Of a stretch of DNA of 64,000 bases, positions 1 through 64,000 are shown one piece after another. Every line of letters begins with the position of its first letter. Positions within the stretch are counted from its first letter, which is position 1. Both the position numbers and the translations under genes were made by a program. The notes under the pieces were generated by a model. That model did no database searches. It saw nothing but the letters and a program-made list of their open reading frames with translations, and was not told the DNA's origin. The DNA is from Siphonodentalium dalli (Eukaryota; Mollusca; Scaphopoda; Gadilida; Siphonodentaliidae), in the NCBI GenBank assembly GCA_032622095.1, contig CP136066.1, positions 95,501,319 through 95,565,318 on the forward strand. The letters are read 5' to 3'.

Positions 1-110
1 GAGTAGTTGTCCCACAGGAAATATCCAGATAATAGGTTTAACCCTTACTATACTAAAGCATATTTGATGAGTAGTTGCCCCACATGAAATGTTCAGATAA
101 TAAGTGCAAC
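1..110. repeat. Partial direct duplication, period about 68 bp
   Basis: Two similar blocks begin with GAGTAGTTG at 1 and 69, each followed by CCCACA.GAAAT..TCCAGATAATA-like sequence. The first copy is cut by the window edge, so the full array length is unknown. No coding potential is evident. Confidence 0.6.
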
Positions 111-194
111 AAACGACCATATTTATCTGTCGTCTGCTTTTATCATCTTAACATCCCTCCAAAATTCCCGCGAACTCGGCCAATTCGCCCTGTC

Positions 195-430
195 ACTAAC
201 TCGCGGCCATGTTGGATCTACCAGGTCCGGTTCCGTGGTTTTAATGCAACGGGTCAAAGTTCTGGAGTAGCATTCCATATATGGAAGTCATGAATAATTC
301 AAATGCTCCATATATGGAAATGCTACTCCAAAACTTTGACCTGTAGCACTAAAACTACGGAATCTGGGCTGGAATAATCTCGAAACCACGGGACGGAGCT
401 GGATTAATCCAATACGGCCGCGACCCAGTG
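195..430. mobile_element. Fold-back (long inverted repeat) element, MITE-like
   Basis: Two arms of about 100 bp pair around a short centre near 290-300. The best-matching core is TCCATATATGGA with GTCAAAGTT.TGGAGTAGCAT on both strands, and similarity extends out to TCGCGGCC near 203 and its complement near 418. Arms differ at scattered positions, so this is an old copy. No transposase and no clear target duplication were seen. Confidence 0.75.
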
Positions 431-498
431 ATCTCGTTTATTCATCGTCGCTGTTGCGTGAATGAGGTGGTATTTTAAGGAATTGATCTATACTTCAG

Positions 499-633
499 GC
501 AGAGAAGGACGAGTTCGATACGACTATAACCGGACCCTGGATGCGGAAATGGGAGGTAGTTAATGACAATGAACACACCAAGAAAATGGCAGAGGAACTG
601 GCGTTTGCCGCGAGTAGACAAAAACAGCAATAG
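499..633 (+). CDS. Probable last coding exon of an unrecognised host gene
   Basis: A 45-codon open stretch in the frame GCA-GAG-AAG starts directly after a plausible splice acceptor (CTATACTTCAG, ending at 498) and ends at TAG (631-633). An in-frame stop at 484-486 means the frame cannot extend upstream without splicing. The peptide is strongly hydrophilic and helix-prone: it contains FDTTITGPWMRKWEV, then HTKKMAEELAFAASRQK and ends QQ. Its amino-acid texture looks protein-like. I do not recognise the family. AG at 500-501 is an alternative acceptor that would remove one codon. Earlier exons must lie left of the window; the sequence just upstream is the fold-back at 195-430, presumably in the intron. 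It is called from composition and the acceptor only. Confidence 0.5.
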   Translation, partial: AEKDEFDTTITGPWMRKWEVVNDNEHTKKMAEELAFAASRQKQQ

Positions 634-896
634 AAGAGACATTATAGGCTGCGTCGCCTACATGTACGTCCACACACTGGCAAAGTTGTCAGTCAAAATG
701 TCATGCAATTTTTCGCAAATGTCTAAGGTACTCAATCCGATTCGATGGTCCCGATATCATCAGATCCTAGCAGCAACAACATTTTGTTAAATGCCGTTTC
801 AGTTATCAGAATCGATTAATTGCCAAAAATAATGCTAACCATAGTCAACTATAGTATAAAATTGCCTAAAACTTGTTATTTATTAACACTTTTGAG

Positions 897-1240
897 TACC
901 TTCATGGTTTAATCATCTCCTCCTACATATTTCATCCCAGAGATTTGAAACTTCAGAATATTGTTGCCCATATATTGAAGATGTGCAACATGTATTATTT
1001 TTTGACAGAGTTATTAACCATTTTTGACTTAGAAAATTTCAACATTTTTTATAATTTTCTGAATGAGGGTGGGTACCTTCATGGTGTAATCAACTCCTCA
1101 TACAGTTTTGATCGTAGATATTTGAAATTTCAGAGTATTGTTACCCACATATTGGAGATGTGCAACATGTATATGGATGATGGATTTTTTTTTTACACAG
1201 TTATTATCTCTTTTCGATTTAAAAAAAAATTTCTTTAACA
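897..1240. repeat. Two-copy tandem duplication, period about 177 bp
   Basis: TACCTTCATGGT begins copies at 897 and 1074. Both carry ATTTGAAA.TTCAGA.TATTGTT, CCCA.ATATTG.AGATGTGCAACATGTAT and a T-rich tail. An open frame of about 120 codons spans both units, but it exists because the unit is roughly a multiple of three with few stops. The translation is hydrophobic and phenylalanine/tyrosine rich and looks non-coding. Confidence 0.75.
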
Positions 1241-1625
1241 AAGCGGCATCGACTTCCCACGTTGTCGGGGGACACTGTGGTTGGCTGACCTTTTATTTTT
1301 ATAAATTTGTCGATTTCGCGGTGTTCCGGGAATCTGAACATATCCAGTAAAAGCCATTATGCGTATCAAACATTCAAAAACATATTTATTGATAAATATT
1401 TTTTGTACTCGTTGTATTAGATGTTGAAAATCGACTATAATCAAGATGGTTATTCACGTCGTTTTAGAAACACCAGCGTAGGCATTATTATATTTTCAAA
1501 AATATATATGTTTCATGCACACACTGGTTTCTTCTCAAATCGCTCGGATTAGCTAAACACCGGGAAAATGACAACTTTAGAAAAATAAGGGTATTTTTTC
1601 GTAACGGCATCGGTTTGCCCTACCC

Positions 1626-1704
1626 GCATCATAGCAATTCACCAGGACCACCAGCATCATAGCAATTCACCAGGACCACAGCATCATATCACATAGCAGG
1701 ACCA
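1626..1704. repeat. Three-copy short tandem repeat, 27-28 bp unit
   Basis: GCATCATAGCAATTCACC begins copies at 1626 and 1654, with a shortened copy at 1681. Each copy ends in AGGACCAC. Confidence 0.85.
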
Positions 1705-2272
1705 CTTGACCAGGGCTATGTATACAGGGATTTAATCACTACGTAACATACGCCGTGGTGCTAATTAATGCCTAAAAATTCAACATGGCTTTGAATTTAA
1801 GTGAGCTACTGCCACAGCTGTTTGGGGGAGGAGCATGCAAAATTGGGTAACGTGTGCTCCGACCCGGCCCCTTTGTAAACATATTATACATGTACATTCA
1901 TATGTTTAACGTTTATTATTATGTCTGCGGATTTACAAATAAAATATTTTTAAGTTGTTTGGAGATTAGTTGGCGATGCCTGAAATTATATTCACATTCC
2001 ACTGATTATCATATATCATTCATGTTATATTATTAAAATAAATAAAGGTAATGTGATTGTATTCGTTGTCCGTGTTAATGCTAGACATGTCCATTATAAT
2101 CTATATGATATATCGTTTGTTTAATAGGATTGTGTTTCAATTCCCTCGAAAAATAGTAAGTTACTAATAATTTAAAGATCTTCAAGTGGAGTGATCACAC
2201 GTGATGTCCATTGATACGTTTTTGCCGTAAGCCCTTTCGGCAATCAAGGATTCTGCACATTGCTGTCGCTTA

Positions 2273-2713
2273 AAGGTACTAAATCCGTTCAGACGCTCCT
2301 AATTTACTATTTCTTTGGCTTCGGGGGTAAAAAATATTTGATTCGATTCGAGGAACCCACTATCAAAGCTCAGAGTGATTAGATATCGATGTTTGAAGTT
2401 AGCGATTTCTATTGTTTGTGGGACAGTTCTTGCCGGTCAAACGGACGGTCTTGCAGATAAAGATGGATAACTCTAAAATCAAGTGTTTATTATTACCACT
2501 TGATTTTAGAGTTATCCACCTTTATCTGCAAGACCGTCCGTTTGACCGGCAAGTTCTGTCCCACAAACAATAGAAATCGTAAACTTCAAACATCGATATC
2601 TAATCACTCTGAGCTTTGATGTGTGGGTTCCTCGACTCGAATCAATTTTTTTTTTTACCCCCGAAGCCAAAGAAATAGTAATTTAGGAGCGTCTGATCGG
2701 ATTGAGTACCTTT
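2273..2713. mobile_element. Near-perfect fold-back element with 11-nt loop, TTAA-flanked
   Basis: Left arm 2273-2485 and right arm 2497-2713 are almost exact complements: about 213 bp of stem around TTTATTATTAC. The arms include AGTGATTAGATATCGATGTT and GACGGTCTTGCAGATAAAG with their complements. Both outer edges read TTAA next to AGGTACT/AGTACCT. TTAA duplications are typical of piggyBac- and Kolobok-type transposons, so this is probably a non-autonomous relative. The high arm identity suggests a recent origin or gene-conversion-like maintenance. Confidence 0.85.
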
Positions 2714-3476
2714 AATAAAACATTTTAAATAAACCTATAGGCTCGGCTGTGCATATACATTCCCAGGGGGTGGGTGGCAGTCAAACATTTGTGCTCATAA
2801 GGAGGGGTGAGGTAGTGACCCCAAAACTTGGCCAAAAGCAATTCTTCCCGCAGCTCGAAAATATTGCCTCCATATTTTTGAACTATTTTTGGCCTTAAAA
2901 CTTAGAGATAACGTAAGTTTAACACCAACGCTGCCTTTAGACAGTCAGTATAGATTGTTTCTTATTGTGACATGAGTGGGAGTGCACCCATGGTCACGAC
3001 AAAGCCACATATTTCCACATGCAGTTCTACCAATATTTCATTGTCTTCATTTCAAACCGGGCGGACCAACGGGGAAGACTCCCGAGTAGCCTCTAATTTT
3101 GGTGAAACTGTTCAACAGTTTGATATTTCCTAAATCCATTGAACAACAGTTAGAAATTTCTTTCACAAAATAAGACGAGACTATGTTGTGATACTTGAAC
3201 TTTCCGAGTGATATTTTAGTGTAAAATTGGTATTACCGAAGGAGGTCAAATTCAAGATTCCCCAGAGTTGAGATTTTTTTTCTTTAAGGAGATTTTCATT
3301 TGTATTGGATTCATCATGGTCGGCGTTTGAAGGAGTTCATCACCCACCATGGCACCCCAACCTTTTATCGTTCTTTTCAATGGTTGGAAATTTCAGACCA
3401 ATTACAGGTTGTCACTGCTTTGATATTTTAATTTTCCAACATGTGTTTGCTGTGAAATTCATTGTTTTGGCAGCTA
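2714..3476. other. No gene or repeat recognised
   Basis: AT-rich sequence with stops in all frames. I see no exon-like open frame with splice signals and no internal duplication. Confidence 0.5.
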
Positions 3477-4035
3477 CACTGCCAAAAATATTTTCTCAAT
3501 TCAGGAAAAAAAAAATCTTGAAATGAGATATTATCTTGGGAGAATAGCTAGAAAAATAAGAAAAACATATTTTCTAGGTCAAGAAATGAAAGGGTGGGAT
3601 AATTTCTTGTCTGAGAAAATTTCTTTAAGAAAACACAGTAATCTTAGTAAGAAAATCCTAGTAAAAAAATCTTAGTATAGATTTTTTTTCTTAATGTAGG
3701 AAAGATTGTTTTTCTCACATAAGTTTATTTTTCTTGAAATAAGATAAGTTTAAGATACTGCGATTATCTTGGGAGAATAGCTAGAAATTTAAGAAAGCTA
3801 TACAATTAATCTAGAACAAGAAATTATATTTTCTACAGTAAGAAATATCGTCAAGATATTTTTTCTTAAGTGATGCCAATTTTTTCTAGAATGAGATTTT
3901 CTCAAGCAGGAAAATAAATCTAAGTGAGGAAAACAAGTTTTCTTAACTAGGAATATTTTCCCCAATTAGGAAAGATATATTAGAAAACAATTCTTAATTA
4001 AGAAAAACATTTAATTTTAAATTAATATATAATTT
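3477..4035. mobile_element. CACTA/EnSpm-like terminus with AAGAAA/TTTCTT subterminal repeats
   Basis: The segment opens with CACTGCCAAAAATATTTTCT and continues for over 500 bp as degenerate iterations of TTTCTT, AAGAAAA, ATCTTGGGAGAATAGCTAG and similar words in both orientations. CACTA-superfamily elements start with CACT(A/G) and carry many short subterminal motifs in direct and inverted order, which matches. The opposite end was not found, so this is a solo or truncated terminus. TTTTGGCAG just before the start mirrors CTGCCAAAA just inside it. Confidence 0.5.
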
Positions 4036-4169
4036 CAATTGTGTTTTAAAATATACAATTGACATTTATTCTGAATATAAAAACTTGTAAATATCATTGT
4101 TAAATGTATAATAGAGACAATAAGGGGGCTTAAAGGCACGGGAGGCCTTAGTTGTCGAAAATATTCATA

Positions 4170-4660
4170 TTTGTTTCAATCACCGTAAACAGAAAAACAT
4201 TAAAACGCATACAGTTTTGTTCATATAAACATGACCATCGCGTAAACAGCATGCTATCATAAAGACCTACTATATTTTACCTAAGCAGGAGCCTGATTGT
4301 GTTACAGAAGGCAGCACAGTGTTACTGGCTAATCACACACAAATGATATAAATGCTCTTTATTCGTTCCATATCAAAATTCAGCAACAATGAACGCTCTT
4401 TATGTTTACCATCATAATATAAACAAACACCAGGAAAGTACCTTTTTATGCTTTTGTTTACATAAGAATGGTCAAACATATGACAATAACATACTGTTTA
4501 TGCGATATTTCTTATTTGTATACGGACAAAGTCTGTCTGCATTTTAATATTCTTTCTGTTTGTGGCGGTTTTTGACCGGTGGAAATATTTTCACAGCATA
4601 CCCACCGCCAAGGCCTCCCGTACCTTTAAACTTTAAATATACAGTCAACAATTTCTCGTT
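4170..4660 (+). repeat. Dispersed repeat, copy 1 (partner at 24890-25405)
   Basis: Shares long blocks with 24890-25405 in the same orientation: GCTCTTTATGTTTACCAT, CAAAGTCTGTCT, GTGG.GGTTTTTGACCG and CCCACC.CCAAGGCC. It has no open frame that is conserved in both copies. The second copy lies inside the 22.6-kb insertion. Confidence 0.75.
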
Positions 4661-5298
4661 ACAGTTATGGGTTTCTAAAATTGCAAGTGGCCAAACAAGA
4701 TACTGTGTACATTCGCGAAATAAAACTATACAAAGTACCTGTATCTTGTTCTGCCTCTTAAAATTGTATAAACCTATATACGCAACAAAAAATATATTGA
4801 TTGCTAATATTACATCCCGACACATGATTTTCAATATATTTATAGAAAGAGTTACCTCAAATCTGTCGGTTGCAAAAATAATATATAACAATTTCTGTTA
4901 TTTGAGTATCCAGTTCAAACGATAGGATAAAAAATCATCACACATGACAAAACAAGCACTGTATGTGCCTTAATAAACATCGTAACCCTGTATTTTTAAA
5001 TGCACATATTCTAGGACGGGTGATGTGTAATAAACACAGAAAGACACTTGTATTAATGGATTTGTTGATACAGCACTTGTGCCATTGAGGAAAGATAGAA
5101 CTCTAGGGTGTGCTGTTCATTCCGTCATTGTGCGCTAGCACTCGTGTCATATCAACAAACCCATAAACAAAATTGTGTAATTCTAAGTATATACAGCATG
5201 GTTTCAATAGCTGTTTCATGAATCATGCAGATTGCAGGTTTACTGTTCAGGTACTAGCCCAAGTCTTTTCGGTATGCAACAGCTTGAGATATCGAATA

Positions 5299-5510
5299 CA
5301 GTAATGCCCAGAGTATAACGACTCCTTAAACACAGTAGAATTATGGGTAACTTTTCAGGATTTAGTCGGAAATATGGCTTGTTGCCATTCATCAGAAAGC
5401 TCTCTGAGAGCTTTCCGATGAATGGCAACAAGCCATATTTCCAACTAAATCCTGAAAAGTTACCCATAATTCTGCTGTGGTTAAGGAGTTGATTACTTAG
5501 AGCATTACTG
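5299..5510. mobile_element. MITE family A (CAGTAATGCCC ends), full palindromic copy
   Basis: Ends CAGTAATGCCC and (G)GCATTACTG; each arm of about 100 bp contains CTTTTCAGGATTTAGTCGG and GGCTTGTTGCCATTCATC. Other copies are 32816-33033 (intact, TA on both sides), 8567-8656 (half) and 58936-59079 (partial). The TA duplication and full-length palindrome suggest a mariner-type MITE. Here the flanks are TA and CA, so one has mutated. Confidence 0.85.
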
Positions 5511-6250
5511 CAGTTGAAACTGTTTTGGATCGAGTCCTGTCCGGCTACTCTTCTATAACCTCTCAAGATTTTGAAGTGTTGAATGGGTCACCATGAATCG
5601 CTCAATTAAACAATCGCAACGGTGTTGAGTGTTTTGCTTATCGCTCACTATTTACTGCTGTATATAAACAAACGATTGACTCACACAAAGTGTGTTTTGT
5701 GGATAATAACGCATTCATATGAACATTATCCTATACTATTAGTATATTCTTGGGAAACTTTTTGTAAATGTTATTTATAAATTATAACCTATAACGAAGG
5801 CCATCCATTCCTTTAAGTTCCAAAGATATAAGGAGAATCACTGCATTTTAATTGCATACCGCATCCATCGTGGTGCTGTTTTGTGTTCAAGTGACAACCT
5901 TACCATGGTGTTGGAAATTACTGCAGTGTAATACCACAGCATTACCTGGGTAACACCACGTTAGAGATGGTCAATTACTTTAAGTATATGCAGGTTTGAA
6001 ATCATCACGCTTGGGAAAGGCTGCCCTCTATGTTCTTATAAAAAAGCGTCACTTTGACCTAATCTGACGAAATACTGGTAGTGCTACAATCAAGATAACT
6101 TCAACCCACAATTCTGGGCGTAAAGTCCATTATAGAAGAGTATCGGGATGGGACTCGGTCCAAAACAGCATCAACCCAACCGATACCACAAGTTGTGGAC
6201 AGGGAAAACTTGGTCTAAACAGGTACTAGTACATGCATGTATTACAAGCA

Positions 6251-6325
6251 TTAAGGGGTACACTAAATCCGGCCATTTATGAGACCATCTCCTTGTATAC
6301 TCAACAGAATATATGCAACAAATGA
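6251..6325. mobile_element. Half copy of a TTAA-flanked MITE (family C)
   Basis: TTAAGGGGTACACTAAATCC begins a block that matches the left arm of 47515-47868, including GACCATCTCCTT and ATATGCAACAAATGAATG. The second arm is missing. Confidence 0.7.
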
Positions 6326-6501
6326 ATGTGCTCTATGTCTAAGCCACATTAAGCTCCTTGTACAGATTACTTGGTGATACAGCAGGTTGACAAAGATAAA
6401 GGAACATCAGAATATTTTTATTCTGTGATGGATTTTAAGGCCTGTATGTGTGTACATGTACATGAATCTGATTATATTGACATGCTGCAATAATGTGTCA
6501 C

Positions 6502-6876
6502 TTGAAGTGATGTGAAACACTCCAATAGGGTGATAAAATATAAATGGAGAATAATCTTGTTAAAAGTAGTACTTTTTACAAACATTATATCCAAATTAAC
6601 AACACACACCATCATTCGTATACATAATTAAATGCAGTAACTATCAAAGGCGAACTCGTTTTCGTTATATTATCGCCGATAGATGCGGCCCGAATCGAGT
6701 AGTAAATATTCACAATTGAGCGTAGTTCAGACAATGTTTTCTATGGAGTATTACGGTTGATTTGCTTTCGATTTTCGGCTATGTTAGTAGAATGCTACCT
6801 TATTCCAGTTGGCATAGCGCCTTGGTACTAACTGATCAGTTTCACGCACCAGAACAAGTGCATAATATATCTTTAA
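6502..6876 (-). mobile_element. TTAA-flanked MITE family B, inverted copy
   Basis: Read on the minus strand it begins TTAAAGATATATTATG and ends in GTTTCACATCACTTCAA. It matches 34647-35028, 44556-44846 and 45038-45414 through AATATTTAC, CGGGACGCA..TATCG-like and GAGTCATTGCATT-like blocks. One flanking TTAA has decayed to TTGA. TTAA edges point to piggyBac- or Kolobok-type mobilisation. Confidence 0.75.
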
Positions 6877-7693
6877 AAGTTCATATCCTTCAGACAAGCT
6901 CAGAAACAAGGCTTGAGACTGATCCATGGGTACTGTTGTGCTTTGTGTAGAGATATGAAACTGGTACACCTCCAAATTCTGGTCAATGTAGTATGAAGTA
7001 CGGTATAACAAAAGGTTATGCATACACTGGATGCCATAGTGCACATTTTCTGAGACTCATACAGGTACATACAGAAGCATACAGGTACATGTATGTTGTA
7101 GAATTGAATTCACTAACTTCACTTGCCAAGATTTTCACCACTAAGTCTGATAAAATGTAGACGTCACTGATCGGTCTCCATCAAGGAAGGAATTGATGTG
7201 TCATTTTTGCCTTTGATGAAGACATTGGTCATCATTTGGTTATATATTAAAGCCTCCCCTTCGCTGCACAGTACTGGATTCAGTGCATACCGTCCATTGG
7301 CATACATATGGTACATGTATATAGCCAGGACTGTCACAAAGCAACAACTCACATTATGTCATGCATGGACGAATACCGATAACATCTAGATTACATGTAT
7401 CCGTTACATGTACAGCCGAATAACATTTGAAATCCTTCCTCATCCAGTCCTGGACAGAATTAATAATATTGGTATCAAGGGTAATCATTATCTGCAAGAA
7501 ACACTCAGGAAACATGATTCTATGATTGGTTGTCAGATATCATGCCTTGAATGAAATGTGTATGTCTCAATCCAGTCAGGCAGCTCCTCCTGTCTGAAAA
7601 ATAAGATTTGAATGCTTGTAATGACATCAGAAAAGCGGAATGACTAATCATGTACATATTATTAAGATGTACGGTCCAAATTAATCACCCGGT

Positions 7694-7728
<35 letters not shown>

Positions 7729-8145
7729 GAGGGCAGTTATAACAGTAATGTTATCCATTCAAACGCTGCATGTTGGTCAGAATCAGCTACAAATACATAT
7801 ATTTACATACTAAGTGTTGTCATCACTAAAATCCAGCATACTGATTGGTCGGCGCCCACGTGGCTAGTTGCAGTTATTTCTCGGTGAATGTGAATGCGCA
7901 ACGGCTCATAACACCAAGCTCACAACACCATACATACGTCATTGGGTTTGGAAAGACGAACGCGTAATGTTTTGGGAGCATTTGGACTCGCGCAGGATTG
8001 ACTTAATACATCATCTGGTTGCAATATGAAGAGAAATTGTTCCTATTAACTTTTGCCAAGGGTGCTATTGGGTACTTTGGGCTGTTTTTTGTCACGATAC
8101 ACTATTCAATTTAAATACATTTACAAAAGTGGCTTTTTCGCTAAA
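6877..8145. other. No gene recognised; contains a 34-nt G run (7694-7727)
   Basis: AT-rich sequence with many TACATGTA words and no exon-like frame. A run of 34 consecutive G at 7694-7727 could form a G-quadruplex and is also a likely place for assembly length error. Confidence 0.5.
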
Positions 8146-8331
8146 TGTATATAAATATAAGGATTAACTGTCATGTGGACTATTTTAATGGAGATGTAAC
8201 CGTGAGGAAAGTGGTCATAACTTGTATGTAAAACCCTTTGGTTTTTACACAAGTTATGTCCACTTACCTCACGGTTACATCTCCATAAAAACAGTCCACA
8301 TGACAGTTAATACTTATGTACATATACTAGT
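8146..8331. mobile_element. Short fold-back element
   Basis: Arms of about 80 bp share AACTGTCATGTGGACT and GGAGATGTAACCGTGAGG with their complements. The loop is CCCTTTGG and itself sits between AAAAC-rich and GTTTTT-rich words. Confidence 0.8.
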
Positions 8332-8566
8332 AGCATATACCGTTGTAACAGGATACTCCCCTTAAATATCTCCCCACTAACAATACCCACATGAATGACT
8401 AAAATAAAAATTTCACTCATTTGATATGTTACTTGAACAAACAAAATTAAATAAAAAACAAACGTAAATCTCATAAAACATCTTTTTCGGGCCATTTCAT
8501 GGTCAAAATGATATCAAAAGGGTGAATTTTCTTTTAGTCAAAGATTGGGGGAATGTCAGGGAATTA

Positions 8567-8656
8567 CAGTAATGCCCAAAGTAAGTGACCACTTAACCTC
8601 AGGATTGTGGGTAATTTTTCAGGATTTATTCAGAAATATGGCTTGTGTGGTCTCAC
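8567..8656 (+). mobile_element. MITE family A, single arm
   Basis: CAGTAATGCCCAAAGTAAGT followed by the family A arm (CTTAACC.CAG, GGGTAA.TTTTCAGGATTTA, AAATATGGCTTGT). The right arm is absent and is replaced by unrelated sequence. Confidence 0.75.
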
Positions 8657-8973
8657 ACCAGAAACTTCTAACACAGCAGTACTAGAAAGGTTACCGCTTC
8701 AACACTGCACCAAAATCGGTTGATATTTATGTAAAATATACGAAGCAGACTAGGTGTTATGTATTGCTCTGCGTACCTATTTTTCCATGTACCTAAAATA
8801 AGTCAAGCCCTGTTCCATGTGTGAGGTATGGCTACATGTATACTCAAAGTAATTGGCCACCTCTTAGTATAGTGCCCCCGTTAATACTGCAGTATTAAAG
8901 ATATATAAAGCACAGTAACCTCCAACACCTCATTATGGTTACTAGTACAGTTTCAACGTTGCATATACCACAG

Positions 8974-9139
8974 TTACACCCCATATGCATGTTGTCATGT
9001 CACACCCCATATGCATGTTGTCATGTTACACCCCATATGCATGTTGTCATGTTACACCCCATATGCATGTTGTCATGTTACACCCCATATGGCATATGCA
9101 TGTTGTCATGTTACACCCCATATGCATGTTGTCATGTTT
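8974..9139. repeat. 26-bp minisatellite, six copies
   Basis: Unit reads (T)TACACCCCATATGCATGT followed by TGTCATG. Copies start at about 8974, 9000, 9026, 9052, 9078 and 9111; the fifth carries an extra GGCATA. The unit is not a multiple of three and all frames are open across it, which produces spurious repetitive peptides. Confidence 0.9.
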
Positions 9140-10337
9140 CGCATGCATGAAAATAAAATGCAGTGTTTTTTCCTCCTATCTGTGGAACGGATGGCCTTCG
9201 TTACATGTACATGTATATATTATTCCAAATATAGGACATGGGAACGCTGATAGAAAAATTGTATTGTATATACGGGAGTTAAATGTAGCACATAATGAAC
9301 TTTTAAGTTGCCAACATTGTTTAGGCTGTCAATTTATAAACTCCACCCATCCATGTTGTCAGGCTGCATTGATTGGCATTACACAAACAAGCATGAAAAG
9401 ATAATTTAGTGATTCATCTTATTCATGCATATATAAGTTCATTGAACAAGATCCATGTGGCTGTTTTAATTTTCAACTTTTGGTGTGATATTTGTTGGTG
9501 TATCATAACTGCATGGTGCTCCACAACAGTAATCGACTTGATACCGTGGTGGATATCATATACTGCCCGTATATACTGCGATCATTACCAGGTATCCCCC
9601 CGGAAAACAACTGCGGGACACAACGTACCGGGGGGGTGGGGTGGTACTTAGGCGTAAAAAATTTAAACGTAATTTTTTCCTTATTCATTTAGGGGGGGGG
9701 GGGGGGGGGGGGTTGTCGGAAAAAATTTGCATGTAATATTTTTCCAAATATGTATTTTCAGACTCACAACTTCAATTTTCTCTCATTTTATAGAATATGG
9801 ATTAACCTTAATATCCAAATCATATATACATGAGTAATACAATCCACATAAAACAATTTTGGATAACCACTGTCTTGGTGTACATGTGATATTGACCCCA
9901 TTAACCCTCTTAATAATGCCAACTATGTCAGTGTCTACCAGTCGATTGCAGAATTCTACCCTGCGATCGCTTATCTGGCAAATTTTTACTGCAGAACTAT
10001 CCCATGTATTAAAACAATTTCTCCTCCAATGGTATCAGAAAACAGTTATATGCTGGTATCTCACTCATCTCATTTGCATCTTTTTCAAAGTCGAGGTAAT
10101 GACTAGTTGTCATTTTTTAAAGTGCATACATAGCGTTGCGATCACCAATATACATGTTTGTACATGTCATGACATCACGAGGTACAAATCTGCGTTCTAC
10201 TGTAGACAATGACCATTTTAGTCACAATAATCTAAACTAAGTTAACAAGCACCTTCTCGTGAATTGTATGCTCCGGAGTTTTTTTCGCTTTCCGGTCAAA
10301 CCGAGTTGTTGTCCGGCTGCGGTAGATTTTGATTTGG
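9140..10337. other. No gene recognised; 21-nt G run at 9692-9712
   Basis: No exon-like frame. The G run at 9692-9712 is followed by TTGTCGGAAAAAATTTGCATG, which resembles the start of the G-run repeat family at 46810-47280. Confidence 0.5.
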
Positions 10338-10490
10338 GGGGGGGGCGGCGGGCAAATGGTCAGTGGAAAAAAACTGCAGTTTTTGCTGTTTTGGGGGGGG
10401 GATACCCAAACCGAAGAAAACAGTTTTTTCCACCCTGTGTCTGCAGTTTTTTTCCCGCCCCCCCCCCCTGCCCCCCCCCCCCATTTTTAA
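10338..10490. repeat. G-run/C-run inverted repeat
   Basis: A GGGGGGGGGGCGGCGGG stretch is answered by CCCGCCCCCCCCCC downstream. AAAAAAACTGCAG is answered by CTGCAGTTTTTTT. A second G run near 10392 lies between. The sequence is strongly structured and length-unstable. Confidence 0.65.
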
Positions 10491-10696
10491 GGTCCATAAT
10501 TTTGAGGATAGCAGTATAAACATGTATTGGTGACAATGTACAAATATTCATCTGCATGGTAGCTATACATGTAGATTATAAACTCACCACTGGTATTTTG
10601 GCGAACAGACTTCCAGTAATATTTCACCTGTCATTTGTTCATTTCCACGTGTCTAGCTAGACAGGACCGACGCTTAGACTAATCATGGGCGAAATC

Positions 10697-10796
10697 NNNN
10701 NNNNNNNNNNNNNNNNNNNNNNNNNNNNNNNNNNNNNNNNNNNNNNNNNNNNNNNNNNNNNNNNNNNNNNNNNNNNNNNNNNNNNNNNNNNNNNNN
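10697..10796. other. Assembly gap, 100 N
   Basis: Exactly 100 consecutive N, the usual placeholder for a gap of unknown size. Features on its two sides may not be physically adjacent. Confidence 0.99.
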
Positions 10797-10863
10797 GGTA
10801 ATTTTTTTAATAGAGAAAATATGGCACAAACTTCACATGAGAAGCTAAAAACAACTATACGTA

Positions 10864-10967
10864 TCTACTATATATTTTGAGAACTCCGTATATATATGTG
10901 TATGTGTGTATATACTTTATAGAATCGAAAACGGCTGTACCGAATTGAGACCAAACTTCCTATCTAA
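10864..10967 (+). mobile_element. 5' fragment of a Helitron-like unit
   Basis: A|TCTACTATATATTTTGAGAAC matches the start of the complete unit at 30164. It continues with a GTGTATGTGTGTATA tract and the family words ATAGAATCGAAAACGGC and CCAAACTTC. The unit stops abruptly at a G run that begins the neighbouring repeat. Confidence 0.6.
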
Positions 10968-11430
10968 GCAGGGGGGGGGGGGTCTTAAAAAAAATTTCAG
11001 GCACGTATGGCATTTTTTCCCTTTCGATCATTTTTTGTACCCACCCACCCCCACCGCCAAATTTTTTTCCGTTTTCGGCAGTTTTTTCCGACCATTGTTT
11101 GACACCCCCCCTTTTAACACTAAAACAGAGATTTGCGGGGGGAAATTCACTGTAAACAGCTGTATATGAATTTCTGTGCATACTATTTATCATGGATGTT
11201 AACATGGACATGTAAATAGGAATGAGTCATTTTGAGGTCATTCGGCCAAAAAAACATGGCTGCCAGCGGCCATCTTGGATTTCAAAATTTGCAACAAAAT
11301 ACAACACGATAACTGCCTGCAGTCAGTTTACAGTTAGAATTACATTATTTCTCTCATTCAAAGTGGGTTTGAAGCCCAACTCATTGCCAAAACACTTAAA
11401 ACAAGCAGGAATTTTTTTTTTTTAGTTGCG
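10968..11430 (+). mobile_element. G-run repeat family D, copy 1
   Basis: Starts with a G run, then TTTCAGGCACGTATGGCATT, a C-rich ACCCACCCACCCCCACCGCC block, TTCGGCAGTTTTTTCCGACC, AACACTAAAACAGAGATTTG and a unique-looking tail with CATGGCTGCCAGCGGCCATC. Copies at 23605-23865 and 46810-47280 share the same order. At 11440-11520 a reversed partial copy (GGCATACGTGCCGG and a C run) follows. No TIR or coding capacity is seen. Confidence 0.75.
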
Positions 11431-11849
11431 GAAAAAAATTGCTTGTTGGTGGCTTTGACCACCCACCCACCACGGCATACGTGCCGGAATATTTTTGTTC
11501 ACCCCCCCCCTGATCTAAGGGTAAAAGCCACGGGAGTTGTCGTCGGGGCGTTTTGGAGAAGCTCCCAGCATCCTTTCTCCGCTCCCAGTCACAAAAATGA
11601 CCGTCCTTGGCACTGTGCAGTTAATCGCGTTGATAGTTAAAGAGCGTTCGTATCCGCAGTGTCGTTGATAAAGAGCGTATGCGTGTAGTGTCATTCTTAC
11701 GTCTGGGTCCAGACGTGAGCGTGAATGTATCCAGACATGAGCGTGTTGTGTGATTCTTAAGTACTTAGGGCTTCCTAGGAACGAGGGAGATTTTCTTCGG
11801 GTCAGTTTTTCCGCCCGAGGTGATCTTCACCTTGAAACGGGTACCCACA

Positions 11850-12595
11850 AATGATATATATATGTGTGTGTCCTTTATAGACTCGAACCGATTGAACTCA
11901 AACTTGCTATCTATGTGTACTTTTGTGCGGGAAGTGTCATGGACGGGTTAAATTGTGACCCAGACCTGACCTTGACCTTGAAAATGATCAATTCAAGGTC
12001 AAATCGGGTAAAACTGGCGGATTTCGACGAAATTTGGTATGTGGGGGTACTTTCGGTCGGGGAGTGGCATGGGCCCATTAATTTGCTCGTGCGACGTGAC
12101 CTTGACCTTGAAATCGGGTCATTTCAAGGTCGAACGCAAGAGTATCACGGGATTTCGATAAAAATTAGTGCCTGGGGATACTTTCGTAAGGTGAGTTTCG
12201 TGAGCCTATTCGTTTGCCCGTGCGACGTGACCTTGAACTTGAAATCGGGTCAATTCAAGGTCAAATCGCAAAATTTGATACGTAGTGTTACATTTGTCCA
12301 CTGAGTGTTTTGGGACGGGTCGAGTCGTGACCCCGACCTGACCTTTACCTTCAAAATGATCAATTCGAGGTCAAATCGGATAAAACCGGATGGATTCGAG
12401 GTCAAATCGGGTAAAACCGGATGGATTTCGACGGGTACTTTTGTCGGGTACTTTTGTCCGGGCAGTGTTTTCGACGGGTCAAATCGTGACCCCACCTGAC
12501 CTTGACATTCAAAATGGAGAATTCAAGGTCAAATCGCGCAATTCGCCGAAAAGCAGAGGGGAAACAGCCCGGACGAAGTCGGGTCCACCTGCTAG
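11850..12595 (+). mobile_element. Helitron-like unit, 5' end unclear
   Basis: Rich in TGACCTTGACCTTGAAATCG and TTCAAGGTC iterations, with ATTTCGACGAAATTTGGTAT-type words. It ends with the hairpin CCCGGACGAAGTCGGG followed by TCCACCTG and CTAG. A 3' hairpin followed by CTRR is the Helitron signature. The 5' end is degenerate around 11850 (ATATATATGTGTGTGT). Long open frames across it only reflect the stop-poor repeat words. Confidence 0.6.
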
Positions 12596-13225
12596 TCTTC
12601 TATTATATATTTTGGGAAATCTGTGTGTGTGTGTGTGTGTGTCTGTTCGCGATGGACTCGAAAACGGCCGAGCCGATTTCGATGAAACTTGGTATGTGGG
12701 GGTGCTTTCGGTCTGGGAGTGGCATGTGCCTATTAATTTACCCGTGCGACGTGACCTTGACCTTGAAATCGGGTCATTTCAAGGTCGAACGCACGAGTAT
12801 CACGGGATTTCGATGAAAATTAGTGTCTGGCGTTACTTTCGTATGGGGAGTTTCGTAAGCCTATTCGTTTGCCCGTGCGACGTGACATTGACCTTGAAAT
12901 CGGGTCAATTTAAGGTCAAATCGCGAATTTTGATGGGATTTCGACGAAATTTGATACGTAGGTTACTTTTGTCCACTGAGTGTTTTGGACGGGCCGAGTC
13001 GTGACCCCGACCTGACATTGACCTTCAAAATGATCAATTCGAGGTCAAATCGTGTAAAACCGGATGGATTTCGACGGGTACTTTTGTCCGGGCTGTGTTT
13101 TGGACGGGTCAAATCGTGACCCCATCTGACCTTGACCTTCAAAATTGACAATTCAAAGTCAAATCGCGCAATTCGCCGAAAAGCAGAGGTGAAACAGCCC
13201 GGACGAAGTCGGGTCCACCTGCTAG
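12596..13225 (+). mobile_element. Helitron-like unit following the previous one head to tail
   Basis: Begins TCTTCTATTATATATTTTGG immediately after CTAG of the preceding unit, then a (GT)n tract and GATGGACTCGAAAACGGCCG. It ends CCCGGACGAAGTCGGG, TCCACCTG, CTAG (13222-13225) followed by T. Internal TGACCTTGACC words are shared with the previous unit. No Rep/helicase coding is present, so it is non-autonomous. Confidence 0.7.
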
Positions 13226-13814
13226 TATTCTATATATGGCTAATAATATTATCTTGAGGGCGTTACCATTTCTGACTATGGTTTTCTTGTTCCTCAATAT
13301 GACACAAATTCACGTGTTACGAAGAGGTGTGTGATGTGTATATATACAAAGTGCGTGGCAATTAAGTGCAATATTATACGTATAACAGTGGCGGTATTAA
13401 TGCGTTTAATCTTTCTCCAGTGATTAGATGGGGATTTTTATTATATGCTAAGCTATCAAATAGTATAATTTTTGCATCAGATAAAAACCGTTATCCGTCT
13501 AGTGAGATACGATATCTCACTCATATCCATCCGCGTTAAAACTAAAAGCGATTCGGTGCTAGATGAGTTAACATCGCTTCGCCACTGAGTGTTCATGTTG
13601 AAAAAATTGTAATATGTGATCGTTTATATTTTTTGTTAATCATACTATGATGTTAGCCCCTTTATCCCACAACAAATCTATCTGAAAAATGGAACTCTTT
13701 ATATGCACATTACCTCATTACCATGGCTGCGATTGGTGTCCTCAATCAAGATTCCTAACAAAATAAATAACATCATGTGACAGGAGTCCATTGATTAGAT
13801 TGGAATTTATATCC

Positions 13815-14288
13815 ACTGTGGATTTACGGAAGTAATTATTTGTACGCGTTTCGTAGTACTGAAATTCTAGTCTGAGTTTTATACTGTCGATACAGTCGGC
13901 GACAACACCCGGTTACTGGAAAACGATTTTATACAGTTATAACAACAAAGCCAAGCATATGTCAACATATATGCGTCACCTATGATAACTGAAGGTAGTA
14001 TAGGGGCCATGTTCGGTGTAAGTTTATGCGCAGACACCGAAGAATAGCTGTTTGAAAGAAAAAACATGGCTACTCGTTTGCGCTAAATTAGTATGTTCAG
14101 TGTTCAATAACAATAGAGCGTATCCTACCACGGATACCAGGGAAGCAACTTTCGCTTGTTATTTTTCGAGTTTTTTCGAGAAAATAACATAATTCGACTC
14201 ATTCTTCCGGCTTATTTTCTATTTCTCCGCCTCGAATTACGGTACTGCGAAAACGCGTACAAATAATTACTTATGTTTTCTACAGTGT
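13815..14288. mobile_element. Element with about 55-bp terminal inverted repeats
   Basis: CACTGTGGATTTACGGAAGT at the left is mirrored at the right end by the complement of CACTGTAGAAAACATAAGT. Both continue as AATTATTTGTACGCGTTT. The roughly 365 bp between them hold no long open frame. CACTG termini are compatible with a non-autonomous CACTA-like element, but the flanking duplication is not clear. Confidence 0.65.
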
Positions 14289-15651
14289 ATATTGCTTTCG
14301 GATGTCGCGTATAGCCACGACTCGCGACCATGCATCTTTGCCGCCATTATCCATAGCAGTTTATATTGACGTTGGTGAAAAACTTGCTTCAAATGTAATT
14401 TGGGTGCCTCAAAATACATTGTCATTTATACCAAGAAATTGCAGAATTCGTATAATCGATTAAAAAACCGTTGTACTGCGGCCATTTTGAGTTACTAGTT
14501 TGTATTTACCAGCTTGCTAACATTTTTATCTCAACTTTACAAAGTCTTGGATTTACTCGTTGCATGACAAAATAATTTGTTACATCGTACATGTACAGGC
14601 CACGCCCCTCATCCGATCGACACAAAACTTCATATGTATCCTCGGAGTGACCTCTAGATGGCCTGGTACTGAGAATATGAGCATCCTAAACGAGTTTGTA
14701 TATTCCTCAAATGGGCATTCAAGGAACTTTTGACAACGGAATACTCACCGTGAGTAGTTACTAGATTGCAATTTGTATGAATGTTTAGCCTACAAGTTCG
14801 ACAACAGTTTGGTCTTGTTTGTATTTGTCAGATGAATAATGACATAATTATGTCCACGTATGACCAAACATACATCGTGCTGCCCGTGTCTCCTATGACA
14901 AACGAGGGAGATCGTATATTCTCCACTCTACTCACTGAGGGGCTGACATCAGTGCGATGTATTCATAAAGTTATAAATGTTATAGGTATATAACAGTATC
15001 AAACATATGACGAATTCATACTTGTGTTGTGATGATGCGCGTGATGGGATAATTATGTTCTTTGTTTTACCTGTTCATGTTAATTTATGACATGGCAATA
15101 AACTATATATATACTATTTTTGGTTGGATTTTTCTCAATCTCCGTCTCATGATATTTATGTTCTAAAATCCGCTATAATCGACGAATATTGGTCGCCAAC
15201 GACCACATATATATTGCCAACATAGTGTATATCGAACATTTGTGCGTGATATTTAGAACGATTATTCACTGATTGAGAACAAAACCGACATAAACAAACG
15301 GAAAGCGAGCAATAAATTGATGCGGACTGGCCGATCTATAGTTCCTTATGTTATAATCAAAATATCAGGGGTGGTCAGTTGACTTTCCATTCACCATACT
15401 GAAGACCGAAGAATAGTTCACATATCACTATAGATATATTGTGGGAATAAATACTGCAAGACAAGATGTTTAGGACGTCTATAAATATGTGTGTATTGTT
15501 CAGGTCGCGCATAATTCGCAAATGAAGCGGACGCATTGTACGAATAATTGCTTCTCGTCGCAGATGAGGTGAATTTCTGCACTGATGCATCCACCAAAGT
15601 AATATGCTAAGAGGATTACTTCCGACATTACTTCTAAGAAGTTGAACACTG
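14289..15651. other. No gene or element recognised
   Basis: AT-rich sequence with only short open frames and no convincing splice-bounded exon. A block near 14620 (ACCTCTAGATGG) recalls the repeats at 43906-44420. Confidence 0.45.
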
Positions 15652-16094
15652 GTATATCAAATCCAGTCGTATAAGTCGGGATTTTTTTTACCCTGTGCCA
15701 ATGCATTCTCTTATATATGCGAGTCGACCATAGGTCGCCTCGCATATATAAGAGAATGCATTGGCCTAACAATTTTTTACAATTTTAATAATTTGTTCTT
15801 GTATTCTTTAACAATTTTATAATTTCACCCATACAGCGCCCCAGACAAACATGAGCAGACGACACTCTTCTATATGCTTCTATATATATGTGTGGGGCTC
15901 CCTGCAGGGTAATGGATGTTTTTTATCTTATGTCCTAAAAATTGTTAGAAACATTTATTTAAAAAAAATGATAAAAACTTGTTAGGCCAATGCATTCTCT
16001 TATATATGCGAGGCGACCTATTGTCGACTCGCATATATCAGAGAATGCATTGGCACAGGGTAACAAATCCCGACTTACGACTGGATTTGGTATG
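15652..16094. mobile_element. Palindrome of palindromes: two family E hairpins in mirror order
   Basis: Outer arms (AAATCCAGTCGTA.AAGTCGGGATT and complement) enclose two hairpins. Each hairpin has CCAATGCATTCTCTTATATA and its complement around TCGACCATAGGTCG-like loops (about 15693-15770 and 15981-16060). The middle 200 bp is AT-rich. Related single hairpins are at 24573-24690 and 32547-32665. No open frame is present. Confidence 0.8.
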
Positions 16095-16595
16095 GCCAGT
16101 CACATATGACACAATTGATTCGAATAATTTAGTGTGCAATGGTTACATATAGATGCATTAGCATATGTCGTTCTGTTAAGAGTGCGTGTCATGATAACAC
16201 AGTTAGCGAAAAGGGCTGGTTCGTCTCGACATGTAGCCCAAAGTTTCCAAATTAAAATTGGATCAGGTTTGACCTTAAAGAAAAATAGCATAACTACAGA
16301 ATGTAGAATCCATGATGACACACATGGGTAATGAATTACAAAAGGTAACAATCAGTACTGATCAAAACGCGTACAGTGTAGACAGTGTTGTACACAAACT
16401 ATCATATTTGGGACAAACCGTTGATCATCTCATTAACAGTTTCAATAGAGTGTCCGATGAGCTGTGTCAATTGCATGGGTAGCAATACACGATTTCCAGC
16501 AATTTTGGCCAACCTGGGGGTACTGTAATTCAAATAAATGCTGAGCCATTATATTTGACATAGGTCCCATCAAGCATGTTTTAATTTCGACATAA
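16095..16595. other. No feature recognised upstream of the LINE fragment
   Basis: No RT-like translation continues upstream of 16596 in any frame, so the LINE is 5'-truncated or frameshifted about here. Confidence 0.4.
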
Positions 16596-16870
16596 ATTTT
16601 AGGTGTAATCAAAGGACGAAAAGCTCTTTATTCAATATCTCGTGCGTGTGCAAATAAAGCGCCCCTCCCTCTAAAAACTTCCCTTAAACTGTTTGATAAG
16701 TTAATCAAGCCTATACTTCTATATGGCAGTGAATTATGGGCAAGTGAATTAACAATCAAAAATCACGAACGTTATCCGCGTGAGAAACTTCATATCACAC
16801 ATTGCAAACAAATACTTGGAGTCGGTAAATACGCTTCAAACAATGCAGTCAGAGCCGAATTAGGTAGCTA
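16596..16870 (+). pseudogene. LINE reverse transcriptase, C-terminal region, upstream piece
   Basis: Translation in the frame TTA-GGT-GTA (16599) gives a typical post-palm segment of non-LTR retrotransposon RTs. It contains LFDKLIKPILLYGSELW, then KLHITHCKQILGVGKYAS and AVRAELGSY. Known LINEs of the jockey/CR1 type carry (V/I)KPILLYGSE.W followed by F/HCK.ILGV in this order before the C-terminal zinc knuckle. The frame is blocked at 16593-16595 (TAA). At 16870 the homology stops inside the Tyr codon of ELGSY, exactly at the boundary of the 22.6-kb insertion. The same reading frame resumes at 39472. I infer a dead, 5'-truncated LINE that was the insertion target. Confidence 0.85.
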
Positions 16871-17290
16871 CACACTAAATTCAAAGTTGGTAAATTAACG
16901 ATAAAAGTAGTTAAATTTTACTACTTTAGGTAGTTCGTATTCATCCCGCTACCTTGGGTGGTTAATTTTACTACCTGATGGGTAGGTAAAAAATTAAATA
17001 CCTTTGGTAGTTAAAATAACTACATTCGGTAGTTGAAATAACTACCCCCGGGGGCTATTTTAACTACCCAACGGGAGGCAAATTTTTAACTACTTTGGGT
17101 AGGGGGATGAATACGAACTACCCAGTAGTTAATTTTACTACCCGTGGGTGGTTGGAATTTTAACTACCTACGGGTAGTTAATCTGATAACTACTATTGGT
17201 GGGAAAGTTTTCTACCTAGAATGGTTATTCTAACTATTTTAATTGGTAATTCAAAGGTGTCCCATCTAACCACTCCAAGTAGCTATTTTA
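16871..17290. repeat. Left subterminal region, AACTACC/GGTAGTT array
   Basis: About 420 bp with roughly twenty degenerate copies of AACTACC or GGTAGTT on alternating strands, often separated by AATTTT. A stronger internal mirror pairs GGTAGTTCGTATTCATCCC (near 16927) with GGGATGAATACGAACTACCC (near 17103). The matching right-end array is at 39317-39469. Confidence 0.85.
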
Positions 17291-18560
17291 CCTCTAAAGA
17301 TAGTAATGACATGTGGACCACAAAATAAGACAATGCAGAAAATAATTTCAATATTTATTAAAAACAAAACATAAATATTTATATATATAGTTCAGAGCAT
17401 TTGTGCTTTTAGCAAATTGCAATACAAGGTTTCTTACCAGGAATAAGTACATTAGCCTGCACAAAACAATGTCAATTTTGTGAAAATCGATGGATTCTAA
17501 TAGTTGAAAATTTGACCCAATGCCAGGGAATCTCATCAGACTTCAAATGTCTTAAAAGGTCACTAAAACTTATTTCATCCAAATTGATTGTTGCAATCTG
17601 ATTTGTCAATTTTTTTAAAACAGCGATAAACTGAAATGGAGTGTCATTTGACCTCAGACGTCTTTAAAAAGCAAAAATGAGCAATAAAGAGCGTTCCTTT
17701 AAACATATGTAGCAACATTGGACAAAAGTAAAACTAGTAATGCATGGTTAATATTTTGGATAGGTGCTGTGGGCATCAAATTATTTATAAATGGGCTACT
17801 AATCAGCAATAAAGAGCTTTATTATATTCTTAAAACATAGATGTAACTTTGTCAGGAGTTATATTTCAGCTGCTGTTTATCCCAGATACTTAATTATTTA
17901 AATGACTTGAAGGGTCGCAAATAACGCATTCTTAACATTAGCACTGATGCTACCCAGCTAAGGTTGTGCATAAAAAATTGCCCTAGGTCAAGTTTTTTTG
18001 GTTGCTCATATTAGAGTGAATCTGTTTTACCAAGAATCAATAAATATATGTATATATAAAAAAAATGGAAGAACTAAGTGCCATAACTCTGGTAGAAAAG
18101 ATATCTGACAATCCCTACTTTTGAACTCAAATGAGATATTGTTGTGAAAGTTTGTTCATGTTATCATGCCAAAGGTCATATATAACATTACAAAACTGAT
18201 ATACTAAGGGCTATAATTCAGGTAAAATAAATCTTCAAACTCAATTGATATATTCATGTGAAAGGTCCGCATAAAAAATTACTGGTCTTTCACTGGGTCT
18301 CAACTTTATTCCAAAAAAATCACGTATTGGGACGTTTTTATCTATTTTAGAGATTTGTATTTGTTCAAACATATTTATATATATATTAAAAAAAATTCAC
18401 TTTGTGGGCTTTGCAATACTAATGGGAGTGCATGAACTAATGGTTGTATTGTTTATATGCAGTTGTGGACTACACAAGAGTCGATAAATAATTCCAAAGA
18501 ACATAACATGTTCATGTTCAAAATATTGTTTTATAGCTTTAACCAATAATAAAAAATACG
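17291..18560. other. Left body of the insertion, no gene recognised
   Basis: AT-rich with frequent stops on both strands. AATAAAGAGC words recur here and in the dispersed repeat at 4170/24890, but I see no exon. Confidence 0.45.
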
Positions 18561-18666
18561 GAAGCACCCTTCAGACATGATATCAGTCTTCAACCCAGAG
18601 AACATTACGGGCATGGATTAGTATCCCTCGTCACAACTGGGCGGAGCCACTCTCCCGTATCATTCA

Positions 18667-18783
18667 TTACGAGCATCGAGACACCAGGTGCGTGGCATCC
18701 GAAATAGTATTGTAGCCTCTTTCATACCATTTCAGTCGAGTAGAGTCACAACAGCCCTCGCACCTCGCATAGCCATTAGCCAA
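18667..18783 (-). pseudogene. Possible Cys-rich coding trace inside the insertion
   Basis: On the minus strand a 38-codon open stretch reads NGYARCEGCCDSTRLKWYER and ends HLVSRCS at a TAA. A GTAATG donor-like site overlaps the stop. The clustered Cys and charged residues look more protein-like than the surrounding AT-rich DNA. I do not recognise it, and it may be chance. Confidence 0.2.
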
Positions 18784-19202
18784 AAGATAATTTTATAATT
18801 TTGTGTAGTCCACTTGAGGTATCGTTATATGCAGTGAAAGAATATATTAATCACCAAATTTGCCAAAATTGCCTTAGATAATGTTCGGCTTACAAGGAAA
18901 AATACTTGGCATCACCATTTTTTGTATGGGTATCACGTAAATCCACAAAAGCAAAGAGTATAGACAATCATAATTGAGAACGCTCTTGTGTACTGCTTTT
19001 TTAGCCAACAATTGCACATTATTTCATTATATTTAAAATGGATAAAAATAATACCCATATAGTTTGACGAGATACAAGGCTTATTTTTGCTCGAATGTAT
19101 AATTCAGCAAATGGGGGAACTTCGCTAAAGCTCGGTTCCCATTTGGAATTTATTTACTGAATCATACTCGCGAAAATAAACGATGTATCTCATCAACAGT
19201 AT

Positions 19203-19680
19203 TTATGGATATTCTATATTTAACCACTCAATCAACTCATCGATGCGATGCCCGAGAGTGACAACAACTTTCCCCCCTTGTGTCGTCATTCTCTGGGGAT
19301 CAATTCCACCAAGTACAGAATCGCAAACAAGTACTTGTAAGGGCAATTGAACATCATCACCATTATCAAAATGAAACTGTTTCCACATAAATGCGGCCGA
19401 CCTAACCAGCAAGCGAGTCAGATTGTCAGTGATCATCTGACAGGTAGAGAAAACATTCAATACCATATTGGTCAATGACATGGTACCACACGTCATTCGG
19501 AATATGTAGCAATGACTGGCAGTCTAACAAAATGTGTTGTAATTCATGCCAGGAGCATTAATGATATCGTCTAGCTTGTGTGGGTATCGTGCTTTGCTTT
19601 CCCAGTATATACCAAAATCAACAAATAAAATCACAAATGTGGCATCAGATTTCTCCCCAGATGTACCGTTATGAAACTAC
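19203..19680 (-). pseudogene. Decayed coding sequence of unknown function inside the insertion
   Basis: Reading the minus strand from about 19680, three successive frames give protein-like segments that abut. The first has ATFVILFVDFGIYWESKAR and PHKLDDIINAPGMNYNTF, then a stop. The second has SLLHIPNDVWYHVIDQYGIE. The third, a 97-codon frame to the stop at 19203, has LPLQVLVCDSVLGGIDPQ and KVVVTLGHRIDELIEWLN. A TTTCAGTAG acceptor-like site precedes the first. The frame changes suggest two indels in a once-continuous exon. I do not recognise the family; it may be cargo or transposase of the insertion. A transposase identity is not supported by any visible DDE motif. Confidence 0.4.
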
Positions 19681-20612
19681 TGAAATGTGCCAATATTTGG
19701 TATAAAACAAAACAATGAGTATGAGGCTCTTGGGTTTGGGAGAAAAATAATCCATTATGACCTGGGATGTGGGCATAGAAAAATCTTATCTTCGGGGCCA
19801 GCTATTGGGTCCGAACAATCGGTCGAAATATCTTGTCCCTCGGGTGAGATCTTTCCATCCCCACGCCCCAGGTCATGATGGATAATATTATTCTGGTCTC
19901 AACTTAACTTCAGCTGAACACGCACTGCGCCCATAATTTTTTGCATTTCTGTTAAAGTTACAAAGAGCATATATAGTTAATGAAAATGTCCCTGGATTCT
20001 AATCACATGTTCACGGCATGCATGTGTTATCAACTGCTACAGATGACCAATCAGCCATGACATGAGGATACACCTGTTGTGTCTTGTCAATACATACGAA
20101 CGAACAAGTTTTCCATGTGTACATCACCTCCATACACATGTGTATAATCAGTTCTAATTAAAATTAGGCTCTAGAATAAGTTACACATAACAGAGTCTTA
20201 ATGAATATAACTATCAGTCAAATAGCCATCGCTATAAATAGCTTCTGCATACAATTCCTGCTGTATAACATCAACTCACAGTGTTACGATGGACAGAATG
20301 CTATCTCCTGTCACTTTCATTTTGGCGATAAGAAAAACGGGTGCTTACTGTTGCAATTCTTGGAAATGCTTAATTCTATTCTCCTTGATGGGTATTATTG
20401 ATCAATTATGGACTCTTCAAGTATACACACATTAGTGTTAAATTAGTTGTTGTAATTACCAAATTTGTGAACACTGTGAAAATAGCAATGTGACTAGATA
20501 TGACATAATGACAGGAAACTTATTATGCTATTTTAGCTATGTGTCGAAAAACTCTGGATTCGATGAAAATCGTCAATTGACTGATTGGCTTCATCACTTT
20601 ACTGTTAAATGT

Positions 20613-20803
20613 TGTAATAAATTCAAAAAGGCGAGGATGATCCTCCAGGGAGGTAATCTCAATCACTTGAATATCCTAATTTTTAGGATATTCAAGTGAT
20701 TGAGATTACCTCCCTGGAGGATCATCCTGACCATTTTTAGGATATTCAAGTGATTGAGATTACCTCCCTGGAGGATCATCCTCGCCTTTTTGAATTTATT
20801 ACC
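20613..20803. repeat. Triple block: palindrome plus direct repeat
   Basis: A block containing GGATGATCCTCCAGGGAGGT and CAATCACTTGAATATCCT occurs three times. It runs forward at about 20613-20680 and as complement at about 20683-20731 and 20736-20803. The copies are nearly identical, so the structure is young. It looks like a fold-back whose right arm was duplicated. Confidence 0.9.
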
Positions 20804-21734
20804 TCATTACTCAATCACATTAAATATGGCCACGAGCATTTCTCTCACCAGTGTCACACCCGTTGACATCAACTTCCCCACACCCAACGTGTCCCTCACT
20901 ATAGTAATCCATGTTGACAACTTACAAAGGGGAACTAAATGCACACGCACAAATCTGGAACACTAAACCTCAGCACAGCACCTCAGCTCGCAAACAAAGA
21001 GAGAGATAGCGCGGATCCTCATTCTCCGCGAACCCTACCACCAGTAGGCACTAACAAGAAGGACTTTAATTAGTCGCCTCCAATTTATGTTAAATGTTGT
21101 GCTTGTCTGATGCTGATGTAAAGATTCTTGGTGGTAATGGAATTCCAAGATATTTTCCTTAGACTCTTTAATGCATACCGGTAGCTTGTTCAATTTATAT
21201 AATTATATAATACACACGCTTCACACATCTCAATGATATACCCGGTAGTGAAATTAATACACAAAATAATAGAAAAAAATCTTCAAGGTGACATGCAGCA
21301 GTTTTTAGAGTGATCTGGGCCACAAATATTAATGTTCCATGATCCCAAAAAGTGGAAACCCGAAGGTTGTGTTTGTGTAACAACCGCACTTTTCAGTTAG
21401 ATGAGAATCCATCCTATATTTTATGAGTTCAAGGAATACTATTTCACAAGCAGCATATTCACGTCGCACAATAGGCCTATAGCACATAGGGGATAGCCCC
21501 AAAATTGTCTATCAGATTTTTAAAATAATTTTGAGACAGGCGGTGAACTCTTCTTTTACTGGTCAAATCCTATCATTGGCTCTGTATCCAATTATAAGAT
21601 ACACTTTGTAAAAGAATAAATACATGTATCACTTGACTTATCATCTTGCTGAAATATGATATGTGTTGGGAGAAATAAACAGCGATTGCTTTAACCTCAA
21701 TCAGTGATGTCACAAAAATTTGGGGAGATAGGTA

Positions 21735-21965
21735 ATGATGTTTTCGGTCAAAATGCAAAACCTATCTCAAAACATTGACATGTTACGCTGCACATCAGCA
21801 GATAAGCGCATTTATAAAATAGCACGATTGCAGGATATGTTGGCTGACCAAATGGGCAACCAATTAAATTCATTATTTTGGCAAATGATGAAACCAGTTG
21901 CATATGTCACCTTTAACTGTAGATTCAAGATCCAAACATTTTCAACGTATTATTCAGGTTTCTAA
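21735..21965 (+). pseudogene. Possible coding trace
   Basis: A 76-codon ATG-initiated frame contains KRIYKIARLQDMLADQMGNQ and LNSLFWQMMKPVAYVTF. It lies upstream of stronger traces on the same strand at 22320-23605 and could belong to the same dead gene. There is no recognisable family and no splice proof. Confidence 0.2.
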
Positions 21966-22070
21966 ATGTATGCATTCAATATGTGATTACCTGGTAATTT
22001 CAATTATGTCTAAGAACGTTTCATAATTTTATAGCGAACTGCTTGGTTCAGTAAAACGTTTTTAGTTTAG

Positions 22071-22206
22071 TTGTGGTGGATTGATAGTAACATGGTGTGA
22101 CATTGACGACTTCGGGTTTATGTTCAACCAATTCGCAAAGCAATGAGGTTGAACATACACTAGAAGCGGTCAATGTCATGCCATGTTACCGCCAATCCAC
22201 CACAAT
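22071..22206. repeat. Hairpin, about 58-bp arms
   Basis: TTGTGGTGGATTG.(T/C)(A/G)GTAACATGG to GTTCAACC is answered by its complement after a 17-nt spacer (22129-22146). It sits between protein-like traces and interrupts them. Confidence 0.85.
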
Positions 22207-22319
22207 AGCGTATATGTTCTACCAACAGTCCTGGTCATTCACATTAATTTGGCACTTATTCCGAAGAATGATCAGCAGAAAATGTCAAAATCTCCTATAC
22301 CTCTCTCCAACATAAATGA

Positions 22320-23605
22320 CGTCATGAAAAGGCCATCGAGAGACGATGGAAAGGTCTTGGTTTCCGTTATGTTGATGCTCCAGATGTAAACATAGAATAT
22401 GTTGCGCAACTCTTTGATCAAAGACACGGTTTCTTACTGGGAGCGGAACATTGAATGATTTTTAACCTGGTCACCATGTTAAGAGAATTTCCTGCAGTAC
22501 ATACACATGTACATAAGTGCAAACTGTGCGATGCTGAACCTTTAATTCTTAGTACGAACACCAAACTACACTGACTCAAGCTCAGAATCATTTAGGTGCT
22601 TGTTGTGTTGAACTTCTTCTCTGTACTTCCAATGTAGTTCCAAACATGTTTCCGTTATGTTGATGGCTCCAGATGTAAACATGGGATATGTTGCGCGACT
22701 TTCTTACCAACCAAAGATGTGGTTTCTTACTGGAAGCGGAACATTGTATGACTTTCATCCTAGTCACCATGTTAGAGAATTTCCTGCTATACATACACAT
22801 GTACATGGATGCAACCTGTGGGTATGATGTTGAGCCTTTAATTCTTAGTATGAACATCGAATTACACTACCCGAAGCTCAGAGATCGGGATAATATTCTT
22901 CTCTGTAGTTCCAATGTAGTTCCAAACATGTTCCTACCTGCAAATAAGGGTCAAACGAGATGATGTACATGTACATTAATAAAAGTGTTAATGTAGCTCA
23001 GCTTGGACATGAGATATAATTCTCACAGAACATCATGGAATGATGAAGGTGGAAATTTCCAGTGATGGATTGAAGCGTATACCTTCTGTTAAGCAGATTC
23101 ATATATCACACATTGTTCTAGGCCTTTGCCGACCCATTACAACAGGATTGGGTGCCCAAAATTGGTTATAACCAAACCGTAATATTCAGAATTTGTCATG
23201 TTTTTGTACATTAATTATATTTCGGAAAATGCTCAAAGATGTAATTAAATCTAAAACAGCATTGGACGTAACAATAATCAGTGCCATTGTAGCTACATGT
23301 ACATATAACATTAAATACTAACAGAGCATTATTTTTGTAAATATCTGGTGGAATTTCTGAAGATATTTTTGGCATGCCTGCATTATTGATTGGAGTACCT
23401 GTACACAAAAACCGATGTGGCTCTATGTCAGGGTTAATGGAAGAGCTACTGGACATTCGTAAACTAGATGCCAAGATGGTCAAGGGCATAACCCTGGACC
23501 ATTTAGTTTATGAATGTCCGGTAGCGAGTCCAATAAGTTATAACCGACTTAAACAGTTTTATAATATGCAAGGAGAAAGTACATTGATCCAATACATGCA
23601 TAAAT
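22320..23605 (+). pseudogene. Decayed protein-coding gene of unknown family with internal duplication
   Basis: Three protein-like segments occur on one strand. At 22323-22450: KAIERRWKGLGFRYVDAPDV then DQRHGFLLGAEH and a stop. At 22650-22963: a partner copy of the same region with RCGFLLEAEHC, then YDVEPLILSMNIELHYPKL and SSNVVPNMFLPANKG. At 23341-23605: DIFGMPALLIGVPVHKNRCG, SMSGLMEELLDIRKLDAKMV, ITLDHLVYECPVASPISYNR, ending YMHKFQ where repeat family D begins. His/Cys spacing (THVHKCKLC in the first copy) hints at metal binding, but no family is recognised. Stops and frame changes show it is dead. Confidence 0.4.
22330..22935 (+). repeat. Tandem duplication of about 300 bp inside the dead gene
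   Basis: GTTATGTTGATG.CTCCAGATGTAAACAT starts copies near 22365 and 22660. Both end with CCAATGTAGTTCCAAACATG (near 22625 and 22910). The copies differ by indels that shift their frames, so they diverged after coding constraint was lost. Confidence 0.85.
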
Positions 23606-23865
23606 TTCAGGCACGTATGGCATTTTTTCCCTTTCGATCATTTTTTGTACCCACCCACCCCCACCGCCAAATTTGTTTCCATTTTCGGCAGTTTTTCCGA
23701 CCATTTTTTGACACCCACCCCCCCCTTTTAACACTAAAACAGAGATTTGCGGGGGGAAATTCACTGTAAACAGCTGTATATGAATTTCTGTGCATACTAT
23801 TTATCATGGATGTTAACATGGACATGTAAATAGGAATGAGTCATTTTTAGGTTATTCCCCCCCCC
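23605..23865 (+). mobile_element. G-run repeat family D, copy 2
   Basis: TTTCAGGCACGTATGGCATT, the C-rich block, AACACTAAAACAGAGATTTG and AACAGCTGTATATGAATTTC match 10988-11220 almost exactly. This copy lacks the leading G run and starts within the open frame of the dead gene, adding spurious codons to it. Confidence 0.85.
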
Positions 23866-24572
23866 CCGATACATGCTGCTTTTTCTGACAAGGAATTGTA
23901 TTACATAAACAAGGGCGTTTATAAGCAATATGCTGATGATTGATATTTCTTGAATAGAGATCCCCGTGGCGTGGGAGTTCGTAGTGCAAACATTGGGAGA
24001 CATGACCATTCTAGATTACAAAATGACGGTAGGGGTAACAATATCATGAATATAACGAAACATATACAATAAATGGTACATGTAATTATTGCTCATTAGA
24101 TAGTAGCACAAATGATGTGAGCTGTTTTTAAAGCTCATTTGGTTGTGATTTAAGGAACGATTTTTAAGTTATGACCATTGAAATTTCGTCAAATATATAT
24201 GCCAAAAAATTATCAACTTTTTTTCAAAATACGTCTATCCTTTTGTGATATTTCTTTTTGCTCATAATAAGTAGACTAATTGGGGTCAGTTAAGTGGATG
24301 TTTCGTTTCATTTATCACAATTTTAACTATCATTGATTGATTTTATAGAATATAGCCATTTTCAAGGAATTTTGACACGAGTTTGACCATTTAAAAACAA
24401 AATTCTGGGCTTTGCCCCATATGCCATACACCTCAGAAATTCTGATGTAGAATAGTACACAGAAATAGAAAATCAAAATAGGAATTTCTCCATCTCCGGG
24501 TGACAGCTACCTCAGCCACAACACGGTCTAATCAGTAAAGATCACTGGCATATGGAGCCTCACATATTATTA
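23866..24572. other. No gene recognised
   Basis: Contains a C run near 23858-23867 followed by AT-rich sequence with no exon-like frame. Confidence 0.45.
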
Positions 24573-24690
24573 ATTGATATATAAGAGAATGCACTGGCTT
24601 ACAAGGTCATGGTAAATATTGTTAGGCCAATGTATTATCTTGTATTGGCGGGGGAGACTCTTATATAAGAGAATGCATTGGCACAGGATT
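24573..24690 (-). mobile_element. MITE family E hairpin
   Basis: ATATAAGAGAATGCACTGG, CCAATGTATTATCTT and TAAGAGAATGCATTGGCACA match, on the opposite strand, the block at 32547-32665. Confidence 0.75.
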
Positions 24691-24889
24691 TTCCCAACTC
24701 AATATCATCAAATGATAGACCCCCCCCCCTTTACCCTAGATGGGAAGATTCAACAGATCTATCATGTTTGTTGCATAAATTCGCTCCATTGATAGTAGAC
24801 CTTGTCTGTGCAAGAATTTGCTGATGATAATGGGATTTGACATGAAAGTCATCTGATACTCAGTATTATCTGGAGAACATTAAAGGCAA

Positions 24890-25405
24890 GAGCGGCGTTC
24901 GTTGCAGGAATATTTCTATTTGTTCAAATCGCCATCAACGGAAGGAACACCAAAATACATACAATTCCGCTCATATGCCAAACATAATCAGAGCGTAAAT
25001 ATAACATTGTCGTCAAGACGTACGATGGTGTACAAAAACAAGAACCTGCTTGTGTTACAGCAGTTGTGCTTCTGTTTACACAACACAACGTAATTTATTG
25101 GTTAATCACACAAAAATTATATAAACGCTCTTTATTATTTCCATATCGGGAAAAGAGTAACAAATAACGCTCTTTATGTTTACCATATCCGGATCTAAAC
25201 AAAAGTCAGAAAACGTAACTTTTTTTGCTTCTGTTTAATACATAACAAGGGGAAAACATTTACAATAGCATACTGTTTTTGCCATATTTCTGATTGGGAT
25301 AAGAACAAAGTCTGTCTATATTTTACTATTATTTCTGTTTATGGTGGTTTTTGACCGAGGTGAATATTTGAACAGCAAACCCACCTCCAAGGCCGCCCAT
25401 ATCTT
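24890..25405 (+). repeat. Dispersed repeat, copy 2 (partner at 4170-4660)
   Basis: Same block order as the 4170 copy: GTGTTACAGCAG, GGTTAATCACACA, GCTCTTTATGTTTACCAT, CAAAGTCTGTCTAT, GTTTTTGACCG and CCCACCTCCAAGGCCGCCC. The copies are diverged by substitutions and small indels. Confidence 0.75.
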
Positions 25406-26660
25406 CAACTCTTTCTATACCGGTACTTATGTATTTTCCCTAAGTTATGAAAGTATACATTGGAATTTCCTGTTATTAATCTGGAGGTCGGTTCATGAAA
25501 AAATAAGCACATAATAACAGATAATACCGGTACAAAAGAGTTATTTAATTGAAGGACATGTTCACATAATAACTTATAAGTTCCAATAAACCAAAGGTTG
25601 TTTGTTGAACTTATTACCTGTATATTTTCTAATGGAACTACTCGTCAATGAGGATTTAGAATAAAAAGAGTTAAAGCTAGTGATAGTGTGCCTGTCCCAA
25701 TTGTAAAGCATGATAATTAATACTTACTGGATTAAAACTCAAAAATGAATCTCCATAATCTTTTACCAATGGTCTGACCAACTTCTAATGCATACGCTTC
25801 AAGTTAGGGAGAGTGAATTGGTAGTATGAATAAAGCACCTGTGTCCGTTCTCCTGGAAATAACAAATGTCAAAATATTTCACTCTCATCAAAATGTCCCC
25901 TTCAATTCGACACCATATAATTACTACTCTATGAATTTAATATACTATTCACTTTTTTACTATATCCCACTATAAATTCAAAATACTCATTCCCAATTGG
26001 ATGAGGGCATGAGTTTGCCATCTTGACACAATTTCAAGTCATATAATTTCATTGCTGACTGTTTAGAGGTAAGCATGTACCATTTTGCACCCACCTCAAC
26101 TATGTGGGTTCGTTTACCACGCCCTGTAATCGCATATGGATGTGACTGGAGTTGGAAAAAATAGTTAACACCACTGAAAAACGATAAACCTCGTATTTTT
26201 AGAATCAAAAGCTACTTTTGACATCAGTTTACTGGATATTGATGTAGTCATGATTGGGGGTGTAAATATATATTTCAACAAGGTCAAACAAGGGCCGCAA
26301 CTGAGAAAAATGAATGCACAACTCCAGTTGTGTACGGGAATCCCTTAATATCCCCAATATGTGCTATCACCATGCAGAAGGACAAAAACTCTTATTGTTA
26401 GCGCCTGATTTACAAGGTGATACTAGTATGTTCATACAGACAGACTGGTAGATGAATGACAGCCCTTGACTGCATGTATTATTATATGCCCTGAACGTCC
26501 TTCAGGGGTCGGGGCATAATAAATCCACATTCCAGTATACCCATCATTCGCTTCATTAATATGGGTACAGATATTAATATTATATAGATCTGGTTTCTAA
26601 TGGATAGTTGGTCTGAACATGATCAAGGTATTATATACATGTACCGGACTACCGGTACAT
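25406..26660. other. No gene recognised
   Basis: AT-rich. A compact hairpin-like TATGCCCTGAACGTCCTTCA with GGGGCATAATAA near 26487-26521 resembles the tail of the repeat at 29123-29527. No exon. Confidence 0.45.
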
Positions 26661-28726
26661 GTATTTGCCTAATATTAACAGAATTTTTTTTTTCTCGAAC
26701 AAGTACATAAACATACTCAAAATCGGCAAAAATCGGAAAAAGGGAAATTGTTTATTTCCGTGAAATAATTATGGGGAAATTTTATCAAATCATCAATTTA
26801 TGGATTTTCATATAACAAAATCAAATTGACAAATCCTACAAATATCATACATATTTTGTTGTCCTCACTATCATGAATCCAGAACTGAAAACCATTTCAA
26901 GGTTTATTGAGTATTTTTCAAGTTGTGTGCCTCCAAAAACGCGAATTTACCTTATTTCTGAGCCTAAAATTTGAAGAATGAGCCAAATATCATATTTTAT
27001 GGTTAATTATTTAAAAAACTAATGCAAAAGACAGAGATTTTTCCCTGTTTTTGTAATTTCCTCACAAGATAAAACACAAAAGATGATTAATATGTGCACC
27101 TATGGTTAAGAAGAATAAAATATTCTCAAAAAAAATGTGTGTTCCATTGCATGGACTTAGCCAAATTTGCCACTGACACAGAACTCGTGTGATGAAACGC
27201 AATATTTGAGGTCATGTAAATCAATAAATTGATATCCATATGCCCTGCTTTTCTTATTACCTTTTAAGTAATAAGTATACTAGATTGAACAAATTGCAAA
27301 GATATTAACAAACCATTGTTTAAGAAAATCAACTTATGGCCCTTTGAATCCTTGGTCTTAACTTGTTTCCAAAAATGCCATGTTGAGAAATTTTTGTTCA
27401 TTCAAAAAGGTATTTGGGCATAAAGAGAAAAAACAAATGGTGTTTTAGTGCGTAAAATTATTCGAACTTTCCTCCCACAACACTTTAGTTCCTGTTGCGT
27501 TATTAAACAGCTTAATACGTTACTGGACGTTTATTTAGAATGTTATTGCTATGTTGATTAAAAATAATTCCAAAATGACAATTTGACATTTCACTGCCAA
27601 ATTACGACAAAAAGGATTATAGCGCTGTCAATGTATATAAACAAAAAAGTTTTAAGTTACGTATGAAAGAACAATACATGCAGAAGCTGATAATATAATG
27701 TTGTATGATTCAAGATGCTTGATTTTGAAGTTTTTGTTGATATGCTATCCCCTACCCCATGTTTCTGCCATTCAAATTTGTAGTAAATTATCCGAAGTGA
27801 TGAGAGAAATCCAGTGACATTCATTGGTATAACCATTGATATGTTATTTTCTCAACAAAAAACTAATATAAGAAGATAAAATACTTTTACACAATAACTT
27901 TTGTTAATTTTTCTGAATATGCACAAAAACCTTTAAAATATTTACAAAAACGCCCCAAAATAGCATTTTCGGAAAAGAGGCTAGACTAAGAGTTCATGGA
28001 GCCATAATTTAATTTTCTTCACAAATGTATTTAGAAATTCCATCACAATTTGTTCTATCTTGTATTCTTAAAAGGTTACGAGAAAGGCAGAGCATATAGA
28101 TTGTAATTTATTCAGTTACATGACCCCAAATATTGCATTTCATCACACGAGTTCTATGTCAGTGGCAAATTTGGCTAAGTCCATACAATGGAACACACAT
28201 TTTGTTCGAGAATATTTTATTCTTCTTAACCATAGATGCACATAATAATAATTTTTTTTGTTTTATCTAGTGAGGAAAAGCCCTGTATTTTGGGCTCGTT
28301 TTTTTTAGATAATTATTAAACCATAAAATATGACATTTGGCTCATTCTGCTAAATTTAGGCTCCGAAATAAGGTAAATTCCCGTTTTTGAAGTCACACAA
28401 CTCGAAAAATACTCCAAAAATATGGCAATGGTTCTCAGTTCTGTGTTCAGAAAAGTGAGGGTAACAAAATCGGCATGATATTTGTAGGACTTGTGTATTT
28501 GAATTTTTTAAATACGCTAAAAGAAAATCCATAAATGGATGATTTGACCAAAATTTCCCAAATTTATTTAACGAAAATCACCAATTTTCCTTTTTTCCGA
28601 TTTTTGCTGATTTTTAGTATGTTGTTTATGGAGGGTCTATGTACCTATTCCAGCAAAAAAAAAATTCTGTTGCAATTAGTTCTGGGTAAAACCATAAAGG
28701 CACTGGACTAATATTAGACAAATGTT
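26661..28726. mobile_element. 2-kb fold-back element with arms of about 800 bp
   Basis: The left arm (26661 to about 27480) and right arm (about 27880 to 28726) are diverged complements. Anchor pairs include CATGGACTTAGCCAAATTTGCCACTGACA (about 27151) with its complement near 28158. CCTTATTTCTGAGCC (about 26950) pairs near 28365. AATTTTTTTTTTCTCG (about 26682) pairs near 28660. About 400 bp separate the arms. No long open frame exists in either arm, and divergence is roughly a fifth of positions, so it is old. Confidence 0.85.
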
Positions 28727-29122
28727 GTTGAGATACGTCTAAGAAAAAAATGTTTCCGATAATAAATTTCCGGTGATAACAACGATCTAATATCGATAAT
28801 ATATAGAAACATAAGTAATTTGAGTCAAAGATGTATTTTGTAAATGCTCAGGTTAATAGGCTATCTTAAAATCAAAGTTAATAATTTGCTATAAATTCAA
28901 TTTATGACTGGAGCCATAAAATGGCGTAAATTAAATTACGAATTTCCGTGTACAAGACGTAATCAAATTAATTGAGGGATACTGGATTGGTAAATGGCAC
29001 ACACGATCGTTTTAAACATAATGCTGATACGGGGAGAAAACTCAAGCCACTCAGTGACTAGTGACGATACAATCATACAATAACTTAAATGAGTATATGG
29101 GACTAGTATGCATATAATATAA

Positions 29123-29527
29123 CTTTTATAAGTCAAAATAAGTCGAAAATAAGGTGTAATATTACGAAAAACAGTCTGAGCCAATCCCTAGCCGCATCAT
29201 GTAGAGAGGGTATTGTGAGAAGCATGTATACCAAAAATTATTGAAATCGGTTCATATTTGTTAAAGCTATTAAGTCGGACAGAATTTTCTAAGTCAAAAT
29301 AAGTCGAAAAAGAGGCGTAACTTGAAAAAAAAAAGTCGGACCGAACCGCGGAGACATGCGGAGACACCGTCCTAAGGAGATTGCATACAAAAAATTATTG
29401 AAATCGGTTCATAGTTGTTCGAGTTATGAGGTCAGACGGACGGACAGACAAACAGACGGAGTAAGCGTGACGGACAGACGCAGTCAATCCAGTATACCCC
29501 CCATTTTCTTCGAAAGTGGGGGTATAA
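29123..29527 (+). repeat. Tandem ~160-bp repeat ending in a strong hairpin
   Basis: TAAGTCAAAATAAGTCGAAAA and ATTATTGAAATCGGTTCATA recur at about 29125/29290 and 29240/29395. A GACGGACGGACAGACAAACAG tract follows. The end is TATACCCCCCATTTTC, TTC, GAAAGTGGGGGTATA, a near-perfect stem at 29493-29527. I recognise this style of repeat from mollusc genomes but do not assign a family. Confidence 0.7.
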
Positions 29528-30163
29528 TTACTCGACAACGACAATTTGTATTTTTGCATTTGGGTAAATTTGCCATCCGTAACACTACTTCGTACTCAAC
29601 AGACTTTCAAATAATGGAAAAATTGTTACCTTATTCTCCAACTCAGAGACTATAGAAGCCAACAACAACATTTGTGTACAGTATCCCTTTAAACCTTTAG
29701 TTGCCACCTTATCTCTTAGAATCTTACTGACAGCCTAAAAACTTCTGCTTCATCCTTTGAAGATGTAAGTACCTTGAGGGAATGAAAGAATTAGATATTA
29801 TTTTTTTTACGCAAATGACCTGTGGACAGATGCTCGTAGTCTGTTTATATATAACCATGGATATATGCCAGATATAACCGTACAAAAAAAAATACTGTGC
29901 TTTTGACAGTGTATTTATCCATGGCGTGTGTGACTGTGGTTGGTCGTAATCTAGTGTCCGGTGTTATTGTTTTGAAGGTTTATCATGTTCGACTGATGTT
30001 GTTAGCATGGTAATGGGATTAGCGGTTTCTATGTCTTGTCTGGTCAGATGTTATGTTTGAGCTTTGTCTGAAATTAACAAATTTTTATACTAGAATTTGC
30101 GTAACAGGAGCATGAGGAAATCACATGTTGAGTGCATTTAATGGTTTTTAGAGACCGAATATA

Positions 30164-30923
30164 TCTATTATATATTTTGGAAGATCTGTGTGTGTGTGGG
30201 TGTGTGTGTCTGTCTGTCAGTAATCGATGGACTCGAAAATGGCCCAGCCGATTTCGATGAAACTTGGTATGTGGGGGTATTTTCGGGTCAGGACTAACAT
30301 AGGCCTATTAATTTGTCCGTGCGAGGTCAACTTTTCACGTGCCGAGGTCAAATCTGTTTTTACGCCGTTTTGCGCTAATATATTTCAGTTCGGTGCTTAC
30401 AAATCGATTCGAAACAGCGCGAATAATAACATGCCAGTCATAATAATGACACTATGAGAATCTTTCGTGTTTCCTCTTTCCAACGATATATAATATGTAT
30501 GTATCCGTTTTAGTTATCTGCCTCAATTATTAAGAAGAAGTGGTACGATCTTCTATCAGGGTAAAAACAATGCGTAACTTCTATGACGTCGTTAGAGGTC
30601 ATAAAGTTAGATCACGTTAACTCTTCTCCGGCCGATGCATTTGACTGTTTCAGACGTCTTGGCGATATCTCGGGCACCGATGGTAATTTAACTTTACGTT
30701 GAAACTTGATAATTAATGAGCGTGTGTATATGAGGCGCGTTTATATACTTGAGTGGAAATCAAATCGGGTTAAAAGGTCAAATCGGGTAAAACCGGATGG
30801 ATTTCGACGGGTACTTTTGTTCGGGCAGTGTTTTGGACGGGTCAAATCGTGACCCCACTTGACCTTGGCCTTCAAAATAGACAATTCAAGGTCAAAACCG
30901 GACGAAGTCGGGTCACCTTCTAG
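30164..30923 (+). mobile_element. Complete non-autonomous Helitron-like element
   Basis: Inserted precisely between A (30163) and T (30924). It starts TCTATTATATATTTTGGAAG, followed by (GT)n and GATGGACTCGAAAATGGCCC. It ends CCGGACGAAGTCGGG, TCACCTT, CTAG. 5'-TC, a 3' hairpin then CTRR, and insertion between A and T without duplication are Helitron hallmarks. The interior holds CAAATCGGGTAAAACCGGATG words shared with 12390-13130. No Rep/helicase coding is seen. Confidence 0.8.
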
Positions 30924-31440
30924 TATGATATAGAGATAATGAAATCATATATAATCATATATATATACTGCATCCAATTTGGGTTGATATGGGTGACTTT
31001 CATGTAGTTTTGTGGTTATGAGACCACATGCAGGCCTTGTTATTGGCCCCCTGATTTCTGCTCTGTTGTCTTTAAACTTTTTTATATCTTTTGCAACATG
31101 GGTGCCACCAGGATATCTCCAGATTATAATACCGGGCTGACTATTGCAGATCTCCCCAATGGGTGCAGCTAACCCTCATGGACAAGGGGTTGTATCCCCT
31201 CCCTGACGAGATCAAACCCTGTTTTCCAATGAGATCTAATATTGACAATTTCTCATCATCAGTGATGAATGCAAGACCACCCTCTTGGGACGGGGCATCA
31301 GAGTGGGACGTGGGCTGGTTATGCATGGGTCTTAATCCCACCAACTGCAGTCAAACATCACTCAACATTTAGTTGGAAACTTTATACCAAAAATAGGTTG
31401 AAATTGTGGTCATAGATTTTCCAACAATTTATTAGTGACA
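30924..31440. other. Mostly unassigned; weak minus-strand frame 31141-31344
   Basis: A 67-codon minus frame contains FITDDEKLSILDLIGKQGLI and could be exonic, but the plus strand is equally open here and no splice signals decide it. Confidence 0.2.
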
Positions 31441-31657
31441 TACACAGCTGACATACATGTATACATGTATATTCCTTTCAAATTGCAAATCGTCTCACTG
31501 CGTGTATAAACCACCGACCCCCCGGAGAGCAACTGACAAACTTGCCCAGATACATGATTCCAGTCACTCTACCTATGACGGGGTTCGAACCAGCTTCGTC
31601 GGCACTGGACAGAGTAAATCACCTGGCACTCTACCGACTGTACCACCGGGAGCCCCT
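31440..31657 (-). mobile_element. tRNA-derived SINE-like head
   Basis: On the minus strand GGTTCGAACCC (31580-31591) is a perfect RNA polymerase III B box. About 50 nt upstream, TGGTACAGTCGGTAGAGTGC resembles an A box. The two boxes have tRNA-like spacing, but no full acceptor stem or cloverleaf can be drawn, so a functional tRNA is unlikely. The downstream body continues towards 31440. Confidence 0.55.
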
Positions 31658-31659
31658 GA

Positions 31660-31990
31660 GTTATAATAATGCATAATGTGTTTACGGATGGAACAAGACC
31701 GGAAACTCTGGTATGCATTGACAGGCAAAACCTGTCCTTCCCTATCATTCTGGTCTATCACCATACCAAACCAAATCGGAAATTCGACAACAGACACTTA
31801 TATTGCAAAAACTTTGAACGGACTGAATTTCATAAAGCCGAACAGGGCCCATAACTCTGGTAGGCATCGATGGTCACAACCCATGATATTATGCATATTC
31901 ATTCCCCATTTCTGGTCTGTCACCGTGCCATAGAGCATCAAAATATGACAACCGACTCCCGAGTTACAATGCAAAATGTTTGTATGGTCG
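31660..31990 (+). repeat. 'ataactctggta' repeat, two diverged units
   Basis: CTCTGGTA.GCAT, ATCATTCTGGTCTATCACCAT and AATCGGAAATTCGACAAC in the first unit are answered by CATAACTCTGGTAGGCAT, CATTTCTGGTCTGTCACCGT and ATATGACAACCGACTCC in the second. Confidence 0.6.
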
Positions 31991-32080
31991 GACGGTCAAC
32001 AATATACCGGTACCTGCCAACTAATATCAGGGGATATAATAACCATACATGTATATCTCTGTGTATACCTAACCAAAAAC

Positions 32081-32171
32081 AATTCCCCTCCACCACCCCA
32101 CCTTTGGTGAATAAGACTGAAAAAAAAAAAAATTCCCCTCCACCACCCCACCTCGGTGAATAAGACTGAAG
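32081..32171. repeat. Two-copy 50-bp direct repeat
   Basis: AATTCCCCTCCACCACCCCA and GGTGAATAAGACTGAA occur at 32081 and 32131, separated by a poly-A stretch. Confidence 0.9.
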
Positions 32172-32281
32172 AGTTTTTTGGTCATGTACAAATAATTGTG
32201 GAACCCCTGACTTGTTTACCACTATTTACACTGGCCAGTGTTCTGTCACACACAACACACTCGATATATTAAGGCTACAGT

Positions 32282-32811
32282 CAGGGAAGGATCCAGGGCT
32301 CTTTTGATACCTGTTACAGGTTTGGGCGCCCAAACTCTGGTGGCCTAAATGTCCCCAAATTGCAAGTGGATAGTTTTATTAAAGCTGAATTTTCTATATT
32401 TTGAAGGAAATCTTCTATTATAATTCAACAATATGCAATGCAAATCATCAATATACAGTTGATATAGAGCCTTTATTTGCTTAATCAAGTGTCCAGTGAG
32501 AAATATTTTAACCCTTTCATGACTGGGGTTTCTTGAAATTTTGCAAAAATCCTGTGCCAATGCATTCTCTTATATAAATGAGTGTCTCCCATCTAAGGAG
32601 CCTCGAATATAAAAGATAATACATTGGCCTTTATCTTGACCTTGTAAGCCAGTGCATTTTCTTATGCGGGATCCTTAATGCTGCACCTAAGGAAGGGGGC
32701 GACCCCCTTCCATACCTACCCCCATCTCAGGCCTACGGCCCTCGGGATATGCCTTCTGCATATCATGGTCCCAAAACAGGTGTCCCCAAAAAATCCCTGG
32801 ATCCATCCCTG
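32282..32811. mobile_element. Non-autonomous hAT element with perfect 8-bp duplication
   Basis: Termini CAGGGAAGGATCCAGGG and CCCTGGATCCATCCCTG form a 17-bp inverted repeat with one mismatch. GCTACAGT flanks both sides (32274-32281 and 32812-32819). An 8-bp duplication and CAGGG ends define hAT. The right duplication spans the TA and the first four bases of the MITE at 32816, so the hAT inserted into the edge of that older MITE. The body contains a family E hairpin and no transposase. Confidence 0.92.
32547..32665 (+). mobile_element. MITE family E hairpin nested in the hAT element
   Basis: CCTGTGCCAATGCATTCTCT, AAGATAATACATTGGCC and CTTGTAAGCCAGTGCATT match the 24573-24690 block in reverse. 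Confidence 0.75.
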
Positions 32812-32815
32812 GCTA

Positions 32816-33033
32816 CAGTAATGCCCTATTAAAGTAATCACCATCTTTAAATAACCAGCAGAATTATGGATAACTTTTCAGGATTTAGTTGGAAATATGG
32901 CTTGTTGCCATTCATCGGAAAGCTTACGGCGAGAGCTTTCCGATGAAAGGCAACAAGCCATATTCCGACTAAATCCTGAACGTTACCCATAATTCTGCTT
33001 TGGTTAAGAGGTTGATTACTTAGGGCATTACTG
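32816..33033. mobile_element. MITE family A, intact copy with TA duplication
   Basis: CAGTAATGCCC to GGGCATTACTG with TA at 33034-33035. The left TA (32814-32815) is now also part of the hAT target. The palindromic arms share GGATTTAG.(T/C)GGAAATATGGC and GGCTTGTTGCC.TTCAT. It is the best-preserved member of the family. Confidence 0.9.
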
Positions 33034-33064
33034 TATAATGGGGTCTAGGACTATTTGTGACATA

Positions 33065-33450
33065 CCCCGCTGGACAAAACAAGTGTCCATTGGCACCGCG
33101 GTGTATTTGCCGTTCGGCCGCGGTGTCAGAGTTTGTAACTGCAGTTGAGCACCGCGGCCGAACGGCAAGTACGCCGTGGCCCAACAGCAAGTACACTGCG
33201 GCCGAAAGGCAACTACACCGCAGCCGAACGGCATGTACACCGTGGTTAGATTTCTGGTTTGCATCGTCTTTTTTCAGTTTAATGAACGTACACCGCGGTG
33301 TGGCAATTACGCCATGGCCGAACGGCAAGTACACCGCGGCCCAACTGTAGTTAGCCGGTGGAGCCGCGGTGTACTAGTAGTTGCATTTCAGCCACGGTGG
33401 CAACGCTAACTGCACCGCGGTTAGGTGTACACTTGTTTTGTCAAGCAGGG
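33065..33450. mobile_element. TIR element filled with 22-24 bp GC-rich repeats, TA duplication
   Basis: Ends CCCCGCTGGACAAAACAAG and the complement of CCCTGCTTGACAAAACAAG, each followed by TGT, lie between TA (33063-33064) and TA (33451-33452). The inside consists of about ten degenerate units of CACCGCGGCCGAACGGCAAG type in both orientations. The central part (TTTCTGGTTTGCATCG) is non-repetitive. TA duplication suggests a Tc1/mariner-mobilised MITE. The interior is far more GC-rich than its surroundings. Confidence 0.85.
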
Positions 33451-33452
33451 TA

Positions 33453-34646
33453 TTTTAATGTACCTACATGTACATGCTTTATCATTGTTGTTAGATACAG
33501 GAAACACCTGGAAATACAGTTTGTTTTTCTGATCTGTGTTTACCAATTAAGCATGTTATTGCTCGAGTCTTAATGGTACACAGCAAGAGTTTGCACCAAA
33601 AAAGGATAGTGGAATGGGATTGAAAGGCAGTTAACACAGTTACCGTATTGATGAACGGCTAAAAAAAAACTCAAAAATTTTGAAAAAAAAACATGAGAAA
33701 GGGGGGTGGGCCCCCAAAATTTGAGGATTTTTTTTGCACAAATGGGGTGATGGTTTTCTCGGGGTCTGAATTTTATTTTTTTGGCCCTATATGTGCAATA
33801 TTTTTCCAGACCCCCCTGGTCTGAGGTTATTTTTAGGGTCGGTCGACGTGCGGAAACATGTATCTTTTTTCATTGGCCTAAGTATATATCCACATAGTTT
33901 TTCACAATTTACGTAGATCCGTCCACTGCGCGTTTATATGTTGAAATCAACTGTAAACAATAGAAAGATGGGGAGAGTGTGCACATGCACGTAGCATTGG
34001 AACTGTTTTAATTATCTACTTGGATTAACTGTTATAAAGAATTTTTTTCAACACACAGAAAAAATAGATATGATATGAAGTATAAGATATGAGCTTTGTG
34101 TTCCGCAATGCTGTATAATTTGAATGTTGTGTTGAGTGAACGGCGTGTAAACAATATACTGTAGACACATACTGAGGAAAAATAATTGAAAACAAATTTA
34201 ATCCTTCTTGAAATGTACTTGCAAAGTACAATATTTTGTCCACCTGGCAATTGCACCCAATTTGCCCCAGTACCAGGGACGTGGCAACAGGGTGATTGGG
34301 GGGGGGGAGTATCTTGTTCTCATTGCTTGATTTTCGAACCAGAAATTACAAGTGCCCATTTAGTAGGAAATTTCTATTTTTAGACTAACAGTAGCATATG
34401 TTTCTATGTCATTTTAGCACTGCTGCACGTTTCCAGTACCTGCAAATCATGTATATTGAACTTCCTTCCGTATTCATGTTTCAAAATTAGTTTTTTATCC
34501 AGCCAGAATGCACTTTTGAGATATCAACCCATATATAGAATTTGAGTAGTTTTTAGTACATAATACATGTACCTATGAAAGGGAGAAAAAAAAATATATA
34601 TATATTCAACCTCAATCGTACTAAAATCAATTGTTTTTGTCTTCCA
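33453..34646. other. No gene recognised; possible hAT-like end at 34275
   Basis: Low-complexity A/T and G/C runs (33660-33830). CAGGGACGTGGCAACAGGG at 34275 followed by a G run resembles the terminus at 54687, but no partner end was found. Confidence 0.4.
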
Positions 34647-35028
34647 TTAAAGACATATTATGGACTTGTTTGGGTGCGTGAAGTGACCAGTTAGTATACT
34701 CAGGCATTACGCCAACCTGGGAAAGGTACCATTCTGCTAACTTTCTACTAAATTTCAAAGAAATCAACGAAACCACTTCATAGAAAATATCGTCTGAACT
34801 ACGATCAACTGTAAATATTTACATCTCGATTCGGGACGCAACTATCGACAATAAAAACATACAAATGATTTCTCCATCGAGAGTCATTGCATTGAATTAA
34901 AATAACAGAATGACGATGTGTGTTGTCAATTTGGATTAATATTCGTAAAAAATAACTATGGTACTTTGAGCAAGATTATTCTCTATTTCTATTTGATCAC
35001 CCAACCGAAGTGTTTCACATCACTTTAA
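34647..35028 (+). mobile_element. TTAA-flanked MITE family B, full copy
   Basis: TTAA, then AGACATATTATGGACTTGTT at the left and TGTTTCACATCAC then TTTAA at the right. It is collinear with 45038-45414 throughout. Both TTAA edges are intact. No coding. Confidence 0.85.
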
Positions 35029-36857
35029 TAATCATTCAGATTCTATATACAATGAAGATCTGCATAATTTTTTCACATAAAAGCAGAGAGAAATAGATAT
35101 AACAACATAGAGATAATATATAGAGCATACTAGTATATCGTTAAAGGAGGTGCCACAAATAGATGTGAGCTAAAAAGCTTTTTGTACCAGAAAAATGACT
35201 TTGAAACAGAGTATATCTGCAATATTATGCCATTGTTTTGGCATTCAAATGTGAAAAACTATAACTTCAACAGTATCATTAGGCAGCCCATTATGATAAG
35301 TGACATACCGTTAAGAGCCAAGGAGCTATGCTTTAGATTAATGTTCACTGTATCGTTTGAAAAACGTCCGCTAAAACGTGTCAGTTTTTCTTGGGAGCCA
35401 GTCGCCATATTTCTATTGTAAACACATGTTCATGATGTTGTTGTCATGTCTTAATTCGCAGCAGGTACATGAAAATCGACCATAAAAGCAATTCGATCAT
35501 GCAATCGGGCAAGTTTATGATATGAAATCGATGCTTTCAGTTTATTTAAGTTGTTGGAATTAATTTAGCTGCTTGATTACCCACGATTTATGAAGTTTTG
35601 TGCTGTTTAGAGATGGAAATGTTGATATTTTATTTTTATAATTACCAGTCTATAGTCGAAAGCGAGATTACAAGATGTCGTATTATTACGCAAATCACAT
35701 AAATAGAAAAATTACATGTTTCAGAATATCAGGCCTTCGATTATGAGGCGTGCGATCGCGCTCGCGCACCATAGCACGCCTGAAATTAAATCTTGGCGAG
35801 TAATTAATCACACTCCTCGGCGATATTCGGCGCACGATTGAAAAAGGGTTTATAATAACGATCAACCTTGTTTGCTGGAGAAGACTGACAGACATGCCGT
35901 ATACGACGGAAGTAATTGTTTTAAGTTTTGCGCATGCGCTAGAACATTATTATAGTCAGGTGCGTTTAGCGATGTCGTCGCATTCGTATGTAGGTCTGAG
36001 TAATTCTCGGCTAGATATTGTTACCAACATGACATATTTAAATTAATCCCACCGTGCACCCCATCACCAATGCAACGTAATTTTGGTACCATGATTGTGT
36101 TGCGTTCTAAATGAAGCCGCCCCGATGGGCGGTGAAGATGAATAGAAATTGAAACTTGAGTTCGGGGCAATCAAACATTATTTTTAAAAATATCGATAGA
36201 GTTCACACAACAGGAAACTCTCACGTGGTTACATGGTCTCTGACCGCATTTCATAACAACTTACATCCAACGGAAGCATTACGACGCAATTCGAGAATGG
36301 AGTTTTAATTACTTCAATGTGGAGAATACATGTGTACAAGATGAATCACAATGGTGATAAAATTGATTTAATTTTGAGTCTTCGTTTGTCATTTTATACC
36401 CCCGAAATATCCACCAAAATCACACGGGTTTCAGGTTAGGCGAGTGACCAACCACACTCCTGCATTTTACAGAATCGAAGGCATGGAATATTGTATTATT
36501 CTAAAATCAAATAGCCTACATGTATATAAAAACATATTTATGAATAGGAAAGTACCGTATTCCGACGAAATATGTCATATTTTACGACGGACTCCTTGTG
36601 CGAGTTCACTTCCGGTCAATTCTATTTTGGTGCACTGGGAGAAAAACATTGTGGAGAAAAAAATACGTTTAATAACATTTGAATGTAAATTAATCGAGAA
36701 ATTGTCGGTTATCAGGTACAATCATACCGGTATAGCTTATAACCCATATATATTGATGGGCATAATCAAAAGCTTGATCCCATGCGCGATTGTCTATTCT
36801 GATCGATTTCCATTCGTAATCGTATTCTAGTATTGACGGATGGGTTTGTTTGTAATC
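35029..36857. other. No gene recognised
   Basis: A 128-codon open frame at 36444-36830 has unremarkable composition and no splice context, and I do not accept it as a gene. The remaining frames are short. Confidence 0.4.
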
Positions 36858-37112
36858 ATGGCCGCCCCGCCCCCATGGCATGTGTATCGGCTATCGCAAA
36901 ATAATGTTAGGATATTATGGTCTCCCATAACAAGAAAAATAGTTCCTAAGAATGTAAACAATGCAAATGGAGGACATTTTGCCATTATTCAGGATGACAG
37001 TACTATTTTCACAGGCAGGGTATTTGGGAAAGTTCTTGTTTTTCCTCAAAATGATGTCTCCTTGTCTCTAGCCAGATTCTTACAGGACCATTTTGACTGT
37101 TCAGTTTGTTAA
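36858..37112 (+). CDS. Possible first exon or small ORF inside the insertion
   Basis: An ATG in strong context (ATCATGGCC) opens an 84-codon frame beginning MAAPPPWHVYRLSQNNV. It continues HFAIIQDDSTIFTGRVFG and LARFLQDHFDCSVC to a TAA. Its composition is protein-like. A GGGTATTT donor-like site near 37019 could end a first exon earlier. I recognise no family. It could be cargo of the large element or a chance frame. Confidence 0.3.
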   Translation: MAAPPPWHVYRLSQNNVRILWSPITRKIVPKNVNNANGGHFAIIQDDSTIFTGRVFGKVLVFPQNDVSLSLARFLQDHFDCSVC

Positions 37113-37982
37113 CCATTGGAACTGGAGAAACGCCGTTTGGGGACATGATTTTTTGTCACTCTACTTGGAAGTAGCCAAGGATATGCCACGATTTCGCATC
37201 TAAAATAAAACAGTGCTTGATAATATTTTTTGGCTTGCAACATTGTCGTGAGCATGCACAATTCAACTACTGGTTACTTCCTTTATCGATAATGGAAATT
37301 TTTCCACTTACGACAGCTGCTTACGATTGAATCGTGGTCGTCTGAACGTTCACCAATTGACTGTTTTAACTTTTAGCCCAATCGTTGAATCGGGCCATTA
37401 TATATCGATCCGTTGTTTACCCAGAACTGTTTATGTACAGTGACTGTGGTTGGACACACAAAATTTTTCTTCTCACATTAATCATTACTAATAAAAAAGA
37501 CACTGACACTTTACTAATAGTAGGCCTAATACTATTATTTTTAGGAAATCTACCTTTCCAATATTCGAGGTACATGTATCACCCATGATCACTTCATAAT
37601 TGGACGTTATATGTCATATTTCCTATAAAAACCTCATGCATATGTGTTCATACGATAGTACAAAAGAAACTTACCATGGGAACGAATGCAATGTCATATT
37701 TTAATCATCTAAATCCAACAGAGAGAAGTTCCGACCGCGTGCATGGTCCGGGCGGATACAAGACATTTCGTACCTGAACGTTTCGTACCATCTGGTACCA
37801 TCTGGTCGTTTCGTAGCGTACTGCCAGAGGCAGAAAGACGTGGAACCTTGCTATTTCCACTGGAGTGACTGGACAGTTATCGAGAAAAGTCCGCCGTTAA
37901 AGTTCGGAATATTTTCAAACAGAGTTTAAACAACGATCACGTGGCATGCAGTTTAACCAATCAGGAATACGAACCGTTTAAC
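37113..37982. other. No gene recognised
   Basis: Contains a small duplication GTACCATCTGG (about 37787 and 37797). No exon-like frame. Confidence 0.45.
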
Positions 37983-39313
37983 ACGAACATGACATTTGGA
38001 ACTTATTCCCGACCCCAAATACCACCAAGAATCACCCCGACCCCACCCACCACCCCAGGGGGTGTTTCTATGTGGTATTTGGGGTGGGCCACCCACTCAT
38101 GCCGTCAAATCGGTCGAAATCCTTGCCGTTCTCGAGAATGGTCCATACCCCATTTTCACCCCTCGGGGTGGCACCCCCGGGGTGATGGTGGGGTCGGGGT
38201 GTTTCTATGTGGTATTTGGGGCCGGCCACCCACCCATGGCGTCAAATCGGTCGAAATCCTTACCGTTCTCGAAAATTGTCCATATCCCAATTTTCACCCC
38301 CTCGGGGTGGCACCCCGGGGGTGATGGGCGGGGGTCGGGGTGTTTCTAGGTGGTATTTGGGCCCGGCCACCCACACATTCCGTCAACTCGGTCGAAATCC
38401 TTACCGTTCTCGAAAATTGTCCATATCCCCATTTTCACCCCCTCGCGGGGGGGGGGGCACACTGGGGGTGATGGGTGGGGGTCGGGGTGTTTCTTGGTGA
38501 TATTTGGGGCCGGCCACCCACCCATGCCGTCAAATCGGTCGAAATCCTTACCGTTCTCGAAAATTGTCCATATCCCAATTTTCACCCCCTCGGGGTGGCA
38601 CCCTCCGGGGTGATGGGTGTGGGGTCGGGGTGTTTCTAGGTGGTATTTGGGGCCGGCCACCCACCCATGCCGTCAACTCGGTCGAAATCCTTACCGTTCT
38701 CGAAAATTGTCCATATCCCCATTTTCACCCCCTCGCGGGGGGGGGGGACACACTGGGGGTGATGGGTGGGGGTCGGGGTGTTTCTTGGTGATATTTGGGG
38801 CCGGCCACCCACCCATGCCGTCAAATCGGTCGAAATCCTTACCGTTCTCGAAAATTGTCCATATCCCAATTTTCACCCCCTCGGGGTGGCACCCTCCGGG
38901 GTGATGGGTGGGGGGTCGGGGTGTTTCTATGTGGTATTTGGGGCCGGCCACCCACCCATGCCGTCAACTCGGTCGAAATCCTTACCGTTCTCGAAAATTG
39001 TCCATATCCCAATTTTCACCCCCTCAGGGTGGCACCCCGGGGTTGATGGGTGGGGGTCGGGGTGTTTCTAGGTGGTATTTGGGGCCGGCCACCCACCCAT
39101 GCCGTCAACTCGGTCGAAATCCTTACCGTTCTCGAAAATTGTCCATATCCCCATTTTCACCCCCTCGGGGTGGCACCCCCGGGGGTGATGGTGGGGGTCG
39201 GGGTGTTTCTTGGTGGTATTTGGGGCCGGCCTCCCACCCATGCCCTGAAATCGGCCGAAAGCCACATTTTTGAAAATAAAGAATAGGGAATAAGTTCCAA
39301 ATGTCATGTTCGT
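37983..39313. mobile_element. TIR-bounded element containing a 9-unit satellite array
   Basis: CGAACATGACATTTGGAACT then TATTCCC at the left is mirrored exactly at the right end (39288-39313). Between them are nine units of 137-148 bp, each with TCGGTCGAAATCCTTACCGT and a C-rich TTTTCACCCCCTCGGGGTGG block. Unit anchors fall at 38111, 38248, 38389, 38536, 38679, 38827, 38970, 39111 and 39252. TCAACTCGG and TCAAATCGG variants alternate with 143/148 spacing, a dimeric higher-order pattern. Stop-poor GC-rich units leave several frames open on both strands, which are not genes. Confidence 0.85.
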
Positions 39314-39316
39314 CCA

Positions 39317-39469
39317 TTTAACTACCTATGTAAGAATCTTTGCTACCTAATCAGTATTTAAAATACCAGCTCCAGGTAGCTAAAATGACTAGGAAAAGTA
39401 GCTAAAAAGACTAGGAGAGTAGTGAAAAAATTTTAACTACCCAAATCTATCTACTTTTTTTTTAGTGTG
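39317..39469. repeat. Right subterminal region of the 22.6-kb insertion
   Basis: TTAACTACCTATG, GCTACCTAATC, AGGTAGCTAAAATGAC, AGTAGCTAAA, TTTTAACTACCCAAA and a final TTTTTTTTAGTGTG. The words and spacing match the left end at 16871-17290 but are fewer. Confidence 0.8.
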
Positions 39470-39471
39470 TA

Positions 39472-40177
39472 CCCGTTATATATTGACGCTTTGTGTAGAA
39501 TGGCTTCATATGCGGTTAAAATCTCATCCAGTTGTACCAGTGGCATATTAAATGATGCAATGCGCGAACAGCGCAGCGGGGTAGCTGGGAATTCGATATT
39601 CAAAAGTCTGGAGTCATTTGGCTTGACTATACCCTCCGACATTACTAACAACAAGCCTCTAATTAACAAGCTTCTAAAGTCATTTAAATGCCAGCTCAGA
39701 GAAAATCACACTGAAAATTTCAGAACAAGTATGCGCGATGGTGTTTCAAAAACTGGTAATAATAAATTAAGAACATATCGACTTTTTAAAAGAGATATTG
39801 TCCTAGAACCCTATCTCTTAAATACAGCGTCGCTAGGTGACCGCTCAGCATTTACACGTCTAAGAATAAGTAATCATTCTCTCGCCATTGAAAAGGGTCG
39901 TCACGCCCAACCACCGATTCCTTTAGCCAGAAGATTATGTGTTATGTGTAATGACGAAGCCATCGACGATGAGAGGCATTTCCTAATTGATTGTCCAACA
40001 TTTCTTCCTATACGGAATGAACTCATTAAAATTATGGGTGACAATTTTATCAATTTTCGATTGATGAGTAGATTGGACCAACTCACACATATATTAGCCA
40101 ATGGCACAGCTCAGATATGCTCCCAAATCTGCAACGTAGTCAAGCGGTTATTCGAAGCCAGATCACAGCTAAACTAG
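39472..40177 (+). pseudogene. LINE reverse transcriptase, C-terminal region, downstream piece
   Basis: Open for 235 codons from the insertion edge to TAG at 40175-40177. It starts PLYIDALCRMASYAVKI, the expected continuation of RAELGSY at 16870. It then carries AFTRLRISNHSLAIEKGRH and a zinc-knuckle CVMCNDEAIDDERHFLIDCP (C-x2-C-x8-H-x4-C), which closes most jockey/CR1-type ORF2 proteins. It ends RLFEARSQLN. Joined to 16596-16870 minus the insertion and one TA, the frame is continuous over 327 codons including the stop. I see no stop within this piece. Confidence 0.9.
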
Positions 40178-40387
40178 ACAAATTACGTGTGTTGAATCAT
40201 GTATGATAACTCACTATACAGATAAAAATATACGCAATTAATGAATATATATATATATTATCACTATTATTCAATGTATGTAATGTCAATATATTGTATG
40301 ATGTCACATGATACACTGTTAATATTATTATACATGGCAACCTGTCCCTATAATGGGGCGTCTTTTGCTGAATAAATCTATCTATGT
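40178..40387 (+). mobile_element. LINE 3' UTR and tail
   Basis: Ends CCTGTCCCTATAATGGGGCG, CTGAATAAATCTATCTATG. A short tandem tail of TCTA type just after AATAAA is usual for LINEs of this group and marks the 3' limit. Confidence 0.7.
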
Positions 40388-40692
40388 CTGTACCGTAGCT
40401 TCTTTGTATAATTTGTCATTGAGTTATGCCACTTGGTCTGCAGACACAAAACGCTAAATTTTACCCATTTTTTTACTCAAATTGACCATTTTCAACCCCA
40501 AATCAGACCATGACAGAGCGAATGTCAGTAAATAAGCTTCTTCCACCTGATAGAGATATGATAGAGCTGAGAAATATTTGAAATAGAACAAAAGTTATCG
40601 TATCAATTTGAAAAAATGTCTTGCACGCGCAGATGACAGAATTCATGGGAGAGACATCTGGCTATTTTCCTCAACCAATAACACAGAGCTGG

Positions 40693-40973
40693 CCTTCCCT
40701 GAAGGTAGCGGGGTAATGTCGCAAGAGCTATACTCGTCCTTGACCTCAATAAATGGTATACTCGTAGGGCGTGCATCTATAATCTCAAATCGACTCCATT
40801 CCACCCGCATGTGCAATTTGACTTATATATCAAGATGTTCCACCCACATTGGTGTTCTAGAAACCACCAGAAAAAAACCCGTTCATTAGTTGAATATAAC
40901 GTGACTGCAAATTCTGAGGTGAAGGTCGAGTATAGCTCTTGCGACATTACGCCCGGCTCTACCTTCACTGAAC
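40693..40973. repeat. Inverted repeat with a perfect 24-bp core
   Basis: GTAATGTCGCAAGAGCTATA..CG (40712-40736) and its exact complement (40928-40951) lie in weaker arms that include TGAAGGTAG. Open frames on the plus strand cross it (40608-40889 and 40811-41095), but their coding status is undecided. Confidence 0.8.
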
Positions 40974-41199
40974 ACGATGTGGAGATGCATGAAGGAGGGT
41001 TAGGTCCGAATGCATCCCACACGGATGCAGACAGGAGCGCTGATACACCAGTTGTAATTTGTCTATCCGTCTCTACTAGTGTGGCAACCGTCTGAACTCG
41101 CCTGCCCGGTACTTCTCAGTCTACAATCCCAGCGCCGTCCGGTAAAGCACCGGTATCGCATCTGCTATGGTGTCAGCTAGCCTAAAACGCCGAATATAT

Positions 41200-41889
41200 A
41201 TAGCCTTTCAAAGTCTCGAAATCAGCCCCTCCTAGTATTACCCTCTCGTTCTTACCCAACCAAAACTTTGAGCCCGTTATTAAGGTATCAGAAAGGCGGT
41301 TAATTCTTTCACCGATCCCTGTCAATAGGGAATCTGGTGCCAAAATCATGTAAAAATTGAATTCGGAAATAAAAGACGACTCCCAATCATGGGGCAATAT
41401 ATTTCGCAATCCGTTTACCACCACGCCTGACACGAAACTCCAATGGCTACAACATAGAATTAAAACGAGAATCATCTGAAAGAACAAATTTCTGAAAATA
41501 GCAGGCATAAGAGCTGATGATCTATGTAATCGATGCGAAAATACTCAACAAAACATATATATCTCACATTTTCTGGGACTGCCCGCACACAAATCGGTTC
41601 ATAACCGAACTTCAGTCTTGGTTTAAAATAAATAAAGTGTCTATATATATATATATTACCAAACCATGTATGCTGTTTGGCGTTAATCATTGTCAAGTGA
41701 ATTCTATCATTAATTACTTTATACTTGTGCTAAAGCAATATAATTATAGGACTAAATGTGACCCGATTCAACTCTCAATAAAGACATTTCTCGCTGAGTT
41801 GAAATTCAAATATGAAAATGTAATAAGTACAACATGCGATGGCTATACCCTTAGAAAAATGTTATTAATGATAAAACTGACTGACTAGC
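41200..41889 (+). pseudogene. Second LINE fragment, C-terminal part with zinc knuckle
   Basis: Continuous LINE-like translation: SITLSFLPNQNFEPVIKV, RLILSPIPVNRESGAKIM, a stop, SWGNIFRNPFTTTPDTKLQW, LQHRIKTRII, a stop, NKFLKIAGIRADDLCNRCEN and ISHIFWDCPHTNRFITELQ. The CNRC...HIFWDC motif is the zf-RVT-type knuckle (C-x2-C-x8-H-x4-C) seen in L1/Tx1-like elements. The last 123 codons are open to a stop near 41888. Two in-frame stops show it is dead. It is a different LINE lineage from the one at 39472-40177. Confidence 0.8.
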
Positions 41890-42290
41890 CGATATATCCC
41901 GCAACAATACTAACTCTATACGTGTATAAATCCCGAAGAACACGATTATATTCACAGAGCCTGGAACCCGAGCAATCTCTCACATTAATCGTTTCTTAAC
42001 TCGGTCACCACAAAGCCGAGCACGAACTTGTCTGCGCCAAACTGAAGTCTTTATATAACTGTATAACACGACACTCTTCATTGAGAGCGCGAATGTTGTG
42101 TTACCAAAATGACCAACAGAATAACAACTTTATATTTATCTCTTAACAAAAACTATATGATTCATGTATGCTTTTATTAATGTCGCCAGTGAGAGAGTAA
42201 GCCCAAGTGAAATTCACTGGGAGCATACAAACGTGAGTGCAAGAATATAATATGTCTCAATGTATCGTTATTCTAATGCTTGTGCTTTTA

Positions 42291-43799
42291 GGGCGCGTAC
42301 ACATGAAGCTGCAAGAAAATATCTGCAAGAAAATATCAGGTACAATTGTACTCTGATATTTTCTTGCTGCAAAGATTACGCCCGTGAGAAAGCGGCGGGT
42401 TAGTTGACGTTGATTGAGCTCAATGTGACTAGTGTTAGTCGTGTCTGTTGAAGTGAATTACTGCGGACAAACAACCTATAGTCCATATCGAATATTCATT
42501 GAGTTATAAAGTGTTATGGAAAATTTCAAATGCCACCAATTTTAACGAGAAAGGAACGCGCCCTCGTCGTTGGAGTATGGATGTGTGTTCAGGGATGCGA
42601 TGAGCTCTGATGTATGTTCTCATTACTTGATATTCCAACCAGTGTAACTAGTTGCACATCTTCCTACTTTTGGTCAAAATTTTGGTTTAGTTCATCTATG
42701 CATCCCCTCTATGCATAGAGTCCAAATTAAAGTAAAACAACTAAATCAAGGCATGTGAGGTACCAAATTATAAAGCATCCCCATACATGCAGAGGGTTTC
42801 CGTTCGGGGGTGTCCACATTGGGAAATTCTAACTGCAGCCCCCCTTGAATCAGAATCAGACCAAACACAAGTTTTCCATAAATTCCATTTGCACCCCCCC
42901 TTGCACCTCAGTGCTCTTATGCCTAATATTAGACCATGGTTCGGCCCGGTGTGCGAAAATTTTGTAATCTGAACAAGAAAATCGCAAAATCCCACAATCT
43001 AGACTAGCCTCAATCATTCCTAGAGTTGGAAATTTCAAACCTGACACCCCACTTAGGTTGGAAATTTTACATCTGATGACAATTCCAATGACAATGTTGA
43101 CCAAATGTATGACAATATTGTTTTCTTAAATTGACTAGCAGTTTTTGACTTTTGACTGGCCACGGGGGAGGGACCAGGACACAAGCTTTCAAAGTGTTGG
43201 AAATTTCCAACCTGTCACCCCCCTGAGGTTGGAAAGTTTCCAACTGATGACCATTTCAGACCAAAATTTTTACCAAAAATAGGAAAATATGCAAATATTG
43301 GTCCAAAAACAATTAATTCCCCCAAGACATTTTTTGAAAATCAAACTACAAGAACATTTTCAACCTATTGTTGGTGTGAAATTTCCAACTAATGTTTTGT
43401 CAGGTATGAAATATTGACCAAAGTTGGGGGGGGGGGGGGTGAGACACCAAGCCCCCCCCCCACCTGTCGCCACGTCACTGTACACACGTATATACGTGTA
43501 TATATAATACATCAGCGGTTCTGACAACCAATATAAAATTGAAATACGTAGTATGTTGAAACAGACGATACTATTGATGGATCATAACTCGAGTGCTTGA
43601 ATTGTTACGATCATATCCCTGCGAGATTAGTTAACGGATACCGATGGCCACCTATCAAGGTGAACACATATCACCAATTGGCGATAAAATATCAGCGCGC
43701 TGCCAACGTCGAATATTTTCCGGTATTATTTATTTAATTGGTCAAGTAAGTCACATGGGGCATACCTGATATTTTCTTGCTGGCCATGTGTACGCGCCC
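42291..43799. mobile_element. PIF/Harbinger-like element with TTA duplications
   Basis: GGGCGCGTACACATG at the left and CATGTGTACGCGCCC at the right form a perfect 15-bp inverted repeat; (G)CAAGAAAATATCAGGTA words continue inside. TTA flanks both sides (42288-42290 and 43800-43802). A TWA duplication and GGG-type TIR are typical of PIF/Harbinger. The interior is full of TTGGAAATTTCCAACCTG-like iterations (43020-43400) and C/G runs. A hAT-like CAGGGATGCGATG at 42590 with CGCCACGTCACTG at 43482 may be a nested element. No transposase frame. Confidence 0.85.
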
Positions 43800-43905
43800 T
43801 TACGTATGTCTGACTGTCTCATCTTTTTGTGATATATATATTTCCTCAATAAAAAAATATTTTTTTAAAGATTGAGAATAAAATATAAGATCAGATCAGA
43901 TTTCA

Positions 43906-44420
43906 CATTGGAATCCATCGGCACACCCTGGAGCACACAATTAAAAGTGAATTGTTTTGAAAATTTAAAGGCATGTCTGGGATCACCTCTAGATGAGAGT
44001 TATTTAATTTGAAAGATTTCGATGAAATCATGGCCACCGACAGTCGTCTTGGATTTTATTGTTTGCATGATTAAATCCTTTGACACACCCTTCAGGTTAT
44101 ATCCCTCCTCCGATAGTCACTAAACTGCATATGGATAAACATTGTGACCTCCACATGACATTGATTTTGTCAAAATTCGTTGAAAACATGGCCAGCAGCA
44201 GCCATCTTTGATTTTAAATTTGAATCCATGGGCGCACTCTGAAACTCGCATTTATCGGACAAATGTTTTTGAATGAATATAATAATACAGGTATGTTTAT
44301 TATCACCTCTAGATGGGAAATATCGAATTTGTATGATTTTTCCATCAAAAACATGGCTGCCGGTAGCCATCTTCGCTTTTATTATTTGCATGACTAAATA
44401 CTTAGTTACTTGCTGCACCA
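43906..44420 (+). repeat. Tandem repeat, two ~300-bp units ('catggctgcc..gccatctt' type)
   Basis: ATCACCTCTAGATG.GA, (A/G)ATTT(C/T).(A/T)TCA(A/T)..ATGGC..CC and GCCATCTT(C/G)(G/T).TTTTATT are shared by units starting near 43980 and 44297. An additional AAAACATGGCCAGCAGCAGC block lies at 44185. Related words occur at 11260, 14650 and 47130. Confidence 0.55.
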
Positions 44421-44555
44421 GAAATTTCATCCAATTGATCCCATACTCCATATGGCTCTTCGAGTTGACCTCTGGTAGTACTTAAACATTTGAACTTTCC
44501 GCATACATTATCGCTCTATTGACTGTATGGCATTATCAATGAGCTACTGTGGTAT

Positions 44556-44846
44556 TTAAACTTTCGTTATATTCGGATGCAGGATAATGGGTGCACGGAA
44601 CTGATAAGATAGTAATCAGGCGCTGTGCCAGCTGGGAGAATGTAGAATTCTACTAACATCGCCGAAAATCTCAACGAAATCCAGCGCACATGATTTCGCC
44701 ATCGAGAGTCATTGAATTTAATTGATATATAAGAATGACGGTGTGTGATGTAATTTGGATTTATATTCGTCAAAATAACTACTTTGAGCAAGATTATTCT
44801 ACATTTCTATTTGTTCACCTTGCCTGAGTGTTTCACATCACTTTAA
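44556..44846 (+). mobile_element. TTAA-flanked MITE family B, internally deleted copy
   Basis: Matches the left and right thirds of 45038-45414 but lacks about 90 bp of the middle (the AATATTTACATCTC and GGGACGCAACTATCG part). TTAA is present at both edges. Confidence 0.75.
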
Positions 44847-45037
44847 CTTAGGAAATGTTCACTAAGTTGATGTCAATTCGGACAACACATACACTGAAAA
44901 GTTCACAACTTTTTTGTCATGTATCTTTAACAAATAAAAAAATTAGAAACCATCGACCACATTTAGCGTTTGACCATAATTTTCTCACACGCAATGCACA
45001 ATAAATGCACAATAAATCTACAATGAAGCATGTTCGT

Positions 45038-45414
45038 TTAAAGACATATTATGGTCTTGTTCGGGTCCATAAAATTGATAAGTTAGTAATCAGACGCCAT
45101 GCCAACCTGGAGAATGCAGCATTCTACTAAGTTCACCAAAATTCCTAAAGAAATCGACCATACCACTCCATAGAAAACATTGTCTGAACTATGCTCAATT
45201 GTAAATATTTACATCTCCATTCGGGACGCAACTATCGCCGATTAACTAACACACATGATTTCGCCATTGAGAGTCATTGCATTTAATTAATATATAAGAG
45301 TGACGATATGTGTTGTCAATTTAGATTAACATCCGTAAAATATAACTACTTTGAGCAAGATTATTCTCAATTTTATTGGATCACCTTTTGCCAGAGTGTT
45401 TCATATCACTTTAA
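45038..45414 (+). mobile_element. TTAA-flanked MITE family B, full copy
   Basis: TTAA, then AGACATATTATGGTCTTGTT; ends GTTTCATATCACTTTAA. It is collinear with 34647-35028. The two copies 44556 and 45038 lie only 190 bp apart in the same orientation. Confidence 0.85.
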
Positions 45415-45421
45415 CTTAACT

Positions 45422-45700
45422 TACCGAGACATATCGTTGCATTGTCGAACGAAGCAGTTGATAGACGGATTGTCAAAAAGAGCACTAGTCCACACATTAA
45501 CAGAGACATGGTATCCATTATATTCAACAACGACAAGAACGCCTTTCCTCTCACCGCGGGTGGATGGTATTGAACCTCTTGCCCTGTTGGTGCACACTTC
45601 ATTCGACAAGAAACTCAATATCGATAAAACAAATCTAAAAGATGGAGTGCGGTTGATGGCTGTCCTCACAAATCGTAAATTCAGTAGCGTTATGATCAAT
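45422..45700 (-). CDS. Possible exon with GTAAGT donor, strand uncertain
   Basis: On the minus strand an open stretch ends at a consensus donor, CTCG|GTAAGTTAAG (near 45425). It contains GVLVVVEYNGYHVSVNVWTS and FDNPSINCFVRQCNDMS. The plus strand over the same bases is also open for about 110 codons (TKQLIDGLSKRALVHTLTE..), so composition alone cannot decide. No family is recognised on either strand. Confidence 0.25.
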
Positions 45701-46139
45701 ATTCTTCATTGGGTCATTGGTAATCCTGGGTGGTTCTTACATGTGTAATCGAGTAATTGGGTAATATAATTATAGCGAACATTTATTCAATTGGAAAACA
45801 CTTCAAATCATCGCGTTTCCGCTAATGGGCATTATCGCGACAAGACAGGTATAACAAGGTGCGATATTTAAAATAAAGCATGGCTTGGGTTTAATATGTG
45901 AGTATTTCATATAACGCGACTTTCTCGCATTCTGATTGGCTGATTACTGCTATACTATTTCCGGTAGTTTCATACTGCCCTACTATTGAAGAATAGTCCC
46001 GCTTTCTACTTATAGTAACAAATCATCTTTCTCCACTTCAATATTTTGAATGTGTTTCCTGTCGTCTCCTGAGACCGTTGTGCTAAAATATTGATTCTAC
46101 AAAGATTCATTCTTCGTTAAGGACAGATTTAGAGAAATA

Positions 46140-46360
46140 AATACTTTAATCATGAAGAGATGATGTTATACTGCCCTCCCATCACCAAAGCAGTGCCGTA
46201 ATTGTAAATGTGAGGCCAGTTTCCAAAATTCGCGGCAAATAAAAATATTACAAAGTCAGACACATGATAATTCGCACCAGTGTTCGATATAATATTATAA
46301 ATAATCATGTATTGTCATTGATATATATGCTAAAATATAGTGGTCCCCAAAGAGCGATAG
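46140..46360 (+). repeat. Dispersed direct repeat, copy 1 (partner 47285-47485)
   Basis: TTTCCAAAATTCGCGGCAAA, CAGTGTTCGATATAAT, AAATAATCATG and ATAGTGGTCC recur in the same order about 1.12 kb downstream. Confidence 0.75.
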
Positions 46361-46809
46361 TCCACGAGCCGCACTATTCCTCCTCACGGACCACTATTTT
46401 TTGTCATAGTCAACACAGGCCATGCCTTAATATAATATATGATATATCAAGCGCCTTTCTCGTGTTCTGGTTTGTGCACACTGCTATATACACTATTTTA
46501 CGATAGTACCCCAGTAGGATTCCTACTCGCCTCATTTCGCGCAATCAGATTGCCGCTGAAGACACGGCCAATCTGAAACTTTACCTTTTATGATACTTTT
46601 GGTAAATCATTAGACCTATTGGTGAATTTTAAAGATCTTACAAATGTCCGATCATAACCATATCCAACGTATTTAATAGTCTGTCCGTTTATTTGGCAAG
46701 CGACCTGTCCTAATTCTGTAATGCCAGTGAACATTATTTATAACTTTCGATTTCGTTTTCAACGAAGATTAGATAACTTCTTAATTTTTGCCAAAATGTC
46801 TTCGCTAAT

Positions 46810-47280
46810 CAGGGGGTGGGGGGGGGGGGGGGGGGGGGGTCGGAAAAAATGTTCAGGTACGTATGCTGATTTTTACCTTTCGACCCTTGTTGGGACCCAC
46901 CCACCCCCGCGCCGAAATTTGTTTCCGTTTTCGGCAGTTTTTTCCGACCATTTTTGGACACCCACCCCCCCTTTAACACTAAAACAGAGATTTGCGGGGG
47001 GGGGGAATTCACTGTAAACAGCTGTATATGAATTTCTGTGCATACTATTTGTCATGGATGTTAACATTGACATGTAAATAGGAACGATTCATTTTGGGGT
47101 CATTCGGCCAAAAAAAACATGGCTGCCAGCGGCCATCTTGGATTTCAAAATTTGCAACAAAATACAACACGATAACTGCATGCAGTCAGTTTGGCAGTTA
47201 TAATTACATTATTTCTCTTATTCTAAGGTGTTTTAAGCCAAACTCATTGCAAAAACAGTAACACAAACTTGCAGGAAAAA
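46810..47280 (+). mobile_element. G-run repeat family D, copy 3
   Basis: G run, GTCGGAAAAAATGTTCAGGT, the C-rich block, TTCGGCAGTTTTTTCCGACC, AACACTAAAACAGAGATTTG, a second G run and AACATGGCTGCCAGCGGCCA in the same order as copy 1. It is the most complete copy. Confidence 0.8.
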
Positions 47281-47284
47281 AAAT

Positions 47285-47485
47285 CACGAAGAGATGCTAT
47301 TAGATGTATACTAAAAACATAATCATGATCCCCTGCCAAATCCAAAGATTGTAAATTTCCAAAATTCACGGTAAATAAAAATGTTGTGGGAATTTACACC
47401 AATGTTCGATATAATATAATAAATAATGCATATTTTGTCGTTGACTATGCCAAAATAGTGGTCCTCGGGGAGGAATAGTCCACTC
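47285..47485 (+). repeat. Dispersed direct repeat, copy 2
   Basis: See the 46140-46360 entry; this copy has AATTTCCAAAATTCACGG and CAATGTTCGATATAAT and continues into TAGTGGTCCTCGGGGAGG. Confidence 0.75.
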
Positions 47486-47514
47486 CACTCGCCTGCGGCT
47501 CAGGAGGCGAGACA

Positions 47515-47868
47515 TTAAAGGGGTACTGTACACCAAATCCGGCCATATATGGGACCATCTCCTTTTATACGCAACAGCATATATGCAACAAATGAATGAA
47601 TTTGAGCCACGGATTAGTGCAAATTACACTCATGTGCTCAATGAACGACACAAATAACATGGTAATTATAATGAAAATGAGTTTATGACTCCAGTCATAA
47701 ATTCATTTTCATTATAATTACCATGTTGGTTGTATCGTTCAGACGGTAAATGAGTGTATATTGCACTCATTCATGGCTCAAATTCATTAATTTATTGCAT
47801 ATATTCTGTTGAGTATAAAAGGAGATGGTCCCACAAATGACCGGATTTAGTGTACAGTACCCATTTAA
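47515..47868. mobile_element. TTAA-flanked fold-back MITE, family C
   Basis: TTAA, then AGGGGTACTGTACACCAAAT at one end and ATTTAGTGTACAGTACCC then ATTTAA at the other. The arms pair through GACCATCTCCTTTTATAC, TGAGCCA and ATGGTAATTATAATGAAAAT. An extra AGGAGGCGAGAC/GTCTCGCCTCCT inverted pair lies just outside the TTAA, so the element landed in, or was flanked by, a pre-existing palindrome. Partial copies are at 6251 and 50635. Confidence 0.85.
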
Positions 47869-48851
47869 GGTCTCGCCTCCTGAATTCTATTCCCGTTGAA
47901 ATTTATATTGCTGATGAAAATAACAATGATGCACTGCCTGAAATAATATCATATCGACGTCAGTTTGTAAAATTCCTTGTTGATGCCTTATGAAAAGAAA
48001 AAATGTCTATAAATAACTCTTGGTAATTGTAATAGTATTTTACATATTATATGTACATTTGTAAATGACCACTCTCATGATATATACGTTTTTTCCGAAA
48101 AACGCGGTTGAACGATTATTCCCAAGAATGTTCAACGCAATGTCTCTGAACATAACACTACATGCAGGCAATTACATACTATAATCGTGACTCATAGGCC
48201 CCACGTGGCCTGGCCGCCTGCATGGTGCAATATATGACTAGTGTTTATGTAATAAATTTATGTATTGTGCATGATGCACATGTCACGTTAATAAAAGATC
48301 ATCTCTCTCTCTATAGTTCTACTTCAAAATGTGATGTTTACTCACCTTTCCTTATAATTATGCAGCATAATATCGATTTAAACGTGTTGTATAACTTTGT
48401 AAAATGCCCAATGCCGGAGATGAAGATGATAATAACTAATCATGTTTTGAGTAAAAACTATATGCAACCGGTGATTAAAACGAGAAATCGGCCGAAGTAT
48501 CTGCGTAGAAAAGCGATGTTATCATTCGGTAACCACGCCCCATATAAATTGGCGCCATCAATGCCAATGTTGACTATTAATGTACGAAATTCGGTCATAC
48601 AGGTAATCGAATGTTGTTATTCCGACATAATTCATCAGAAAACAGCATTTACAATGCTTTTAAAACTTTTAAAACGCCAAGATTGTCTTTTAGTTACTTC
48701 CACCAAAAATTGCCAAGCTTGTCTTTTAGTCACTTCCACCAAAAATTGCCAAGCTTGGCTTTTATCACACTGCCTAATTGGACTCTTCTGATTTAAATTT
48801 GGCTATTGAACGGCATTCCGCAAACTAATATGGTCTCGGATTCAATGTTAA
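47869..48851. other. No gene recognised; 36-bp duplication at 48685-48756
   Basis: A 189-codon open frame at 48222-48791 has no domain, unusual composition and ends in the two copies of GTCTTTTAGT(T/C)ACTTCCACC. I regard it as fortuitous. Confidence 0.45.
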
Positions 48852-49644
48852 TGGTGCATCGACATGAGCCAGCAAGAAAATGTCATATCAGGTTTATCCA
48901 GTGTGACTTGGGTGACCAATGGAAACAAATATATGGGAAAATCTCCTATGATATGCTATACCCCCCCCCCCCCCGCCACATTGTCCAAACCATATCCCAA
49001 ACTCTATAAAACTTCATATAGAGTATCGACGGGTACTCCTATTTGCAAAAAAAAAAACATAATAATGTTTGCCACCCACCCCATACTGCACATGCATGTG
49101 CGAATAACATATAACTTAATCGTGTCCGAAAGAACGTGGCCGCCTTCTCATTTCCTCGGGTGAAAGGCCTCTATATATGTACATGCGTGCAAGGACGTTG
49201 CGAAAGGGATCTTTGTTGGGGTGTATCACTCCTCCAACTTTAACGAAAATGTTCATACTTGGCCCAAAATTGATTTGTTATTTTCGAACAAAAAGTAGAT
49301 TTAATTGTTCCTATAATTTGATATTCCAATCACGCGGTATTTAAATGTAGTGTGCAATGGGTTGTTTTTAAACCAAAGATCGTATGTTTCATATGGACAT
49401 CCTCCAACGGAGACGCTCTAGCCACATCTCATACATTGGTTCAATACTCCAATACAGACTTTATATTGTTTGCCTCGCGAAAACCTCATGAACGCCGCAG
49501 CCCGAATGCCTTTTCGATCAAACCTAAATCGGCCATCGGTAATCTGTACAATCAGATATAATCTTTGCAGCAATAAAATTTCAGGTCACATTTTTACCTG
49601 ATATTTTCTGAGACATTTTCATGTCGGCTCATGTGAACGCGCCT
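48852..49644. mobile_element. Second, diverged PIF/Harbinger-like element
   Basis: GGTGCATCGACATGAGCC..CAAGAAAATGTCATATCAGG at the left is mirrored by CCTGATATTTTCTGAGACAT..GGCTCATGTGAACGCGCC at the right. The same GCGCG(T)..ACATG and AAAATATCAGG words end the 42291 element. The 3-bp flanks are not clearly matched, so it is older. An inner frame at 49352-49561 has no recognisable transposase motif. Confidence 0.6.
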
Positions 49645-50634
49645 TGATCATGGTTTGGTTGGGGGACATTTCATAATGATATGCTGTCAAGTGCTGCTAT
49701 ATTCATCAGATGCCAATATAAAGGAGTTTGCTGATCTTTAAATTTCTACTGCATGACAGGTGTAAAACAGATGAGCTGTCATTCTTGGGAATGTTCAATA
49801 TAAGAAGGGTGTGATGAACTATATATTAAGTGTTAATTCATTGCAATTGTTGCAATGGCGAGGTGTGCACAGACATCAGGAATAGACACTGCTGTGGAAG
49901 AATGGCTAGGATGACAATTATTCCTGCTGGATATGTTTGAATTAAAGTTTAATTTCCAAAATCTCACTGTGTCTTCATTGATGTTTATCTTAAAACTTCA
50001 TTCAACATTGATGCAACCAATTATGTCATTTGGACAATTTACTTCATCTTCGACTCTTAATTTTGGTTGCTTATGATATGATTCATGAATGGGTGGCCCT
50101 CACATGTGCAGGCAAATTACATGCCTCAATTTAAATTTACTGACAGCACTTAAATGGTAGAATAGTCCTCAGAGGTTTGTGATTTCAGGAAATTTTACAT
50201 GTAATTTGCCACATCTTGCAGCATCTTGTGGAATTTAGTTCTATGCCAGCATGCACACTTGAAAAATTAATCACAAAATTATGTGAGAAACACTTGACTG
50301 TTTGCGTACCAACTGTTTCTATCATAATAATTTCAGGACTGTGTAAACAGTAAATAAGTGATAACCGTAAACAAAAAAATTACATGGTCACCGTTTATTT
50401 TCTGTTTACTTGACAACCAACATTATTATGGTAGAAACCATCAAAAATAATGGGTTTTCGTATAATTTAATATTTGACCAATTGGCAAAAAGAACCCATA
50501 ATATAGAAATTTGATAGCCTGTAGTATGCAAGTGATCAGCTGAATTTTTTTTCTGGAAATGGGATCTGGTGGCATCTGTTTCAGACTGTCTAAAACCTTT
50601 TTATAATTAGCCCTTTAACATATCAATGGATTGG
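49645..50634. other. No gene recognised
   Basis: AT-rich, many stops. AATGTAATTTGCC and similar words near 50200 are not organised into a repeat I can define. Confidence 0.45.
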
Positions 50635-50735
50635 TAATTATAATGAAAATCAATTCATTCATGTGTTGCATATATTTTGTTGACTATGGATATGGTACAA
50701 TAAATGGGTGGATTTAGTGTACAGTACCCTTAAAG
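50635..50735. mobile_element. MITE family C, right arm only
   Basis: GTAATTATAATGAAAATCAA to GATTTAGTGTACAGTACCC then TTAA matches the right arm of 47515-47868. Confidence 0.75.
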
Positions 50736-50749
50736 GTTGCATAAGTATG

Positions 50750-51126
50750 TTGTATGGCACATTTATCAATAAATTGTGCAAAAAAGGAACTTTTTGGTCA
50801 AAACCTAAATTGGTTTTTATCAAAACCAAAATTGGTTTCATATATAAAACCAGTTTGGGTTTTGATCAAAACCATTGGCGCTTGGTATTTGGTTTTGATC
50901 AAAACCTAATGGTTACATATATGGGACAAAAGTTCAAAACCAATTTTGGTTTTGATCGAAACGAAATATTCATACAATTTGGTTTTGATCAAAACCAATT
51001 TTGGTTTTTATCAAAACTAGTTGGCGCTTGGTATTTGGTTTTGATCAAAACCTAATTTGGTTACATATATGGGACAAAGTTCAAAACCAAATTTGGTATT
51101 TTAAAAAACCAAAACGTTTAAGAGTG
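50750..51126. mobile_element. CACTA/EnSpm-like terminus with GGTTTTGATCAAAACC repeats
   Basis: About ten copies of the palindrome GGTTTTGATCAAAACC or its halves fill the region. They include two longer direct repeats with GTTGGCGCTTGGTATTTGG-like and TACATATATGGGACAAA words (about 50875 and 51020). The right edge AACGTTTAAGAGTG reads CACTCTTAAACGTT on the other strand, a CACT-type terminus. The left end was not found. Confidence 0.55.
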
Positions 51127-51544
51127 CACACGAAGCAGTTCCCAAAATATATATGATGCAACAGGCCTGTTCAAAATAATCGTATATATATCATGCGGGG
51201 AAAAAATCATTGTAACAATGTGACTTTCTATTTTTATCCGTTACAAAAAGTTAATCAGCTTTGTGACCCCTCCAAAACAACGTGAATAGCCATCTTTATT
51301 ATAGTTGATTTACAACAATTAATACATTAATACAACCAGTTTTAAACTAGTTTGCAATATATATGTTTGATACACACATTGGCTTTTCCTTGAGATTATC
51401 ACCGCAAAATTGACAACTTTAGAACATAATGGTAGTTTTTCTAATATCGTTCAACGTGTATCTTGAATACTACAATCGCGTACAGCGGGCGCGTATACGG
51501 GCTGACGTGTCCTACTAAAGCCCGACCGCACCCGACCGCACCCG

Positions 51545-52196
51545 ACCGGAAAATCCAAATATCCAAAAAGGCGTCGACCGCGCACCTCCCCTGTCTGGCT
51601 GACCACGGAAATGGACATTATATCATGAAGTGAATATCCATATGCATCCATGGGCGATCGGACAAGTCGCTAGATGCAGCGGAAGTGAATAAATTAACCC
51701 ATATGATACGCTGCTGCCGAATTCGCTATAAATGTACGCAAAAACGCCGAAATTAACACCCGCCGACCGGACCGCCCCAGGGGTCCAAGCGAGATGTAGT
51801 TTGCACTATCGTGTAGAATAGACCCGAATGTACCAAAGTTCCAATCCCCAAGTCGATAGCTCCAGTGGACACGGCACTGTTAACCCCTGACTTGCGGCCG
51901 TTTTCGCCAGGTACGGGAAATCCAAAAAGGCGCCAACCGCACCTCCCCTGACTACCTGACAACGGAAATTATATCATGAAGGAAATACGGCTATTCATCC
52001 ATGCGCGATCGGACAAGTCGCTAGCTGCAGCGGAAGTGAATAAATTAACCCATACGCTGCTGCCGAATTCGCTATAAACGCCGAAATTAACACCCGCCGA
52101 CCACACCGCCCTAATGGGTCCGAGCGTGATGGTGTTTTTACTATCGTGCAGAATAGACCTGAATGTACCAAAGTTCCAACCCCCAAGTCGATAGCA
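51545..52196. repeat. Tandem duplication, unit about 365 bp, GC-richer than surroundings
   Basis: CACCTCCCCTG, GCGATCGGACAAGTCGCTAG, GCAGCGGAAGTGAATAAATT, CGCTGCTGCCGAATTCGCTA, CCGAAATTAACACCCGCCGA and CAAGTCGATAGC recur in the same order in both units (about 51545-51895 and 51910-52196). Minus-strand frames are partly open in both, but their reading differs between the copies, arguing against coding. Confidence 0.85.
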
Positions 52197-53050
52197 TATC
52201 ATTGTTCAGAATAAAAAATTCTTAAAACAGCATCCAATTAGATTAATTGGGACTATACTATTCTAGTCATTTTTATATCCGATTTCAATGGTATTAGATA
52301 CCCTTTACGGTTTGTGTTACAAGTTTGTGTGGGCCACGAAAATGTTGTTTAAAACAAAATCTTATTGAATCGTCTGCGGCACTAAGTTGACTAACACAAC
52401 TTCACAACTGATGCGTTTCCGCGTCTTCGCTGTGACGAAAACTTCTTATTTGACCATGTTTTGCCAATTTAAGCTCAATATCTGTCTTTTTCTTCCAACT
52501 TCGTTCGAAGTCATTATCACGTTGCTAAAAAAACCATCAATAATATAAATGATATCCTCAATCTATTTACCATGAGCATGGAACTTCATTCTAGTGGAGT
52601 CTTGAACTCTGTCGACAGTAATTCGTGACATTCCAGCCCCGGCTTCATTTGCCGCCAATGCACAGAGTTATGGAAGGCCGCAGCCATGTTGGATTTTTAA
52701 TTAATTTTTTTTTAATTTTATTTTGGACTGCATGTAGGTTTAGTCAATGTCAATTTTATTGTGCTGGTCCAGATGAAGAGTTAAAGTGTGAAATGTGTTA
52801 AATTCATCATCATTCTGCCACTGTGGACTTTTACTGCGAGCCTAGATCTTCGTTGTATACATGCGTTACACCAACTCTATCATGATGGACTTTATGTATA
52901 TACAGGGTTTCGCCACAGGTATGTATACAGGGTTTCGCCACAGGTATTAGGCACAATTTTAATAAAAATCTCGGAAAGGTATCTATCTAATTTTTGATAG
53001 AGGTCAGCATTTTTCTCTACAAAAGCAACATTTTATTTTTGATCGATCTA
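52197..53050. other. No gene recognised; 25-bp duplication at 52893-52945
   Basis: TATACAGGGTTTCGCCACAG occurs twice in a row near 52898 and 52923. GTTTCGC words recur at 54265, 54210 and 56360. No exon. Confidence 0.5.
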
Positions 53051-53970
53051 TAATTGTAGCACTATGTGACCAAATAATCATAGTTTTCAAAAAAGTTTGG
53101 TTCGCCGTCGTATTTGAAATTAGTGAACATAGAAAAACATTTAAAGTTGATAAATCAAATTTATTTGGTTGGTACCCAAAACGTTCGTCCAATGAAAAAT
53201 AAAAAAAATCAAACAATCCAACCCCTAAATCACCGAAATATATACTCTAATCATCAAACTAAATAGCCCTATTGTCAAACAGACGTTGTTTCACGAAGGA
53301 CAGCTAATTTGGATGTGGTACTCAACATACATCGAGTTTAATAACGATTTTTGTCTTTTTTTCCCTCGTCAGTTTTACATGATTCTTTTCGCGGGAGGCC
53401 ATTTTGAAAGTGCGAAACAAACTCGGGAAACGCGGCAGTAAATGACTCAAAAATAATATAATTTTACATTGATAAAAAAAAATGTTTTATCTAATTCCTT
53501 ATCTAGTGGGTATTATATATCCACCGCATGATTTTTGTCATTAAGAATGCCGGATATCAATTAAAATCGAGATATTAAAACTAATTTAATAAAGTTCAAG
53601 TTAGTTTCGCTTTCATTTTTGCAAAATGGCCTCCCGCGAAAAGAAATCTGTAAAACTGACGAAAAAAAGGGCATAAATCGTTATTAAACTCGATGTATGT
53701 TGAGTACCACCCACAAATTAGCTGTACTTCATGAAACAACGTCTGTTTAACATAGGGCTATTTAATTTGATGATAATAGTATAGATTTCGGTGATTTAGG
53801 GGTTGAATTATTTGATTTTTTGATTTTTCATTGGACGGACGTTTCGGGTACCAAAAAATAAACTTCATTGACAACTTCGAATAATTTTCTATGCTCACTT
53901 GTTTAAAGTACGACGGAAAACTAAACTTTAACAAAAAATATGATTACTTGGGCACATAATGCTAGAATTC
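53051..53970. mobile_element. 0.9-kb fold-back element, arms about 380 bp
   Basis: Left arm (53051 to about 53430) and right arm (about 53600 to 53970) are complements. Anchors are ACTCAACATACATCGAGTTT with its complement near 53690, CGCGGGAGGCCATTTTG near 53630, and AATCACCGAAAT near 53790. The 150-bp centre is AT-rich. No TIR beyond the arms and no coding. Confidence 0.88.
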
Positions 53971-54686
53971 CAGATCAATTTTATAAAAAAATTTGTGAGG
54001 ATGATTTTTTACCTCCTATTTTCACTATCAGCCTTGATACTTACCTTTATATATTTTTATGAATTTTTTTTTTTGCCAAATACCTGTGGGTTTCGCAGTA
54101 TATCGATCTCAATAGGTACAGCACCTTGCTTTGGATACAGAGTTTCTCAGTGCTTCGGTCTGAATATATGTTTATGCATTGACTTTAAAAGCATGGACAT
54201 TAATGTATAACATAGTTTCGCGGTTCACTGAACTGAATATGCGTTTATCTCATTGCCTGGTGTACAAAGTTTCGCGGTTCGCTGATCTGAATATGCGCCG
54301 ATACTTTAACTTCACCACGAAAGAACTTGCCCTCTGAGTCGTTATTTCGTGGGAATCCAGATTCAGAATCCGAATCCGATTACGGGGGCGGGGCTAATTC
54401 CTGATTCTAGGTCAGATTTTGAAATCCACATGGTCTCCGATACTATGTTTAATGTTCTCCCAGCGTCAAACATGTATCATTTGTATCCATAAAGTTCATG
54501 TTTTTTGTCATGCGTTTCTTCTATGTGTTTATACATGCACATAATTAGCTGCCAATCCGACTTAATCGCATCTTTTTTCAAGTTAAAGTGTGTTTATTGA
54601 TGAGGGCAAGCATTTCTAACAGCTCTAGGTCTCCTGAATCAAATTCCGAAAATATTGTGGTGAACACACGAAACGTGTCAGTTGTA
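53971..54686. other. No gene recognised
   Basis: A block near 54345-54400 (CGTTATTTCGTGGGAATCCA, GAATCCGATTACG) is repeated in inverted form around 56200-56340. This suggests an older element spanning the interval. Confidence 0.4.
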
Positions 54687-55400
54687 CAGGGACGTGGCTA
54701 CAGGGGCTGGTTGGGGTGTCTCGACCCCCCCCCCCGAACATTGGTACAATTTTCTTAGCTGTGTAGTCATTCACACGTGAGGCAAATCAGGATTCTTTTG
54801 ACTAACTGTTCCAAATAATGATACGAACAGGCCAGCAAAGGCAACAAACAAACCCGATTTTAAATAAATACATATACAAACTTATGACTAACTCGAGGTA
54901 GGGGTGACCGGTGATCTGTATATATGTTCAATTTGTTTTGGTAGTCATGTTGCTTTGTCATTACTAATTATTTATTTTTTCAGTGTAATAACATATGGGA
55001 GAGGGGGGCCCTTAAGTGAGTCAGCACTTGTCCTCCAATCCCAGTGTCTGTACAAACACATGTATGTGTTATATATCATGTGTTATTTAAATTTGACAAA
55101 TATATGAAATATATATGTTTAAACTAAACTTTGGTACATTTCCAGCAGTTGGAAATTTCATGCATGACACAACATTAGTTGGACATTAATTTGACACCGT
55201 ATGTAGGTTGGAATTGTTCTCATTGTTTGATTTTTTCAACCAGTAAAAGTTGGTAGTTTTCCAATCTTAGTGTGTGTCAGGTTGGATATTTCCAAGGTGG
55301 TGCAAATGGAATTCTGCGAACCTGTGAGATTGATGTTTGGTTTAAGGGGGCGGGGTGCAGTTGCCGGGAAATTTGAGGAAACATCTATCCACGTCCCTAG
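54687..55400. mobile_element. hAT-like non-autonomous element
   Basis: CAGGGACGTGG at the left and CCACGTCCCTAG at the right form the TIR. The 8 bp outside (CAGTTGTA and AACTTGTA) match at six positions, consistent with an aged 8-bp duplication. The interior has a C run and TTGGAAATTTC-type words also present in 43020-43400. Confidence 0.6.
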
Positions 55401-56396
55401 AACTTGTACATGTACGTGTGGGTACTTAATCAATAAATTGACTGACATTTCCACTATATAGTCCTGAGATCCTAGAATAAGCTTTACATTTGTGTTTGTA
55501 TGATTAGGAGATGCAGTTCACGTGCGATCACAAGGCCACAACATTAGCTTCATGAGCAAAGCTTTATTTTCCAACTAATGTACAATACGTTGGCCAAAAC
55601 ATGCCTGTGTTTCTGCACTATACAGCGACTATTGTGCAAAACTACTGCATTTAACAAAAACAAAACATTTTAAATAATAAATTGCTATAAGACTAGATAG
55701 TATATACGTGTATCTGATAATCCATCGATATCATATAATCCTACTATTTCTTGAATAAGAAGAAACATTATAATAACGAACAAAGCAGAATACAATCATA
55801 TCCATGAAGGTTCACGTGAATTCGGTCAATGGTGACGTATCCGCCGAATTTGAAATCGACATGCGTTCGGGCGGTATTTTATGGATGGAATTATGAAATG
55901 GACATATGAAAGTGACAATGAAATCGATAATGATTTGCTTCGCCATTAACCGAAGTGCTCCCCCAGTGTTACTATCAATAACATTATTATTTGGTTAATT
56001 TCAGTAATATTCCCCCAGTTTACACTCGATAAAACAAACATGTCTCCGCATTTAAAATTCTTTGATATAGATCGTTTATATTCTGCAATAATTTGTACAC
56101 AAGAGACGGATTCTTATGTTTTATTGTGTTTTTAAACTTCGAGGTGGCGAAATCTCGGTTTGTTTACATTACGAACGTTTGAGTCCGTAATCGAAATCAT
56201 GATCTGAATCTGGATTACGACGAAATAACGATTGATTACGATTACGGTATGTTCGTTTACCGATTCTGGTCTGTTCGTTTACCGAACCACGTCGTACGGG
56301 GACTAATCCGTAATCTGAATCTGGATTCTCCCACCAAATAACGACTCTGGTGTACAGAGTTTCGCGGGTGAATTGTTCTCTGAAAGACTCAAATTT
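55401..56396. other. No gene recognised
   Basis: AT-rich to 56160, then GAATCTGGATTACG and AATAACGA words that form short inverted copies of the 54350 block. No exon. Confidence 0.45.
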
Positions 56397-56830
56397 GTCG
56401 CCGATTGCCACCAAACTTATATATAATCATCCCCATAATATGAGGAATCTAATGGCGTGGTTTAAATATGGCAAAAGTCGCGCCGTTCGCGTCAGGGGTG
56501 CACGGAAAGGGGGGGAGCAGATTTTTTTCTTCTGTCGCCGATTGCCACGAAACTTACATATAATCATCCCCATCATATGAAGAATCCAACGGTGTGGTTT
56601 AAATATGTCAAAAATGGCGTCGTTTGAGTCAGGGATGAACGGAAGGGGAGAGGGGCACCAAAATTGATATAACTAATTTTAGCTCCGATTTCCATCAAAT
56701 TGATATATATTCTTCTTCATGATACAAGGAATCTAATTGTGCGATTTAACAACGCCAAATTGTTGTTTTTGGATGAGAGATTGGGAGGGGGTGGGCACTA
56801 AATTTGATAATAAGTCGCCGATTGCCACCA
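56397..56830 (+). repeat. Tandem repeat, three units of about 140 bp
   Basis: GTCGCCGATTGCCAC.AAACTT, ATATAATCATCCCCAT.ATATGA, GGAATC.AA(T/C)GG(T/C)G(T/G)GG and a G-rich GGGGG.GAG block recur from 56397, 56534 and about 56680. A fourth start (AAGTCGCCGATTGCCACC) is at 56812. Confidence 0.8.
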
Positions 56831-56839
56831 CACGGATAG

Positions 56840-57490
56840 TGCACACTCCATATTTGCACATACACATCACCCGTGACAACCCAGCGACTCACTGTATACT
56901 GATACATACATCCATGCACTACATACACAGCAGAGATGCATATACATACCATATAAACCCATGACCACAAGAGCACTTCCTATATACCCACAAGCCGGCC
57001 AATGACTATTCAGCTATACATATACTCCATGTATGCGTCTGTACTTCAACAATAATGGCCGTACATTCATTCCATGCACACCTATATACATTACACATAA
57101 GCATACAACCACACCCCATTTGTCCATACACCCACCCATGATCATACAAGCAACACACGTATAGATATACACACATCCATGACAATAGCCACCCAAGGTA
57201 CACCTGTAAACCCCACACAAGGCTATCTAGTCACTCCATATATACATAAACAACACATCGACGACCATGTATAGCTACTCTCGCTATACCCATGCACCAC
57301 TTCAATTATCATACATCCACTTCATGTATACTTATTCACTTCAAACATGACCATACATCCACTCCTCGTGTACATAAACATCTCATGGACACCCCACACA
57401 TGACCATATAGCCACCTCTTGTATAAATATTCACATCGTTCATGATCATACAATAACTCCCTCTAAACATATTCACCATATGACCACGTA
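56840..57490. repeat. Degenerate CATACATCCA-rich tract
   Basis: About 650 bp dominated by ACATACATCCATGCAC-, CCATACACCCACCC- and ATGACCATACATCCACT-like words with a loose 55-60 bp rhythm in the right half. The tract is strongly strand-asymmetric (C and A rich, G poor). It is probably an eroded minisatellite. Confidence 0.55.
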
Positions 57491-58631
57491 TGCAGTCACT
57501 CCCTGGCTGACATTTTGACATACACCATGTATTAAGTTGATCAATAGTGAAGCTAATGGACAAGAGTAGCCACATAATATGGTTCCTCTCAGTTCTGTTT
57601 CGAAGTTTTGCCCATTACCGTTCAAAAATATGACCAGAATCCCAAAAAAACGTTTTGGCAGAATTCCATACTGCATTTTAAAATGAATTTGTCACCGCCA
57701 GAAGGTACTGGGACAACCAGAATAGAACATTTAGTTGTCAGTGGATTATGTAACTAGGTTAATAACATAGTGAGCTACAACCTATGCTACCATTTTCAGA
57801 ACAGCAGAGAATAATGTTCGGGATATATGTGACAAATCAACTTTTTTTTAAACCAAATTGGTTGCCAGTTTGGAAGCCATCTTGAGTAATTTTGCGACCA
57901 TCTTGGCATCCATCCCTTATGAGAAATGTCAACGTACACACTATTAGACAGGTTTGAGATATCACATAACCTATTTTATGTCCGATGGTTACATTAACCA
58001 GCACAAATCTAGCGCATGCGATATGGTTGGAAAACTTATTTCTAGAAATGTCCACTTTTACGAGAGTAATTTGGGTCTATTAAGTAATCCCAATTTGATA
58101 TGGTTTCCATTATTATAACAGTATAAGGTCAACCAATATTCAATATGACTACATTCGCAGAAGATTAACAACGATTTAGTTCTAAATACCAATTGCGTTC
58201 ATGTCCATCTCTTCGAATACCCACCTACCATTCAGCTACAAATTTGTCACGTGATTGTGTATAGTTTGTTGCCATAGAAACCAACCAGTGCCTTAGTTGC
58301 CTAAAAGTTGTCGGATAATAGTTCTGTCACTAGCATGGAATTTTGAGAAGGAAATACCTCTGATCTACCCACATTCTCCTGTCCGGTATACATGATTCTG
58401 TAAAACGAAAGCTGCAATGGGGTTCGTTGCTATGGAAACCCCCAAAACCCCTAAAATTCGTCCGATCTAGTTGCCTACCGAAAATATTTTCAAAAGACCC
58501 GACCAGAAACGTCGGGGCCAAATTTCACAATGTATTCATTAAAATGAACGATTTTACACATATCCGCCCAACTAGAAACTAAATGTGACTAAATTTTTTT
58601 TCATTATAGTTTTTTACATCTGTGTTTTGAG
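57491..58631. other. No gene recognised
   Basis: Contains words of common dispersed repeats (TTGTTGCCATAGAAACC, CGTTGCTATGGAAACC, near 58270 and 58430). No exon-like frame. Confidence 0.4.
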
Positions 58632-58850
58632 CACGGTAAATTTAAAAACATGGTTATTAAAGACTATGGGGAAATTATCGTATACTTACCACAGTTTTAG
58701 CACCCAAAAGATCGTTATATACCAATGTTATTACCATGCCTCCCTGGTAATTGCCATGGTATTATGGTGATTACCAGAGTTATATCTACGACACAAAATA
58801 CTGTTGTAAATTTACTATGTTTTTGTCATGTCTATTACCATGGCTTCCTT
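58632..58850. mobile_element. Possible CACTA-like terminus with ACCATGG repeats
   Basis: CACGGTAAATTTAAAAACATGG begins a stretch in which ATTACCATG, GGTAATTGCCATGGTA, GGTGATTACC and ATTACCATGG alternate on both strands. The design matches the other CACT-type ends here, but the terminus is CACGG and no partner end was found. Confidence 0.35.
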
Positions 58851-58935
58851 TTAATCAGAGATACCTTGCATAAAACGGGAATTTGGAGAGAACTCTATCG
58901 TACAAAACTGATACCAAAGCTGCATGCATGTTGAT

Positions 58936-59079
58936 GAAATATGGATTGTTGCCATTTATCGGAAAGCTCTCACTGAGAGTTTTCCGATGAATGGCAATAA
59001 GCCATATTTCCGACTAAATCCTGAAAAGTTACCCATAAGTTTGATGTGGTTAAGGAATCGATTATTTAGGGCATTACTG
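58936..59079. mobile_element. MITE family A, left-truncated copy, in the 3' flank of the receptor exon
   Basis: Starts within the left arm (AAATATGGATTGTTGCC), has the full loop and right arm, and ends GGGCATTACTG followed by TA. It lies 70 bp beyond the stop codon of the minus-strand receptor exon, so it is probably inside its 3' UTR. Confidence 0.8.
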
Positions 59080-59148
59080 TACATTCCATAATACATTAAA
59101 TATTGTTGCATTGTTCCTCGACGTTTTGACAGAACACGAGAATGCAGC

Positions 59149-59488
59149 TCAGAGCTTCGTTATTTTGTCCGAATCCAGATCGATCGAATGCACCCTGTCT
59201 GTTATACCGGTGCTCATCTCAGTTCCGGTTTGTATATTATCGGAGTTATGTCTCCTAGGCAATGCAGAGCGAGAGGTCCTGGTGTTTCTCCTCAAAATGA
59301 CTTCCAGAATAAAGCAGACGGCTGCGACTATGGCTGTTCCACCGAATATTAGAAATGGTCCCGCGGCGCTTTTCATCCGTAAGGACGTGGCTCCACTGGT
59401 TGTTTTTCCTCTGGTGCATTCTTTTGTCAAAGGGATCCACTTTTTTGCCCAACGCTGAATTAGCCCAGCCTCTTGCATAGACTTTATG
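59149..59488 (-). CDS. Ionotropic glutamate receptor-like channel, last coding exon
   Basis: On the minus strand an acceptor (AATATATGTTTCAG) ends at 59489. The exon from 59488 encodes 112 residues to the stop at 59149-59151. It starts IKSMQEAGLIQRWAKKWIPL with a Cys at residue 24. GATSLRMKSAAG leads into a membrane helix (residues about 43-65, GPFLIFGGTAIVAAVCFILE), then a basic RR stop-transfer and a 47-residue polar tail. In glutamate receptors the end of the S2 ligand-binding lobe reads (I/L)..MQE.G.I..W..KW, followed by a conserved Cys and TM4, so placement and order fit well. The pore and agonist residues are in exons outside this window. Whether it is AMPA, kainate or IR-like cannot be decided. 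The preceding intron holds the 41-bp minisatellite. Confidence 0.85.
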
Positions 59489-59519
59489 CTGAAACATATA
59501 TTGATACAATCAATCGCAA

Positions 59520-60556
59520 ATCCTACATGCATGTAGAACATATCAGTAACTATATAATCCATCTTACATACATGTAGAACATATCAGTAACTATATAATC
59601 CATGTTACATGCATGTAGAACATATCAGTAACTATATAATCCATGTTACATGCATGTAGAACAGATCAGTAACTATATAATCCATCTTACATGCATGCAG
59701 AACATATCAGTAACTATATAATCCATCTTACATGCATGTAGAACATATCAGTAACTATATAATCCATGTTACATGCATGTAGAACAGATCAGTAACTATA
59801 TAATCCATCTTACATGCATGTAGAACATATCAGTAACTATATAATCCATGTTACATGCATGTAGAACAGATCAGTAACTATATAATCCATCTTACATGCA
59901 TGTAGAACATATCAGTAACTATATAATCCATCTTACATGCATGTAGAACAGATCAGTAACTATATAATCCATGGTACATGCATGTAGAACATATCAGTAA
60001 CTATATAATCCATCTTACATGCATGTAGAACAGATCAGTAACTATATAATCCATGTTACATGCATGTAGAACAGATCAGTAACTATATAATCCATCTTAC
60101 ATGCATGTAGAACAGATCAGTAACTATATAATCCATCTTACATGCATGTAGAACATATCAGTAACTATATAATCCATGTTACATGCATGTAGAACATATC
60201 AGTAACTATATAATCCATCTTACATGCATGTAGAACATATCAGTAACTATATAATCCATGTTACATGCATGTAGAACAGGTCAGTAACTATATAATCCAT
60301 CTTACATTCATGTAGAACAGATCAGTAACTATATAATCCATCTTACATGCATGTAGAACATATCAGTAACTATATAATCCATCTTACATGCACGTAGAAC
60401 AGATCAGTAACTATATAATCCATCCTACATGCACGTAGAACAGATCAGTAACTATATAATCCATCTTACATACACGTAGAACATATCAGTAACTATATAA
60501 TCCATCTTACATGCATGTAGAACAGATCAGTAACTATATAATCCATCTTACATACA
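59520..60556. repeat. 41-bp minisatellite, about 25 copies, intronic
   Basis: Each unit has TACATGCATGTAGAACA, (T/G)ATCAGTAACTATATAATC and CAT(C/G)(T/A)T. Two main variants alternate irregularly: ACATATCAG versus ACAGATCAG, and CATCTTAC versus CATGTTAC. Late units carry CACGTAG instead of CATGTAG. The array starts 31 bp beyond the receptor exon's acceptor, so it fills the end of the intron. Units contain the 12-bp palindrome TACATGCATGTA. Unit length is constant, unlike a CRISPR array with unique spacers. Confidence 0.97.
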
Positions 60557-61042
60557 CGCGTGCATAAACAGGCATACAATCCTCAGCCTCACAATAGACC
60601 TAATGACCAGATTCATCATCCCCAGTTTAAAGCAGGTTTAAAGAAATCCCTCGGTTTAAACCACCGTTTGGCAGATACAAGCTGGCAGAATTATGTGACG
60701 GATTCGTCAATTTTTATTTCATCTTTAGGTACAGTCAGACCTATATATATATATATATAGATGAACGCGAGTGTGTCTATATTGTCGAGCGAATTAACAC
60801 TCGTATGCGCTTAATGCGAACCGCGACGTTCTATAAATAGACAGCTGATAACTGTCGCACAATGAACTATTACTGATAAGAATTTTGTTGCCGATTAACT
60901 GCATGGTCGATATCCTAATACAATATTGATGATAGTGATTTGCTCAATGACGACAATGTAACACATCTGCGCAAGCTTTGTGAATTTATTAAGCTAGTAA
61001 ATGGAGAAATGAACTCAGCTAGCCAATGTGTCGAACAAATAA
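60557..61042. other. No gene recognised
   Basis: Would be upstream intron of the receptor gene. A (TA)n tract lies near 60740-60760. No exon of the S2 or pore region was found. Confidence 0.45.
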
Positions 61043-61604
61043 TCTCATATATATTTTGAAGACCTCTGTTTGTCTGTATGTCTGTCTGTATGTCTGTCAT
61101 TTATACAAATCTACGATTCTCAACCGATCGGGACGAAACTTGGTACGTGTGTGTAGTTTGACCAGGCGGTCGTCGTTGTCGTATTGGCGAGTCCGTGCGA
61201 CGCCCGTGCAGCGCATGCGCAGACGAGATCTCGGAAACGGGTGGAGATATCGACTTGAAATTTGGTATGTGAATGTATCTTGCCCCGGATACGAATTTTA
61301 TCGGGTCGCCGAGCCCGTGCGACGCCCGTGCAGCGCATGTGCAGACGAGATCTCGGAAACGGGTGGAGCTATCGACTTGAAATTTGGTATGTGAATGTAT
61401 CTTGCCCCGGATACGAATTTTATCGGGCCGCCGAGCCCGTGCGACGCCAGCTTCGCGCATGCGCAGACCAGATCTCGGAAACGGGTAGAGCTATCGACTT
61501 GAAATTTAGTTTTTGAATAGCCCGGACAACGTCGGGCTGGGTAGAGCTATCGACTTGAAATTTGGTTTTTGAATAGCACGGACAACGTCGGGCCCATCGG
61601 CTAG
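61043..61604 (+). mobile_element. Helitron-like array, unit 1
   Basis: Starts A|TCTCATATATATTTTGAAGA and has TGTCTGTATGTCTGTC microsatellite and ACGAAACTTGGTACGTGT. It then has internal ~118-bp copies of a GCGCATGCGCAGACGAGATC / TCGACTTGAAATTTGGTATG unit. Near the end a 42-bp block with GCCCGGACAACGTCGGGC is duplicated. It finishes CACGGACAACGTCGGGC, CCATCGG, CTAG. Confidence 0.8.
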
Positions 61605-62225
61605 TCTCATATATATTTTGAAGATGTTTGTCTGTTTGTCTGTATGTCTGTCTGTCATTTATACAAATCTACGATTCTCGACCGATCGGGACGAAACTTG
61701 GTACGTGTGTGTAGTTTGACCAGGCGGTCGACGTTGTCGTATTGGCGAGCCGTGCGGCGCCCGCTTCGCGCATGCGTAGAGGAGATCTCGGAAACGGGTG
61801 GAGCTATCGACTTTAAATTTGGTATGTGAATTTATCTTGCCACGGATACGAATTTTATCGGGTCGCCGAGCCCGTGCGACGCCAGCTTCGCGCATGCGCA
61901 GACGAGATCTCGGAAACGGGTGGAGCTATCGACTTGAAATTTGCTATGTTAATGTATCTTGCCCGGATACGAATTTTATCGGGTCGCCGAGCCCGTGTGA
62001 CGCCAGCTTCGCGCATGCGCAGACGAGATCTCGGAAACGGGTAGAGCTATCGACTTGAAATTTGCTATGTTAATGTATCTTGCCCGGATACGAATTTTAT
62101 CGGGTCGCCGAGCCCGTGTGACGCCAGCTTCGCGCATGCGCAGACCAGATCTCGGAAACGGGTGGAGCTATCGACTTTAAATTTGGTTTTTGAATAGCCC
62201 GGATAACGTCGGGCTCATCGGCTAG
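61605..62225 (+). mobile_element. Helitron-like array, unit 2
   Basis: Begins TCTCATATATATTTTGAAGA directly after CTAG of unit 1. It contains three to four internal GCGCATGCGCAGA.. repeats. It ends GCCCGGATAACGTCGGGC, TCATCGG, CTAG. Confidence 0.8.
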
Positions 62226-62761
62226 TCTCATATATATTTTGAAGACCTCTGTTTGTCTGTCTGTCTGTCTGTATGTCTGTCATTTATACAAATCTACGAT
62301 TCTCGACCGATCGGGACGAAACTTGGTACGTGTGTGTAGTTTGACCAGGCGGTCGTTGTTGTCGTATTGGCGACCCCGTGCGACGCCCGTGCAGCGCATG
62401 CGCAGACGAGATCTCGGAAACGGGTGGAGCTATCGACTTGAAATTTGCTATGTGAATGTATCTTGCCCCGGATACGAATTTTATCGGGTCGCCGAGCCCG
62501 TGCGATGCCAGCTTCGCGCATGCGCAGACCAGATCTCGGAAAAGGGTGGAGCCATCGACTTGAAATTTGGTATGTGAATGTATCTTGCCCCGGATACAAA
62601 TTTTATCGGGTCTCCGAGCCCGTGCGACGCCAGCTTCGCGCATGCGCAGACCAGATCTCGGAAACGGGTGGAGCTATCGACTTGAAATTTGGTTTTTGAA
62701 TAGCTATCGGCTTGAAATTTGGTTTTTGAATAGCCCGGACAACGTCGGGCTCATCGGCTAG
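62226..62761 (+). mobile_element. Helitron-like array, unit 3
   Basis: TCTCATATATATTTTGAAGA start and an uninterrupted TCTG microsatellite (62250-62280). A partial duplication of GAAATTTGGTTTTTGAATAG lies before the final hairpin GCCCGGACAACGTCGGGC, TCATCGG, CTAG. Confidence 0.8.
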
Positions 62762-63602
62762 TCTCATATATATTATTTTGAAGACCTCTGTCTGTATGTA
62801 TGTTTGTTTGTCTGTCTGTCTGTCATTAATACAAATCTACGATTCTCGACCGATCGGTAGTTTGACCAGGCGGTCGTCGTTGTCGTATTGACGAGCCCGT
62901 GCGGCGCCCGCTTCGCGCATGCGCAGACGAGATCTCGGAAACGGGTGGAGCTATCGACTTGAAATTTGCTATGTGAATGTATCTTGCCCCGGATGCGAAT
63001 TTTATCGGGTCGCCGATCCCCATGCGACACCAGCTTCGCGCATGCGCAGACGAGATCTCGGAAACGGGTGGAGCTATCGACTTGAAATTTGGTATGTGAA
63101 TGTATCTTGCCCCGGATACGAATTTTATCGGGTCGCCGAGCCCGTGCGACGCCAGCTTCGCGCATGCGCAGACCAGATCTCGGAAACGGGTGTAGCTATC
63201 GACTTGAAATTTGGTTTTTGAATAGCTATCGACTTGAAATTTGATTTTTTGAATTTGGTATGTGAATGTATCTTGCCCCGGATACGAATTTTATCGGGTC
63301 GCCGAGCCCGTTTGACACCAGCTTCGCGCATGCGCAGACCAGATCTCGGAAACGGGTGGAGCTATCGACTTGAAATTTTTAAATTTGCTATGTGAATGTA
63401 TCTTGCTCCGGATACGAATTTTATCGGGTCGCCGAGCCTTCTATGTGAATGTATCTTGCCCCGGATACGAATTTTATCGGGTCGCCGAGCCCGTGCGACG
63501 CCAGCTTCGCGCATGCGCAGACCAGATCTCGGAAACGGGTGGAGCTATCGACTTGAAATTTGGTTTTTGAATAGCCCGGACAACGTCGGGCTCATCGGCT
63601 AG
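62762..63602 (+). mobile_element. Helitron-like array, unit 4
   Basis: Begins TCTCATATATATTATTTTGA and is the longest unit. It has five internal GCGCATGCGCAGA repeats, some with rearranged junctions (63225-63260 and 63375-63450). It ends GCCCGGACAACGTCGGGC, TCATCGG, CTAG followed by T (63603). Confidence 0.8.
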
Positions 63603-63659
63603 TATTATATAATTTGTACAAGAACAGTACCGATAAAGGCATACATATAGTTAATAATA

Positions 63660-64000
63660 TATTTATAACAAGAGATTGCACCACGGGTGCTGGGATTCAC
63701 CCATGGCGAAAATTGAAATATGGGCAGGTCGGAAACCAAATTGTAAAAAACAATGTGATGAGTGAACAAATTACTGGACAATTCTAATGAACGACGGACG
63801 GAAATCTAACATTTTCAGATAAAGAAAGAGGGATAACTCATGAACGAAAAATGTGAGCAACGTTAATGAACCCTCTTTTGAAAACCCTCATGATGCCAAA
63901 CATGCATACCAACTTTCATTGAGATCCGATAACCCATGGTTGAGATATAAGAGAGGCTGGAAGGAAATCCAACATTTTCAGATAAAAAATGGTGATAACC
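63660..64000 (+). repeat. Start of a dispersed repeat, cut by the window end
   Basis: AGATTGCACCACGGGTGCTG and GGATTCACCCATGGCGAAAA lead into two units sharing GGAAATC.AACATTTTCAGATAAA (63800 and 63963). GGACGG words and an ATAACTCATGAACG block resemble repeats common in bivalve genomes. Its right limit is outside the window. Confidence 0.55.

Follow-up and report, generated by a model that had tools for sequence, protein, structure and literature searches.

A LINE copy in the scaphopod Siphonodentalium dalli split by a giant, probably non-autonomous DNA transposon

Introduction

In the accessible part of the published account (PMC12730594), the CMCT lineages of DNA transposons are described by CA..TG ends and target duplications of 2–5 bp. 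Large size is known from the soybean CACTA element Tgmt*, which spans 20.5 kb and carries short inverted repeats and asymmetric subterminal repeats; according to the accessible text, a 14.6-kb gene occupies most of it (PMC2613891).

Here we describe an insert of comparable size in a 64,000-nucleotide stretch of S. dalli DNA (contig CP136066.1, positions 95,501,319–95,565,318), referred to below as the window. Our analysis favors, with a probability of roughly 0.78, the splitting of an older LINE copy by one transposition of a giant, probably non-autonomous DNA transposon mobilized by a CMC-type transposase. A literature search limited to titles and abstract openings showed no matching animal element, which does not prove absence from print.

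Results

The LINE frame continues across the insert

The interrupted LINE copy consists of two pieces:

16610–16870, forward strand: 5′ part of the split LINE ORF, on the downstream side of the reverse transcriptase (RT) domain; the alignment starts here in 10 of 10 copies, and an intact relative has RVT_1 immediately upstream
39472–40177, forward strand: 3′ part of the split LINE ORF, up to and including the natural stop; homology runs on to at least 40333

Joining positions 16596–16870 and 39472–40177 gave 981 nt, or 327 codons, with the sole stop at the very end. For comparison we fetched ten uninterrupted LINE copies from 150 scored places, chosen for high identity and long open frames. 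When aligned to the window, all ten crossed the 60-bp join without a gap (2–4 substitutions each) and read AGCTA[C/T]CCG at the join itself; an empty allele would read AGCTACCCG. This alignment had been proposed in an earlier note on the same DNA, and its outcome bears out two claims made there: that removal of the insert restores the LINE frame exactly, and that the two pieces are not independent copies unless by coincidence, as the join is base-exact, with a duplicated TA, in all ten comparisons.

Two details of that description had to be revised. The frame said to begin at 16596 is indeed split, but homology to the ten uninterrupted copies starts only at 16610–16611, so the 327-codon frame opens with five codons that do not belong to the LINE; since homology begins at 16610, the copy is apparently 5′-truncated. 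The interrupted frame does belong to a LINE ORF, but not to the RT domain itself. Pfam found no domain at E ≤ 0.01 in either piece, and the RVT_1 domain of one intact relative (E 1.4e-40) ends about 15 residues before the window piece, so the split part is the region downstream of RT. At the 3′ side, homology goes on past the stop; it reaches at least 40333, the limit of the fetched relative.

Termini and target duplications

The following features define the insert:

16871–39469, forward strand: giant transposon of 22,599 bp with no recognizable coding capacity, as judged from scored left and right ends that are 98–100% identical, collinear copies and a negative six-frame Pfam search
16869–16870, unstranded: left target site duplication TA, from the LINE empty site and paired copies
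39470–39471, unstranded: right target site duplication TA, from the same evidence
16871–16879, forward strand: left terminal inverted repeat CACACTAAA, 9 bp
39461–39469, reverse strand: right terminal inverted repeat TTTAGTGTG, 9 bp
16871–17270, unstranded: left subterminal region, with 13 GTAGTT/AACTAC motifs in 400 bp
39271–39469, unstranded: right subterminal region, where the strict motif count of 2 equals the interior maximum

All 21 copies with both ends read, the window included, have the structure CACACTAAA...TTTAGTGTG. An exact 2-bp target duplication was found in each of the 20 other copies read (12 TA, 6 CA and 2 TG); with the window copy, this makes 2 bp in 21 of 21, namely TA in 13, CA in 6 and TG in 2, all of them YR. 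The target of the giant transposon is a YR dinucleotide and not strictly TA. Terminal inverted repeats and a duplication of fixed length, two of the marks of a cut-and-paste TIR DNA transposon, were thus seen in every copy read at both ends. An empty site was demonstrated for one copy only, that of the window, by way of its LINE relatives, and its target duplication is certain because the LINE copies supply the exact empty site.

The duplicated TA, together with the same termini and 2-bp duplications in the 20 other copies, fixes both boundaries to the base, as the earlier note had maintained. Its dating of the insertion after LINE integration, as one event of 22.6 kb, likewise holds, given the empty-site comparison and the presence of the same insert elsewhere with duplications of its own.

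Subterminal repeats are dense at the left end and weak at the right (2 in 200 bp); the background inside the insert is 0.12 GTAGTT/AACTAC motifs per 200 bp on average, with a maximum of 2.

Copies and subfamilies

The left end proved 98–100% identical at all 40 scored places (459 candidates), and so did the right end at 40 of 40 (1253 candidates). We could match 33 of 52 left ends to a listed right end, at a spacing of about 14.5–41.7 kb (median 22.8 kb). A backbone of about 23 kb thus stands at dozens of sites, with divergence of about 1%. The five copies that we fetched in full contain it in the same order and differ from the window by 0.62–1.11% backbone substitutions in pairwise comparison. 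Judged by such sequence comparisons, the giant family went through a recent, star-like burst. With a 19.9-kb query, only 2 of 58,304 candidates were scored, which gives no measure of copy number.

A search for related subfamilies by terminal pattern returned 284 matches against 14 for the reversed control; the left ends fall into four subfamilies. An older subfamily, type IV, is represented by one complete copy, which measures 22,248 bp and has a TA duplication; its interior is mostly no longer alignable, yet length is held at 22.2 kb. Type II is represented by one pair of ends 22.8 kb apart. Length is therefore 22–23 kb in both other subfamilies measured, by one pair and one copy, respectively.

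We also looked at two variant-end loci. One of them contains a relative of 5.18 kb that runs in the opposite orientation and has a TA duplication. It is apparently a much shortened derivative into which a nested insert has come, so that shorter forms do exist.

Nested pieces and gaps in the interior

Comparison with other copies, labeled B to G, revealed the following interior features:

26810–28513, unstranded: large imperfect palindrome in the shared backbone, with arms at 26810–27268 and 28067–28513
30165–30924, unstranded: 760-bp nested piece, present in the window copy only among those compared and resembling repeats at 11967–13233
32282–32811 (approximate bounds), unstranded: nested element of 530 bp, its inverted ends being CAGGGAAGGATCC / CAGGGATGGATCC and its 8-bp duplication GCTACAGT
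34205–34206, unstranded: gap of about 2.42 kb in the window copy, the sequence being present in copies B–F
38059–39260, forward strand: 141-bp minisatellite of 8.4 units, in which matches in other copies stop at differing units

The palindrome is probably an older nested foldback element. The 760-bp piece is missing from copies C, D, E and F, all of which span the site, while B and G are without the wider region. The 530-bp element, which may be hAT-like given its 8-bp duplication, occurs in the window and in copy E (99.6% identical, with the same flanks) and is not found in B, C, D or F. It was probably on board before the window insertion and apparently moved along with the transposon, which illustrates one way for the interior to grow.

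The segment missing at 34205 was found in 5 of 5 informative copies and measures 2.26–2.43 kb; in E and F, nested elements make it larger. Its loss and the gain of the 760-bp piece may have occurred before or after the window insertion. Other copies contain further DNA. Copy F has 11.55 kb that include a DUF6589 ORF and show a 5-bp duplication; copy E has about 12.5 kb, apparently inserted at TTAA, as well as a 5.2-kb LTR-like piece; and copy G, which has also lost about 17.7 kb, has an 8.9-kb insert. We considered this extra DNA of the longest copies (E, F and G) as an autonomous core and rejected it, as it looks like nested foreign elements. In the sequences compared, the interior of the transposon changes from copy to copy.

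The search for genes and the question of autonomy

The giants might be autonomous, if the 23-kb backbone concealed a transposase gene of unknown family, one rich in introns or evolving fast. We regard this as unlikely. No ORF in the insert exceeds 151 aa, and in six other copies ORFs of at least 170 aa are confined to the minisatellite or to nested elements. A six-frame Pfam search of the window copy gave no match at E ≤ 0.05; it covered all of the insert except about 200 bp, near 31868–32067, in two of the minus frames. The search also covered the 2.4 kb that the window copy lacks, where the single match (APOBEC4_like, E 0.035) was at chance level and below the cut-off; it is blind to novel genes and very short exons. 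The same read-through method recovered PF02992 and DUF4218 at a control locus. A comparison of the window with Rfam, at gathering thresholds, was likewise negative. A transposase within the insert was accordingly rejected, the ORFs, the six-frame Pfam search, the missing 2.4 kb and tblastn with EnSpm proteins (see below) all having come up empty.

Comparison of subfamilies points the same way. Blocks are conserved in several frames simultaneously, with frameshifts and in-frame stops, and the median pN/pS is 0.76 over 140 comparisons (first 7 kb only). When 431 open frames of at least 30 aa from the type IV copy were compared with copy C by tblastn, no consistent frame emerged. Phase counts, pN/pS and tblastn thus yielded no consistent coding signature, although short exons could escape.

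What speaks for autonomy is the size kept in the type II pair (22.8 kb) and the type IV copy (22.2 kb) despite the mostly unalignable type IV interior. Additionally, some open segments have low pN/pS, such as the stop-free 94 codons at 22679–22960 (0.32 and 0.45), and the soybean CACTA, as far as its accessible description goes, shows that 20.5 kb can be filled mostly by a 14.6-kb gene (PMC2613891).

Candidate transposase genes elsewhere in the genome

The genome contains 78 matches to PF02992, many with open frames of 900–1016 aa. The match nearest to a transposon end lies 120 kb away, as determined for the 78 matches against 132 end positions (184 of the 284 pattern places left out). Around three intact EnSpm genes, within about 1.8–2.7 kb on each side (about 7 kb each), we found neither CAC..GTG ends nor CACACTAAA, and the three genomic EnSpm proteins had no tblastn match in the fetched giant copies. 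CMC membership is therefore unproven: EnSpm-type genes are present, but none is tied to CACACTAAA...TTTAGTGTG.

Discussion

The favored explanation is that a giant transposon of the cut-and-paste type inserted once into an older LINE copy. It would belong to a non-autonomous family whose large interior, devoid of recognizable genes, grows by absorbing other repeats, and a transposase encoded elsewhere would recognize the ends alone and act in trans. The CMC group (EnSpm/CACTA, Mirage, Chapaev and relatives) is the most likely source of this enzyme because of the CAC...GTG ends, short inverted repeats, 2-bp duplication and subterminal repeats.

We also entertain, rather tentatively, a bolder view, in which the elements form a new DNA transposon lineage with a YR-dinucleotide target and gene-less elements of about 22 kb are its successful form. 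If so, length or a function of the non-coding interior would be favored, as opposed to shrinkage to miniature elements, and so large a passive load would be mobilized by a hitherto undescribed type of enzyme.

The remaining alternatives fare worse. A Tc1/mariner-type element with a TA target is very improbable: TA is indeed the commonest duplication (13 of 21), but strict use of TA is a defining trait of that group, and 8 of the 21 duplications are CA or TG. Two independent LINE fragments beside unrelated DNA, or a misjoin, could be imagined because the evidence comes from a single assembly; we give this almost no credence, since all ten comparisons show a base-exact join with its TA duplication, the insert recurs at many sites with these termini, and a misassembly would need to end on transposon termini on both sides. 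Size alone recalls the self-synthesizing Maverick/Polinton-like elements of 15–25 kb, but these have long repeats, 5–6 bp duplications and genes for polymerase B, integrase and capsid, and the 9-bp inverted repeats, the 2-bp duplication and the lack of any Pfam domain at E ≤ 0.05 in six frames of the window copy make such an origin scarcely conceivable.

Non-autonomous DNA transposons usually turn short. Here, recently mobile copies of about 14.5–41.7 kb are without a recognizable gene, and nearly the same length is seen in one complete copy from an older subfamily. The family offers a ready test of the size of the passive load that a transposase can move, of selection on length and of the way in which such elements add to genome size. 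Each added copy enlarges the genome by about 23 kb.

Among known systems, the CMC/CMCT group (EnSpm/CACTA, Mirage, Chapaev, Transib, Plavaka, ESTA) is similar in its CA..TG ends, here CAC..GTG as in the CMC definition, and in a duplication range of 2–5 bp that includes the 2 bp found here, according to the accessible part of PMC12730594; it differs in that no transposase was found in the giant element. With its YR duplication (TA, CA, TG), the giant element departs both from canonical EnSpm, which duplicates 3 bp, and from ESTA, which duplicates TA. Subterminal repeats are shared with CACTA elements (accessible part of PMC2613891), clearly at the left end and weakly at the right. Tgmt* resembles the giant element in size, short inverted repeats and asymmetric subterminal repeats, but its duplication is 3 bp long, not 2 bp, and it has a large gene that provides transposase function, as against no recognizable gene. 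Large retrotransposon derivatives (LARDs) also carry a large interior passively between functional ends; they are, however, LTR retroelements, rarely above 10 kb in the accessible part of PMC6431247, whereas the giant element exceeds that size and is a DNA transposon bounded by inverted repeats.

Interrupted LINE

The LINE coding frame in the window (C6:95501319-95565318 of a 2.23-Gb assembly in nine contigs) breaks off at 16870 and picks up again at 39472. Joining 16596-16870 with 39472-40177 gives 981 nt, or 327 codons with a sole stop at the end, as the earlier note had claimed. For comparison, 10 of 150 scored LINE places (7378 candidates) were fetched, picked because their identity was high and their open frames long. 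All ten uninterrupted copies run gap-free over the join, with 2–4 substitutions per 60 bp and the sequence AGCTA[C/T]CCG across it; the closest, L010, matches at 98.3% across 1127 bp. The insert is thus 16871-39469 with TA duplicated, and the single-insertion model of the note is correct.

Two of its details had to be amended. In 10/10 copies the LINE homology starts at 16610-16611, so the five leading codons of the frame drawn from 16596 are not LINE. The frame was also taken for reverse transcriptase; it is indeed a LINE ORF, but not the RT domain itself. In an intact relative, RVT_1 (E 1.4e-40) covers residues 386-640 of a 741-residue stretch and the final 86 residues match the window piece, which places the split part just downstream of the RT domain. 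No Pfam domain was found in the window's own LINE pieces.

Ends and target site

The insert, a putatively non-autonomous giant DNA transposon, has the termini CACACTAAA...TTTAGTGTG. Its left 532 bp and right 242 bp each recur with 98–100% identity at 40/40 scored places (459 and 1253 candidates, respectively), and the exact left-end 30-mer occurs 42 times in the genome versus 0 for a reversed control. Identical termini and an exact 2-bp duplication were present in all 20 paired copies with both ends read (12 TA, 6 CA, 2 TG; with the window 13, 6 and 2, n = 21). The target of the giant is a YR dinucleotide, around which the bases show no strong preference. Subterminal motifs are crowded on the left, where 400 bp contain 13 of them; the interior has a mean of 0.12 and a maximum of 2 per 200 bp, and the right end 2 in 200 bp.

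Copies and age

For each of 52 left ends, the closest of 43 listed right ends was sought on its own strand, up to 60 kb away; 33 found a partner at about 14.5–41.7 kb (median 22.8 kb) and 19 had none in that list. Two of the 43 right-end positions are estimates, good to some tens of bases. The pair at C3:57225813 is probably spurious; its right end is also taken by a second left end. Three same-strand pairs of left ends lie 2.3–12.5 kb apart (C3:57225813/57237242, C6:74460619/74473080, C2:169556146/169558427) and would be nested, tandem or truncated giants.

Among six further copies fetched whole (B–G), five (B–F) keep the window backbone in order, copy B with several gaps of 0.8–5.5 kb. Of the backbone, copy G retains ~2.6 kb on its left side and 2 kb on its right; about 17.7 kb is lost and an 8.9-kb foreign insert is present. 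Any two of the window copy and B–F differ by 0.62–1.11% substitutions, with no close pairs, as in a recent, star-like burst.

Interior differences

At 34205 the window copy is missing ~2.42 kb of copies B–F, and its 760-bp piece at 30165-30924 is not in the four copies spanning the site. A 530-bp nested element with an 8-bp duplication (about 32282-32811) is common to the window copy and copy E (99.6%) and is not in B, C, D or F. The simplest account is that this element inserted into a single giant and was carried along when that giant transposed again.

Other repeats were seen in and around the giants. The 30165-30924 piece belongs to a dispersed family also found at 11967-13233 and, inside and beside the type IV copy (fetched stretches L072, L076, L077), at about 7.1–7.6 kb and 22.3–26.3 kb. 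Copy F (L065-L068, C3:271215777-271252817) holds an 11.55-kb nested element at about 19137-30686 with a perfect inverted repeat of at least 40 bp (CAGGTCGGGC...), a 5-bp duplication ACCAG, a PHD-like ORF and an ORF of 708 residues that weakly resembles DUF6589 (E 2.3e-5, under Pfam's cut-off). A literature search for DUF6589 combined with transposon gave no match; the element is possibly an unnamed transposon lineage. In copy E (L060-L064, C9:59539832-59581496) an insertion of ~12.5 kb apparently sits at TTAA; its short inverted repeats read AAAG[T/G]GATAGTACT. Near it lies an LTR-like piece of 5.2 kb whose direct repeats measure 476 bp. The nested element of copy G (L069-L070, C1:228230086-228244566, about 2436-11345) comprises two direct units of 4.25 kb that are 99.95% identical, together with inverted repeats of 188 bp and repeated ORFs (174 and 180 aa) that have no Pfam match. 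In the window, 59520-60553 and 61188-63575 carry a 41-bp tandem array, with 95% matches over some 25 units, and arrays of 121–123 bp in several blocks.

Coding content

No ORF in the insert exceeds 151 aa, and the longest extends into a minisatellite. The 150-aa and 142-aa ORFs match no Pfam family, and ORFs of at least 170 aa in other copies lie within the minisatellite or nested elements. A six-frame Pfam search with stops written as X, covering the insert except about 200 bp near 31868-32067 in two minus frames, gave no match at E ≤ 0.05; at an EnSpm locus serving as control, the same method picked up PF02992 and DUF4218. The 2.4 kb missing from the window copy gave only APOBEC4_like at a chance-level E of 0.035, under the cut-off.

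Comparison of subfamilies shows blocks conserved in several frames together and broken by frameshifts. Against a gene-less reading, phase counts are uneven in some stretches, median pN/pS is 0.76 (140 comparisons) and some open segments reach 0.2–0.45, the longest being 94 codons (22679-22960). These are few and short and come from related comparators; we do not read them as genes, though short exons may be present.

Subfamilies

The terminal repeat with two subterminal motifs, used as a pattern, matched 284 places versus 14 for the reversed pattern. Among the 100 matches listed, sorted by eye, 16 are type I (the left-end type of the window), types II, III and IV, three further left-end types, account for 16, 14 and 36, right ends for 6 and other forms for 12. 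The only type II copy that was read matches the window at 97–98% along some 6 kb; for types III and IV, with two copies each, identity in alignable blocks is about 74–91%. One type II left end has its right end 22.8 kb away; one complete type IV copy measures 22,248 bp, has a TA duplication and can be aligned to the window element over roughly one third of its length. The ends are thus common to the subfamilies, as is the size in both measured cases, whereas much of the interior differs. Shorter forms exist too: one relative is 5.18 kb long and has a TA duplication.

Mobilisation and known systems

A transposase acting in trans would move the giant. In its CAC..GTG termini and its duplication of 2 bp, the giant agrees with the description of the CMC/CMCT group in PMC12730594. 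PF02992 has 78 matches among 122 candidates in the genome, many with open frames of 900–1016 aa. As the closest match to any of 132 known end positions of the giant is 120 kb away and the giant's ends were not found around three fetched examples, CMC is a lead rather than a membership. At C7:18.86-23.97 Mb lie twelve PF02992 matches whose scores are nearly equal and which all contain an internal TAG; we regard this 5-Mb cluster as a local expansion of an EnSpm-like gene.

In kind, the event that split the LINE is an ordinary transposition. Its unusual aspects are how large the gene-less element is, that it spread recently into many copies, that the older-subfamily (type IV) copy is of similar length, and the YR target. 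A limited keyword search of open-licence papers returned no gene-less animal counterpart. A review of giant transposons mentions red alga EnSpm families of 16–20 kb with 4–5 ORFs (PMC6431247). The soybean CACTA element Tgmt* (20.5 kb; PMC2613891) is similar to the giant in size and likewise has short inverted repeats and subterminal repeats that are asymmetric; unlike the giant, it carries a gene for its own transposase and duplicates 3 bp of target.

Follow-up and report, generated by a model that had tools for sequence, protein, structure and literature searches.

What is the DNA between the two perfect inverted repeats at positions 16871 and 39469 of the window, by which we mean the whole 64,000-nucleotide stretch of the Siphonodentalium dalli genome that was analysed: one giant transposition unit, or a small element enlarged by later insertions? 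An earlier note on this DNA had claimed the former. The terminal 9 bp, CACACTAAA and TTTAGTGTG, are perfect inverted repeats, exact to the base as the note had stated, and the unit interrupts a LINE-like sequence of the host. The features at its borders are as follows.

16871..39469, no strand assigned: giant transposon with terminal inverted repeats, a unit of 22,599 bp; both ends co-occur in 34 units, and an empty site is known
16871..16879, plus strand: left terminal inverted repeat CACACTAAA; the 26-mer starting here has 91 exact copies in the genome
39461..39469, minus strand: right terminal inverted repeat TTTAGTGTG
16869..16870, no strand assigned: left copy of the target-site duplication TA, from flanks and empty site
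39470..39471, no strand assigned: right copy of the target-site duplication TA, from flanks and empty site
16780..16870, plus strand: left side of the host sequence cut by the insertion, LINE-like by reading, with no domain match
39470..40177, plus strand: right side, remainder of the host ORF, LINE-like by reading, with no Pfam match

The left flank ends in GGTAGCTA and the right flank begins with TACCCG. One LINE-like copy that lacks the insertion (L053), an empty site, agrees with the joined flanks of the element, minus one TA, at 261 of 261 bases without a gap, and two further copies match the joined flanks at 98.9% (L054) and 99.2% (L055). With one TA removed at the empty site, the duplication is the 2-bp TA and not the longer TAC, which had been offered as an option.

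The host genome (2.23 Gb, nine contigs) was searched for other copies. The reversed-pattern control for the left-end 26-mer gave no match, and the left 500 bp used as a query gave 40 scored full-length matches, the best 40 of 393 candidates. In total, 92 left and 44 right ends were placed, those with mismatches in the 26-mer only in part. A left end on the same strand lies upstream within 80 kb for 37 of the 44 right ends, the closest at 14.5 kb, while 58 left ends have no placed right end. Collecting copies from their ends, as the earlier note had suggested, yielded a family with lengths of 14.5–41.7 kb, a median of 22.9 kb and a 2-bp duplication. More precisely, the 34 units with both ends measure 14,480 to 41,661 bp (median 22,942 bp, most between 14 and 32 kb; three of four right ends stacked on contig C4 are left out of these lengths), and no located end pair is shorter than 14.5 kb. 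Two of the long copies lie at C7:75296433-75327991 (31.6 kb) and C9:59539834-59581494 (41.7 kb). The summed length of the 34 units is 0.82 Mb; were every one of the 91 exact left ends part of a median-length unit, the total would come to about 2 Mb.

Twenty of the 40 scored matches (L001 to L020) were fetched; being drawn from the best of 393 candidates, they favour young copies. Each of the 20 follows the window copy collinearly, through blocks that are 93–99% identical. Of the 10 kb read from each, 18 copies are collinear over 8.3–9.7 kb, L016 over 7.5 kb and L015 over 3.5 kb; L010, which was followed as far as its right end, is 16,970 bp long. Over the first 2.6 kb, copies differ by substitutions at a median of 0.62% (153 pairs, 18 copies); this figure excludes L003, L019 and L020, whose alignments were thrown off by large indels. 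Nine copies lack element positions 3270–4680, and seven of these nine also lack 8584–14053; the deletion junctions show one clear filler and no general short homology. The window copy belongs to a family of giant elements that is very young and has dozens of copies in the host genome.

The interior of the window copy is shared as well: about 1.3 kb aside, every part of the 22.6 kb has a collinear counterpart in one or more other copies. A search of positions 16000–40500 against Rfam gave no matches. The recognisable components are:

38059..39260, no strand assigned: satellite of about 142 bp, 8.4 copies, adjoining the right end inside the unit; also in L010 and L077
32282..32811, no strand assigned: 530-bp non-autonomous insert, which we take to be hAT-like from its features, with ends CAGGGAAGGATCCAGGG and CAGGGATGGATCCAGGG and the 8-bp duplication GCTACAGT; missing from L010
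32813..33036, no strand assigned: palindromic MITE of about 224 bp whose CAGTAATGCCC ends adjoin TA; several copies carry this older passenger
30164..30923, no strand assigned: repeat-rich stretch of about 760 bp; missing from L078 (C6:141.3 Mb), the sole copy followed past this point with no larger deletion

If the unit were a small MITE swollen by nested insertions, its 22.6 kb would be an accident of this locus. The 530-bp insert and the 760-bp stretch, both missing from copies compared there, fit such a history, as do the older repeats inside the element. However, only about 1.3 kb of the 22.6 kb is unmatched elsewhere, all 20 fetched copies are collinear over at least 3.5 kb (18 of them for more than 8 kb out of 10 kb), and no located end pair is closer than 14.5 kb. 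MITE copies are short and non-coding, under about 1 kb, and the 34 units of 14.5–41.7 kb do not fit that class. For the copies studied, a swollen MITE is refuted, and we give it very little credence overall. The earlier note had named two outcomes in advance as fatal to a giant unit, namely copies only about 0.6 kb long and ends that are never found together; neither was seen. The paired ends, the collinearity, the 2-bp duplications and the empty site show that these 22,599 bp are a genuine giant transposition unit, as had been proposed.

For 28 of the 34 units the flanks were examined; L014 is not independent of L004 and was not counted. A 2-bp duplication is present in 26 of the 27 independent insertions (TA in 13, TG in seven, CA in six), a flank match that chance would give at about 0.07 per site; the remaining site has unequal flanks, TA and TG. 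A 3-bp duplication was absent from all ten pairs tested and, by reading, from 18 flank pairs. The insertion targets are YR dinucleotides (TA, CA and TG). Tc1/mariner elements have a strict TA duplication and are disfavoured because 13 of the 26 duplications are not TA. KDZ (Zisupton) elements have an 8-bp duplication, against the 2 bp found here.

Multiplication of the locus by segmental or tandem duplication, without transposition, would fit a few copies: L004, L014 and L015 on contig C3 have common flanks, as do the two left ends of L076 on C2, and C4 carries a stack of four right ends. Against it as a general explanation stand 27 different flank pairs with base-exact ends, the 2-bp duplication in 26 of 27 sites and the empty site; in that general form it is refuted, and we regard it as scarcely credible.

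Close to the inverted repeats, a single short word recurs in arrays, forward as well as reverse.

16906..17253, no strand assigned: left subterminal array of GGTAGTTAA-like words (up to two mismatches), nine forward and 12 reverse, many about 22 bp apart
39318..39441, no strand assigned: right subterminal array of GGTAGTTAA-like words (up to two mismatches), four forward and four reverse
16907..17141, no strand assigned: left subterminal imperfect palindrome, 69% self-complementary

Exact AACTACC/GGTAGTT words number eight in the left 450 bp (random mean 0.26, maximum 4) and two in the right 200 bp (random mean 0.05, maximum also 2), compared with 2000 first-order Markov random sequences; the element interior contains none. 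With up to two mismatches, GGTAGTTAA occurs 21 times on the left, against a random mean of 4.7 and a maximum of 15 in 500 random sequences, and eight times on the right (mean 1.4, maximum 5). The matching arrays described earlier are present at both ends. The first 300 bp of the element fold with a z-score of −8.9.

Does the unit encode its own transposase? A Pfam scan found no domain in the scanned frames of the window copy; on the minus strand it covered the part between 17997 and 38001, and on the plus strand the part up to 36472 and, beyond that, two ORFs of 150 and 91 amino acids. Three extra segments of copy L007 gave no match either, and tnp2, the positive control, was detected in the same way. 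The ORFs of the window copy are no longer than random sequence gives. The decayed non-transposase coding traces of the earlier note, and the coding cargo that they suggested, were rejected on these grounds. Polintons and Teratorn-like giants carry their own polymerase, integrase or viral genes; such an origin was rejected with no Pfam match in the scanned frames of the window copy, the longer copies having been read in part. Because no domain lies in the scanned stretches and the ORFs are of chance length, the element is most likely non-autonomous.

An autonomous giant, with an intron-rich transposase or cargo genes missed by the scan, appears improbable. Copies reach 41.7 kb and were read in part (the first 9.7 kb of L006, on C9), and the 20.5-kb soybean element Tgmt* is described as putatively autonomous (PMC2613891). 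On the other side, most frames of the window copy and the three L007 segments lack a Pfam match, and tnp2 frames are often long in this genome (27 of 78 exceed 900 codons) with none near a placed end. The genome contains 78 matches to tnp2 (PF02992), 27 of them in open frames of 903–1016 codons; all 78 are more than 150 kb away from every placed end, left (92) or right (44), the nearest at 154 kb. The 30 matches to PF06869 are, by inspection, not near placed ends. Six tnp2 loci, each read over 8 kb, are not flanked by CACACTA ends at that range; more distant ends would escape. One of the tnp2 loci, L050, had been read as CCC-ended with a 2-bp duplication, a reading dropped because the stretches that matched resemble MITEs next to the ORF. 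A CACACTAAA 1.9 kb upstream of the right end of L077, which has no exact left partner, is taken as chance because it has no arrays and unequal flanks.

The termini of CACTA/EnSpm elements are 5'-CAC...GTG-3', classically CACTA, and plant and fungal members have a 3-bp duplication. The present element has the CAC...GTG ends, with CACAC in place of the exact CACTA core, and, near its ends, arrays of a single short motif repeated in either orientation, so the CACTA-like architecture first noted holds; its duplication is 2 bp in 26 of 27 sites. That length agrees with animal TRC-type elements, whose CCC terminal core is CAC here. The ends, arrays and duplications resemble animal CACTA (TRC-type) elements, and the family is a candidate member of CACTA/EnSpm.

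Published elements are alike in part. The animal tnp2-bearing SmTRC1, as described, has inverted repeats and 2-bp duplications in seven of 14 copies (PMC1636069), and the present host genome also contains tnp2 (Transposase_21) families; TRC ends are reported there as CCC and SmTRC1 is coding and about 4.5 kb long, whereas the present units begin with CACAC, span 14–42 kb and have no recognised genes. Tgmt* shares CAC ends, size class and asymmetric subterminal arrays of a direct and inverted short motif capable of forming stem-loops, but is reported with a 3-bp duplication and encoded tnp2 and TNP1 domains (PMC2613891), against 2 bp and no recognised genes here. CA..TG ends are common to the CMCT clade, which has duplications of 2–5 bp; its ESTA lineage gives TA duplications, but the families described are fungal and encode TET/JBP (PMC12730594), and half of the duplications here are CA or TG. 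In large non-autonomous LTR derivatives, DNA between functional ends is likewise moved in trans; the inter-LTR material is described as rarely above 10 kb (PMC6431247), against about 23 kb (median) for these units based on terminal inverted repeats.

A transposase from outside CACTA/CMC, for example a PHIS/ISL2EU-type or undescribed DDE enzyme, is a lesser but real possibility. Harbinger relatives also produce 2-bp duplications (PMC12730594) and no tnp2 gene is linked to the placed ends; CAC..GTG ends with arrays of one word in two orientations are, however, the CACTA pattern in the sources consulted (PMC2613891, PMC8978399). We favour, with fair but incomplete confidence, a giant non-autonomous cut-and-paste transposon served in trans by a DDE transposase, whose most likely affiliation is with the CACTA/CMC group, in the TRC-like form found in animals. 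The family is probably moved by an enzyme encoded elsewhere, which would bind the GGTAGTT words, pair ends 20 kb apart and insert the unit at YR sites. The interior may be older host-type DNA (MITEs, satellite and other repeats) that became enclosed by a progenitor's ends and would since have been amplified as passenger DNA. Copies would then diverge by internal deletion, through end joining or interrupted gap repair as possible routes, and by new nested insertions.

Most non-autonomous elements with terminal inverted repeats are short, and longer elements are generally considered to transpose less efficiently. Across 100 animal genomes, one survey gives a median element consensus of 374 bp and median captured segments of 224 bp (PMC8277862). 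What is unusual here is the repeated movement of some 20 kb of DNA that appears to be non-coding: a very young family with a median of about 23 kb implies that some transposase in this host repeatedly pairs ends at least 20 kb apart. It is conceivable, although we doubt it, that the family represents a distinct lineage of transposon with terminal inverted repeats that selects YR targets, with a transposase for which the movement in trans of very large gene-free units is routine; if so, apparently non-coding DNA of 20–40 kb would be a multi-copy cut-and-paste transposon. The giant family offers a natural system for the question of the size limit of cut-and-paste transposition, and shows how passenger DNA is added to a genome in bulk.

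The window copy of the element, 22,599 bp at 16871-39469, is bounded as first described by CACACTAAA and its perfect inverse TTTAGTGTG. The duplication that the earlier note had given as TA or TAC is TA: with a single TA kept, the joined flanks are identical at 261 of 261 bases to L053, an empty copy of the interrupted host sequence, and two more uninterrupted copies match them at 98.9 and 99.2%. By reading, the host sequence appears LINE-like; a Pfam scan of it was without match. A 2-bp duplication is present in 26 of 27 independent insertions (TA 13, TG 7, CA 6), and a 3-bp one fits none of the rows read. All are pyrimidine-purine, which has a chance probability of about 3e-16 given the dinucleotide content of the window. 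In one copy the flanks differ, TA at one end facing TG at the opposite end. The CA and TG insertion sites are at odds with Tc1/mariner.

Both ends also carry the matching word arrays originally proposed. The left 450 bp contain AACTACC/GGTAGTT eight times, against a random mean of 0.26 and a random maximum of 4; for the right 200 bp the count is two, against 0.05 and 2, and the interior of the window copy has none. With up to two mismatches, a 9-base form of the word is found 21 times on the left (mean 4.7, maximum 15) and eight times on the right (mean 1.4, maximum 5), many of these words being spaced by about 22 bp. The left array is an imperfect palindrome as well, and the first 300 bp of the element fold far more strongly than shuffles (z = -8.9).

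The host genome is 2.23 Gb in nine contigs. Queried with the left 500 bp, it gave 40 scored full-length matches among 393 first-look candidates; the right 210 bp gave 40 scored matches among 1125. Exact left- and right-end 26-mers occur 91 and 23 times, their controls never. Forty-four right ends were placed, 40 from the search and four more, of which 37 have a same-strand left end upstream; these make 34 units, because four stacked right ends on contig C4 have one left end in common. The units measure between 14,480 and 41,661 bp (median 22,942 bp, middle half 21.2-25.9 kb) with no short pairs, bearing out a giant transposition unit rather than a small element. Among the 92 left ends, 58 have no placed right end, and some of these 58 may belong to short elements. 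Seven right ends have no exact left partner, including that of L077, which has the last 1.1 kb in common with the element and different DNA upstream.

The stacked right ends (G000:C4:204952385-204963272) lie 2.9-4.8 kb apart, all downstream of that one left end, which gives the impression of a local multiplication of the right part. On C3, at 55.7 and 57.2 Mb, the copies L004, L014 and L015 have identical bases preceding the left end (over the 15 compared in the trio and over 40 between L004 and L014); the element-bearing locus itself was therefore duplicated, in one case across 1.5 Mb and in the other close by. At G000:C2:169556100-169558560, two left ends with identical flank lie 2,281 bp apart, reflecting either duplication in place or an artefact of assembly.

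Twenty copies, each read 10 kb inward from the left end, are collinear with the window copy at a block identity of 93-99%. Eighteen have 8.3-9.7 kb of the 10 kb in common with it, L016 7.5 kb and L015 3.5 kb. Beyond the first 10 kb, between one and seven copies underlie the comparison of the middle and right parts, among them L010, whose sequenced span to the right end is 16,970 bp with TA on each side. With L010 and two pieces of the copy at C6:141.3 Mb included, the window copy is found in at least one other copy throughout, except for two stretches.

Stretches of the window copy without counterpart in the copies read there
30164-30923, stretch of about 760 bp
32282-32811, insert of 530 bp, its ends hAT-like and its target duplication 8 bp long

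In the first 2.6 kb, copies differ pairwise by 0.08-0.85% in substitutions, with a median of 0.62% (153 pairs, 18 copies including that of the window); the minimum comes from two copies related by local duplication. Element positions ~3270-4680 are missing from nine of the twenty copies, seven of which also lack 8584-14053. One deletion junction has about 12 bp of filler and the others read have at most 1-2 bases in common, which would fit internal deletions via end joining or interrupted gap repair.

The coding cargo suspected earlier found no support. With stops read as X, Pfam gave no match at E 0.1 on the plus strand (16871-26472, 26472-36472) or the minus strand (17998-27998, 28000-38000), and none of ten ORFs of 91-150 aa exceeded a curated cut-off. 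Among 100 second-order Markov random sequences, 38 contained an ORF at least as long as the longest of the core, 150 aa. Three extra segments in the copy L007 were without Pfam match; a tnp2 ORF read identically was detected. On these grounds, no Pfam match and ORFs of chance length, we call the family non-autonomous in respect of its predicted coding content.

The interior contains fragments of other repeats, several of which recur elsewhere in the window. Members of a palindromic MITE family whose ends resemble CAGT(A/G)ATGCCC lie at window positions 5297-5513, 8565-8646, 32813-33036 and 58936-59081; a same-ended MITE adjoins the tnp2 ORF of locus L050 (L050:5104-5290). Next to an element fragment in L015, frames at 5463-7263 resemble, by reading only, an animal-type LINE reverse transcriptase and RNase H. 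Outside the element, window positions 8946-9404 and 62773-63290 are stop-free tandem repeats and look like repeats rather than genes.

The genome has 78 matches to the tnp2 profile PF02992, of which 27 fall in open frames 903-1016 codons long, and 30 to PF06869. None of the 78 lies within 150 kb of the placed ends (92 left, 44 right), and none of six tnp2 loci, with 8 kb read at each, is flanked by CACACTA ends; we therefore infer the mobilising enzyme, and a transposase serving the family is putative. Twelve tnp2 matches fall within about 5 Mb (G000:C7:18.8-24.0 Mb), each with one in-frame TAG, a localised expansion of an apparently inactivated transposase gene.

Of the proposed CACTA-like character, the CAC ends and dense subterminal words stand, as in the CACTA pattern described in PMC2613891 and PMC8978399; membership of the superfamily itself is a candidate assignment, with no tnp2 match within 150 kb of the placed ends. 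Animal TRC-type CACTA elements are likewise reported to have 2-bp duplications, seen in 7 of 14 SmTRC1 copies, but CCC rather than CAC ends (PMC1636069), and duplications in the wider CMCT clade are of 2-5 bp (PMC12730594). Soybean Tgmt*, an enlarged CACTA of 20.5 kb (PMC2613891), and the red-alga families of 16-20 kb with 4-5 ORFs (PMC6431247) are described there as gene-carrying, whereas no genes were recognised in the giant element. Plant CACTA elements are known to lengthen by capturing satellite arrays (PMC8978399), and the giant element has satellite at its right end. In the open-access literature searched, as far as its text was available, we came across no TIR element that lacks genes and yet reaches such size and copy number. 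The finding is real and goes beyond its first reading: dozens of places, rather than a single one, hold a giant unit.
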